Positions 1 through 64,000 of a stretch of 64,000 bases of DNA are shown piece by piece. Both the position numbers and the translations under genes were made by a program. The notes under the pieces are model-generated. The model had not been told where the DNA came from and ran no database searches. It saw only the letters and a program-made list of their open reading frames with translations. This stretch comes from Rugalucina vietnamica. Its lineage: Eukaryota; Mollusca; Bivalvia; Lucinida; Lucinidae. The DNA lies in NCBI GenBank assembly GCA_964017185.1, contig OZ024870.1:23955621-24019620 (forward strand), read 5' to 3'. Positions within the stretch are counted from its first letter, which is position 1. The number at the start of each line of letters is the position of its first letter.

Positions 1-726
1 TGGATACAGTGAGGATCCACAAACATGCAGTGGAATCAAAGGCCCCTTACGCCTTGATCCTGACTTCAGATGTGCTCGCTGCCTGGGACAGGCACGTCCA
101 ATAAATGGACGACTAGTGAAGGAGGTTCAGGTTGAAGACGAAAACGTTGAGGCTGTTCCAGAGTTCTGTTATCTAGGAGACATGCTTTCTGCTGGTGGTG
201 GTTGTGAACTGGCTGCAGTCACACGTTGCAAATCGTCTTGGGGCGTTCCGACAGCTACTTCCCCTCCTCACCAACTGCAGCCTGCCACTTTTGACCAGAG
301 GTCGAGTGTATTTAACTTGTGTGAGAGTTGTAATGCTGCATGCGACAGAAACATGGGCTATGAATGTGGCTACACTTAACCGCCCACGCTGGATCTGTAA
401 TGTCATGGCGAACGATGAAGTAAGCTCAGATTCACTTCTCTCAAAGCTTGGACTCCAGGATATAGATGTGGTGCTCCGCTCCAGCAGGATGAGATGGTAT
501 GGACATGTAGAGCGCAGCGAAGGATGGATCTCTCAAATACGCAAGCTAAACGTAGATCTGGCAAACCAAGGAAATCATGGGATGAAGTGTTGTTAGACGA
601 CAGAAAAAAGCTAGGAATTGATAATGCTGATCCTCAGAATCGCTCAGAGTGGAGAGGTCGTCTAAGAAGGAGACTTGTCAAACAAGTCCAACGAACTATA
701 AGAGGACAACGGACTATAAAACGGAT

Positions 727-788
<62 letters not shown>

Positions 789-790
789 AC
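1..790 (+). mobile_element. LINE (non-LTR retrotransposon) 3' fragment
   Basis: Across two or three frames this reads as the C-terminal end of a LINE reverse-transcriptase polyprotein. A Cys-rich stretch (DPDFRCARCLGQARPINGR) at about 55-115 is followed by a FCYLGDMLSAGGG motif near 160-195, then SRMRWYGHVERSEGW near 480-530 and GKPRKSWDEVLLDDRKKLGI near 560-625, all typical of LINE 3' ends in animal genomes. The reading frame shifts at least twice (near 235 and 395-545), so the copy is dead. It ends in an (ATG)n tail, as microsatellite-tailed LINEs do. The 5' part lies outside the window. It probably sits upstream of, or in an intron of, the lectin gene that follows. The clade cannot be assigned by eye. 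Confidence 0.8.
727..786. repeat. (ATG)n microsatellite
   Basis: About twenty uninterrupted ATG/TGA triplets form the 3' tail of the LINE fragment. The long Met run in one frame is an artefact of this repeat. Confidence 0.95.
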
Positions 791-934
791 TGCAAGACTC
801 GTATGATGCATTGCTGCTATATAGTGCGATTACTTTAAGTGTGCCGGTTTACCTCTGACGTTCCTATAGCAAATATATTATGTCAGAGGGAAAGCGGCAA
901 GGCTAAAGCAATCGCACTATACAACCTGCAATGT

Positions 935-1048
935 TTACCTGACGCCCTCAGGAGGCATGCTTTCATTTATACTCATGTTAACGAAGCACGGTTACCTGAC
1001 GCCCTCACGAGGCATGTTTTCATTTATACTCATGTTAACGAAGCACGG
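935..1048. repeat. 57-bp direct tandem repeat, two copies
   Basis: Positions 935-991 and 992-1048 are two head-to-tail copies that begin TTACCTGACGCCCTCA and end AACGAAGCACGG. They differ at only a couple of positions. No coding signal is seen. The rest of 787-1242 holds nothing else I recognise. Confidence 0.9.
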
Positions 1049-1242
1049 GGCCAAACGTCACCATTGACTCGTTTGCAAGGAGTACCGGAGTGGGACTTTC
1101 AATCTGATTGCATCATTTCCTTCCCAATCATTGATTATTTTAAATGTTACTCTAATCGCGAGAAAGTGAGATAATTAAAGCAGGATCTGGTGCCAAAAGC
1201 CAAAGCCAAACTGTCACTGGCGTTACTCGTTTTCATTTTTAG

Positions 1243-1548
1243 GACTGGCTGGAGCTTCAGATGGTAGATCCAGCTAATAACCGAGTACTCTGGACTGGTC
1301 TTAATGATATCAGCCAAGAGGGAAAATATGTCTGGGCGGACGGCACTCCGGTCAATACCAGCTTCATGTAAGAACCGAATTATAAGTAGAAACGTGGCAG
1401 AATACTAATATATTTCACCACAGTCATGTACTCTGGACAGGCCTTAAAGGTATTAACAAAAAACGGCAAATGAATTACAGACGTGCATGTTTCAAGCTTA
1501 TTATATGCTTTGTTGCCTAACCTTTGAGGTGACCGCTGTGTTTTTATG

Positions 1549-1596
<48 letters not shown>

Positions 1597-4500
1597 TGGC
1601 ATAATGTCACTCATGGCAATCTCGTTGAGTCTTTCCAAGTCGGATAACCCTTTGGTTTGTCTTGATATTTCAAAACACTTTCTTCCTAGAAATTGGAATC
1701 AAGAACCCAATGACTACAAAGGCAATGAAGACTGCGCTGTGATATACACCAGTGGAGAATACAACGACGTCAACTGTGCATCTCATGCTGCCGCTATCTG
1801 TGAGATAGAAAAACAAGGTGATACTGCAGAGTTTATGTTTGTCTCGATAAATCCGTAAACCGTTTAAAATGTACGACTTTATAAACATCATTTTCTTAAG
1901 AGGTAATCTTGATTACGTTTTCTGTCGTTTTTGATCCTGAATTATACACATAGGAATAAGTTAGAGAACACTTTTAGCCCCTGGGGAAAGTTTGAAAAAT
2001 CCATTTCCTTTCTTCTGGCGATACTGAAATTTTTATCACATATATTTCATACTTTGGCCTAGCTACAGACCAATTTATGGAAATTCACAACATTTTGTCT
2101 TTGTGCTACGGAGGATACAATATGCCATATGTGAAAAACTCCACTTTTACTGAATACAAGTTTGCCTTTTTGCTTCTGCACTCCGCAAAACTCATTTTTT
2201 GAAAGCGAAACAGGAATAAAATGTTGAATCTTATCGTTCTGAATGAATACACGACTTCGGACCTAAAACTTCAATGCTTAATCTCAAAACCAACTAATCA
2301 TACAAATCACCGCTGTATCTGGTGTGGGTTCAAGCCCCGCTCTAGCCACATGTGAGACAAGCCAAGTTCTGCTTGCGGATGTGCCAGGTGGTTTTTCTCG
2401 GGGTTCTCCCGTAATTCCGCTAGGACACTATAACCAGAACGTGCATGTTAAGATTCCTTAAGGGTCATATCGAATATCTGGCCTAACATTTACAACCTGC
2501 AAAATGTATACCCAAAGAACGAAACGTGATAATGAAACCTAACCCCGGAAAACTATGGACCTACCGCCGACAGTCGGTCAGAAAATAAAGAATTTGTGAT
2601 CAAAGTTCAACAAGCAATGTCTCAGTTTTATGCTTACGAAAAATTACGACAATGTGAGTTCAAATAATGAAGTAATCGCAAAGACTAGCAGTGCGTTTCT
2701 TAAATTTAGCAAACATTTTCTGAATAAAAGATGGCCGTTCTCCGCCGCAGTTTTTGTTTGATGCTAACCATTTTCACATAGAAGCAACTTCGGATACTAC
2801 AGATTTTGACAACTTATCAAAACATCTTTCATAATTTTTACAAAGAAAGATATTCACAGTCTAAAGTTGGTGGTCACATTATTACAGGTGTTCCTTAACT
2901 TATTTCCATGTGTATACATTGGGCAATTCTATTTAATACTTTTGCTAATACATAAAGTGCATTAAGGTATTTTTTTTTCATACATAATCCAATTGTATGT
3001 CTTTTACGTTTACTAAAGTACATAAAGTTATTTTTCATACATATTCCAATTGTCTGTTTTTTACGTTTACTAAAGTACATAAAGTTATAGTTTCATACAC
3101 ATTCCAAGTGTCTGTCCTTTACGTTTACTAAAGTACATAAAGTTATTTTTCATACACATTCCAATTGTCTGTCTTTAACATTTACTAAAGTATATAAAGT
3201 TATTTTTTCATACATATTCCAATTGTCTGTCTTTTACGTTTACTGAAGTACATAAAGTTTTTTGCATACATAATCCAATTGTGTGTCTTTTACGTTTATT
3301 AAAGTACATACAATTATTTTTCATACATAATCTAACTGTCTGTCTTTTACGTTTACTTCTAATAGTCCGGTAGCACCTTAAGACATTGTTATACAGTGTG
3401 CCATTTCTTTCTTGTCCCGTCTTGGTATGGTGACATAATAACATTCAGTTTCACTACATATACATGCATCTTTGTCCACATTATTCTTTTCAGCATCGTG
3501 TCCGACACCAGCTTGGTTGAGCAGACCCTCTGACGATGACCCGTCTCTTGTTAGCTGCTATTTTCTCACACCGTATTCCAACACGAACGTGACCATGACT
3601 CAATCAGAGGCTACTGACTACTGTAGGCAGTTGGCGGTATCCAGTAATGGAATACCGGACTTGGTGTCTGTCAACACACAGGCGGAAAAGGTACTTCATA
3701 ACAGAACATAATTGGCATAATATTTTTTTTTTAAAATTCATGTATATAGATGTCAAAATATATATTTAAATTAAAATCGTCGTAGGGCTTTAAAGAGTTA
3801 TATGAGAAATAAATATTGCATGTGAACGATCCCAAAACTTTGTATTCATCCTTCACGTCTTTGACAATTATGACCGTGTCAGATAAAATGATATCTCTCA
3901 TTTCGTTTTTGTTACTAATTCGAGAAACCTAGGATATGTCCGTTAAACCTGGTTTATCTATTACATAAACCAGGTTTAACGGACATAAACCAGGTTTAAC
4001 GGACATATACTAGGTTTCTCGATCGTTATCCTAAGTTTCATTACATAAACCAGGTTTAACGGACATATACTTGGTTTAACTACAAAACCTATGATAACAG
4101 CTGTTAAACCTGGTTTATGTGATGAAACCTAGGATAACGATTGATAAACCTGGTATATGTCCGTTAAACCTGGTTTATGTGCGATGAACCTGGTTTAACA
4201 ACTGTTATCATAGGTTTGGCAGTAAAACTTAATATATGTCCGTTAAACCTGGTTTAAGTGAGGAAACTTAGGATAACGATCGAGAAACCTAGTATATCAG
4301 TGATGTAGATAATTATTTTTCACAATGCGTACTGTACATCAAAATTAATGCACGCTGCGTACCGACAATATAACTGTGTACACATTTTTTGAGGATTCTT
4401 ATTCTAACCTCTCATTTAGAAGCAATTAAACTTGTAGACTTGTACTCGTATGGATAAGACAATTTATTCAATTAATGAAAATTCAAATAAATTGTTTATC

Positions 4501-5798
4501 AATCCTGAAATTACATGTTATTCTAATATTTAGGCATGTTAAACCATACTTTTGTCCCCTGCATGGGAAAAAAATAGGAAAACATGATAAACTGGGCTGG
4601 CTGTAGAACATGGAATACATCAAGTTTTAAATTAAACATAATGACCAGAAATCGATTCAAAATGCCTATTCAATAAACAAAAGTGACACACTAAACTTCA
4701 TGAATAAATCTTTGGTAAACGATTTGTCTGGCCGAGGAACTCAACGGAGAGCACGTGAAGATACATACTATATTGCATGATTTGTTAATATTGAACGAGC
4801 AAAAGCTACATTAATATTGTAACTACTTTTCCATTGTTGACATAGCAGCCAGACAAAACTAGTTGAAAAATTGTCATTTTGTGATAATTATAAAGTTTTT
4901 TTACCTGAGTACGCATAAAACCGAAAACTGTTTGCGTACCGCTGATTTTTACTGCGTACATGGTACGCACAGGTCCGAATTTTCTATGCGTACAGAGCGA
5001 AAAATTGTGCGTACATACGCAGTACGCATCGTTATCTATTTCGCTGTATATGTCCGTTAAACCTGGTTTATGTCCGTTAAACCTGGTTTATGTCCGTTAT
5101 CGTAGGTTTTTCTGCCAAAACCTATGATATCAGTCCATACCAGGTTTATCTAGTAAATGTGGAGATAAACCAGGTTTTACAAACTTTGTCATATTCTTTA
5201 ATATAGTAGGCAAGCCAAATGCACAATAATTCGAGAAACATATCCTCCGCCTAGGTTTAAGGAAGGAAACCTATCCTTCGTCACGTGATTACATATACCA
5301 GGTTTCTCGATTTTTCATTGGTTCTAGCCTAGATATCGCCGAAAACGTTAAACCTGGTTTCTATGAATCCGATTGGCTAGCTATCTGTTCGGGAAATCTG
5401 CGTCATATTTGTTTTTGTCCCATGCAGGCCTCACCTGAGCTAGCCCAGGTAATTATAAGCATACTATCTCCGGTAATTTTACGAGACTTTACGAGAATTC
5501 CCGATGATGACTTTAATCCATTTATCTCTAGTGTTTTTATAAGGATGTAATCAACATTTTTATGGCTTTCACTGCGATTTAGTATTCTGAAGATGTTAAT
5601 TGTTTAATTGTAACATAGAATGTAGGTTCCCGCGATTTGACTGCAATGAAACTATAAATTAACAAAGTAGTTTTGGAAAATGTTTGTAACAAAACCAAGG
5701 ACGCTGCTACATGTACATGTACTTGGTGGGTGGTTATATCAGGGCTTAGCACAAAATATGCACAATGCCGATTCTTGTTTAACAATGCGTATATAATC

Positions 5799-5838
<40 letters not shown>

Positions 5839-5993
5839 TTGTTATTTTTTGACTTTTTTTTTCAATTTTAAGACACCCGGTGCCAATCTGCATCATAATG
5901 TTCGCATTTAGAATTAGCATGAAGTCGTAAATCAATGTTTGCGACTATGCTCTTTCCTTATGTGGTCTTTTCTTTCTCTCTCCTTCCTTCTCG

Positions 5994-6043
<50 letters not shown>

Positions 6044-6915
6044 CAGCAGTCACACATTAGCGTATAAGCCAAACGCGTGCCGGGCGTGTTGACAAAAAAA
6101 GTTAAATTCAAGATACACCAGGCGCACGTCGAAGACACGTTAGAAGCGCATTACTCCGCGTTTTGAACGCTTGGTTTACGCTTGATGCACGTTGATATTC
6201 GTCGCTGTGCGCTCCAGGCGCATTTAGGGCCCATTTTTTTAACATGCTTAAAAATTTTTCTACAAGCTCAGCGTGTCCCGGGCGTGTGTCTTATACGTTT
6301 CGAATAAGTTTCACACACGCGCGTTACCAGGCGCGATGAATACGCTTCGAACGCGTTCGGTGCAGGCTTTAGGCATGCCAGTGTACGCTTCATGCGCGTT
6401 CCGATTTTATGAGATAGTGCTCCAGTAGCGTGTCCCCAGCGTGTGTAAGACGCGCAATGGACGTTTGTTGTGCGGCATGTAGCGCGTGCATATCGTGTTT
6501 AGGACATACACAAAAACGTACTCCAAAACTTTGAGATTTTTAATACGTCAGGCACACGCCTCAGTCATTTGCTACTGTGTGACTGCTAAAGCGAGTACAA
6601 GGAACAGATTTTTATACGTCCAAAATCTTCAGCGTGTTGAGATTTTTCATATGCCCGGCGCGCGTTTGTGTCATACGCTACAGTATGACTGCCGTTTTAG
6701 TTTACTTCAATTTTGAGATCCCCGGTGCTAATGTGCACCATAATATTCACATTTTAAAATTAGCATAAAGTCGTAATTCAATGGTTGCGTCTATGCTCTT
6801 TCTTTCTTTCATTCTTTCTTTCTTCCTTTCTTCGCATACAGCACTCTGTATTTATCCAAGATTTTTATATTAAAGAGCAAACATTTCATTATTTTATAGA
6901 AACACGCGAAAAGCG

Positions 6916-6953
<38 letters not shown>

Positions 6954-7334
6954 AGATAGATAGATAGATGCCTTCTTTATTATTGTATGTAGCTTACAGC
7001 AATAGAAACGAATGGGATTATTAAGTATTCTGTATATTATAGTATATCGAGTCAAGATCAGGATTAAGTGGTCGACTTGGCCGGCCTGATTGAATATACA
7101 ATAATTTTGACACGTGACGCGTGCCGAATGTTTATTCTCAACCTCCCTGGCCAAGTTGCAAAATTTGAGATATTTCATTGAGTAAAATTCGAACAACAAA
7201 CAATGACCAAACAACTAATGTATTCAAAACCGCTCGTTGAAAGTTGTCGAAATTTGCGGAACATAAGACGTATTAAAGTTGTCACTTGTTGAAAATGCGT
7301 ATTTCATTCATGGAATTATGCACAGTATTGAAAT

Positions 7335-7373
<39 letters not shown>

Positions 7374-8053
7374 TTTTAAAGATTTGTACAGAAATCACAT
7401 GTGCAAACATGGGCCGGTTATCGCTAAAAAATAAGTATGTGATCAATGTTGTTATTATGTCTTAAAATGTATATATTTTATGTATTTGATACGTGTCACT
7501 CATTACAAATAAACTATTAAACTATCAAACTTTAACACGGGGATGGCTCATATGATGCTTCAAACTGCGGGTTTCCGGTTAATACGGGGTTAGGGCATGA
7601 AGAAACTATCCTTGATGAAACGAAGTTAGTGAGTGTTTCGGTCCCAACTACATGTACAGCTGTATTTGCCAAACAGATCGATCTTTACGACATGTTGACA
7701 AAACAATTGGGCATTGATTAATCATATCCCAATATTCCCAAAAGGCGCGAAGGTCTGAATGTATAATGACACATTAGTAATTGCCAACTATGACATTTGT
7801 TAAATATGACCGCATCAAGGCAGATCACAGCTTTATTTTTCTATATACCGTATATTTTTTTGAATGCGGTGTAAATTTTGCGGCTCCTGTTAATTTTTAT
7901 TTCCTTTGCGCTTTATCATGCTTTCCTATTTATTATGACCTATACAACTAAAAATAAAATCTGGAACCTCGGATTCTAACCGACGTAGCATCTTTTTTTA
8001 CAGAAGCCGCGTAATTTACACCGTATCGAAATTTATTTATTTATTTATTAATT

Positions 8054-8117
<64 letters not shown>

Positions 8118-11100
8118 TTTTCTTTCTTTCAAAGAGTTCATTGATATATTTTGTTTTGTAAAGAATTCGCAAAGAATGACCAATCAGATTGTGAGAAACC
8201 TGGTTTAACGAAACACGTGACATATTTACCTGGATGAACGATCCGACCAATGGAATACCGAGAAACTTGTGATATCAAAACACGTGACCTGGGAGAAAAA
8301 CCTATGCTCGGGATAGGTTCGGGATAGGTTTATGGAAACCTATCCCCCGCACAGGTTTAGGAAAGAAAACCTATCCGGAGGACAGGTTTAACGGAATAAC
8401 CAATGGAATACCGAAAAACTTGTAATATCGAAACACGTGACCTGGGAGAAAAACCCATGCTCGGGATAGGTTTATGGAAACCTATCCTCCGCACAGGTTT
8501 AAGAAGGAAACCTATCCAGAGGACAGGTTTAACGGAATAACCAATGGAATACCGAGAAACTTGTGATATCGAAACACGTGACCTGGGAGAAAAACCTATG
8601 CTCGGGATAGGTTTATGGAAACCTATCCTCCGCACAGGTTTAGGAAAGGAAACCTATCCGGAGGACAGGTTTAACGGAATTAGTGTGCATTTGGCTTGCA
8701 GCCTAAATTGAGATTTTACGAAAGGGTTGTTAAACCAGGTTTATCTCTTTTTACCTGTGATATCGCAAGTTTTAAGTAAAACCTATGATAACAGTCCATA
8801 AACTAGGTTTAACGCACATATACCAGGTTTAACGCACATAAACCTACGATAACGGACATAAACCAGGTTTAACGGACATATACTAGGTTTCTCGATCGTT
8901 ATCCTAAGTTTCATTACATAAACCAGGTTTAACGGACATAAACCAGGTTTAACGGACATATACTAGGTTTCTCGACCGTTATCCTAAGTTTCATTACATA
9001 AACCAGGTTTAACGGACATATACTAGGTTTCACAGGGAGAAACCTGGTATAACGATCGAAAACATAGGTTTAGGGAAGTTAACCTAGGATAACGATCGAG
9101 AAACCTGGTATATGTCTGTTAAACCTAGTATATGTCCGTTAAACCTGGTTTATTTAACGAAACTTAGGATAACGATCGAGAAACCTAGTATATGTCCGTT
9201 AAACCTGGTTTATGTCCGTTAAACCTGGTTTATTTTATAATTTATGATAAGCGCGATGACTTTGATTTTGATATAGTAAATTTTCCTTTTTTGGATGGTG
9301 ACGTTCCTCGTCGTGCTTCTTATGGTGTATACATTTCGCAACTTATTAGGTTTGCTAGAGTCTGCAATCATGTTACAGACTTCAACGCTCGAAATAAATG
9401 TTTAACGGCAAAACTTTTCCAACAGGGCTATCGGTATCATAAACTTCGAAAAACCTTTTCTAAATTTTATCGTAGACACTATGAATTGATTTCCAAATAT
9501 AATGTTGGGTTAAAGACACTTTTAAGTGAGGGCCTTTCGGAACCTGAATTTTATGGTGACTTGGTTTACAAATTAAAGAAACTTAAAGGAATAAATGATT
9601 TTTCTCTTCAGTTCGGAAAAATCATATCACGTTACAGACGTATAGGTTATAACTTGAATGTTATGCGACAGTCTGCATGCTTAGTTTTTAACCCAATCAT
9701 GGTTGATAACTATGCTGCCTTCTTTAATTGCACGCCGGTGGGTCGGGCGTCAGACTCTATGATGGCCCCGACTTAAAGCTATTCATTTTAGTTGGTTGGG
9801 GCCGGAGCTTCTTGTCTGTTGCTTGGCCCACCGGGGTCCAACTGGTGTTTTTCTTTTGCTCCGGAGTTAGTAGGTTATTCGGCGCCCAGGGATCTCCATC
9901 GTCGGGCAGCTTACTCAATCTGTGAGTCCTGGTTTTTGATTCATCAGGATGTTTATCATGATTTATTTGTTTGTTCTTGATGATTCATTGACTAGTTAGA
10001 GATTCACCACGAGGACCGAAGAACTAACTAAATGTTGTGAACCACTGCAGAAGCTGAGGGTGAGGTTAGGTACCTGTAAAACCGGTTTAAGCCCGCCAGT
10101 AACTTTGTGTTACTGATCGTTCCAAGTCGATACTTCTGTAGTGGTTCTTTTTGTTTTATGTCTTGGTGTTTAAAATTTTTTGTGCTGTTGGCGCCTTATG
10201 TATGTTTTCATATTTTTAGTTAAGTTAAGGTAACTGAGTGGCCACCTATTGGGAAAATAGCTGCTCATTCGGCTTACGATATGTTTCATGGTATAAGTAC
10301 CTGATTGTTAGTTTGGTTTTTTCCCACCTCGGTTTTTGGAGTGGGAATCTTTTTCTGATTGCGCCTTTTCCTGATCTTTGCCTACTTGTACCTTTTTATG
10401 TATTCCATAAACCAGGTTTAACGGACATATCCTAGGTTTCTCGAATTAGTGTGCATTTGGCTTGCCATAAGTTCCTCTTCTGTAATATTATATAAATACA
10501 CGTAGTACATGCTATCGTTCAACTCTTGAATTAAATGTAAAGAAAATATTTATGCTTACTTGCCGTATCCTACACAACCTAAGCATATAGTATTCTAAGA
10601 TAGGAACATTGATAGTACTTTGTTTTCAAATATTTCAGACTTTCATAAAATCTACTGTGGCAAAGTATTCTGATAATCCATATGGTTGGTGGACCTCACT
10701 GAATGACAAGGAAACAGAGGGATTCTGGTCATTTAGTGACTCGTACTTGACAGACGCGTCCTTGGTGTAAGTAGATGTAATGAAAATTCATGCACAAATC
10801 CTTGCACACTGTGCATGTGTGTTTTGTGTTTATCAGTGTGGTTATATTAAGTGTCCATTTTATTATTGAAAATTAACGAAACACTTCAGTTTGCTACAAA
10901 ACCCGCGTAGAGCCGAAAGCAACGATCGCTCTCCTGACTGAGATCCAAGAAGTTGAAAATGGCACCAATATACAAAAGAAAAACAAATTCGTCAATTTTC
11001 AGATTAAGATATCCAAATACTAAGCGCGAAGACACATAAGGAAAACATGTCCGTTAAAAGTATACCCTCTCGAATCCCAATTTTATATAGTACAACTGGG

Positions 11101-12015
11101 GTTTGCAGGGTTATACCTAATTTTCTTATTCTTGCTCCAAAACTTAGATTGTGGGTATATGTTAGAACCGCCTCAGTGAGGTGGTTCTAACGTGTACCCA
11201 CAATCCATGCTTTGAGCAAAAATAAGAAAAATATTTAAAAACATCTACTGAAAATTTTAAATTTTTACAAGTTAGGAATATCAGTATATTACATGGGCAT
11301 GCTTTCGTAATGTTTTCCCCAGAGATTGGCATGGAGAACCGAGTAATTCTAGTCCAGATCAAGACTGTGGGTTCCTAAACTGGGCAGGGGCGTACCATCA
11401 GGTGCCATGTAAGATCAACATAGGATTTATCTGTGAAAGACCAGCAACTGGGGTTACCATTGTCGGTAAGTTATGTCTAGAAATCATTTTAAGTAAGAAT
11501 AGATGGACCAGGAACAGATGCAATTAAAAAGTCCAAGCATACGCAACAGGTGGGACAGAAAATACATACTGAAACATAACAAAACATTTTGTCAGCTGGA
11601 TTAGATATAATATAGTGCTATGTGGTCAGTCGAGTATGTATCAGAGATTGTATTTATTTATTTATTTATTTATTGGTTTTGCTTTGTTTTGTTTTAATCA
11701 TGCCTCATTTTGGTAATAAAGCAGAAAAAGCATATTAAGCAGTATATTGAACGTGATGAGTATGTAAAGCAAAAATCAAAAAGCGTGTACTTAGAAAGGC
11801 TTTACTCTGATTGAAAATACACATGTATGATAAAACTTGTTTCAAATATTTCGGCATGGTAAGTGTACATCTGTGTTTCATGTACATGTACATGTTTTTG
11901 TAATGTAAAACATACTACTTTTTCAGGCACTGGCACTGGTGGTGGCTATAGAGCAACTCTATCTGTTTTAACAATGTTCATGTGTTTATTGCTGACCGTT
12001 TTATGGAAAGACTAA
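1243..12015 (+). CDS. C-type lectin domain protein, 3' part (5' end missing)
   Basis: Six exons splice in frame: 1243-1367, 1690-1817, 3494-3690, 10639-10766, 11323-11465, 11927-12015 (269 codons here). The first two exons give the C-terminal half of one CTLD: WTGLND, then NWNQEPND, EDC, EYNDVNC and AIC. EPN and ND are both present, so this domain keeps the Ca2+/mannose-type site. Exons 3-5 give a complete long-form CTLD with six cysteines (SCPTPAW, SCYF, YCRQL, QDCGF, VPC, FIC), but EPS and HQ replace EPN and ND, so Ca2+-dependent sugar binding is doubtful. The last exon encodes a Gly-rich linker and a roughly 20-residue hydrophobic segment ending WKD: a C-terminal TM helix or a GPI signal. 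Each CTLD is split over three exons in phases 0, 2 and 1, as in the lectin gene on the other strand. The N-terminal half of the first CTLD and the signal peptide must lie upstream of the window, or the gene is truncated. Confidence 0.85.
1550..1592. repeat. (AC)n microsatellite
   Basis: A pure AC dinucleotide run of about 43 bp in the lectin intron 1368-1689. Confidence 0.95.
2315..2410 (+). mobile_element. tRNA-derived SINE fragment
   Basis: The run GTGGGTTCAAGCCCC resembles a tRNA T-arm (RNA polymerase III box B). It is followed by GCCAGGTGGTTTTTCTCGGG and GTTCTCCCGTAATTCCG, which resembles a conserved SINE body seen in many metazoans. No intact box A is visible. The rest of the intron 1818-3493, apart from the 57-bp satellite, has nothing I recognise. 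Confidence 0.5.
2965..3360. repeat. 57-bp satellite array, about 7 units
   Basis: Each unit contains CATACATAATCCAATTGT, TGTCTTTTACGTTTACTAAA and GTACATAAAGTTATTTTT. The spacing of the TTTACGTTTA word is about 57-60 bp, with small variations. Open frames on the minus strand here (MYFSKRK-like repeats) are by-products of the array. Confidence 0.9.
4301..5046. other. Unassigned intron DNA between word arrays
   Basis: AT-rich sequence with no convincing ORF. Around 4915-5035 the word TGCGTAC/GTACGCA recurs several times in both orientations, so it may belong to the surrounding foldback element. Confidence 0.5.
5801..5839. repeat. (CT)n microsatellite
   Basis: CT dinucleotide run with one interruption. 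Confidence 0.95.
5863..5953 (+). repeat. About 90-bp direct repeat, left copy
   Basis: Starts CAATTTTAAGACACCCGGTG and ends GCGACTATGCTCTTTCC. A diverged copy in the same orientation lies at 6711-6801. The two flank the GCGT-rich element. Confidence 0.85.
6000..6040. repeat. (CT)n microsatellite
   Basis: Pure CT run next to the left end of the GCGT-rich element. Confidence 0.95.
6041..6702. mobile_element. GCGT-word foldback element
   Basis: The left end TTAAACAGCAGTCACACATT is approximately inverted at the right end (ACAGTATGACTGCCGTTTTA, about 6680-6699). The interior is GC-rich against an AT-rich background and is built of words such as GCGTGTCC, ACGCGCG, GCGCGTT and TACGCTT in both orientations. 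There is no coding signal beyond short chance frames. It looks like a non-autonomous terminal-inverted-repeat element. Confidence 0.65.
6711..6801 (+). repeat. About 90-bp direct repeat, right copy
   Basis: Starts CAATTTTGAGATCCCCGGTG and ends GCGTCTATGCTCTTTC, matching 5863-5953 with scattered substitutions. Confidence 0.85.
6916..6951. repeat. Poly(A) tract
   Basis: About 34 uninterrupted A residues followed by (GATA)n-like sequence; possibly the tail of a retroposed copy, though no body is recognised. Confidence 0.8.
7332..7377. repeat. (ATTT)n microsatellite
   Basis: Tetranucleotide run of about 46 bp. The stretch 7378-8040 has no recognised feature. Confidence 0.95.
8053..8138. repeat. 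(CTTT)n microsatellite
   Basis: Tetranucleotide run of about 85 bp. The Lys/Glu-rich minus-strand frame over it is an artefact. Confidence 0.95.
8247..8690. repeat. 141-153 bp tandem repeat, three copies
   Basis: Units begin CCAATGGAATACCGA at 8247, 8400 and 8541. Each contains GAAACACGTGACCTGGGAGA and TTTATGGAAACCTATCC. The first unit carries an extra GGGATAGGTTC. The array forms the right part of the foldback unit that ends at 8699. Confidence 0.85.
9231..10399 (+). mobile_element. Retroelement 3' end with reverse-transcriptase C-terminal ORF
   Basis: From about 9243 an ORF runs to the stop at 9774-9776. It contains YDKRDDFDFDIVNFPFLDGD, YGVYISQLIRFARVC, YRYHKLRKTFSKFYRRH and SEPEFYGDLVYKLKKLKG. 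I recall this C-terminal block from reverse-transcriptase-like proteins common in mollusc, cnidarian and lancelet genomes, but I cannot place the retroelement class. It is 5'-truncated and inserted in the AAACCTGG word array, so the first 17 residues of the frame (MSVKPGLCPLNLVYFII) come from the array. A long 3' region (9777-10399) follows; pieces of it recur elsewhere in the window. Confidence 0.75.
11040..11275. mobile_element. Hairpin MITE, 'GTGGGTACACGTTAGAACC' family, copy 1
   Basis: The inverted halves TGTGGGTATATGTTAGAACC and GGTTCTAACGTGTACCCACA meet at about 11170. They are flanked by TCTTATTCTTGCTC and GAGCAAAAATAAGA. Related copies lie at 33280-33430 and 39383-39625. This one is in the lectin intron 10767-11322. 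Confidence 0.75.
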
Positions 12016-12102
12016 TACAGTAGACACTTAACACTATACAGCCATTACGTTAACAATAGTCTTGTTTTTAAACCATTTTATGGGAATACTGGTTACATGA
12101 CT

Positions 12103-12338
12103 GAGCCGCGACGCGAGAAAACCGGTCTTCGGAGTTTCCGACCAGCTCTGACACAAACCGACCTGTACAGTCACAGAAGCAGGCTAGAAGCTTGAAGTTT
12201 CGGATTTAAGAAGAAGAGAAATTGTACTATCCGTGTAGCAAAAACAAAGGCGCTGATCAGCTTCGCAGTTACTGCGAAGCTGATCTGCGCCTTTGTTTTC
12301 GCATAGGCAAAAATTCCGATTTTCACACGATGCGGCTC
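12103..12338. mobile_element. GAGCCGC hairpin MITE, copy 1
   Basis: Ends are GAGCCGCGACGCGAGAAAAC and an inverted ...GCGGCTC. The core is a near-perfect palindrome, CTGATCAGCTTCGCAGT against ACTGCGAAGCTGATC, next to GCGCCTTTGTTTTCGC. No matching target duplication is seen (GACT against ATTG). It lies between the two convergent lectin genes. Confidence 0.9.
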
Positions 12339-12645
12339 ATTGTAGTAAGCATGTTGCAAACACCGATAAAGAACAATGCTCTGCCATTTTTTTCTTGTGT
12401 CAAAAAACACTGAAAGTAAAGTCATTCAGGCTTTAAAGAAATCGAATTCGATAATATGAGAAACAGGTGTAATAATAGAATATCAGGGAACATCATTTTT
12501 TTCTTAAACTGATATTTTTTTTAACTATGTCATTTTGTTGTTGCACACCCCTTTTCTTATTGTTATTATACTTGGAAATAAAAATAATGTTGTTGTGTTT
12601 TACATCCTGGCATTCCTGTACAAATCAAATAGGCCGAATGAATTT

Positions 12646-12884
12646 GAGCATCGACGATTTTGGTTTCCGACCAGGTCCGACACAAACTGGTCTGTGCAGT
12701 CACAGAAGATTGCTAGAGGCTGGAAATTTTTGGAGGCTGGAAATTTTGGATTTAGAAAGTAATGGAATTGTATTATTTGTGTAGCGAAACCAAAGGCGCA
12801 GTTTAATACTGCGAATTTCTGCGAAACTGATCTGCGCCTTTGTTTTCGAATATGCAAAATGTTGGTTTTCTCATGCAGTGGCTC
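12646..12884. mobile_element. GAGCCGC hairpin MITE, copy 2
   Basis: Same family, with degraded ends (GAGCATCGACG at left, GTGGCTC at right). It is flanked by a perfect 4-bp duplication, ATTT at 12642-12645 and 12885-12888. It ends just downstream of the stop codon of the minus-strand lectin gene, so it may lie in that gene's 3' UTR. Confidence 0.9.
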
Positions 12885-12934
12885 ATTTGTTCTGATATTA
12901 ATTGATTTTTTTCTGATATTTTCACACTACATTG

Positions 12935-15900
12935 TCACACTAAATTCAGTGTCAATAAAAATATTGCCAACAGAATGGACCATTTGCTGATGAGTATTCT
13001 TGAACCAACACTTGTACCTGGAAGGGAAAAATATCAATACAATGGATTAATTAGATTTTCTAAATCAATGTTACCTTTAATTGACATTCAATGTGACTAA
13101 CTTTATTATACAATTGTTGCCCTTGAGTGAGGGTGACACCCGAGGCAGGTTATATTGCCCAAGGGCGAAGCCCGTGGGCAATATAACCTGTCGAGCGTGA
13201 ACAAATCGTCATGTCACCCTCACTGAAAGGCAACAATTGTTTTATTATACCGAACCACTTTTAAAACAAATAATCGACATGCCACACGACAAACGTATGT
13301 GACTACAAGTGCAACTGCACATTTAGGCGAATATGACGTCAGAGGGTAATATGATCATGCGACATGACAGAATAGCACCCTCCACGTCCACTGCAAACAA
13401 ACGCATGTGACTGCAAGTGCAGCTCCACGTTTTAAGGCAGATATGACGCCAGAGGGTAATATAATTATGCGACATGACAGAATAGCACCCTCCACGTGAC
13501 ATGCTCTGGACCAATCAAAATCCACACTCAGTCAATGAATATTAATGAGGTATAATAAAAGCCAATGTATTTTGATAGTATTATAATTCCACCTGTACTT
13601 CTGCCAAGTTTATTGTCTGCAAATGAAGAATTGTTTCACAAATATTACTGTAGAAATAAAGTTTGACGTAATGAAGCTGACTTACCCATAAAACCGTATG
13701 CTGGTTTCTCGCATATATATCCCATTTTTATACTACACTTCCTGTTGATGTAGGCACCACCGTATATAACAAAAGCACAATTCTCGTCCAAGTTGACATA
13801 ATGTGGGAATCTGCTCCAAGGTCTTAAAATAATAAGAGTAACCAGATGACCAGTTCTGTTAACGCTCACCTGGGATCTGAGATATATACCAATGATCTTG
13901 TTTGACTATTATTGTAGTACTCTAGTCCCACTTGCTACATGTCAAGTTTTGTTACAATACGTTAAGCACTTCCAGAGAAGATTTTTGAAGAGTTTTACCA
14001 TATATGGGCATGGTGGCCATCTTGGTCATGTGACCTGGATTATTAATGAATACAATGGTTCCCCCTTCATATAGATGCGTCCTATAAATTTTTCACTTTG
14101 CTTGGCCAAGCGGTTTCAGAGAAGAAAATATATGAATATGATGGTCATGTGACCTTGATTATTTATAAATACATTGGTCCCCGCTTCATATAGATACTTC
14201 CTATGAGCCGTCCCATGGGAAAACCAACAATCTGCACAGGCGAAAAAAAGGCGCAGATCAGATTCGCGGTAACCGCGAAGCTGATCAACGCCTTTTGTTT
14301 CCGCTTCTCGGATAGCACAATTCCTCCTCTATTTAACTCCAAAAGTTCAAGCTTCTAGCCTGCTTCTGTAGCTGTACAGCCCGGTTTGTGTCAGACCTGT
14401 TCGGAAACCACATTGTTGGTTTTTCTACGAGGCGGCTCATATATTATTCATATAAAATTTGGATTTGATCGGCCGAGGGGTTTCAGAGAAGATCTTTAAA
14501 AATGGTGGACGACGACGGGCGGATGACGAAAGGACGGACGACAAAATGCCTGCCGGTCCTATAAACTAGGAGAGCCTTCGGCTCAGGTGAGCTAAAAATT
14601 ACATGCAGCACATGGCTGAATTATAATGAATATTTTAAAACAAGTATAACATTAACAAAATAACGTAGTTGTTTTTGAAAAATAACGTAGTTGGTTTTGA
14701 GTGTAACTCAGACAGAGTAACTAATGATGGCTAGAACAGCCATCAGTTCTATAACAGCCATCAGTTCCTCTCTTTCTCTGCATAAATATGCAATTGCAAT
14801 CATATAAAATCGTTTTGATGACAAAGTACCGTCCAACTTGATAAATTGGTGCTTTAACACTTACATAAATCCTGGTTGTGGAAGTGGGTTGAAAGTTGTG
14901 TCGAATGCCCAGAAGCCCTCGTGCCCACTGTCAGTCAGGCCCGTAAACCAATTAAGATAAGTCTGGGGGAGTCGCCGCAGATGGTCCGTTACAAAATCCT
15001 AATTTTTAAAAATCAGTAGAAAGCTCACGATAAAATGATGACATTCTGAATACTGACATATTTGAATATTGGTGAAAATGGTCCAATACGTGTTATAGGT
15101 AAATGATTCTCAATTCCCAATCAGAATACTTTTCTAAACAGTATGGACTCTGGTACATGTATAAATATTGCCGGTCATGGGCATCGCACTGATGAATAAA
15201 TTGTATTTTGTTTTATCAGACCTATTACATGTACATGTCCTGTAAGTTTCCAATTAACTCGAGAGTGAACGTTTTTGACTACATAAATAACAAAATAAAT
15301 AAAGATTATAACCGTAGTCAGTATGTTAATGAGAAAAGAGATGGACCATACCGCAGTTTCGGCTACTTAAGCCTGGTGACCCTTTAGATTTGGCAACATG
15401 GAGCCAAAGGGAAAACTGTAACTTTAATTTTGCAACTCGATAGAAAGACTAGTATTATCTAAAAGAATCCAAATACTTCAAACTTTGGTTAGAAAATGAA
15501 TCCGATAAGTTTCTGATTTCTTAGAATATCCTCGCTGATCTCAAAGGATCAAAAGGAAATATAATCTGCACTGAGGATGATGTATGGGGATACATTCAAG
15601 GTCGCCACACGGCACAATACCAGCAATATACAACAAGCTGCTTTCAAGAGCATGGTTAAACAATATTGACCATGTACGAATGTGTTCCCGAAACAAAATT
15701 CAAAATATTCAATTTAGGTCATTGCGTAGAAAGTAGAAAAGATGAATGTTTTAAACTTAATTAACCGTAAATTATGATATAGTTAACATAATTACTAATT
15801 CTGGTTCATCATTTGGTGCCCACATGTAAGACTCGAGAGGACTGCTCAGTTGCTGACAGGTAGACCTCGCCTCGTCCTTCGTCACTGTGGTGTTGCCAAT

Positions 15901-18900
15901 GTAGAAACAGTTTGTCTGGTCCTGTGTGTTCTGTGATAGCCAACCGCCAGGGCAAGGCGAGTCTAATATGTAAGTGAATCTTATTATGAGAACTTAGACA
16001 ATGAACAATTGTCCTTAAAATGTTCGACACGAAAAAGATTGCAGGAATAACAGATGATAAAACACGTACGGTAGAGAAAATAGGGATAAAACTGTCTAAT
16101 AACAAATAAACTGTACATGTAGCTGTCAGATTGTGTGTCTTGTAGAGTTTCCTCACATCCTTTCACTACAATTTACAATTTAAAAATATATATTCGTTGC
16201 TGGACAGTGTTTCATGCAACGATCTTTGACGCTTGTGTTCAAGTCGTTTTATTGTTTATGCCCTAAATGTCTAGGGGACAAAGTTCCATATACGGAGGCT
16301 TAATCAGAACACTTAATAACCTATGCCAAACCTTCTGTTTGTAGTTCACAGATGAAGCCATTTTTGGAGAGACAAGGGACATCATTAAACTCTCCCGTTT
16401 GTGATATCGTGGCACAGTCTTCAGCTCCTCTGTCATTATTTGGCTCCTCGTTCCATATTCTGAAAAAAACGAGCAATACGTTTGTTGAGAGACGTTTCCC
16501 TTAATGTAAAAATGAAAATCATTTTGAAAAAAAATAATTCAATTAAATTGTCAGAAGCAGTTTTGAAATTGAAACGTTAAAGTTACATGTATATATGACA
16601 ATAGTTAATGCATTCAATTACATCCAAATGTTTGCTGTTTACAGTAGTTGTTTGATTTTATATTCAATTTTTTCTCAAAACATTTCGATAACATTGTTGT
16701 AGATTAATGAACATTCATAATTTCAAGGCAAATTATCTATGGGGCCCTTCGTGATCATTTGGTGAGGGTTTGTTTGCAATCACTGCATAAATGTCTTATC
16801 ACAGTTTTATAAAATTAAAAGCATTATATATGATACGGTATATTATACAATTGCTGCCCTTGAGTGAGGGTGACAAGACGAGTTGTTCACCCGAGGCAGG
16901 TAATAAAATCTGTCGAGGGTGAACAAATCGTCATGACACCTTCACTCAAGGGCAACAATTGTTATATTATACCGAACCACTCTTGAAACAAAGAAGCAAC
17001 TACGCATGTGCTACAAGTTCAACTGCACTTTTAGGCGGATATGACGTCAGAGGGTAATATGAACATGCGACATGACGGAATAGTACCCTCCACGTGCAAT
17101 GTAAAACCAACGCATGTGACTACAAGTGCAGCTGCGCTTTTAAGGTAGTTATGAGGTCAGAGGGTAACATGATCATGCGACATGACAGAATAGCACCCTC
17201 CGCGTGACCTGATCTGGACCGATCAAAATCCACAACCAGCCGATGAATATTAATGAGGTATGATAAATAAGTTTAAGACAGGTTACAACGAGCGCTAGTA
17301 TATAATCATGTCTAAGATCTGACATAAATTTGAAGTTTTGCTAATTTTTTTAAATGTCTTTGTTTTAAACAGCCGAAAAACTGAATATTTGCTCTGATAA
17401 ACAGGTGTGGTATGCTTATAGTATGCATATGCGTGGGACAGAGAACTGTAGATTTCCTGTTGATTCAACTTTAAATAATCAATGAATTTTAAGACAGTCT
17501 TTAAAATTAAGCAAGTGATTAGATGTATGTTAGATCTCAGACATAGCTTTATATAATTATTAATGTTAAATACAAGAATATTGGTCGTACTAATGTCTCA
17601 TTTTCAAAATATTCCATACTTACATAAGCGATTTATTGGCTGTTGTACCATCTGCCCATCTCCACGTTGATGAGTCTTGTTTGTTGTTTAGTCCTGTCCA
17701 GTAACCATTCCATCTTGTCTTGGTTATTAGTTCCAGCCACATCTAAAAAGACTGCAATTTTAACCCACATTTGACGAATGGATTTTCCCGTCATTATCAT
17801 TAGGGTGAGTCCACTTTCATTGTAGTGGCGTCAGGAGTGATTTTTTTAAATTTTATTCAATTTTTTCGATAAGAATTCTCTAAGCAAACAGAATAGCCCC
17901 AGATGGGACGCCTCGTTCTGCGGCGTCACATCTGGGGCTATTCTGTTTGCCTATGTCCCATAAAAGGGACGCTATGCTTAAATGAGTTAAAGTCAAATGC
18001 GCAAAAGGAACTATGCTCTAGCTTTGATTTTTTTTATTTTTTTAATTAAAAGTGATCCAGTACCTACGAAACTGCAAAAGTCAAAGTTTCAAAACTATGT
18101 AGTAAACACGCCATATATCATTAGACAATATACTGTATGTGTTTGCATGGTATGTCTATGTTAAACTCAGACTCGGGGTCTCTATTCCCGACTCCCAAAA
18201 TGTCTTTATGACCCTATAGATTTTAATCATCTTGCTTAGCACAACAAAGGTGTGACAATGTCAAGGTTGCAGGCGGGACATCGGGTTGCCAAATAGTGGC
18301 TTTTGGACCGGTATCTATAATATATGTACATAGCAAAACGTTTTTTTTTGTTTACAGATTTTTTCTGTATCGTTAACGTACTGTATAGTAATTGTGATAT
18401 GTAATAGTAATTCTTCAACATACCCTTTCGTCCTGCGAGTCCACCTTTAGCAGCAGTGCCCCGTGTTGGCTGCATGTCCGTTTGGCGTCTTGCCAGGACA
18501 GTCTTTTGACGTCTTCTATCAGGTAACAGCTTTGTCCAGCCCGCATCCACCCACTGGGGCAACCAAACTTTGTTTGCGTCAGAAGAGACGGGTCTGAAAT
18601 ATTAGTAAAAGGAAAAGATAATACTTACTTTGATGTATCACTTTCGAAGAACGGTCCGCGGGCTATAACCATGCGTTCTGATGACATTCTGCTATATGTA
18701 AACAAATACATTTGCAAAAGAAGAACAACAAAATGATCGTCTAAAAAGTATACAGAAAAATGATACTATCTTAACCCATTTTTGACGCATGGAGTTGCCC
18801 ATCATAAACGTAAATTTTGTGTATGTCCACTTTTACTTTAAAGGTTCAAAATAATTTGAATTTTTTGATGAAATTACTGTAATCGATCAGAATAGCCTCA

Positions 18901-21900
18901 GTAAGGACGCTGTGTACTGTTGTATCAGATCTGGAGCTTTGGTGATAGCCTACGTGCATTTTCCAAAGAAAGGACACCAGGCTTCTTTGCAATTAACAAT
19001 TTGTAATTTGATAACCGGAGACGATCGTTTGTTATTGTATATAACCTTAGTGCGATGTATTTTTTTTACTGTTTAGTAGCTTTCGTGCTCATTCCCTGTC
19101 TGAGAACTTTGCCATATGTACATGCTACACTCATTTAGCTACATACATGTACATACGTATAAATGCGAAAACATTAGTTAGTTCTCTAACCATCATTTTC
19201 CTTCATACAGATATAGTTTTCCGTGTTGTTACAATTCAGATCAGCAAACTTTCCATTTCTATAGAAAGCTCCACATTTTTCTTTTGCTCCCAGGTCGTTT
19301 GGTTCGAATGCCCAAGTTCTGAAAATGGCAATAAAGACGTTGAAGTTAATATACTTTTAGGATGCATACTCACGTAAAACTAAAGTTTAGGTACGAACAA
19401 AGCAAAACAATTCTTCCATCCGCAAATTTAACTAACAAACCATTTTGTTTAATATCTAGTTCAAAGTCAATGAGCTTATATTTTGGTTTTTGATTTAACT
19501 TTAATTCCCAGTCAAGACCAGGACAGAACGATCGCTTCCTATGAAAAAAAAAACGTATTTGTGGGGCGCTTAAAGTTCACGGCGGAGGCAAGTATCGAAT
19601 CCAGGATCTCTTGAGTGCTGCAATATTCCACTGGGTCACTTCTTCTCAATGATTGAAGTGTCATTGACTTTGCTGATTGTACTCTCGTCAACGAGGCTCA
19701 TACAGAGGTACAATCACTTGTACTTACAGACTTGCGGGCCTGATAACCGTACCATCTGTCCATGTAAATCTACCCTCCTGCTGTATATCAGTAAAACCAA
19801 TCCACCAAAGTTGGGATGTTAACTTCACCATTGGTAGCACTTGTTTGATATATGCCTAGCAACCAAAAATAATGATAAAGACAAGTTGGTAGTGCGTTTT
19901 AAACCAGGATAAGAAAACAAATATTTTTATTTTTATTGTAGGACTAGTTTTGTGAATGTACATGTAAATCAGGTACATGTATACAGCTGTACTGTATATA
20001 TGATGACAATAAGTTTGCCTGGGTTTCTCTTTGTTCAGCTTATGTTTTACTTTAATTTCGTTTTTCGTTTTGTCTGCAACATTTTAAAATCCTTACTAAT
20101 TCATCGGGTGTTTCTATAAAGAGAAGATGTGAGTTCTGATTGGCCGCCGATGTTCCTTGCAGCACAGTAGAACATGTTTGATTGGCTGTAGCCCACGTGA
20201 CTAGATTCCAAGGGTCATCGAATGGAACAAGGTGATAACAACCGGTATTGTACGAATACCAGCCACTCAAACACTGTGTTCCTGAAATAGGGATGAAATG
20301 GCGATGAGCGCTATTATTATCTTAAAACACATCCAGACTTATAAAAAATACAATCAGGCAAAGATCAGGAAAAGGCGCAATCAGAAAAAAAGATTTCTAC
20401 TCCAAAACCCGAGGTGGGCAAAAACTAAATTAACAATCAGATACTTATACCATGAAATCATATCGTAATCCGAATGAGCAGCTATTTTCCCGATAGGTGG
20501 CCACTCAGTTACCTAAACTTAACTAAAAATATGAAAATACGCATAAGGCGCCAACAGCACAAAAAAGGTTTCCTACTTCCGTTATGTTCCTCTATAAAAT
20601 TCAAAGATGTCCATTTTAAAGAAGTCACTGCTTGAGTTACACAAAACATATACACCATACAATATAAAGCACTTTTTTTCCTTTTGTATACGAATAAGTC
20701 TTTTGAAATAATAACAACCGCGCTCCTCAACAACCGACTGCAGAGTTGATTAAGAAAGTTCGGGATTGTAATTCTTCTTCAATTGCATAGTGCAGCGTAT
20801 GGTCTTTATTGTTCACTATAGTGACTGCTCAAATATGAAGGCACTTGTCCCCATGATATGCCATTTTATATCTATAAACTTTACGCGCCGTGATAGCCGT
20901 AACACAACGTGACATACGTAGTAGAACGGGGTGAACACCGTCAAAGGCCGTAACGCCCCGTAACTTAACGCAACAAAACGTGTTGAGTATTCCGTAGGAA
21001 ACGGGACGAGACGTGAGACGACCGTGATCAAACGCAACAGAACGTGGAAGATCCGTAGCTTGCCGGGCTATTCACTAGCTTCCCGTTGCACTACGGACCG
21101 CCTCCACGTTTCGCTTCGTACTGTTACGTTCTGTCACGGTGTGTTACGTTCAGCTCGTTTTATCACGGCCCATTACGTTTCTCATTTCCGCCGTGACTAC
21201 CGTGGCAGATTTTTAATACTGCGTTTACACTATGTTCCCGGCGGTCACGGCGGCCACGTTTCAGACAACCGTGAGCAAAACGGGATAACCGTGAGGCAAC
21301 GCAATGGAACGGGATAGGCAAACGTAGCACGCCGGGATAACCGTGAACACCGTGACAAATTTTTTGACAGTTTAAAAATCTGCCACGGCAGTCACGGCGG
21401 AAATGAGAAACGTAATGGGCCGTGATAAAACGGACTGAACGTAACACACCGTGACAGAACGTAACAGTACGTAGCGAAACGTGGATACGGTCCGTAGTGC
21501 AACGGGAAGCTAGTGAATAGCCCGGCAAGCTACGGATCTCCCACGTTTTGTTGCGTTTGATCACGGTCGTCTCACGTCTCGTCCCGTTTCCTACGGAATA
21601 CTCAACACGTTTTGTTGCGTTAAGTTACGGTGCGTTACGGTCTTTGACGGTGTTCACCCCGTTCTACTACGTTTGTCACGTTCTGTTACGGTTATCACGG
21701 CGCGTGAAGTTTATAGATATAAAATGGCATATCATGGGGACAAGTTCCTTCATATTGGAGCAGTCACTGTAGTGAACAATACAGACCATACGCTGCACTA
21801 AACAATTGAAGAAGAATTACAATCCCGAACTTTCTAAATCAACTCTGCAGTCGGTTGTTGAGGAGCGCGATTGGTATTATTTCAAAGGACTAATTCATAT

Positions 21901-24596
21901 ACAAAAGGAAAAAATGTGCTTTATATTGTATGGTGTCTACGTTTCGTCCGTAGCTGACCTTGACAGACCGAAAAAAACGTGTTACGCCTTGGTCAAAACG
22001 TAACTGACCGCAACAGAACGTAACAGGCCGTAATAGAACGTGCTAATAATCGTGATAGATCGTGGATAACCGTAACGTACCTTAGCGCCTCCGTGACACA
22101 CCGGCTTATCACTACCACGGCTTGTTACGGATATTGTAATACAACGTAAGAAAACGTAGCAAAACGTAATAGATCTTGAAAATCAGAGAAATGTATTACC
22201 AAAACTCCACGGCACGCTACGTTTCTAGCAAACGGGGCTGCCGGGGCCGCCGTGAACATAGTGTAAACGCAGTATAAACTGTTAAAAAATTCGTCACGGT
22301 GTCCACGGTTATCCCGGCGTGCTACGTTTGCCTATCCCGTTCCCCTGCGTTGCCTCACGGTTATCCCGTTTTGCTCACGGTTGTCTGAAACGTGGCCGCC
22401 GTGACCGCCGGGAACATAGTGTAAACGCAGTATTACATGTCATAATACAATAGAAACTTATTTTTCGACTGCAAAAAACTTTATTCCAGTGCCTGGTTCT
22501 TGAGATTTTGACAATTTCTTGGGCATCTCACAAAAGGAATCCGTCCCGAAAACCTTTTCTTGATCAAAAGCAAAAACACGAAAAAACGGGGTCAGCAGGA
22601 AGGGAGGTTGGAAATACCTGCTGGTACACTGTATTCGCAAATGTAGCTGTATTTGTCCCCACATCTTTCATCACTGACTGCTCCTTGGAAATTCAATGCC
22701 CCACAGTTTTCAAGGTGGTCTCTATCATCCGGCTCAGCGTTCCATTGTCTACAAAAGTAAATGCGATCACATGAAAAGAAAAACATAAAGGACCCATATA
22801 TCTACCAATTAAAATCGAGCACCAGTTTCAGCACTGGACATAATTTCCCATATCGTGTCGCGGGTGCACTAGAGCCTTCAAGGAATATTTGTACATGCTT
22901 ACATTTAAGGACCATCTTTATCAACCACAATCAAACACTCCAAAGTACGTTGGTAGATGCATATAATATACAATGATCATTCCGACCTTAAGCGTTCAAG
23001 AGCCGGGAAATGTTCCGCTCAAGAACTATTTGATAACGTAATGATAAGATAATTTGAAGCTTACAAGAGATTCTGTTGAGTCTGGATAGCATCGCCACCT
23101 TGGCCCCACATCCATATCCCAGTTGTTCTAAAGTCGTTAAGGTCAGTCCACCATCTTGTTGCTGTTGTCTGGTTCACAAACGCTAACACACTAGTCTGAG
23201 GTAGAAACAAAGTGTTTCGTAAAAATAACAATTGCAAAATTGTTGAAAATACTAGTAACTATCATACAAAATGTAATGTTAACATAGCGACGAATCCGAT
23301 TAGTATATTTATATTATATTTATATTGATTTCGTGTCAGTTTAAAGCATTCTAATTCACTATGTATGTTAATATATATTTGTAGCCACCTTCTTGGAAAT
23401 AGTGACTCGCACGACTTTATTGCCTGGTTGTTTCTTGCCTTTTTGTTTCCTTTTGGGTTTCAATGACCATTGTTTGTTGTGCTTGTGGTGATTATTGACA
23501 TTTTGCATATTTTGGCATTGATTTAATGCCATTATTAGGAAGACCAAAACATAATTTGCACAGAGCAACTACTTACAAACCACGTTTGAACAAATAGTGA
23601 TTCGGAACTGTTAAAATTTCTGTACCAGATCATTGTCCCCGTAAATCCTCAGCAATACAGAGTCTAATTTCCAACACTCTTTATTGGCATCTGACCATGA
23701 TAACCGGGCATCACTTAACCAGTAACAATATCCTGAGTTTCCAGTCACCCATCCATCACCACAGCGAGATGTTATTTGGTCTGGTAGGACTGGAAAATAA
23801 TTATTCCCAATATTTCGTGCATGCTCTAGAGGCGATAAACATTTCTTTTTATTACCCAGCATGCTATATAGATAGTAATTAAACATTTTGGACTGTTTTT
23901 AAACAAGTTCAGTAAAAGCCAGTTCCAACCAGTTTCAATGAACTGTTTCATGTCATGTGACGAACTGTTTTACGGGAAACAGTTTTGACTGTTTCCCAGT
24001 CATTTGACATGTGTTGCATGCTTTTATACTGCCTTGCCATACCTGCAATTATTGTAAACAAAAAGTAATGAAAAGCAACCAACCAATGAAATGAATCAAA
24101 CAAACAAACAAAAACAAGCAAACAAACATAAAACAAACAAAAGCAAAACAAACAAATCCTACATGGCATTAGTCAAATGCCATGTACACATAAATTAAAT
24201 TTTAGAAAACAGAAATCAACCAAACAGCAATAAATTAAAGCAACCAGCTAGAACAAACAAAACAAACAACAAACAAGCAAAACAAACAGAATTGAGAATA
24301 GCAAAGAAACAAACATAAAACAAAAATGAACAAAACAAACATCTTAAAAACCCAAACCAAAACAAACAAGGAAACTAATGACCTGTTCAACTAAACCAGG
24401 ATATAAGCATGTTTCGTCCATATTTTCATTGTTACAACCAATCTTATTACATGTATTAAGTGAGTGAGACACACATTTAGCAAACATGTTGACGCAATAC
24501 TCCAACTAGGAAAATCAGAACATTGGATCACATTCAGTACCACTTACCTGCATTAGCCAGCAAAAACAACCAAAATATTAAAACACGGAAGTTCAT
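12935..24596 (-). CDS. Four-CTLD C-type lectin with C-terminal hydrophobic tail
   Basis: Fourteen exons, in transcript order: 24596-24548, 23789-23626, 23195-23065, 22748-22618, 20281-20097, 19855-19728, 19318-19191, 18593-18424, 17742-17624, 16459-16332, 15962-15796, 14998-14865, 13822-13686, 13017-12935; about 617 residues. Exon 1 is a signal peptide (MNFRVLIFWLFLLANA). Each CTLD (about 20-158, 159-305, 306-444, 445-590) uses three exons with boundaries in phases 0, 2 and 1 and has six cysteines (long form), beginning CGDGW, CLSGW, CPSGW and CPGGW. Only CTLD3 keeps both EPN and ND (WNEEPNND, EFNDVPC), so it is the likely Ca2+/sugar-binding domain. CTLD2 has EPN without ND; CTLD1 has EPD; CTLD4 has lost the motif (WSRFPH). 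The tail is hydrophobic to its very end (WSILLAIFLLTLNLV), which favours a GPI anchor over a TM helix. Two donors are weak (GTTAGA, GTTTGG) but keep phase. Likely a surface lectin of recognition or immunity; the ligand is unknown. Confidence 0.9.
13104..13558. mobile_element. CAATTGTTGCCCTTGAGTGAGG palindromic element, copy 1
   Basis: Begins TTATACAATTGTTGCCCTTG. An inverted match, AGGCAACAATTGTTTTATTA, lies near 13226-13245 around an internal hairpin (TATATTGCCCAAGGGCGAAG). A tail of about 300 bp ends TGAATATTAATGAGGTATAA. A second copy is at 16842-17268. Both sit in introns of the four-CTLD lectin. Confidence 0.8.
14205..14438. mobile_element. GAGCCGC hairpin MITE, copy 3
   Basis: Runs from GAGCCGTCCCATGGGAAAAC to GAGGCGGCTC with the core palindrome GCGGTAACCGCGAAGCTGAT. 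Flanks CTAT and ATAT are a near-duplication. Lectin intron 13823-14864. Confidence 0.9.
15480..15662 (+). repeat. Diverged unit of the 373-bp repeat family
   Basis: Contains GATCTCAAAGGATC, ATAATCTGCACTGAGGATGA and GCCACACGGCACAATACCAG, matching the array at 46433-47285. Single degraded unit in a lectin intron. Confidence 0.6.
16842..17268. mobile_element. CAATTGTTGCCCTTGAGTGAGG palindromic element, copy 2
   Basis: Matches 13104-13558 almost end to end (TTATACAATTGCTGCCCTTG ... TGAATATTAATGAGGTATGA) but lacks part of the internal hairpin. Lectin intron 16460-17623. Confidence 0.8.
17759..17992. mobile_element. AGCCCCAGATG hairpin MITE, copy 1
   Basis: Contains the inverted pair AGAATAGCCCCAGATGGGAC and CACATCTGGGGCTATTCTGT around CGCC, preceded by a conserved block (GACGAATGGATTTTCCCGTC ... 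GTAGTGGCGTCAGGAGTGA). The reverse-oriented relative is at 41738-41948; a decayed piece lies at about 18775-18935. Confidence 0.75.
19525..19660 (-). mobile_element. Possible tRNA-derived SINE head
   Basis: On the minus strand GACCCAGTGGAATATTGCAG is followed by GATCCTGGATTCGATACTTG, the order and spacing of RNA polymerase III boxes A and B in degraded form. Low sequence quality; could be chance. Confidence 0.3.
20350..20566 (-). mobile_element. RT-element 3' fragment, minus-strand copy
   Basis: Reverse complement of part of 10134-10399: AAGATCAGGAAAAGGCGCAA, GTGGCCACTCAGTTACCTAA and GGCGCCAACAGCACAAAAAA are all present. Diverged; 5' truncated. Lectin intron. Confidence 0.85.
20640..22434. 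mobile_element. Nested CGTAAC-word foldback element
   Basis: Arm A (about 20640-21215) is inverted at about 21366-21945: both contain the GAACAATA-CAGACCATACGCTG block and the CAACTCTGCAGTCGGTTGTT block. Arm B (21216-21375, starting AATACTGCGTTTACACTATG) is inverted at about 22270-22434 (ending CATAGTGTAAACGCAGTATT). The interior is packed with degenerate words CGTAACAGAACGTAAC, ACGTAGCAAAACG, GGATAACCGTGA and their complements. It is GC-richer than its surroundings. The apparent ORFs are mirror images produced by the inverted arms. It fills most of the intron between CTLD1 and CTLD2 of the minus-strand lectin. Confidence 0.8.
24080..24370. repeat. AAAC/AACAA low-complexity tract
   Basis: Long stretch of AAACAAACAAAC-type sequence in the first lectin intron; no genes or hairpins seen. 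Confidence 0.7.
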
Positions 24597-27207
24597 CTTT
24601 CGACAATTGTTAGTTCTGAACACAAATATAAGCGCATTTGACAACTGACTATTAGATATCCATTCGTGTTTGTATACTAAGCAACTCTGATGTTAGATAA
24701 TTAGACAAATTCCATCACCAAAACAAAAACTTAACATTAATTTCCTTGAAGAAAAAACGTGATTTGATGAATGGTTAAAATTGTGATGGCCAAGCATATG
24801 TATAACATACCGTACCTTTCATACATATTCACTAAAGCTTATTATATGGACGCACAATTAAGCTCTTCATATGTGGTCAACATGAAACTGCTCTTAAGAA
24901 TTTATCCTAAAGATAACTCATAATTGTGGGAAATAGCTATGGTTTCAGTCAATGCAAGGAAGGTTTCAGTCAATGCATTGTCAACCTCCAGAGGAAACCA
25001 ATAGAATTGCAATATTTTGTTTATGTAAGAACGTTAAAAATAGATGTCTAAAACTAGGAGCCACATTGTTTGCCCACCAATAATATATTCATGAATTCAA
25101 AGAAGTAAATGCAAGGAACTGTTTACTCTAATATCATAACAAGTAGCATGTTATTTAGGATAATGGCCTTTGTAAAGCGCTTGTCTGTATCTTCATCATA
25201 CACAGATACACAGACACACAATGAAAGGTTTTATAGCGTTATCATTATAAGTCAAGTTTATCATTATTATTTTTATCAGTTTATGTATATATGTGAATTA
25301 AATAAAGTTATCATGCAGTTATAAATAGCTAAGACTATGGCAGATATAATTTTAATTGCAATTGCTTTGGAAGGACAAAATGTTATATGAAAGAGGACTG
25401 GGGAGGGGGGTTACAGCTTGTCAGATTTGCCATTTTAGATTTTCGCCATAGACATGCATAAGTTTAGTTGCTTATTTCAAAATTATCGTCAGCGGTTAAC
25501 AAAGAAGCTTACAAAAGTAGTTTCTTTTCAAAGACTATTAGGGACTAAAATGACCTCTGGTTCTCTGATTTCCCCTCAGACTGCTGAAATTTCAGATGAC
25601 TGTGTGTCCAAGTTTGCATCTCTTATGAGAGCAAGGGACTAATTTCTCTCGGCCTGACGCGCCCTCTGGTGAAGTGTTGTCAGTTTGGCGTGTCACCAGT
25701 AAACCATTCAGATTCAGAATGTTACTAAACTCAATCATTCAAGATTCAAGAAATACTGATTGTCTTTCGAGGTGTGCTAAAGTATCCAAGCATGTCTAGA
25801 GCTTTTACAATTTTACTAGAGGACTAATAGGAAGCTTTTCGTGTGGCTGTCTATAGAAAACTTCACGAAATGAGTGAAAACAAAAGCACTATATCTTTTT
25901 AAAGAATTAGTCCAGCTGCATTGCTAAAAATGCATGCAAAATGTTCGTTCACTTAAAAGCAATAAGACAAAACAAGGTTGCATCTTTTCGTGCCATGGCT
26001 ATGGGAAATTTTACCTGTAGCTTAACTTATTTTGACTAGTTTACATTTACAAATGGCAGTTAAAAGTTAGTTGTTGTCTTCACTCTGACACAAAGGACTT
26101 CATTGCAAACCGGGGCTGATGACTTTAGAATTCAAACATTACCCTGTGAAAACTTAATGATTGCTAACATCATACGCATGCCAATATCAACAACCAGTGG
26201 TTCTGTTGATTCTATAGCATCTCCGTACTAGATTTTGTGGGGTTAAGGTGCGCGTTTGTGTGTGATGGAAGCACAAAATCGCTGCTTTGTGGTTCCTTTT
26301 ATTCGTACTTTTATGAGTGTATATACCTGATTTAGAAACACTGTATATTTTGTCATCAATGTCTTAAATGGATGTCGAAGCTTGGAAATAATATTTTCAT
26401 ATCAAAGATATACAAACTTCAACAGTTTTTTTCCTGCCAAGATCATTTCTGTTACGAGTACATCGGAAAAATTATAAAGTAGAGAAATAAAGATATAAAA
26501 TTGGCGTATGTAGGTTTCGAAACCGCAGACTTCGGCTTCTGCGCCTAGCTATACAGGGTCATCGCCTCTACCGACTGTGCTACTACGCTCCTTAAAGAGG
26601 AGTTATCATAGCTCAGCTTTAGAGGCGATTTTCCTGCATAAGCCGTCTGATATATGTTTCTATGTATATATGTTTTAAACTGTATTCATAGTGTCTCGTA
26701 AGCCAAATTTTCTCAGGGTATCAACGTTTAGTCTTTCATAATTATGTTGTATATTTGTGATGTTGATATGTGACACTTTAATAAACCATTACTTTTTAAA
26801 CAACTACCATTTCATTATATCCAGCAGTCGAACGAACGTATGGATTTGCTTTGGCGTTAGCGTTTACAGATCATCTGGCATGCAAATGGAAAGGAGAATA
26901 CACGTCTGGCTTAAGTTGACCAGGCGAAAATAAGTGTGCATACACGAGTACATCAATTCAAATGTCAAAAATAAGTTTGCATAATTCATAAAGATCAGTA
27001 ACAGATTTTGTCATCACCATAAGAAAACAGTCATCTCCTAATCAAATGCTATCCAAAATCAAAAAAGATATTGAGTACAGTAATGACTAATTAACTGGTT
27101 GTCGTGATAGTTAAGGTCATATTTGTTTATAAATTGCACAACGTCTCATGATGCCCCAACTAATATATTTTGGAATGCAAATACATGTTGGCCCAGTTTC
27201 ATATCTT
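24597..27207. other. Intergenic region, lectin to NRF-6-like gene
   Basis: The two genes are divergent, so this contains both promoters. A TATA-like ATATAA sits on the lectin side at about 24617-24623 (read TTATATTT on the minus strand). No ORF or RNA gene is supported except the tRNA-like stretch at 26515-26600. Confidence 0.6.
26515..26600 (-). mobile_element. tRNA-derived SINE head or tRNA pseudogene
   Basis: On the minus strand GTAGCACAGTCGGTAGAGGC closely matches a tRNA D-arm (box A) and GCGGTTTCGAAACC resembles a T-arm (box B) about 45 nt later. A clean cloverleaf cannot be drawn. Confidence 0.5.
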
Positions 27208-27217
27208 TATATATAAG
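27208..27217 (+). promoter_or_regulatory. Candidate TATA box of first NRF-6-like gene
   Basis: TATATATAAG lies about 113 bp upstream of the ATG at 27330. This would place the transcription start near 27240 and give a short 5' UTR. No transcript evidence. Confidence 0.45.
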
Positions 27218-27329
27218 CCCTTTGATTATGAGCTAAAAGGAGAAACGATTTTGCTTGCTTTAACGTTTTGAGTGGTTGGTTCTCTAACGCGTTTGAAAAT
27301 AAAACTCAAGTGGCTGTAAAGTTGCAAAT

Positions 27330-30300
27330 ATGTTTTGCCACAGGATCTGTGGTTTTCTTCTTCTCGTTTCTGCATGTGTAAATTCTCAGCAGAAATGGGG
27401 CGGTAGTATGGACAGATTTCAGATGCCAAGCCTAGACAATCCACTGATACAATCCTTACTACCAAGTGTAATGGGTGGCAAAGTTGACGTCAAGGACGTG
27501 GCAGACAAAGCTCTAAGGCAGGGACTGCAAGCCGCTGACTCCAGTTATGAAGTCGACAGTCATTGCTTGAACCACACCGAGATGTTTCTGGAATCTCTTA
27601 TATCAGGACAGAAATGGGCATTGAAGAGTAAGTATTGTAGGAGATGTTTTTTTTTATTATTATTATTATTTTACATAGAATTCAACATAAGAGCTGAATG
27701 TGAACACATGTTACGCATAATGTAAATACATGTCAGTTACACTTGTAAATGCATCTACAATCGATTTAAAATTATCCTGTATTCTTTGACACTCATACGT
27801 TGCTTTTATTATTTGAAAATGGCATAATCCAGCTCATTTCCGGCAAGTGGTAAGCCAGATCTGCATAACGAATCTGTCTTGAACTCAACGCCGGCATACT
27901 GCACAGGAAAGACTCCAGATCTTTTAAATGTGGTCAATTTCTATCAGAATGTTTCATATGACCTCTATTCATTCAGAGTCTGGTTCAAAGCTGTAGTCTT
28001 TTATACATATTAGACAGAATGAGTCTTTATCACATGAACGATACTGAATCTGTACACAATTTCATTGCCACAATAAAACAAAAATTGTTTGATTTTGTTT
28101 CATGATGAAGTGTTGGATGCAATGGGGAAGCCACCTAGTGGTTTACTCAATGGTGCTGTGAAATGGTTAGGTTCCTATGACGAATGTTTGGCAGTGGAGG
28201 CCACTGTTAATATATCAGGGGAGATTACTGTCCCATTCAAGGGCCAGTACTGTTCTGCGACTTTTACAGTAGGCAATGGGAAGCCGGTAAGCAAGAATAC
28301 GTTCATATGTTTATTCTATGCCTTAAACCATACTTTTGAGACGAAGAAGCTTACTCGAGTTTGTTCCAGCCAAGAAATAACCCAAGGCTTCTCAGATGAC
28401 AGTAGCGCATTAGATTTAATATGTCCTAATCAACCAGAGAAGTCTCGGATTGGAAAAGAACCTCACTGACTATCGAGGCTTCAATTTCTTTTAACTTAGT
28501 TTGAAAAACAAATCTTGCAGATCATGATAGGCTTTGATTAATTTTGGTTCGTTCTGTTATTAAGGTAATTACACACAGTTCTATTTTTATCAAGAGTCCA
28601 TGACATTGACTTGCTCTACTTGCAACCGACAGTTTATAGCTAGAATCAGCCTAGTCAGCCATCAAAGAACTCACCAACACACACGAACCTATTCAAGAAA
28701 TAATGATGGTCTTTCTCATTAGTGAGAGACTAACGACCATTTGTATTGATCAGTAATTTTGTTTGTTCCCACCTGTGTACTTAAGATGGGTTTTAGTTCT
28801 GATTGCACCAGTTCCTGACAATTCTATAACCTATATTATCAGTAGTTGTTCAAAATCAACTGAGCCGCGTCATGAGAAAACCGGTCTTCGTGGTGTCCGA
28901 CCAGATCTGACAAAACCGCCTTATACACCCACGGAAAAAAGCTAGAATCATGAAATTTTGGCTTTATGTAGAAGAGGAATTGTACTATCCGAGTAGCAAA
29001 AACAATTATTGCGCTGATCAGCTTCGCGATTACTGCGAAGCTGATCTGCGCCTTTGTTTTCGCATAGGCAAAATCCGGTTTTCTCATGACATGGCTCAAC
29101 TAAAAGGGTACATGTGATATACCTTCTTTCCAGACATTCGACAACCCAGCTGGTCTAAGCTTGATGATAGGATTTTGTCTACCAAATAGTTGCTCAGAGA
29201 AGGATGCCAAATCACTTATTCAAACATGTAAGTATAAACCCTTTTGTGACGAATGAATTTGCCCATAAAGATAATTTGGAAGACACCACTTACATTTAAG
29301 GGCACCAGTAGTGATGTTAAGCGTTTATTTCATTTTCCGGTGAAATTCCTTTACGTACAGATATAGAATTTTCCAAGATTGGATCCCATGATGGAAAGGC
29401 ACTACATCACAAAGTAAGAATGTAAAGGTATGTTCGGAACTGACCGAGTCTTTATGTGGATTTTAACAACACATGAATGATTAACAGATTCAGGCAGATG
29501 GTATTTAATCAGACATATTTATAATGTCTGGAAATAATATGCACTTGCAAGACCCATTGACAAAGTCAGATTATTTCATCGCTATTCTCTTTTTGTGAAA
29601 TATTTTTATGTATAATTCCAGTGATGAGTCTGTTGCCAGTAAACATAACAGGTCTCCCCGACCCTAAACTAACCTGTCAACCAGAGCAGTTGGAATATGA
29701 TACCCGAGCAATTGTTGCACTGTAAGTACAGTTTTATAGTTTATTGTATGCCGTAGATCTTGCTCAGAAATACTTGTAGTCTATATTTGAGAAACATTGT
29801 ACAGGGACGTTAATACAAGCTAGATATGAATTAGTTCAAGAATATAAATGTGTAAAACCTAATTCTGAGAACCATTTGTTGCTGGATTTTCTGTTTGACT
29901 GAAAAAAGTCTTGCTTCTAAAATCGATAGATCTAGTTGGAGGAACAATTTTATTTTCAAACGATTCTTTTAAAAGATATCAGCCAGCATATACATGTAGA
30001 ACAACGCACATTATTAAACACTTTTAAAAGCCTTTGTCGTTCGTAACTTTCAGAACAGTTTGCTCGTTCGTTGGTCTTCTGATGTTGTTAGCGACAGCCT
30101 ATGACGTCATCATTGTCCGCTGGATGAAACCATCATCGGATGTGTCGCCACAGGCTGAGGTATATAGCATTTTATTGTAAAAAGAACAATGTGCACGTCT
30201 GAGCAATAAGAGGATACACATTCTTTTCCGTGCATTCAGGTTTGCCAAGTCCAATGGCGAGTCTGTTGCAATCCGAAACGCGTAGCGACACTTCAACTGC

Positions 30301-33300
30301 AGAAAATGGTGTCCTTTACAACGCGACAAGTTTCTATAGGTATATAACAGTATACTTTAATTCTCGCTTATTCCAGCCTTTTTGTCTTGAGAGGTCGATA
30401 AGGCCCCACTTCTTTAATGACTATGTTTTGAATGCCGTTGCGAATAACTCAGTTATGCAACAAGATCGTCAGCTCTCCGAAACGAATTAGATAGCAGTCT
30501 GTTAACGAAAGTATGAATGTGAGTGAGTGATTTAAAAAAAGCATCTGACCTTGTTTGTGACATTCTAAATTAATCTACTGTTTTGGTTTGAAAACTTAAT
30601 AAACTATGAGTATGTCTAAGGTCGAATACAAGTTGCTCAGATACCATGTTGGACAAAATGTGTTATCTACTTTTAGGTGGGCAATGAGACATTCACAAAA
30701 CTAAGCAACAAAGCTAAAGATGAATGTATAGAAACAACCAACATACATACTACCTCTTATCAAAGCATTAGTGAGCTACAGAGTAATGGTACAGCCGTGG
30801 TTAATGAAAAGGTCGGACTATCGTCTAATGGCACAGTTGTTGTTCAGGCTGACGCCAAACATAAACAGAAAGAAACAGTATATCGACCAGGTATGGTTTT
30901 AGATTTCTGATAGGGCTTATGACATGTCTAAAGTTGTAGAGTGGTATCCATCTACCCTAACACTTTTAAAAATTGAAACATATTGAAAGTGCACACGCAA
31001 TTCTTTATGCTTTTCAAAATAGTCGCAAAAACAAGCTAATGATAAAACAAATGTAAAAGAATATATCGCATTTTCATCTTACGAACCTTTGAAACAGTTC
31101 TGTATAAATACAACACTACGATTGCTGGCTCCGAATTTCAGTTTCAATATCACAGGAACCTTTTACGTAATATCTCACGGTCAATATACACAAGATTTGA
31201 TGAAATTTTAATGTACATCTAGTTATTGTTATGCATGTAAAACGGTTATGTCCGCATAGTTTGTGAAGACACTCTCTGTATGACCTTTAATTTACAGGAA
31301 AACTTGGACAGATTTTATTATCATTTTCCATCTATACAAACGGCCTAAAGATACTGAATACAGAACAATCGGCGGGAGTGTTAACGTCTGTCAATGGGAT
31401 AAGATTTGTCAGCATGACATGGGTTATTTTCTGCCATAGTATTGCTGGTACACTTGGCATGGCGGGTATGATAATTAAATATATTGTACAAGACATTGTT
31501 TGTGTCTTTTAAAAGGGAAATTATATTGGGAGTGTAAAAAATATACATTCTTTGCATAAAACTAAATTGACAATCAGGTACTTCTACTAAGAAAACATAA
31601 GCATAAGCCGAATGAGCAGCTATTTCCCAATAGGCGACCACTCAGTTACCGGAACTTTAGTAAAAATATGAAAACATATAGTACATTAGGTGCAAACAGC
31701 ACAAAAGCACCAAAACATGAAACAATTAGAACCACAACAGACGTATCGTCTTGGAACAATCATATAGCAAGATTGTTTTTCCCGATGATTGAAATTAGGA
31801 AATGTCCTTTACAAGTATACCATATCGTAATGGCTGAAGCAATGATGAGAGATAGTAAACCCCAACTCAAACCAAGATACTATTTACTGCATATAAACTT
31901 AAAGATTATGTCACTTTTATAAAAGAAGATCCTTACAAGGAACATCTAAAATAAGCCTCCTAAGGAGTAAATAAAAAGAGAGACTGAATTCTTATAAGCC
32001 TGCGTTTGAGATACTTTTATTATTTATACAGACAATGCCGGCGCCTTTGTGATAGACCGCATGAAACGTTTCACTTTCCTAGCTATAGCCAACGCTTATG
32101 TGTCGGTGGATACATTTTTCACTCTCAGGTAATAATAGCCTTTTCATGATACTAGTATGGGTTTGACAATAACTGTCCCAAATGGAATCTTGAAAATAAA
32201 TATGTGAAAGGAATGATTCGGTGATCAAACACAGATACACAAACAGAGCCAAATCAGAAATGGTAACGTCACATTAATATGCGTCCCATGGACGGTTAAG
32301 TCGGAATTAAAGATTGCTTTATAGAGTCGGGTTATGTGATTCGCGTACCCAAATGAACGTTTTTTGAAATCGAAATGAACTAAATGTGGATATCTAATTG
32401 GATATGGTGTCTCAGATTTGGTATCGATCATATATACTACTAAACGTTTGATAGGGATCACTCCCATTTAAATCACATACAGGAATATTTTGAAAGCCCA
32501 TACCTATCCAACTAGTGATCAGAAGTTTGAATTTAGTTTTCACCAAACAACTTAAGATTGAATGGTAATCATCTTTAGTCAAAAAGTTTTTTTCTCGGTT
32601 TTTGGGTAAAAAACGCATTTTTGACAAAAATCACAAATTTTGAGAATTTTCAAAAATCTCTATTTCATCACTTGGATATCAACCTTTACACGCAAAGAAA
32701 CTTTTTCGTGATAAAATCTTTCTTTCAACAAGTGTAATAGAAAATGTGTGGGTACTAGGCCCAATCACTTGGTTTTGTGTTACGACAAATTTATTTTAGG
32801 GGTGCATGTATTCAGACCCATGTGTTGAAAAAAAAATGAAGAAAGAGAATTTAATCAAACTTTCAACTTTCTTGTGAAAATATATATATTGGTTTTAAGC
32901 ACCCTGGCATAATAATGAAAAAGTGATCCTTAGCAAACTTTAAGTAGTATATACAAAGTTAAGGTTGTCAAATCATCTATTTCATTTAACCAATGAATTG
33001 GTTTCCTTTTCCAGTGGTTTACTTGTGTCTTATTTGTGTCTGAAAGAAATGAACAAACTGGGCGGTGCAAAGAAATTTAAATGGGGAATGTTCTACTTTC
33101 ACAGATTTTGGAGGTAAATATTAAAAAATGACGACAATCAACAAACAAAGCTAAATTAATTCAGATTGTCTAATATGAACGAAACAAACCTCTATGATAA
33201 ATGTATGTACCTGTCGCTTACACATTACGAAAACTTGCCCATGCAATAAACAGAGCTGATTTTTAGCTTAAAAAATGAAAATTTTCAGCAGAAAAATGTT

Positions 33301-36300
33301 GAAATTTATCTTATTTTTGCTCAAAACATAGATTGTGGGTACACGTTAGAACCGCCTCGCATACCCCAGTTTTGCTATATAAAAGTGGGGTTCAAGGGGG
33401 GTACACATTACACGGACATGTTTTCCTGATGACAACAAAAGACCATTTACAAGTTTTAAAGTGACTCGGAGATGAAACGATTCCGATCTTACTAAGGGTC
33501 AGTATAGTGAAAATGCTTTGACTGTGCTGGCAGACCTCACGTGACAAAGTTTTGTTAAAACTAGAAAATGGGCACCTATTTTACTGCAAATTTTTTCAAT
33601 GTCATGTGAAGCACGTGGCATGATTGAAAACATTGTTGAAAACATACTTATATAGCAGTATGATCAATATATGCTTATCTAAGTCAGAGGTCAACGAGCG
33701 CGGTCAAAGCATTTGCACTATACATGTAAGCATACATGTATTTCAAACTCTTATATGCAGTGAATTTCATTCACAGCGCATTCAAAACAACACCGAGACA
33801 AATGCTTAAATTTCACGAAACAATTTGCAGGCTTACACCTCCGTATATGCTCTGGTTGATGTTTTATCTCTGTTTATCCCGATACTTTTCGAATGGCCCT
33901 ACATGGCGAAAAACTGGTCTTGAGAAGGACTTTTGTGAAGACACCTGGTGGACAAATCTACTGTATGTTAACAACCTTGTGCGATCTGATCATCAGGTAT
34001 GACATATAAGTACGATATGTGGAATTATACAATTTGTAGAATCGTTTCTAGTTTGGAGGGCATTTTGGTTTCAGTTTCGGTTTAGGGGACATAACTCATT
34101 CCTTCCCTTTTACCAGCGAAGCGGACTATGACACCATTCACGTTTTTTTCCATAGTTCCGAGACACCTTTGTTTTCCTCTGAATACATTTGAAGCTAGAG
34201 GAAAATGTCCACTGGAAACCTTATGGGTTGTCTTAAACTACCAAAGGAGTAATGGAAAACAATCTGATTAAGACAAATGTTTAGCAACTGATAAAGATGC
34301 GGATATAACTATCGTGTTTTAAATGAATAACTGTATATTCGAATCATTACCGAATCCGATATTCGATTCACCACCGTGCAATACAGGTTCCTTATTGAGT
34401 ATCTACCGAGTACTCCTTTTCAGTCCATTGACATTTGCTTTATCAATTATTTAAACAATATTATATCATTATGAAAATGTTTGGTATTTCAGTGCATGGG
34501 TTGGTCTTGGTACCTTGCAAATGACATGCAGTTCTTCGTCGTGAGTCCCTTAATGCTGATACCGCTGTATTAGTAGGTGTCTCCTTCCGGTTTTCTCGAT
34601 TTGATCTAATAAAATAAATTCTTTTCTTTTTGTAATAAATAAAATTAAATAAATTGGGTTGACTGATTCCACATACGGTACGTACAGTAAGTCATGATTA
34701 TGAATGGTAACCATGATATACATTAAACATGAATATTGTTTAAAATATTTATCAAGAGTGGTCGTGTTGGAATATGAGCCCCGGCCCATTGGGCTTCTGA
34801 TAAATGGATGGGCTGCTCGTTCCTACAGGCAAAGCTCATTACCTACAGACATATGATCCGATAACATAGAAGCATTTTTGTGTCATTTTTGGTTTACTCT
34901 GGTGGTTATATGTTAAAGCACCTTCTGTTTGCCATGATATCTTGAAGTTGTGTAGAAGTCGCGTAAAACGGAAGCAACGTGCCAACATGACTATAGCTGT
35001 TAACTGGGCGTAAAGCATCATTAAAATAGCAGATGATAATGCAAACGTATACCTGTTCAGTTTGCTAAGAATCCTTTTCGCTTTATTTTGACAGTTCTCC
35101 GGTGTTCGGTTTGTTGTCTTGCGCTGCGTTTCTGTTGATAAATTTCGTCTCGGTTGGTGTGCTGACTACTAGAAGTCAACTGAATGCAGAACTGGTTGTA
35201 GCACAGTAAGTGAACATGTACATGTACCTAATCGAAGTCAATGTCTTTAAAGACCTAAACTATACATTAGAAAATGCAGAACCACTGTTGGATGATTGCT
35301 CACCGTGTTGGTACGATATGATCCAGAAATCATAAATCTGTTTAATGATGGGATAGGATGAAATAAAGAGTACACTAAAAGGGTTTGTACGACATTAGCA
35401 AGTTATTTAGTTTGGTAAATCTGGTTACATGAGAAGAATTATTACATTCCCAAAATCTGCATTCAGAGTCATTGTCAGTCCAGCAGAGTGGCGTGCCCCG
35501 TCCCTAAAACAGAACACAATGAGAATGGTCTTGCTTCTGAAATGTTTTATACGTTTTACCTATGTTTTATTTTAAATAAGACACACAGAAGACAAAGAGG
35601 AAATCTAGATGTAGTCTATGCGTTGAATTTGTGTATGTGCCCTTACGCATACAAATTGATCTTCTTCAAATGATGTCGTTTCTTATTTGCGATATTTTAT
35701 TATCATTTAGAGGTATGGGTCAAGTTGAGGCAAGTCGGGAAATATACATTAAGCCATGGTGTAGGATAGGACCTTATGTTGTTGGGTTTCTTGCTGGGTA
35801 TATACTGTACAGGACAAAATGTAAAATACGCATACCAAAGGTACAGCTATATTTTGTATTTGCTGCCTACAGCTATAGATTAGTAACGAGTGACGTCAGA
35901 GAGAGTAGTACTGTAATGATTTCACGTAATTGACCTTTCTAACGGAGTTGGATTTGGAGTTGGAATTGGACTTGGATTTGGACTTCGTAATATATGCGAG
36001 GGTTGTTTCAAAACAACCAGGGTAAATAAGCATAAAAGCAAAACTACACACAGGTTGTTGTATTATAATAAAACACCGTGGACGATAACACTCAGCCAAA
36101 AAGTGATAGTCATGTTATTAATTGGACTTGTTTACGGCATTGTACTAGACATGCGCATATTTTGACAACTCGAGAAAGCAAGCGTCTCAAAAGACGCCAC
36201 TTTAAGCTCACTGCAGAGTATGTCTTCAACTTTTCAATAGCATGCTCTACTCAAATAACACTATTTATCAGTCTATTAAGATTGCGACATTTTCGTCGTT

Positions 36301-39300
36301 CTAACGCGTCTTGCCGTCTTGCTATTTGTTGGTTGGTTGATTGGGGCTTAACGTCCCACCAACAGCTAAGGTCATATGGAGACGGGACCTCGGTTTATAG
36401 TCCCATCCGACGGACTAGAGAATAAGATATAAAGGTTTGATCCTTTGAAAGCACTAAAAACATTCAAAGAGAGAAAATATGGACTATATTGCGCAATTTC
36501 ACATAATGACCCCTCATCGATAGCCCTTTTTAAACCGACAACGAGGGCCAGACTATTGTACTGCAATTTCAAAAATTTACACAAGAAGTCTAAATCAAAG
36601 ACACATTCCTAAACGGGGTCAAATAATTTAAAAATTGCTTAGAAGTATGTTTCTAAACGTGAGTGTTTTGAACACTCTGAATGCCTTTATTGATCTCAAA
36701 GGACCTAAATAAAAATAAAGTCTGCACTATGGGTGATGTACGGGGTGACTTTTTTCGTCTGCCACACAGCACAAAACCAAATGCAGTAATAGCAAATAAA
36801 ATATAAAGGTTTGATCCTTTGCAAGCAATAAAAAACATTCAAAGGGAGGTAGTATGGACTATATTGTGCAATTTCGAGTAATGAACCCTCATCAGTAGCC
36901 CTTTTTAAACCGGCAACGAGGGCCAGACTATTGTACTGCAATAGCCCGGGATCGAACCTTCGACCCCTGGTTTACAAGGCGAGTGACATAACCACAGAGA
37001 CTTTGCTATTCGTGTATGTAGTCATGAGCGAGTATATGTTGGGGTATATCTTGTACGCAAGCAGAATGCACTGGGCTGGAAACAGAAGTTGATCTCATCA
37101 GGTTGAATCCAGAGCAGAGGATATAAAATAGATGTTGGCATCCATGTCTGCTACGATTTGAGTATGAGTGACATGGTAATTTCTATACCCAGAGTAAAAG
37201 AGCTGTTGGGGATTCAACATAAGTTACATAACTATAACATTACTGGTGAAACACATGAGAGCTTAATGTGTTTGCTCGTGGAATTAGCTTGAGACCAGGA
37301 ACCGCTTTAAACTTTCTCACTTAAATAGAGGGTTTCTATTTATGACAAGGGCGAGATGCTACCCAACATTCGCTGCTCTAGCCACCATGTTCGATATAAG
37401 CACGGCCATAGTCCAATTTGAAATTCGTAAAATGATAGACATATTCTACCAGAAAATGGAACACTATTTGATATGGCCAACCGAAGATGAGTGGCTATTA
37501 AAACGCGGTGATTAGGAGGTGGGGGTGGTCTATACCCTGCGGTGGTCGCCGCTGACGGTACTTCACACCAGATTTTCAAGCCGATGACGGATCCCCAACA
37601 GCTCTTTTACTCTGGGTAGATGAAGTACCACGCAATTCATGTGAATACTCAAATAGTAGAAGACACGGATTGCAACATCTGTTTTATATCCTCTGGATTT
37701 GCAGGCCATCTAAACGATGCCCAACAATTCAACCTAATGACACAATGCGGAAAGGCGTAGATCAAAGTTCGTCTATAGACCAGTGCATTCAGCTTGCAGA
37801 CAAGATATACCTCAACAGATAACTGCTCATGACTCCATACATGGCTCAACAAAGACATGTTAGAACAGCGAAAATGTTGCAAACTTAATATACTGATAGA
37901 TTGTGCTAGAGTTTGCGAGGAGCAGTTGAGTACAACGCCGTAAACAAGTCCAAGAAATAACATGACTTTCACTGTTTCCCTGAATGTTATCGTTAACGTT
38001 GTTTTATTAAAATACATCACTCATGCGCGGATCCAGAAAATTTTCTCAGGGGGGCACCAAAATCCCAGATGGGGTCTGACGGAAAATTTCAACATGGCAA
38101 AAACTAATAATCTGGCAATTCCAGGGGGGTCCGGACCCCCTGCCCCTGGATCCGCCCAAGTCACTATGTGTGCAGTTTTGCTTTTGTGCTTATTTACCTT
38201 GGTTGTTTTGAAACAACCCTGGCATATATTTCTAATTCCAAGTCCAATTCCAATTCCAACTCCAAATCCAACTCCGTTAGAAAGGTCAATTACCAAACAA
38301 AATATTTAAGAATTTAGAAAGCCATGTCGATGTTGGCATAATAACAGATTTGGTTGTGTTTTGTACAGAAACCATAGCCTTACTAAGGGTTTCACATTAA
38401 GCAAAGCCGAAATTTTCAATCTGCTGTACAATTTCCATTCCAGATGATAAATTTGATTGGCTGGCCAATTTCAGATAATAAATTTGATTGGTTATTTAAT
38501 TTCAGATACTTAATTTCATTGGTTGGGCAATAGCAATAGGTGTAGGGTTTGCAATAGTGTATGGTGTTTATGACAAAAGTGGCATACCGAAGTTTGATTA
38601 CCACGTGTCCGCTCTGTACCATGCCACTCACAGGTCAGCGTGGGGAGCCGCCGTGTGTTGGGTTATTATAGCATGTGCCACTGGGCATGGAGGTATTTGT
38701 TATGTTTTATCCAACAGAATTTGTAAAAGGATTTATTTTAAATTCATCTGGTGATTAACAAATTATTTGGGGGCTGGTTTAGACTATGTGAAAGAATTTG
38801 CCACTGATATTAGAAAGCTGCATATTTGACGAGAACATTCATTTACGATGCTGACTCTACTAAAATTGCCTTGCCATATGTTCAAATAGTTATAAAATAT
38901 AACTTTATCCAAAGACGTTTCCAGTCCATGCAGAAAGTTGATATTCATACAACTTATTTTTGTGTAAGATAATACATGTTATACTAATTCTTTGAATAGA
39001 CACAAATTTGAATAGACACAAACTTAGGTACCATGCTAACAATGCAAAACATGCAAAATATGTTAACGAAACTCACAAAGTTGCCACATAAAAAAAATTA
39101 TGATGCTAAGTTATCATGTCATGTTATAAATATTTAGGTTGGATCAACACATTGCTATCCTGGAAGCCTATAGTTCCTCTTTCCCGACTCACATACTGTG
39201 CCTATCTCGTCCACCCTGTAGTTCATTTTGTCTACTTCGGGAGCAAAAGGGCTCTGATGGACCTTACTGACATTGAAGAGGTAGGATAATTTTCTAGATT

Positions 39301-39854
39301 TTTTTAGCTTTAAAAATTGAAAAGTTTTAGCTGATTTTTTTTTTTTTTTCTTATTATTACTCAAGCAATTATTTTTATTAAGTTGTAAAAATTGAAAATT
39401 TTCAGTAGATTTTTTTTTTATTTTTCTTATTTTTGCTCAAAACATAGATGGTGGGTACACGTTAGAACCGCATCGTCGATGTGGTTCTAACTAGTACCCA
39501 CAATCTATGTTTTGGAGCAAAAATAAGAAAAATGGGTACATGTATACCACCACTGTATACCCCATTTTTACTATATAAAAGTGGGGTTTAAGGGGGTAAA
39601 CATTTCACGGACATGTTTTCCTGATGAAACGGCTGTTTGAATATGCAATCTTAATAAATCGAAGTTAAACAATCGACGTTTTCCCTAAAATGTAAGAAAC
39701 CGTGTTTTATTTTTCTCGTTTTTCATTTCAGAGCTATGCTTTTGTAGCCAATACCGTTTTCTCCTATGCCGTGGCATTCATCACTTCCCTGGCTTTCGAG
39801 GCGCCTATGATGGGCCTAGAAAAAGTGCTGCTGGGGAGAGCGAAAAACAGCTGA
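27330..39854 (+). CDS. nrf-6-like: NRF-6-like membrane acyltransferase, copy 1
   Basis: Sixteen exons: 27330-27627, 28111-28286, 29134-29227, 29622-29721, 30054-30159, 30677-30890, 31298-31465, 32032-32128, 33015-33113, 33831-33996, 34493-34572, 35095-35205, 35711-35840, 38506-38692, 39138-39280, 39732-39854; 763 residues, all boundaries in phase. A signal peptide (about 1-20) is followed by the NRF domain with six cysteines (HC, DEC, QYC, GFC, NSC, LTC; motif PPSGLLNGAVKWLGSYDEC). The first TM helix is at about 223-244, then a variable Asn/Thr-rich linker (exon 6), then the acyltransferase-3 domain with many TM helices. The family's R-X10-H signature is present (R365 to H376 in GIRFVSMTWVIFCH), as are VDTFFTLSG, RLTPPYML, CMGWSWYLANDMQF and FEAPMMGLEK. 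In C. elegans NRF-6 affects lipid/yolk transport and fluoxetine response; the acyl acceptor is unknown. A polyA signal may lie about 815 bp downstream. Confidence 0.93.
28862..29097. mobile_element. GAGCCGC hairpin MITE, copy 4
   Basis: Runs from GAGCCGCGTCATGAGAAAAC to ACATGGCTC with core CAGCTTCGCGATTACTGCGA. Perfect 4-bp target duplication AACT at 28858-28861 and 29098-29101. It ends only 36 bp before exon 3 of the acyltransferase gene. Confidence 0.92.
31560..31762 (-). mobile_element. RT-element 3' fragment, minus-strand copy
   Basis: Diverged reverse complement of 10100-10330: CCGAATGAGCAGCTATTTCC, CCACTCAGTTACC and AACAATTAGAACCACAACAG. Intron between exons 7 and 8 of the first acyltransferase gene. 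Confidence 0.8.
33280..33430. mobile_element. GTGGGTACACGTTAGAACC MITE, copy 2 (partial)
   Basis: Contains TTTTGCTCAAAACATAGATT, GTGGGTACACGTTAGAACCG and the ATATAAAAGTGGGGTT block, but the second half of the hairpin is missing. Confidence 0.7.
36421..36945 (+). repeat. Two units of the 373-bp repeat family
   Basis: ATAAAGGTTTGATCCTTTG occurs at about 36431 and 36804 (about 373 bp apart). Shared blocks are TCTAAATCAAAGACACATTC and GATCTCAAAGGACCTAAAT. Same family as 46433-47285. Confidence 0.8.
36946..37015 (-). mobile_element. tRNA-derived SINE head
   Basis: The minus strand reads GTCTCTGTGGTTATGTCACT (box A-like) then GGGGTCGAAGGTTCGATCCC (good box B). Positioned directly after the 373-bp repeat units. 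Confidence 0.5.
38010..38165. mobile_element. GGATCC-rich palindromic insertion
   Basis: Begins CGCGGATCCAGAAAATTTTC and ends CCCCTGCCCCTGGATCCGCC, with G-runs at the left and C-runs at the right. It interrupts the right arm of the foldback element, where the left arm has no such sequence. Confidence 0.65.
38440..38524 (+). repeat. Threefold repeat of an exon acceptor
   Basis: CCAGATGATAAATTTGATTG, TTCAGATAATAAATTTGATTGG and TTCAGATACTTAATTTCATTGG follow one another at about 31-34 bp spacing. Only the third is the true start of exon 14 (38506). Confidence 0.75.
39383..39625. mobile_element. GTGGGTACACGTTAGAACC hairpin MITE, copy 3
   Basis: The best hairpin of the family: TTTTTGCTCAAAACATAGAT / GTGGGTACACGTTAGAACCG, inverted as GTGGTTCTAACTAGTACCCA / ATCTATGTTTTGGAGCAAAA. 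It is followed by the ATATAAAAGTGGGGTTTAAG block. Last intron of the first acyltransferase gene. Confidence 0.8.
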
Positions 39855-40668
39855 TAACACATATGATATTCTCCATTCCAATTTTGATCAAGTTTATCTG
39901 TGAACAATAATTAAGTTGCTAGCACATACATGTACATTGTACAGCGGTGATTTATTAACATTATTCTGGACATCTGGACACTTGAAACGTCCATGGAAGG
40001 ACATGCGTTTAATGACTCGGGATGTTTGAAAACTTGCAGTGGTAGACTTATAGTTATCTTAGTGCGGGCTTCAGGTGCAGATCCAAGATTTATATATTGC
40101 ATTATAATTTTGTCATGTAGTTACTGATAAAGTAATTTTTATGATAAAATTTTGAAACTGAAAGTAAAGAGTATGATAAAACTGTTGTTACAATATTTAT
40201 TTGGTCCTTTCTTGATAATTTGACAGAAAACTGATCAGGAGCGTTCAGCACGTAGGTCAAAACACGAAGGCAAATCAAAAGGAAAATGAAATAGATTAAG
40301 AAAAATACTATATTTCGTATGAAGTATATTAACAAATCTCTATTTGTACCATGTACATGCTATGTTTGTGTCGAGTATATTGTTTTCAGTTCGTTAGTCC
40401 GATGAACTGATGTGGGCGTGCGTTCATATGTACATGCACAGCATGTTAATTTTATCATTGATATCTTAAATCATAAGTGAAACAAAACAGATCATCAACC
40501 TTTGGTAACGGGGTCACCTTTAATCTATACAGCACTTCTGTCATTTGGGGTTATCGCTTGAAGGAGGATTTGTGTCAAAATATGTGGTGACATCCTGACA
40601 TCCATGAACTGTTTGAGTTCAAAATTACGAATTTATATGTAGTCGTAAAAAGAATCATGTGCATAACA

Positions 40669-40687
40669 AATAAAGCAGACAAATAAA
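40669..40687 (+). promoter_or_regulatory. Candidate polyA signals of NRF-6-like copy 1
   Basis: Two AATAAA hexamers, about 815 bp after the stop codon; the first ones I find downstream. Confidence 0.4.
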
Positions 40688-41737
40688 AAGAGTACGTGTA
40701 TGTAGTATTATAATATCGCATCAGTTTCGTTACATGCGCTGTCAGTTTTCATCTCATTAATCTAAGAACGCATGCAAACTCGAAAGTCAGTTTATAAAAT
40801 AAATCAAATATCTTGCAGATCGAAATTTTTTCTCCTAAAGCACATACATGTAGTACTAGAAAACCCAATGGCCTGACAATGACTCAGAATACAGGTATAG
40901 GAGCCAAAAATGTAAACATCAATACTGATTGCAGAGGGGGCAGTTTTATTGAACAGGTTATCAAGGACCATAAAACCAATAAAGCGTGACACTACAGGTA
41001 TTATCCTTTAGAAGCCTCCTTATTAACCCCTGCAGAGATGTGATAATCACCTCAAAGTGACAGACCTTTGATCTAAGGATCATATTTCACCATTAGGGGT
41101 CATTAACCAAATAAACAATGGTACCAATATAGCTCCTTGAGGAGCTATGCCTTTAAGTCCTATAAACAAGTATTATGCGTATTGCTGATGTAAGTGTACT
41201 CCAAAATACAAACAAAATATTAACATATTGGTTTGTCTTTTAATTCAAAACATCGAACTTATTTTGATTATTCAACTTATTTAAACCATCCTACTTATAC
41301 TACATCAAACAAAGCTCAACACAACCCTCGCTTTATCATATTTTTGACATTCTTTTACGAAATGGAGACCGCACTGATCCTTGAAATCAAATAAATCGCG
41401 TTCTACAACTCAGCCGACACATGCAAATCATTCTACCAGGGCTTTCAAATCAAACAATCACAAACGTGTTTATGCTTTCTTAATTTGCATATCGGGAAGA
41501 AATGACCCCCAAATTAATATTTTGACAATTTTATAGCGATCTTAAGCGCACTTGGGATCAGCGGGGTCAAAGTTTCCCGCCTTATCCCTTTAACGTTTAG
41601 GGGTTCTGATATCCATTATCCCTTTAGGATTCTGGCAAATGTCACAAATACCCCCTCCCCCAGATACCCTTCCACTGCCTTTTCAGAATCCACGTCTTTT
41701 TATTCCTTTACAAAAGGAATCATTGTCATTTTAGGTC

Positions 41738-41948
41738 ATGTAAGCCTGGCGTCCTTTTTATGGGACCTAGGCAATCAAAATAGCCCAGATGTGACGCCGC
41801 AGAACACGGCATCCCATTTGGGGCTAATCTGTGTGTTTAGAAGAATTTAATCGAAAAATGGAATTAAAAATTCACTCCTAACGCCCCTACAATGACAGTG
41901 GACTCACCTAAATGATAATGATGGGCAAGTCCATTTGTCAAATAAGGA
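41738..41948. mobile_element. AGCCCCAGATG hairpin MITE, copy 2
   Basis: Reverse-oriented relative of 17759-17992: CTGGCGTCCTTTTTATGGGA, AAAATAGCCCAGATGTGACG / CATCCCATTTGGGGCTAATC, then ATGACAGTGGACTCACCTAA. The hairpin arms have more mismatches than in copy 1. Confidence 0.75.
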
Positions 41949-42832
41949 TACTCATCACTCTTTATTCATCACTCGACTTAACCAACTCATCGACTATATA
42001 CTTAACTGGCACACCTAGTCGACGGTACTTCTCATGCGCATGGTAATTCTTCTTCAAGTTGTCTAACTAATCATTAGTACTCATCTTATTTGTCAGTCTT
42101 ACTGTTTACCTTACACATTAAAAGATCATCCTTTAACTCATCTCAATTGTCTTCAATACACCTCTTTGACTAATTGATATCGTCGAGTCCTGATTGAGGC
42201 ACAAGGCAAAATTACTTTCTGCTCATGGGTTTTACATAGCAAATTACAACATGAGTAAATAGCAACGCTGCAAAACACCAACACAAGATTGATTTCTTTA
42301 AATCGCACGTATGCAACTAGGAGTTTCTTTGTTTTGCAACTCTTGACGTGTTGCAGGACAAACGATTTGTGGAGATATGTAATCATGAAACCTTGGAATT
42401 ATGATAAGGACTTTAAGTTAGCATATCATTACAAAACTATGGACAACAACTCTCTATATATTTCAAGTCGACACAAAAGTTGATCGGGTGCAGCAAACAA
42501 TAAGTATTTTTCACCATTTTGACGTGTACATCTGTTCTAATTACTGGTGATATCATTGTTTACTTACAAAACAAATATTGTGAAAGACACACTTGTTATA
42601 TCGTTTGCTATCAAATACCTTCAACGCCAACATCAGCGGCTGTGATATAAATGTAATAATTACTTGTGTTTTGATAATAACCTACCTTTTCATAATTGGG
42701 ATAAGAGAAACAAAATCATAATAGCTTGTGAATTCTATTTATGTTTCATAATCCAGAATAACAGATACTTAAAAAACTAAAAAAAAATATTTTCTCATAC
42801 AAATATTTGAAAACTGATTTTCCAAAGCTGAA

Positions 42833-43288
42833 ATGATGCTCAAATGTCTGAATATGCAGTGTTTGAGTGCTGTATTCCTGTGTTTGATTCTGTTTACGGC
42901 AACTTGCCATGGAACAACAAAAGGTAACAACAACACCGCCACGAAACAGCAAGACGGTAGCTCTCCATTCGACATCAAATCAATGATATCGGGATTTCTA
43001 CCATCATCTGGAGGAGACATAAGAAAACAGGCTTCACAGGCTCTGGGATTTCTGAAATATGCGTTTATTGGGGCACCGAAGAAGTATACGCCGAATGCGC
43101 AGTGCTTGGACAACGTAATAGAATTTTTCAAGGCCGTCTTGGCTGGGGAAATGTGGGCATTGAAGAGTAAGTAGACAGATGATTATCCTGATCATTGCAT
43201 AGTTTTACCTTTAAACACTGTTTTAAGTCAGACAGCAAACCAAAAATTGAAAAGATATAAGCCAGATGTATAAGTTCTCAAATACTCA

Positions 43289-43323
<35 letters not shown>

Positions 43324-46300
43324 TCTCTCTCTCTCTCTCATGCATGAGCGCGCGGCCTATGTAATGGCAACAAATATGTCGATCCAACAGCAAGGATGTT
43401 CAGATACATGTGCCTTTCGCATACAAAGTCTTGGAGTGCTCCAGACATAAACGTAAACATTTATATCGCAAAATCTAGACCGGTCCGCTGTAGATCTGCT
43501 GCAAGTGTGTTTCAGTTCAATATCACTTTTGACTGTCTGACCAAAGACTGCGGGCTTAAAGCTAACCGGCTGCATGTGTACGCTGTAAGTTTTCTTTTAG
43601 AACAATTTACCTACAGTACTGTAGTTACAAGGCTTGTCTTATCGTACCCACTAATTGACGCCTTACTTTGTCCGTTTATACAGTGCTTGACGCTATGGCG
43701 AAACCCGAGACGGCTGTTTTAACAGGAAACTTCAAATGGCTTGGTGATTTTGACGAATGTATCGGTAGCCAGGCTTCTGTAAATACATCAGGGGCAATAA
43801 CCCATCCATGGAAGGGCACTTACTGTACACTCACCTTCAAGTTAGCTCCTATTGGCAAGGTAAGATCTAGTTTTTGGCATAATTAAATGAACCCTATGTT
43901 TAGTAAGTCTCATTCGCAAATGTGTCAGGCGTTTTTTGCAAGATGTTTTTTAAATTAACTACATGAGTAATGTAATTGGTTTTCAATGACTGATTTTGTG
44001 CTTTCGATTAAAATGATAGTTTTTAAGAACAATTTGACTCTATGAAATCCTAACAGATTTTTTGTCAGTTAATTTAAACCAATATGGAATCTCCGAAAAT
44101 GCTATGAAACATACGATGCTTTGACCATGTTCTTAATTTATATATTTATTTCCAGAAAATCGGTATGGACTATTCTAAGAGTCCTTTTGGTCCACCGTCA
44201 CTCAATCTAGGACTCTGCTTACCAAGTGGTTGTTCAGATATGGATTTTGATATAATACTTTATAAGGGTAATATTTTTCTGTGAACAACTTCATATGAAT
44301 TTTTAAATAAAAGTCAAACGGCACAGACTGAGAATGACATAAACTCCAATTATTTTGTTGTCGGAAAAAAAATCAAGACTTTACCTAGACTTTTGTCTCT
44401 GTTAAACGGCTATATAATTGGATATACAGCTGTACATGTACCTTTGTTAAAATCAAAAGCGTAAATGTATGATGCCTCTCAAACCCCAATACCTATATTG
44501 TAAGTGCTCAGTAGATTATGATTAACATTCATGTATGTAAGATGTATTCAAAATGTTTTTCTGTATCATGCAAGCTTTGATAAAATAAACTTTATTTCGA
44601 GAATTTCGACAAACTGTTATTCATTTTGTAATAAATCATGTATATAATAGATATTCTTATTTCAAGGTCTTGAAATGCTGAAAGTTAACGCAACACCATA
44701 TACCCCGTATGTCACGTGTCACAAAGAAATTGAAGATTATGACACAAAAGCCATAGTTGCCATGTAAGTGTTTTAGCGGAAGTTAGATATTTTAAATAAT
44801 GTTAAATCATACGTACGTGATTACGAAAACTCAACTTTCTGTAGTGGTTCTTTTTGTTTTATGTCTTGGTGTTTAAAATTTTTTGTGCTGTTGGCGCCTT
44901 ATGTATGTTTTCATATTTTTAGTTAAGTTAAGGTAACTGAGTGGCCACCTATTGGGAAAATAGCTGCTCATTCGGCTTACGATATGTTTCATGGTATAAG
45001 TACCTGATTGTTAGTTTGGTTTTTTCCCACCTCGGTTTTTGGAGTGGGAATCTTTTTCTGATTGCGCCTTTTCCTGATCTTTGCCTACTTGTACCTTTTT
45101 ATATTTAAAAAAAAAAAACCTGCCATATAACTTTAATTGGTCTGCACTGACTACAGACAATGTTATTTAAGTTAGCAGGATCATCCCGTTTGGCACCATG
45201 CTTCCATTGTGATAACTGAATTATAACATCGACGCATTTAGCCAAATGTACACTTCTACAGTTAACAAAGGCCCACAATTACTCATGTGTGCTTTTTACA
45301 CAAAGGTTTAACTGAGTTCAAAATGGCCCAAAACAACAGAATAGCGTGGTGTTGAACTATATATCAACAGTTTTTATATCCTCATTGAATGTATGCATAT
45401 CATTTTCAGAGTAATATGTTCCATTTTTGGAGTATTGATAGTATCGGCTACTCTCTACGACGTGATTTTACAGAACTGGCCTTACAAGCAGGGAAAAGTC
45501 TTGCCAAACTATTCAGTAAGCGCTTTGATTTGCTTTCATTTTAATTATTCTGAAAGCATTTTACGGACAATAGCTATAAGAATACAGAGACATTTTCTGC
45601 AGAGATATTTCTATCTCATTTTGGCATTATGTATTTTCCAGAACTCAAACGGAACAGCCAATGTATATGTTGTAAGCAATGGAATAGACGGACCAACGGT
45701 CAGTGGTGAACAAATGGCAAATGGAACCAAATTACCCATTGACGAAACACCAAATGAAAAAGTGTCAGAAATGGAAGTGGATGAACAACCAACGTATAAG
45801 CCAAAGGCATATTTCAAACATTCAGGTAAACAAGCCGGTAAAAGCATTTAATAAAGTTCACTGCATAATAGTCAGTGAAAGGAACTTGCTCTTATTTTAC
45901 TGTCAAGGCCAAAATGATCTAACAATTCATCCAAGTATATACATCTATTTAAAGGAGTCATCATTGGAATTTATCCGCATTCTATCTTACTCAAAATATA
46001 TTTCCTAGTGAAAAGAAATGAATTTTAATAAAAAGACAGCTAAACCCCGTTGGTGGAAAAGCATGCTCATACATCAAGGGTAGTTTACTGCGCATTATAG
46101 TCAACACTTTCTAGTATGACAAACTATCAAAAGGCACAAGGAGGCAACGATAAGGAAAAGGCGCAATCAGAAAAAGATTTCCACTCCAAAAACCGAGGCG
46201 GGAAAAAACCAAACTAACAATAAGGTACTAAGACCATGAATACATTTAGTAAGCCGAATGAACAGCTATTTCCCAATAGGTGGCCACTCAGTTACCTAAA

Positions 46301-49300
46301 CTTAACTAAAATATGATAACATACATAAGGCGCCAACAGCACAAAAAATTAAACCCAAGACATAAAACAATAAGAACCACAACAGAAGTATCGCCTTTGA
46401 ACGATCAGTAATATAAAATTACTGGCGGGCTTAATAAAATATAAAGGTTTGATCCTTGGAAGCAGTAAAAATATTTAAAGGGAGATAGTTTGGACTATAT
46501 TGCGCAATTTCAGGTAATGAACCCTCATCAGTACTGTAGCCCTTTTCAAACCGGCAACGAAAACCAGACTATTGTGCTGTAATTTCGAGAATTTTACGTG
46601 AGAAGTCTAAATCAAAGACATATTCCTAAACGGGGTCAAATAATTTAAACATTGTTTAGAAGTATGTTTCTAAACGTGATTGTTTTGAACTCTGAATATC
46701 TTTACTGATCTCAAAGGACCTAAATAAAATATAATCTGCACTATGGATGATGTACAGGGAGATTTTTTAGGGCCGCCACACGGCACAACACCAGCTGCAG
46801 TAATAGCAAATAAAATATAAAGGTTTGATCCTTTGGAAGCAGTAAAAATATTTAAAGGGAGATAGTTTGGACTATATTGCACAATTTCGGGTAATGAACC
46901 CTCATCAGTAGCCCTTTAAAACCGGCAACGAAAACCAGACTATTATACTGTAATTTCGAGAATTTTACGTGAGAAGTCTAAATCAAAGACATATTCCTAA
47001 ACGGGGTCAAATAATTTAAACATTGTTTAGAAGTATGTTTCTAAACGTGATTGTTTTGAACTCTGAATATCTTTACTGATCTCAAAGGACCTAAATGAAA
47101 TATAATCTGCACTATGGATGATGTACGGGGAGGCTTTTTAGGGCCGCCACACGGCACAACACCAGCTGCAGTTATAGCAAATAAAATATAAAGGTTTGAT
47201 CCTTTGGAAGCAGTAAAAGATTTAAAGGGAGATAGTTTGGACTATATTGCGCAATTTCGGATAATGAACCTCATTAGGATCCTGTTAAACCGGTTTTACA
47301 GGATCCTAACCTCACCCTTAGCTTCTGCAGTGGTTTCATAACATTTAGTTAGTTGTTCGGTCCTCGTAGTGAATCTCTAACTAGTCAATGAATCATCATG
47401 GACAAACAAATAAATCATGATAAATTCCATGATGAATCAAAAACGAGGACTCACAGAATGAGTAAGCTGCCCGACGATGGAGATCTCTGGGCGCCCAATA
47501 ACTTACTAACTCCGGAGCAAAAGAAAACCACCAGTTGAACCCCGGTGGGCCAAGCAACAGACAAGAAGCTCCGGCCCCAACCAACTAAAATGAATAGCTT
47601 TATGTCGGGGCCATCATAGAGTCTGACGCCCGACCCACCGGCTTGCAATTAAAGAAGACAGCATAGTTATCACGTTTGAAATTTGCATATTTATTTATAG
47701 CACACCCCCACGTTACTTTCCCTTTCGAAAAGACTCTTGGCCTGGGAACGACATTGGTAAGGCAACTCCGGTCTGTCAATTGTCATTATCCAACCGCTGT
47801 CACCAAATGTAACGTGGCCGAACAACAGCAACAGTTTCACCCCGTCAGTGGAAGACCATGCCAATCCACCAAGGGTGGCTTACTGTGCTATACAGTCAAC
47901 ACTTACTAATACCACAAAACACCGAGTTTATAATTTGCATATCTATTATAGCACACTGTCGTACATGTACAACTATGATTTATGCATTCTAACTTCAGAC
48001 AAAATCAGTAAAGCACTTCTTGCCTTTTCTGTGTATACTAATGGTGCGAAGATTCTTAATACCAACCAACCAAAGGGCACACTGACGGCGGTAAATGGAA
48101 TACGGTTTATCAGCATGTCGTGGGTAATTCTTGGACACGTGTTTGCATTCCAGCTTCCTGCCTCATGTAAGAATATAGATCATAAATTTACATTTCGTTG
48201 CTAATATAGCTTCTAGAATGATTATTATAACGTGTGAGCCTTAACCCATAAACGTAGATCAAAGACCTAAAACAATTTTATCAATTATACAAAAAAAGGA
48301 GAAAATATTTATTAAAAAGTAAACGTAAGCAATGATCAGGAAATGACGCATTCAGAAAGAAAACACTCCAAGAACCAAGGTGGAAAAAAAAAAACAAATA
48401 GACAATACGGTTCTAATACAAAGAGAACATATCGTAAGCCGAGTGAGCAGCTTTTTCCCAACATGTAGCCACTCAGTTACCTTAACGATATATGCAAACG
48501 GGCTTAAACCGGTTTTACAGGACCCAAACTTCTGCAGTGGTTCACAACATTCAGTTAGTTGTTAGGTCCTAGAGGAGAATCTCTAATTAGTCAATAAATC
48601 CTCAAGGACTAACAAATAAAGTATGATACACGTCTTGATGAATCTCTGGTACAATGAGCTGTCTATAAAAACGTTTATTCAGTATACTATAGTCTTCTTT
48701 TAAGCTGACAATATTTAACTAACATACATGTAATTAAATCAGCTAAAACAGACGGCATGTCATGAAATGCAATAAGCTTTAAAAAAGCAAGAAACATTTT
48801 AACTTAAAAAAAAAATAAAATGATTTTCAGCAAACTTGGGCGACTACCTCCAGCGATCAGCGAAAAACTTCGACTTTCAAGCAGTTCTTAACGCTACAGT
48901 TTCTGTGGACACCTTCTTTACTTTGAGGTAATTTCTCGGACTTAAACTGCACCATCATAGTTTTGTTTTATTAGTGTACCGTTTGTACCGATGAGTTAGC
49001 TTTGCGTACTTAGAGGTATTTTCTCAAATTATGAACCGCAACATTTAGCTCTCTTAAACTAACCTTAGCTTGGCTCTTAAACTGAATTTAGTTTTTTATC
49101 AAATAAAACTGAGTTTCTCGGTCGCGTCTTCTCCTCAAACTTATATGTAAAGCATTTCTAGATACATTGTTAAACAAGCATTAACTTCTAAAGATATAAA
49201 AACTACGTACACGTATCGTAATATGCTTTAAGATTTTTGTTTGAATTGATGCTTGACGTCCTAGTCAACCGCTATGGTCATGTCGGGACGTTGCCTCCAT

Positions 49301-52300
49301 TTTATGCGACTTTTACCCTAGATTTTGACGTCTTGACATCCAAAAAGTGCTTTAAAATAACCACCCAACTAAGCCATTATGGCTTATATGTATGGATGGA
49401 ATGGCTTAAAACTAATTTTCCTGGGCAGACTCAGGCTTGAGCGGTGAACTAGTAATCAGATGGTCAGATGGTCAGTCAGTAGCGTATAACATTTGCCTGG
49501 AGGCACAAGCAACACATTTTTTTCCTCTAGGTCTAAATGGGCGGGCCCGATTTATGTGTTTTTGTATGTAGAGGGCATTACAATTGAAGAATAAAGCAAT
49601 ACATTCACTCTTGGTCTGTTTAAATGAACAAATCTGATTAAATTTCGATTTTCTATCCATAATCGACATGTATTTTAATTGTCTACGTTTCAGTGGTTTG
49701 CTGGTGTCTTATTTGTCTCTGAAAGCAATGAAGAAATGTCAAGGGGCCAAGAAATTCAAATGGGGAATGTTTTACTTTCACAGATTCTGGAGGTATAAGA
49801 TACTCATTTCTTTTGTACAGACTTGCTTCGCATGTTAATTAAATGTAGCAAACAGGACCCAGTTGTTCAAGGCATCGTTAGCTTAACGATATCGTTAAGA
49901 CATAAATTTGTTAAGCAAATATCAGCAAAAGTAACAAATACATTGTTATTTTTTGTTGAAAAAAATGTGAGAATCCTTTGCACTGCAAAGGATTCTCACA
50001 TTTTGTCAACAAAAAATAACATTGTATTTGTAATATTAACGTTTGAAATTTTAACGAAACGTTAACTAACGACGTCGTTAGTTTTGAACAACTGGGCCCA
50101 GTTTGCTTTAAATGGTCTAGATGGAGTAATTTAATTGTTGGTAATGTTTATTTTGTGGTCCATTGTGCCAGTCAACAATGTTTCAGCCATGTCTGGACGG
50201 AACCTACACTTCCTATGTAGTGACCACTACTATGGAGAAAATTGGTCTTGCTTTAGCGAACAACAAGGTGCCAGTTGGTTTCGAACTTTCTCTTTGGAGT
50301 CTTACCTCTACCACTAGGCCTAGGTGCTCCCTCAGATTGAAAAATTAGTGTCGCACTTTTTGCAATCTCTTCAACCTCATAGCCCCTAATGACTGAGGGC
50401 AAACCTTTCTCCTACAAGTACATGTAAACTCTATGTACATGTAGATTGTTGTTATGTACATGTAATGATTCTGTTGGTTTTGTTTATAATAATGAGCCGC
50501 ATCGTGAGAAAACCGGATTTTTGCCTATGCGAAAACAAAGGCGCAGATCAGCTTCGCGGTAACCGCGAAGCTGATCAGCGCCTTTGTTTTCGCTACACGG
50601 ATAGTACAAATTCTCTTCTTCTTAAATCCGAAATTTGAAGCTTCTAGCCTGCTCCTGTGACTGTACAGGTCGGTTTGTGTCAGACCTGGTCGGAAACCCC
50701 GAAGACTGGTTTTCTCGCGTCGCGGCTCATATAAAGTTCATGTACATGATGCATTTGAAAGTCTCAATTATATTCATTGTAGATATAATGGTTTTAGAAA
50801 CCATGTCCTACATGCCTGTATTCCAGTTTTTCTGGGCCACAAATTAGTTTCACGATTTGTTGCAGGTTAACTCCACCATACATGCTTTTCATGATGTTCA
50901 ATAGTTGCTTGGTCCGATACCTGTACGACGGGCCCCAGTGGACAATAGGCGATGATGATAAGTGTCTGACATACTGGTGGCGAAACCTCCTTTACATCAA
51001 TAACCTCTTCCCGGCCAAAGATTTGGTTTGTAGGAATATTTTCATGCACATGTACCAGAAGTGTTCATAATACCATCCTCGACAGATGGGATAACTTCAT
51101 CCTTACCCTTCCGGCCTTCAATGTGTTTCATAATTCGACGCATACAATCAAAGTTTCACACCAGTTCTTAAAAGGATCATTTTTAATTCATTGTTTTTTT
51201 ATTTATATTTGAAGAGAAACTATATCACATATAACCCCAAGTTAATGTAACACGATATAGTACCATAAAGGTAATGTAAACGAGAAAGAAGCTGTCCCTA
51301 TATTTTGTAACTCGAATGGGAAACGAAGTGTAAAACGTCTATGGCACGACAAGGAATGTTCAAAAGCATAACTGGCATGTCATCGCTCAACTTCTAACCA
51401 CTGAGATTTTGCTAGAAGTAATAAAGCATTTGACCTAGTCTATTTTTAAAATATTAAAATCCCTACTATAGTAAAGTAAGGATATCGACGCAATTAAATT
51501 TAGAGTCCCAACATAGACATCAGGTGGAAAAGAAAACACATAAAACATAACAAAACAGTTTTCCGACAACACACTCGAAGAGTAGAATTACTAGCTCATT
51601 CCTATCAATGTAGCTTTCCGACTAGTCACAGCCAAAACAAAAGGTAACAAGCACAACAGAAAGGCAGGACAATAAACAGATGATGTATCATAAACATCAT
51701 GATATTGAAAGAAAATTTTCTATTTTTCAGTGTATGGGTTGGTCTTGGTATCTTGCTAACGATATGCAGTTCTATATTCTGAGTCCTCTGATGCTGTTGC
51801 CTCTTTACTAGTAAGTCATTTTGACCATTCACTGAACGAATTTAAGTGTCATACCAAATATTCCGAAGATGAATGTTCGTCTTTTACACTGAACGTAGTG
51901 CTCATTGACGACTGTGTCCAACGAAATATTAATATAACAATGCGTTGACCCAAAACAACAAAGATATTTTGATATGTTCTCGCATTTGTTTCATTTTAGT
52001 ACCATCTAGTTCCCTTTAAAATTATCAACTACATTTCTTAAAAAGTTATCCGTTTGATCTTTGTAATTTTACATTTTGCATTAGCTATATTAGAGCAATA
52101 GTAGTGTTCAATGCACTTTCAAATTTCATAATACAAAACATTTTTCAGCTCCACAGTACTGGGTACGCTGTCCTGTGCGCTACTGTTGGCAGTATATAGC
52201 GTTTCTTCTGGAGTGGTTTCACACCGGGACCACCTATCCGCAAATATGATCTATGATTCGTACGTATATACAATGTAGATTCGTGTACATAGAGATTTCA

Positions 52301-54263
52301 TACGAAAATTGGTCGAGACAGCGAATACGTGGAATCATTTATGTTCATTTTGACGACGTTGCAACACTTTCTGCCGTTGGAAAGTACTGATAATTCTTCT
52401 TCCGGAATGATTCTTTAATTAAATGATTACCAATGAAGTCTCATTCATACTTAATCTTATATTTAAGAATATGACAATGCATTCTTTTTCAGGGGCAAAG
52501 CTGAAGCGTTTGATAATTTGTATGATAAACCCTGGACACGGATAGGGCCATATGTCGTGGGGTTCTTTGCTGGGTATATTCTGTATAGGACCAATTGTAA
52601 AATACGAATACCAAAGGTAGTAAATTCGCAACTGTGACAGAGCATAAAATCTTTTAGTAGAAGCTTTAAATATGTAACTGTGAAATATCTTTGAAATGTC
52701 AGAAGTATTAGTGTCATGATAACGTTCAGATATCAAATTTGACACACACTGTGTTGTGTCTACAACGCCATCCTGCTTCTGTACAATAATATTTGCTGGT
52801 AAGTCCCGTTTTAAAACCTTCCGCGCTTCGTTTTTGTTCCATGACCTTAGACTTATCTTTGTTGGCTTTACGTTATCCTTATTTTTCTTATCCTTCATGA
52901 TACTTACTGGCTCTAATTTTTGCATATGCCTAGATGGTGATTTCGCGCCAGAATGAACAGCTCCCACCGCAGTTTTGATGAAACGATTGCATACTGATAT
53001 TGAACATTTGTATGAAGAAATGTGATAGCAAAAACGTTTTGACATACCTCAACTGTATAACTGTAAGTTTGACAGTATTCGTACATGATTGTTTTCCAGC
53101 ATATTATCGCGTTTTGCTCGCCGTTTAACGTACCGTGTATCATCAACAGATCGTCTGCCTGATAGGTTGGGTGCTAGCTGCGGGTATCGCTATGTCGGTA
53201 CTGTATGGACTGTACGATGACTCGGGAACTCTGCAACTCAGCACTACGCTAACAACGGTGTATAACGCTACCAGTCGAGCGGCTTGGGCTGTTTCAGTAT
53301 CTTGGGTCATTGTGGCCTGTGCAACAGGACATGGAGGTAGGAATAGACTTAAACACATTTTACGCAGTTTAAATAGGTGAGTTTCCTGAATGTTTGAATA
53401 TTTTATTTCTTCATATTTCTCATACAGATAAGAAAAGAAGCAATCAACATAACCAGGCTATGAAATTAATTAGAAAGGGCCCATTCACTAGTATCAAAAG
53501 TAGATGAACAGGAGCGCCTTCATAGGCTTTTGTTATTATCTCATGAACTATTCCCAATGGCATGGCTTCATAAGCTGACCAAAGCCATTGATTTAGACTG
53601 ACGAGTGCTAAGCAACGGTTGTACAATATTTAAATGCTGAATTTTGCAGGATTTGTGAACACCGTTTTATCTTGGAAACCTATGATACCTCTGTCTAGAC
53701 TGACCTACTGTGCCTATCTCGTACATCCAGTGGTCATGTACTTCTACATCATGGCCAGTAGAAAGATCCTCTACTTCACAAACTTACAAGCGGTGCGTGA
53801 ACACTTTCTAATCACCACATTGGATAACACAGACCATTTTCAGCTGTGAAAAGTGATCATTAACTTTCTCAGCGAAATATAAACAAGATACGTGTACTTC
53901 GGTCTGCTCTGACTGATCTAAATATTTTGCAGGGACTGAATGTTCATTTTTACTGTACATAGTTTTGTTAAGTTTTTAAGTCTTTTAAACATAAGATTTC
54001 TGCAGCATAAAGTAGATTTTCATCTCTGCTTTGTATGTGTAACGTTACCAAATACAACTTACTGTTTAAATTAGGGGTTTATTTTACCTTTTCTGGCGAT
54101 CTATAGAACTCTTACAAATCTACGTCTTTGTTTATTTTAGGCGTATCTGTTCCTTGGTCACATGTGTATGACGTATGCGGTGTCCTTCTTAGTGTCCCTT
54201 GCGTTTGAGTCTCCCATGATGGGGTTGGAGAAAGCTTTGCTGGGACGAGAGAAAAATAGCTGA
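42833..54263 (+). CDS. nrf-6-like: NRF-6-like membrane acyltransferase, copy 2
   Basis: Sixteen exons: 42833-43166, 43684-43859, 44156-44267, 44667-44763, 45410-45515, 45642-45825, 47999-48166, 48831-48927, 49694-49792, 50866-51025, 51731-51810, 52149-52259, 52493-52616, 53150-53336, 53650-53792, 54141-54263; 766 residues. The order and phase of every exon match copy 1, and ten exons have identical length, so the genes are tandem duplicates. A signal peptide (about 1-27) precedes an NRF domain with the same six cysteines (QC, DEC, TYC, GLC, SGC, TC). R-X10-H is intact (R372 to H383 in GIRFISMSWVILGH), with VDTFFTL, RLTPPYML, CMGWSWYLANDMQF, YDKPWTRIGPYVVGFFAGYI and FESPMMGLEK. Exon 6 (NSNGTANVYVV...) is the juxtamembrane linker and shares little sequence with copy 1. 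Two donors are weak (GTTTGT after exon 10, GTGCGT after exon 15) but phase fits. Substrate unknown; probably lipid acylation in an internal or apical membrane, by family analogy. Confidence 0.93.
43291..43339. repeat. (CT)n microsatellite
   Basis: CT run with one interruption in the first intron of acyltransferase copy 2. Confidence 0.95.
44837..45102 (+). mobile_element. RT-element 3' fragment, recent copy
   Basis: From TTCTGTAGTGGTTC to TTGTACCTTTTTAT it equals 10134-10399 in length (266 bp) and, as far as I can read, in every base. It is followed by ATTT and a 12-A run. A 5'-truncated, apparently young insertion in intron 4 of acyltransferase copy 2. Confidence 0.9.
46150..47672 (-). mobile_element. 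RT-element 3' fragment, interrupted by a tandem array
   Basis: 46150-46432 is the reverse complement of about 10083-10380, and 47282-47672 of about 9718-10092 (including GGGCCATCATAGAGTCTGAC and CGACCCACCGG, the end of the RT ORF). The two parts abut in the uninterrupted copy, so the array between them is a later insertion. Intron 6 of acyltransferase copy 2. Confidence 0.85.
46433..47285. repeat. 373-bp tandem array, about 2.3 units
   Basis: TAAAATATAAAGGTTTGATC starts at 46435, 46811 and 47182 (periods 376 and 371 bp). Units contain GGAGATAGTTTGGACTATAT, ACGGGGTCAAATAATTTAAA and GCCGCCACACGGCACAACAC. The array is flanked by TTAA on both sides, where the uninterrupted RT element has a single TTAA. 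Confidence 0.85.
48320..48655 (-). mobile_element. RT-element 3' fragment, diverged copy
   Basis: Matches in minus orientation: CAATGATCAGGAAATGACGC, GCCACTCAGTTACCTTAACG, CTTAAACCGGTTTTACAGGA and TTCACAACATTCAGTTAGTT. An internal piece is deleted. Intron 7 of acyltransferase copy 2. Confidence 0.8.
49856..50099. mobile_element. Perfect-hairpin foldback MITE, GGGCCCAGTTGTTCAA ends
   Basis: Outer ends GACCCAGTTGTTCAA and TTGAACAACTGGGCCC are inverted. The core TGTGAGAATCCTTTGCA meets TGCAAAGGATTCTCACA at about 49982 and extends outward through TTTTTTGTTG/CAACAAAAAA. Total about 244 bp, no ORF. Intron 9 of acyltransferase copy 2. Confidence 0.85.
50494..50728. mobile_element. GAGCCGC hairpin MITE, copy 5
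   Basis: Best preserved copy: ends GAGCCGCATCGTGAGAAAAC and GTCGCGGCTC, and the central palindrome GATCAGCTTCGCGGTAACCG / CGAAGCTGATC is perfect over at least 30 bp. Intron 9 of acyltransferase copy 2. Confidence 0.93.
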
Positions 54264-54357
54264 TCTTAAGATTATCCGGCTAGACTTGCTGAATACATGA
54301 AAATCAAACCCTGACAGTGTGACCACATACATGCTAACTTCAGTTGTATACAAACTG

Positions 54358-54367
54358 AATAAATAAA
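54358..54367 (+). promoter_or_regulatory. Candidate polyA signal of NRF-6-like copy 2
   Basis: Overlapping AATAAATAAA 95 bp after the stop codon. Confidence 0.6.
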
Positions 54368-55260
54368 CTAGATTCAATGTGCATTTGTTCTCACTTTCAA
54401 AGACACACATTTGCACAATACTACTAAGTGTCGCCCCCTCCTCCCCCCCCCCTTCCCCGCCCATTGGGGTTTTGAAAAGCTACGCAAGCTAAGTACCGAT
54501 TGGCTTCTCCTCTGCTTACTTGAAATACATGTACATAGTAGCCATAGTTGTTTCTTTTGGTCTAATGTGGATTTAATGACATCTCATTGTTGGTTAGAGG
54601 TCCCATGAAATCGAGACAACGTCTCGACATGACCATAGCAAGTGAATTGTGTGTTAAGCAACAACGTAGTTACAATCCACAAATGCACATGTCACTTGCT
54701 TTTACAACGAGGACCATTTGATTATGACTCGTGTCTTTTGGCTGGGTAACACCGCCGTTTGCCATTTACTGCTCTAAATAAGGTAAGTAATAGTTACTGT
54801 AGATGGAATTATTTGGTGCACGACAGGTGGGCTTCATTGTTCATAAGTATACTGAAAATCAAATGTATTGCACCAACTTGATGTTGCTTTTTTTAATTTT
54901 ATGATTGATTGGATTTTTTTCTGACATTGGCCTTGGTTAATTTCACTATCAATTACATGTACTTCACTTTGCAGCAAAAAGAGTGTGGATGGTAATGCAA
55001 AATGTTAGGGGCAAAAAGTATAAATCTGCAATTTGGGGGCAAAAAAAGTTAAGGATTCTATCAATAAGTTTTCATTGTGCATGTGATGTGCATAATGTCA
55101 GTTTCAGAAAAACGACAAAACCTTTTCAATTGTGAGAACTGGGAATTTATTTTTTTTAAATGGATTTTCAGGATATGTTAATCTGTGTTATACAAAATTG
55201 AACATTTGCGCCCAAAACAAAGTTGTACATTTATTGTTTAGGGAGGTGGTAGTTACATAT

Positions 55261-55480
55261 GAGCCTGTGCGTGAGAAAACCAACAATTTGGGTTCCGACC
55301 AGGTCCGACACAAACCGGGCTGCACAGTCACAGAAGATGGTTAGAGGCTGGACATGTAGAGGAATTGTACTAGTCGTGTAGCAAAAACAAAAGCGCTGAT
55401 CAGCTTCGCAGTTACTACGAAGCTGATCTGCGCCTTTGTTTTCGCCTATGCAGATCGTTGGTTTTCCCACGCGGCAGCTC
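55261..55480. mobile_element. GAGCCGC hairpin MITE, copy 6
   Basis: GAGCCTGTGCGTGAGAAAAC to GCGGCAGCTC with core CAGCTTCGCAGTTACTACGA. Perfect ATAT duplication at 55257-55260 and 55481-55484. Confidence 0.92.
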
Positions 55481-55757
55481 ATATACAATATCCTGAAACA
55501 ACGACTTGAAACTAACTTATGTGGTAGTTAAATCATTTGATCAACTGTTATTGAAATTATAGACAGCGATATTTCAGTGATATTTTATGACTCATTCATA
55601 AACCCTGTGAGATGTACGAGTACTTAGAAGCTGCACTAACGGTTTACATGTTTTATATACTGCATAAAATACTTTGATAACTACTATATGTGGGACAAAC
55701 GTTTATTTTTAAAAGATTGCATATGTTTGCACAATCTTATCTATAGTCCGAACAAAA

Positions 55758-58700
55758 ATGGCGTTTGATTTTAGTGGAAAGAAAATTCTTGTTACGGGAG
55801 CTGGCAAAGGGATCGGACGTGAATTAGTAAAAGCAATAGTGCAAGCAAAGGGAGAGGTATATGCGATCGGTAGGACAAAGGAAAATATTGAATCGCTCGC
55901 GGAAGAAGTGAGTAATGTTCATCCGATGTTGGTTGATTTAAGCGCCTGGGAAGCAACGAAGAATGTGCTTGAACAGCTCGAGGCTATGGATGGAGTGGTT
56001 AACAACGCAGCAATATTTAATCAGTCTCCCTGTGAAGCACTGAATATGGGAAAAGACAGACTGGTCGAAACGTTAAATATTAATTTGTTGGGTGTAATAA
56101 ATGTTATACAGGTGACAGCTAAGAAAATGATTGAATGTGGAAGAAAAGGTTCCATCGTTAATGTGTCAAGGTAATGTTCACAGGGCGTGTGACAGGTATA
56201 TGTTCAAATTTCCATTAGTCCAAGTGTGTGTGCAACTGTCCGTCTGTCACAACGATCCACGTCGGAGTATGATAATAGCTGTCCCAAATGTCCTTGACAT
56301 TTGAGCCGCCTCGTGGGAAAACCAACAATGTGGTTTCCGAAAAGGTCTGACACAAACCGGCCTATACAGTCACAGAAGTAAGCTACAAGCTTGAAATTTT
56401 GGATTTAGAAAGTAGAGAAATTGTACTAACCGTGTAGCGAAAACAAAGGCGCAGTTACTGCGAAGCTGATCTGCGCCTTTGTTTTCGCATAAGCAGATTG
56501 TTGGTTTTCCCATGAGGTGCCTCATTTCATGGTCCGATGACTGTCAATTTTAGTTTAAATGCTGAAATTTTTCAGCACCTGTGACATCTAGTTGGGTGAA
56601 ACAGTTTCAGTAGGGTATTTGTCATTCATCTATAAAGCACGCTCCATCGACTGTAAATTTTATTCACGTAATTCAAGTCTTGTAATATAGGGCACAAGTA
56701 TCAGGGTAAAACATTTCATAACAAGTGGCTTCGGCATACTCTACAGTATATACAGAACAGTTTGAATGAATGTGTCTATTGTGATTATTTTGGTGGGAAG
56801 GGTGGGGCAGTTTTGGCATATTTTGTCTGTTCTCGTTGTTAGGCATCTTCATATTCACAACTGAGATCGAAAACAAGACCTGCAGATCGTAGTGCAATGC
56901 GTACAGCTTGTCCCGGAAATCAATTTAAACGCCACAAAGCGTGTAAGGCAATTGGGATGATCGTAGTTCAGAACGTGCTGCAGAGTGATGGAATGAGATA
57001 TCGTAGACAATCGTAGCAAAGCGTGGTAAAGCATAACAAGAACGTGTCAGGATCGTGGTGGAGCGCAATGAATCGTGTGCTAAAAACCATTATTACAGAT
57101 CGGGTATCAATTGTGACTTTATCGGACCAAATCGTAACAAATCGCATAAGCACGTATGAAGTCGTATCATCTCATATCTAAACTAAACATTAAGTTAGAG
57201 ACGTTCCACGATTCGATACGAGTAGCGAATCGTGATGATAGCAACGGATCGCGTGCTACATGCAGTGTGAAAGCTGCAGTACGCTATTTTCATCGGTTTT
57301 GTAACGGAAGTGGAGCGATGTCACGAAATGTATCAGAGGGCAGGTTAGCCAGCTGATCTATACGCTCTCCTGCAATGGCACGACAAGATTTGATGCGTTT
57401 TGTTACGATATGTCGCGCTTTACTACGATCTCCTGCGATTTCGGCGATTTATTACGATCTCTCAAGATATAACGGAAAATCCGGATGATCGTTGCAAAAT
57501 ATTTGTATCCCAAAACACTTGTTCCGATTCCCCAGATCATCACGATTCATCCACGATAACGATCAAGATTTGACCCCACGTTCCCCTACGCTCACCGCGA
57601 TTCACTCAAATCGTGGAGATCGGGGAGATTCGTGGTAAGTGTAAACCTAACATAGCTGTGAGGGTAAATTCTACATATTAAGCGGTCATCGTGTGGCTCG
57701 GTAGCTCAGTGGTAGAGTGTTCGCACGGTAAGCGAGAGACCCTGGGTTCGAGTCCAGGTCGGGCCACGTTCTTTTTCCACCCTTGTGACATTTGGTGGCT
57801 CCGTGTGGGTCCGTGCTCGGGCTGCGAGCAGCAACGAGACTGCCTCGTCGGTTCCGAGCAGCTTCGGGATCGAATTTAATTAAAAGACCCATATCGAATA
57901 GTCGCATTTGACGATTCTCTTATCGTTAATATATCAACAACATGTTTCTTATTAGGCTAGAAAATCAAATTTTCTAATGTTTTACATTTTGAACATCTTT
58001 TTATCGAAAACAAAACTGCGCTTTACGCGGTGTCGGAAAAGGGCCGAAAAATCAAGGGGGAAAACTCTAGCGAGACCAAACCGGAAGTGACGTTTAGTCG
58101 TACAAAATATCAGCCATTTAAATGAAAGGCACACAAAGTAAATGCTTACACAAAACATTTTACACCATGCAACGCCGACGTTTTACTTTTTCTTGTTCTT
58201 TGATAATTATCAACATTTATATCGGAAACATTTTATAAACAAAACATAAAAGGAAAATAAATTATGGTACATTACTTGCATGTGAAAATAGCATTTCGCA
58301 TAAAGTCCCGCATTTGAACCAGTTTTTATCACTGACAACTTCTCGTAGTTCATAATCTTTCTTTTGTTACGGCCGCTAAAACAACAAATTTGAATACCCG
58401 ACACTTTTATTACCTTACCTTACGCGGTGTGTATGTTGGTGATCTATGATGTTTTTAATGTGACACACGCCGACACACGCCGCTAGATTGCGGCATATAT
58501 CACTCGGCGGCACGTGGCAGATACTCAAAGACATTCCAATCTCATTGAGTAAACGAGTCTACCGACATTGACTTTTGTTCTAGATATCCTAATGCTTGAA
58601 TTAAGAATAGACCACTATTATTTTGATCTTTCTTTCTACATTTAATCAAATGTAGATTTACACGCATTTATTATGATATGATTTTTAAGTAAGCGACGTC

Positions 58701-59144
58701 ATGAGAAGAATTGCATCAACCAAAGTGGATTTCCTATGAATTTATGTGACGAATGTATAAGTTGTATTTAAAATGGTAGTAACCCCATACAGTCACGACG
58801 CATATGCGCATGAGATTTCAAGCGCAGACACCACGTAATTCATTCATCCCGCCCTTCCTGACCTTTATTTATATTTTTAAAAAGGTAGAGACGATGACCG
58901 GCTAGCTGTTAAGTGCCAGTCCCATTGAATTGTAAGGAATCGTACGATTGTCTAATTATTAGTTTATTGATAAGACTGCGTATGCAAAATATGTATTTTC
59001 TTTTCCAACGTGATTCTGCCTTCTTCATTTGCACACTGTGTCAAACAAATGATTCCCAAATTAATATTAAGACAATCGTAGATCAATCTTAAGCGCAGTA
59101 GGACCGGGACTTTACGCGGCTGCATTAAAATATTAACACACACT

Positions 59145-59192
<48 letters not shown>

Positions 59193-59568
59193 TGGTTCGG
59201 AAAACACGGCATATGACTTACATGAACAAGTATATCGTAATGTTTTCTTATGAAAACATGATGAGCGCTTATACCCATATTTGCGCTTTGGCTTCTTGAT
59301 CAAAACATTGTTGTCGATACGTGCAATTGTTAACTGAACTTCTGTATATAATGATGATTGTTTTAACAACTACATGTACCTTTATTATTGTGCGTAACCC
59401 CTAAAATAAAGTACGGATTAAATCAAGTCCCTCGGGGCTTGTATTTTATTGGTTAACCGTGTTGATTGCACATAATTTGTATTTGTTGATTAACATTAAT
59501 ATTTGCAAATGTGTCCTTAAAAAATGAATGTACTTGAACATCTTTTTATTCGCCGGAATGGAAAATGA

Positions 59569-59609
<41 letters not shown>

Positions 59610-60897
59610 ATTTTCGATTTGCAAAACTGTCGTCACATTGGCAAATGCATGTCATGAGATAATCTCTAATTTGCGAGTAACGGCGCTCACGCTGAATACT
59701 TTCGTTCAGACGTTGATCTCTCTCGCACACGCGCATGCCGCCAATAAGAATATTAGTTCGTGTATTCTTACGCAATATAATCAGCATAACACGGACAATG
59801 GTATCAAAACAAGTTTGTGATCGCGCAAGAAATGAAAAAATATGATAAAAAACGGATGTTTTATCCTTCATGTCACATGTGAAACAATGAAAATTAAATT
59901 ATTATTTTCCCGAGATTTTATAAGAACGAGTAAAAACTGCATGTATTCCTTATTACTTTGATACTCGGATCTGAAATAACTGCCATTGAATTCAAACTTT
60001 GGTAAAGTGCTAAAGGCCTCATGTGTGTGAATGTAGAAAGTGTGTTATTTTTGTCTAGATTTTTGAAACAGCATATAAAATCATTTCGTAATAATTTGGT
60101 CAAAATGAACATAATCATGACACGAATGGCCTTGTTATTACGTTATCCAATAGTCTGACTTTATCGGACTTGTACGAGATGACGTCACAGATACTAAGCC
60201 ACGCCCACACAGGTAAGACAGCGGAAAAACCCGGAAACAACCGATAATTTGGTTCCGTACTGCAATATTTAAAAAAGTCATTAATTTGTAATCCCGCATA
60301 TGAAATTTTGTTTTTTGGACATGGATCGATATATTAATATGATTTATTATTATTTTTTAATCGAAATAGTACGTGGAATATCGTCTTTAAGCAGGGGGGA
60401 AATGTAAGCCATCGATCGTGCTGCTCGGAAGCTCAGTGGTAGAGTGCCCGCACGGTAGGCGAGAGACCATTGATTCGAGACACTCATAAACATGGAACAT
60501 TAATTCTTACTGTATTATTTCCGAATATTTATTTTCTTTTCTTTTTTTCTGTTTCAGTATTGCAGGTGTTCAGGCATGGAAAACCCGAATAGATCACTGC
60601 GTTTCTAAAGCAGCGTTAGATATGGTTACCAAACAGTTCGCCCTGGAATTAGGCCCACACAACATTCGAGTGAATTCTGTCAGTCCCACGTGGGTGTGGA
60701 CAGAAGGTGTGAAAAAATCAGCGGAAGAGTACCCTGAAATTTACGAGAGAGCACATGTGATCACTCCAATGAACAGATTCTGTGAGCTAAATGAAGTTGT
60801 AGAGCCAATCTTATACATGCTCAGTGACTATTCGAGTATGGTCAATGGTACTGTACATTTGGTTGACGGTGGTCTATTATCAAATATACCGGTTTGA
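55758..60897 (+). CDS. DCXR-like: Short-chain dehydrogenase, L-xylulose reductase-like, catalytic Tyr replaced
   Basis: Two exons, 55758-56170 and 60558-60897 (phase 2 junction inside NVS|S), give 250 residues; human DCXR has 244. The classical SDR features are present: TGAGKGIG cofactor loop at about 13-20, VDLSAWEAT, VVNNAAIF, LNINLLGVI (active-site Asn), SIVNVSS (catalytic Ser138) and LELGPHNIRVNSVSPT. The family normally reduces dicarbonyls and L-xylulose with NADPH in a cytosolic or membrane-linked tetramer. The YxxxK motif reads HCVSK: His151 (codon CAC at 60595-60597) takes the place of the catalytic Tyr, with Lys155 kept. The C-terminus (LLSNIPV) also differs from DCXR's usual end. 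The start ATG has a good context (ACAAAAATGG). The single 4.4-kb intron is full of repeats. Catalysis may be weak or altered, or this could be a young pseudogene, though the frame is intact. Confidence 0.9.
56303..56523. mobile_element. GAGCCGC hairpin MITE, copy 7
   Basis: GAGCCGCCTCGTGGGAAAAC to CATGAGGTGCCTC. Perfect ATTT duplication at 56299-56302 and 56524-56527. SDR intron. Confidence 0.92.
56885..57650. mobile_element. ATCGTGG-word foldback element
   Basis: Dense in degenerate words AATCGTGATG, GATCGTAG, ATCGTAACAAATCG and their complements (TTACGATCT, CACGATTC), with one orientation favoured before and the other after about 57350. The right end AGTGTAAACCTAACATAG resembles the TGTAAACGCAGTAT ends of the element at 21216-22434. 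No ORF of note. SDR intron. Confidence 0.6.
57695..57766 (+). mobile_element. tRNA-like SINE head (anticodon position GGT)
   Basis: 72 nt fold as a tRNA: acceptor GGCTCGG/TCGGGCC, D-arm GCTC...GAGT, anticodon stem TTCGC/GCGAG and box B GGGTTCGAGTCC. The anticodon position reads GGT (Thr). However, position 33 is C instead of the invariant T and the T stem has a mismatch, so this is more likely a tRNA-derived SINE head or pseudogene than a working tRNA. The body continues CACCCTTGTGACATTTGGTG. Confidence 0.6.
59151..59191. repeat. (GA)n microsatellite
   Basis: GA run in the SDR intron. The rest of 57900-60420 in this intron holds nothing else recognised. Confidence 0.95.
59573..59606. repeat. 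(GA)n microsatellite
   Basis: GA run in the SDR intron. Confidence 0.95.
60418..60482 (+). mobile_element. tRNA-like SINE head, decayed copy
   Basis: CTCGGAAGCTCAGTGGTAGA and GCACGGTAGGCGAGAGACC match 57695-57740 closely, but box B has decayed (TTGATTCGAGACAC) and the 3' acceptor half is lost. Confidence 0.6.
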
Positions 60898-61258
60898 TGT
60901 TCCTCTGTTCTGAACAGCTGAAGGACGCACTGGTCAAAATTTGAATGGTAAAACTTGGTTGCACGTGCACACTACAAAATGGTGTTATAGCTGACATAAA
61001 TTCAAAAACTTGTTTAAAAAAGACTGGCTTTAAATTTTCAGACTCGTTTTTCTTTAGAGATACATACTTGCAAAGTATGTCATTCAATTTCGAAATGCAT
61101 CTACCAAGAAAATTCACAATCTATATTTAACGCAACTGCTTGTCCTATATGCACGCGAATTTCATGGTTCAAAATTTGTTTGAAAATATTGTCTAACCTT
61201 AGAGGACTGACAAAAAAAAACAATAACTACAAATAATCTTGTTCAGGTTTTCTCACTG

Positions 61259-61264
61259 AATAAA
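61259..61264 (+). promoter_or_regulatory. Candidate polyA signal of the SDR gene
   Basis: AATAAA about 360 bp after the stop codon. Confidence 0.5.
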
Positions 61265-61293
61265 ATGGCCATTTATTTTCATTTAATGACGCA

Positions 61294-61425
61294 AAATGGA
61301 AAACAAGCCTTTGGTTTCGTTACTCTGACAGTACAGTTCCTCTACTTTCTAAATCTAAAATTTCCAGCCTCTAGCCATCTTCTGTGAGTGAACAGCTCGA
61401 TTTGTGTCGAACCTGTTCGGAACGA
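61294..61425 (-). mobile_element. GAGCCGC MITE, partial copy 8
   Basis: Contains GCCTTTGGTTTCG, CTAAATCTAAAATTTCCAGC and CAGCTCGATTTGTGTCGAAC in MITE order; the other arm is missing. A C8 run and A-rich tract follow. Confidence 0.7.
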
Positions 61426-63393
61426 CCCCCCCCCCTCCCCCCACCAAAAAAAAAAGAAAAAGAAAGAAAAGAAAAAAGAAAGTGCTGGGTAGCGTCAGGG
61501 GTATACAGACGGCCATACCCTGATCAGGTAATGGCCTATCTAAGTGTTTCAATTCAATCAATTATTGTATTGGTTTTATAACAACGAAGTAACCCCTCGA
61601 CTATGCCAACACTCGAACGATATAGGCAATATTTAAGTCTTTAAACCTATAGCAAGTGCTAAAAATAAACTATTTTCATTGACCAACCACCATTTGTATA
61701 GAATAAAATATTGACCATTCGAATAATCACCCTATAGATTCACTGTACACCGTAGAATCAGTGAAAGACACTGTACCAGTGATTGAACACATTTTTGGGG
61801 CAAAAAATGTAAGATAGTGGTTAGTATTTTGCATGATTTCGTGTTATCCGCTTTGTTTCTGTGCCATAGTTTTCAGCTTATCACTTCGGTACATGTTCTT
61901 GTTTCATCTTATGGTCTACAAACCGCTAAAGGTGTTCGTGGGAGCATACAGGAGGCATTCGTGTTGGAGAAGAGTTGTAAAAATGCTTAAAATCGCTGCA
62001 TTTTCTCCTCTAGTTTTACTATCAAACATTTTTGAGAAAATAAAGGACGCGCAAAAGAAAGAAATACTTTGGAACTTTCAATATAAGAAAGCGCATGCTG
62101 ATCCGCTCCGTCGATATCGAAATTTCTATACATAAAGGACTGTACGTTCGAAATTCAGTGAAAAGAACTACTGGCCCAGTCAAAGAGAGGTCGATTTATT
62201 TTTTGTACCCTGTTATATCAATTGGCTGTACGAAGTTATTGAAACTGCTAGCGAGTAAAATTGCCTTGTAAGCGAAGAAATATGCCCTATTTAGGAATAA
62301 TGGGACAGTTTGTAAACCATATTAGTATATTACATCTTCTCAATTTACCTTTGCATTTTGTCAACCCCATTTAGTGCAAAAACAGTTAGCGAAAAAAAAG
62401 TACTATAACGCCCGTGTATGGAACGCCAAAGCTGTCTGATGGTAAGGAATAAAAACATTTGATTCATCATCGTCAATATATCCTGCTCTCATTTGATTAT
62501 ACTCGTATGTTGTATAGTGTGCATTCTATAATGAGAAAAGTCCATTATATGTTGGACCAGGTTCTTTATATTAAGAAAATTTTCATTATATGATGAATAA
62601 ACATCTTTATATAATGGTAGACTTATAGGCGAGACGCTAGATTCTGTATCTACCGTATTTAACGCAATCGCACAACACCCTCCACATACTTTGTTTGCAG
62701 TATGCAATTGGTCCATTGGTCATCCTAGATGAGTTCTAGGCACGTTGTCGCCCCGGCAAGTGGTGCACAATATTTCTGTAGCTCGTTACATAAGTTACAT
62801 GTACAAAATATATTTGTATCAACAAAATAGCGAAACCTACTATGCTCCACCCACTTTAATCATGCAACAACACTAATTATATCACGTACTAGAACAATTT
62901 AACGGACATGCTTTATGATCTTTAAAAGTTGAAATTAGACATTATACGGTGTTACAAACGTTACTTCTACATCTATGGCGTGAAAATAGGAGTTTGGGTT
63001 CAAAACGTTTTTGTTTTTGGCATTTCTTTCATTATATTCCAAAAACGATAGGTCATTTCTAACTAACCAATAGTTCAACTTGGCTATTACACAAAATCAC
63101 ATATTTACAGCTGTATATTAAATAGTTAATTTATTTTATTTAAATAATTTTACATTTCCTAAGGGTACCGCCGTATGCCGTAGGCGTTTCAACAAAAATA
63201 TCAAAATGAATAACTGTTAATATGTTTGTGTAAATTATTTAGTTCTATTTCACACACCCTATGATAAATACATATTTAGTGTGCTGAAATATACAGCCCG
63301 TGACTTGCAAGCATGCTCATGGTAATGTATGTAACACCTGAACGTTCAAACATGGGTAGATTTCATTTTGGTGATTATAAATGTATATATAGT

Positions 63394-63585
63394 GAGCCGC
63401 TTCATGCGAAAACCAGATTCTTCCTATATGAAAACAAAGATGCAGTTACTGCACAGCTGACCAGCACACTTGTTTACTCTGCACAGATAATTCAAACTTC
63501 TTAAATCCGAAATTTCAAGCGACTAAATTCTGTGACTGTGTAGAAGGAATATTGTCGGAAGAGGAGGTTTCGCGCGCTGCGGCTC
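63394..63585. mobile_element. GAGCCGC MITE, copy 9, decayed
   Basis: Ends GAGCCGCTTCATGCGAAAAC and GCTGCGGCTC are clear, but the core palindrome has decayed and the element is about 40 bp short. Confidence 0.8.
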
Positions 63586-63734
63586 ACGTGAAAGTGGTCT
63601 CACATAATTATCTGCAAAGGTTTTCGCATAGAACACAGTAAGGTGTTTGGAATATGTTGACCCACTTGTGACTTGTCAGTATGCTCATGTTAACGTATGT
63701 AACACCTTTTTCATATAGGGCACTGTAAGGTATG

Positions 63735-63805
63735 TATTATGAGTTGGTGACCCAGGCTTAAAGCGTCCGCTCCTGATTGCGAGTTTCTGTTGTTCGACCT
63801 CTTCG
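63735..63805 (+). mobile_element. tRNA-derived SINE head
   Basis: GGTGACCCAGGCTTAAAGCG then GTCCGCTCCTGATTGCGAGT and TTGTTCGACCTC have tRNA D-arm, anticodon-arm and T-arm order. Decayed; no working tRNA. Confidence 0.45.
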
Positions 63806-64000
63806 GTGCCATATTGTGTGCTTGAACAAGATCCACAATTTAATGACTTAGGAAGACAAAGACTTCGCAAATACACACTCACTGACAGTCGCATCCAACT
63901 AGATGCGGATATTATCCTCAAACTCTGGACCCATTTATTTTATACTATATGTGGTATTCCTTACAGCTTGTATGCGCCTTTCGAAACTATTGATTTGACG

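Follow-up and report, generated by a model that had tools for sequence, protein, structure and literature searches.

Four intervals of the 64-kb stretch of DNA analysed here (the window), termed E1 to E4, look like gene-less cut-and-paste-type elements of an animal, probably molluscan, genome, a kind already known; what is unusual, and testable, is the similar spacing of words that are themselves unrelated from one element to the next. We consider, with a probability of about 0.58, that E1, E2, E3, E5 (a further element) and, in all likelihood, E4 each represent a separate family of non-autonomous DNA transposons, the words of which would be multiplied, predicted transposase-binding sites. Two copies each of the E1 and E3 families and single copies of E2, E4 and E5, all within the window, form the sample; strands are given where they were assigned.

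Short words and nested elements

The enrichment in short words is genuine, as judged from shared 6-, 8- and 10-mers, direct and inverted, counted against 50 dinucleotide shuffles. E1 and E3 exceed all 50 shuffles at every word length in both orientations, and E2 and E4 do so in five of six counts each, the exceptions being the inverted 8-mers of E2 (17, a value that shuffles also reached at most) and the direct 10-mers of E4 (2 versus a maximum of 3). The original prediction described four dispersed elements of one architecture devoid of ORFs; its word enrichment holds, while the intervals proved unequal and E1 turned out to be a nest, in which E2 sits rather than standing apart, together with E5, absent from the initial list, and a 194-aa ORF (9192-9776) in a retroelement tail. 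No transposase match was obtained in a Pfam scan of 19 translated stretches (10 + 9, one near-identical in both sets). Exact end strings had no match in viral_contigs (two patterns) or genome_contigs (one), collections that are not expected to contain animal repeats.

The outer E1 element (3914..10466) has long inverted arms (3914-5208 and 8704-10466) that consist mostly of short tandem units of 20 bp (TATGTCCGTTAAACCTGGTT and variants), as foldback elements do. Its terminal inverted repeat (3914-3969/10395-10450) is 95% identical, and the arms, cut to 540 and 598 bp, are identical at 422 of 460 positions with 17 gaps. The large inversion of E1 consists of these two foldback arms. Near-perfect tandem copies are present with an 80-bp period (97%, 8850-9030) and with a 20-bp period (100%, 5049-5099). 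The left outer terminus lacks 16 bp present at the other three termini, and no target duplication is readable. The arms are interrupted by E5, by an inner copy of the same family and by the retroelement tail. The inner copy (5209..8703), in the middle of the outer element, has inverted ends across a 60-column alignment (GGCAAGCC..), with boundaries read from the sequence, and contains E2 and microsatellites. The retroelement 3' tail (9240..10399, + strand) is inserted in the right arm and lies outside the word design; its left boundary is taken where the E1 array ends, and matches stop at 10399. It has relatives at six other sites of the window, one of them 100% identical over 266 bp (44837-45102).

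E5 (4298..5046) is inserted in the E1 array between TATAT flanks (4293-4297 and 5047-5051), and two E1 units, at 9122 and 9182, are uninterrupted by an insertion of this type. Its ends are inverted in a comparison made without a shuffle null. Its word, TGCGTAC/GTACGCA, is confined to the regions near the ends: 19 of the 48 overlapping matches of the hexamer in the window fall in E5, all at 4326-4362 and 4909-5028. E2 (6037..6700), within the inner E1-family copy, bears the word GCGTGT/ACACGC at 11-bp spacing and has inverted ends over a 60-column alignment, with no readable target duplication.

E4 (56885..57650, boundaries uncertain) bears the word ATCGTRG at 10-bp spacing. No inverted repeat was found at its ends in a narrow comparison (score 14.0, equalled by 278/500 shuffles); a wider one scored 32.0, above all 200 shuffles (maximum 30.5), but the stretches that matched were word-bearing parts of the interior and not ends. 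Inverted ends are shown for E1, E2, E3 and E5 but not for E4; the large repeat of E3 has another origin, described below.

An element nested in its own family

E3 is composed of an outer copy (20640..22432, - strand), lacking part of one end at the left, which is split by a complete inner copy (21217..22274, + strand) of 1058 bp with ends TACTGCGTTTACACTATGTTC.. and the word CGTRAC at 10-bp spacing. The inner copy is flanked by a TAA duplication (21214-21216 and 22275-22277), and its flanks, once joined, agree at 38 of 40 positions with the corresponding site of the inner copy itself, which provides an empty site. The preserved end of the outer copy is followed by TTA, that is, TAA on its own strand. 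The outer arm 20641-21216 is inverted relative to 21372-21947, and 22275-22435 relative to 21214-21374. The large palindrome of E3 results from this self-nested insertion in the opposite direction, and wherever inversions were traced, here and in E1, no word-inverting process is needed.

Alignment of the two copies over 737 columns (576 + 161) gives 35 substitutions (30 + 5) and 0 indels; a word-multiplying process was therefore inactive between them. A fixed sequence shared among copies, named beforehand as evidence against such a process, is thus what the two E3 copies of the window display. Constraint on CpG between copies was also considered and rejected, 1/108 CpG columns being changed versus 17/385 others (p 0.14); a first count of 0/75 concerned one arm only. 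In a literature search, the exact E3 end string matched two papers whose titles are unrelated.

The words occur on both strands, as predicted, but not as a random mix. Neighbouring words lie on the same strand in 74% of cases in E3 (46% in 40 shuffles) and in 75% in E4 (43%), where the left part is mainly + and the right part mainly -; E2, with 52% versus 45%, is inside the null. In E3 (0/1000) and E4 (5/1000), neighbouring units on one strand resemble each other more than they do once their order is permuted; in E2 they do not (227/1000). This likeness and the near-perfect tandem copies of E1 show past multiplication of short words by tandem duplication, the part of the proposed multiplying and inverting process that stands, while the inversions trace to nesting and foldback arms.

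Common spacing of unrelated words

CpG-bearing words recur at 10 bp in E3 and E4, 11 bp in E2 and 20 bp in E1, about one or two helical turns. CpG pairs at these distances exceed expectation in E3 (21372-22274; 29 versus 5.8), E4 (17 versus 4.4), E2 (15 versus 5.1) and the right arm of E1 (8 versus 1.0), with 0/200 shuffles in each case. That the word differs per element under a common design is thus borne out, the common part being mainly the spacing. A lag-10 signal as a property of the whole window was rejected, 24001-44000 giving 10 versus 12.1. This region has a lag-9 excess (22 versus 11.9, 0/200 shuffles); among 11 other repeats scanned at lags 9-12, 12661-12888 is slightly above expectation at lag 10 and at lag 12 (2 versus 0.2 each, 3/200 and 2/200) and 39287-39627 a lag-9 excess of one pair (7/200).

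The interior motif matches the element's own ends better than shuffles in E1 (0/200), E2 (0/200) and E3 (5/200); the same value of 0/200 for the presumed ends of E4 comes from ends that are not independent of its array. On the ends of other elements, one of 16 off-diagonal tests fell below 0.05 (the E4 motif on E3 ends, 3/200). A common origin had been suggested from the ends of two elements; these share one short string only, and shared ancestry of the words was rejected, as 0/10 motif pairs among the five elements are more correlated than shuffles at the 0.05 level (lowest fractions 0.068 for E4-E5 and 0.090 for E3-E4).

The leading alternative, somewhat unlikely in our view, is that of passive minisatellites, in which a 10- or 20-bp unit expanded by replication slippage and then decayed, the words having no role and the near-helical spacing being coincidental. 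The likeness of adjacent units in E3 and E4 and the tandem copies of E1 are expected from it, and the phase of E4 is accounted for by its gap distribution, being no better than with permuted gaps (109/500). However, the phase of E3, with a best period of 10.40-10.55 bp over hundreds of bp, was equalled in 0/300 shuffles and beats permuted gaps (0/500 for the outer words, 3/500 for the inner copy). Slippage also requires a coincidence of 10-, 10- and 11-bp spacings, with a fourth of 20 bp, in unrelated motifs. The match of interiors to their own ends speaks against it as well, though slippage seeded from the ends would do likewise. The phase is uneven along the elements, which, like the result for E4, counts against the transposon interpretation: in E3 it is not clearly above shuffles at 21940-22274 (35/300), and among periods of 4.5-30 bp the strongest CpG period is 9.00 in the right part of E4 and about 5 bp in both halves of E2 and at 21948-22274 of E3.

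An improbable alternative is a nucleosome or DNA-bending sequence, with CpG/SS steps about every 10 bp and WW steps in antiphase to them, which would favour wrapping or bending that aids end synapsis or shapes chromatin. WW dinucleotides do lie in phase 4.4-5.1 bp from CpG in the right arm of E1, E2, E3 and E4 (3.7 in the left part of E4), with CpG periods of 10.05-10.85. However, almost any 10-bp unit that has a single CpG would produce such an antiphase, and in the inner E3 copy WW steps follow the CpG period only weakly (power 1.6); bending, in addition, has no need for strand-specific words private to a family. A whole-element hairpin was rejected as the common design, its strength being uneven: strong in E2 (z -5.1, 0/20 shuffles) and E3 block 21372-21710 (z -3.6, 0/100), moderate in E5 (z -2.8, 0/20), weak in E4 (z -1.8, 1/20) and absent in E3 block 21940-22274 (z -0.8, 24/100). 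Finally, an element-internal process that multiplies and inverts short words, without counterpart in any named family, is highly improbable, for despite local unit duplication in E1, E3 and E4, the two E3 copies have an identical word layout and the large inversions trace to nesting and foldback arms.

Comparison with known systems

Among named families, Foldback-type elements (Galileo, Tm1, Tetris, Drosophila FB) resemble E1 in the tandem repeats inside their long inverted ends, so that named families with such a property do exist, although none was known to the author of the prediction. Tm1 carries 13-15 bp units in variable number, which makes its two ends unequal in size, and Tetris has repeats of ~220 bp and no conserved ORF. 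In contrast, the units of E2-E4 are 10-11 bp long and very degenerate, the words of E3 switch strand several times, and the target duplications of E3 (3 bp) and E5 (5 bp) differ from those of 8-10 bp in Tm1 and Tetris. THAP transposase sites lie within the repeats of the long Galileo ends, according to PMC3688188.

In hAT elements with subterminal repeats (Ac/Ds, Kat1), a short word likewise recurs several times close to the ends. The Ac transposase binds the hexamer AAACGG in the terminal 200 bp (PMC3260210), and the subterminal repeats of Kat1 differ in polarity between ends (PMC4763223). However, Ac words occupy the terminal ~200 bp and Kat1 has 6 copies (12 with one mismatch), whereas E2-E4 are mostly filled; furthermore, no 8-bp target duplication as in Ac/Ds was seen, E5 having one of 5 bp (TATAT) and E2 none that is readable.

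As for PIF/Harbinger, the consulted portion of PMC4482050 gives a TWA target-duplication rule and inverted ends usually beginning with A or G. E3 resembles this group by its TAA duplication (one insertion with an empty site) and by inverted ends tens of bp long. It differs in that, with TAA taken as the duplication, its ends read TACTGCG and so begin with T, in that no transposase was seen for it, and in its word saturation, which that portion of the source does not mention. Among the matches listed from the open-licence literature, none dealt, by title or start of abstract, with helically spaced words inside such elements.

Proposed mechanism and significance

In the transposon interpretation, the interiors of E2, E3 and E4 are for the most part sets of degenerate units that bear CpG and measure ~10 bp (20 bp in the arms of E1). 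The unit resembles the terminal motif of the family and is most likely the site to which the mobilising transposase binds. Binding of the words by transposase, loss of filler and selection on the spacing are inferred. Weighing against this interpretation are the lack of transposase matches among the scanned stretches, the strand pattern of E2 inside the null, CpG columns not significantly better conserved between the E3 copies, and a sample of one or two copies per family. Tandem duplication and the inversion of arms may have multiplied the site, and the arrays may have persisted because a transposase multimer is recruited by many weak sites together; as coding or filler sequence was lost, sites would have come to fill the interior. 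The elements could represent degrees of this filling, E5 having words near its ends only, E3 keeping a word-poor core of ~225 bp, and E2 and E4 being nearly full. Words would be private to a family because specificity differs from one transposase to the next, and the spacing common because neighbouring proteins would sit about one helical turn apart.

A bolder proposal, which we regard as unlikely, is that several unrelated families converged on one internal lattice, in which private words stay near the helical pitch (~10-10.9 bp or double) for hundreds of bp and a transposase or partner would thereby coat one face of the DNA as a filament. If so, the element would be a complete loading platform and not two ends with filler. 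The function of the long, internally repetitive Galileo ends is called uncertain in PMC3688188. Were the helical register general in animal non-autonomous elements, it would supply a measurable prediction (period, strand blocks and own-end match) for the retention of long repetitive ends, and the transposase specificity of orphan elements would be readable from sequence alone.

Word content and composite structure of the elements

For each of the four word-bearing intervals, the redundancy of 6-, 8- and 10-mers in direct and inverted orientation was set against that of 50 dinucleotide shuffles. As originally described, words are commoner than in shuffles in E1 (~3914-10466) and E3 (20640-22432), which exceed all 50 at every word length and in both orientations, with 3917 direct 10-mers vs 45.5 in E1 and 502 inverted 10-mers vs 3.8 in E3. 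Microsatellites are part of the E1 excess when the whole interval is counted; the arrays 3918-4300 and 8190-9240, taken alone, are still above shuffles. For E2 (~6037-6700) and E4 (~56885-57650), the claim stands for 6-mers (E2, 163 vs 86 direct and 155 vs 89 inverted; E4, 164 vs 93 and 185 vs 97) and for most longer-word counts, but E2 inverted 8-mers tie with the shuffles and E4 direct 10-mers fail.

E1, initially taken as a single element, is a nest made of an outer element, a further word-bearing element (E5, 4298-5046), an inner copy with E2 and a retroelement tail; the boundaries of these parts, as of E2 and E4, are approximate. The outer inverted ends (3914-3969 and 10395-10450) are 95% identical. 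E5 lies in the left arm, flanked on both sides by TATAT copies, the E1-family inner copy containing E2 (~5209-8703) at the centre, and the retroelement tail (~9240-10399) in the right arm. The arms are composed of 20-bp units; their alignment has 460 ungapped columns, 422 of them identical, and 17 gaps. Gaps of 59 and 21 bp (loosely also 36) approximate multiples of 20 and the remaining ones do not. GGCAAGCCAAATGCAC is absent from the left terminus and present at the other three E1-family termini, once with a small insertion. Foldback elements are arranged in this way. A direct repeat (5861-5990 and 6706-6833, 81%), both copies of which end in a pyrimidine microsatellite, flanks E2.

The retroelement tail, which we take to resemble reverse-transcriptase elements, has an ORF with no Pfam match and related stretches at six further places in the window, one of them identical over 266 bp (10134-10399 and 44837-45102), which suggests a recent insertion. 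Two copies of this tail carry Rfam SECIS_1 matches, at 9751-9818 (+, 39.0 bits) and 47558-47625 (-, 37.4 bits; gathering score 35). The former overlaps the stop of an ORF, and the AUGA, AAA and GA positions are present there; a SECIS-like hairpin within a retroelement would be odd.

E3 contains two inverted pairs, 20641-21216 with 21372-21947 (95%) and 21214-21374 with 22275-22435 (97%). This arm order is accounted for by insertion of a complete element (inner copy, 21217-22274, +) in the opposite direction into another copy of its family (outer copy, 20640-22432, -). Joined with one TAA, the flanks of the inner copy agree with 38 of 40 bases of the homologous site inside it. Between the two copies there are 30 substitutions over 576 columns and 5 over 161, with zero indels, a few junction columns being counted twice. 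The first alignment used stretches picked by ungapped search; the two aligned stretches adjoin in both copies and therefore together represent everything the outer copy retains, the counterpart of 21948-22274 being missing from it. Inverted ends are read from alignment in E1, E2, E3 and E5; the TAA and TATAT target duplications support the boundaries of E3 and E5, respectively.

Surrounding genes and other repeats

The window has the character of animal DNA, with an exon resembling C-type lectins at 22601-22759 (20.2 bits for Lectin_C, under the 22.6 cut-off), an NRF N-terminal domain (28089-28469) and exons of a short-chain dehydrogenase at 55758 and 60490. The animal is probably a mollusc. 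A tRNA-Thr-like gene (57695-57767, +) starts 45 bp from the stated end of E4 and is overlapped by 57679-57752, 84% identical to 60405-60479; this pair may be a tRNA-derived SINE. An Rfam Vault RNA match lies at 61478-61612 (-; 38.4 bits vs 34). A short repeat family of ~240 bp has at least six copies in the window (12100-12341, 14203-14468, 28861-29098, 50491-50732, 55257-55482 and 56299-56525), three of which contain a ~65-bp palindrome (12238-12302, 50529-50593 and 55381-55445).

Spacing and orientation of the words

Against 100 mononucleotide shuffles, base identity peaks at lag 10 in the E3 core (0.39, z 9.0) and E4 (0.36, z 7.5), and the E2 peak lies at lag 11 (0.34, z 5.0); the top z of three control stretches over lags 4-40 is 3.5, at lag 26. 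CpG pairs are in excess over 200 dinucleotide shuffles at lag 10 in E3 (21372-22274; 29 vs 5.8, 0/200) and E4 (17 vs 4.4, 0/200), lag 11 in E2 (15 vs 5.1, 0/200) and lag 20 in the right (8 vs 1.0, 0/200) and left (4 vs 0.4, 1/200) arms of E1. E5 is weaker, at lags 5 (4 vs 0.8, 2/200), 10 (3 vs 0.8, 7/200) and 12 (4 vs 0.8, 1/200). In 24001-44000, CpG pairs at distance 9 exceed shuffles (22 vs 11.9, 0/200).

Within 9.5-11.5 bp, the best CpG period (best of 41, the identical maximum being applied to controls) is 10.40 for E3 outer words, 10.55 for the inner copy, 10.05 for E4, 10.85 for E2 and 10.10 for the E1 right arm, with 0/300, 0/300, 0/300, 1/300 and 5/300 dinucleotide shuffles equally periodic; E3 A and A', mutual copies, give one count. 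When gap order is permuted, which preserves neighbour distances, phase beats the permutations in E3 outer (0/500), E3 inner (3/500), E1 (2/500) and E2 (9/500) and is no better in E4 (109/500), its left part (55/500) and E3 21940-22274 (271/500). When periods of 4.5-30 bp are considered, the E4 right part is strongest at 9.00, and E3 21948-22274 and both E2 halves are strongest at 5.15-5.50, each with a second peak at 10.30-10.80.

In a model that anchors words on CpG, treats strand as hidden and takes 40 shuffles as null, information outside CpG reaches 3.07 bits in E3 (shuffle mean 1.02, maximum 1.49), 2.45 in E4 (1.11, 1.39) and 2.92 in E2 (1.61, 2.21). Same-strand neighbours amount to 0.74 in E3 (shuffles 0.46, maximum 0.62), 0.75 in E4 (0.43, 0.57) and 0.52 in E2, within its null (0.45, 0.62); strand blocks are therefore demonstrated in E3 and E4 only. 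Neighbouring units in E3 (51 pairs) and E4 (28 pairs) are more alike than when their order is permuted, and those in E2 (20 pairs) are no more alike; the raised similarity reflects old tandem duplication. None of the 10 pairings of the five elements' motifs shows likeness beyond chance at 0.05.

Relation of the words to element ends

Scored on the terminal 61-65 bp, interior motifs match their own ends in E1 (z 3.7, 0/200), E2 (z 3.3, 0/200) and E3 (z 2.1, 5/200). The E4 score (z 4.3, 0/200) is not independent because the scored stretches are presumed ends that overlap the array. One of 16 non-own combinations falls under 0.05, the E4 motif on E3 ends (3/200). The E5 word is confined near the ends, with zero matches between 4363 and 4908, which is the ordinary arrangement.

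Short subterminal repeats bound by transposase are described in some DNA transposons: AAACGG within 200 bp of each Ac end (PMC3260210), Kat1 hexamers whose polarity differs by end and which are thought to stimulate activity (PMC4763223), and THAP sites located in the long ends of Galileo (PMC3688188); Tm1 and Tetris are described with foldback ends of tandem units. Mobility traces, the word-end match, spacing and, in two elements, strand blocks are directly supported here. By analogy, the present elements would be derivatives whose interior became filled with putative transposase-binding sites.
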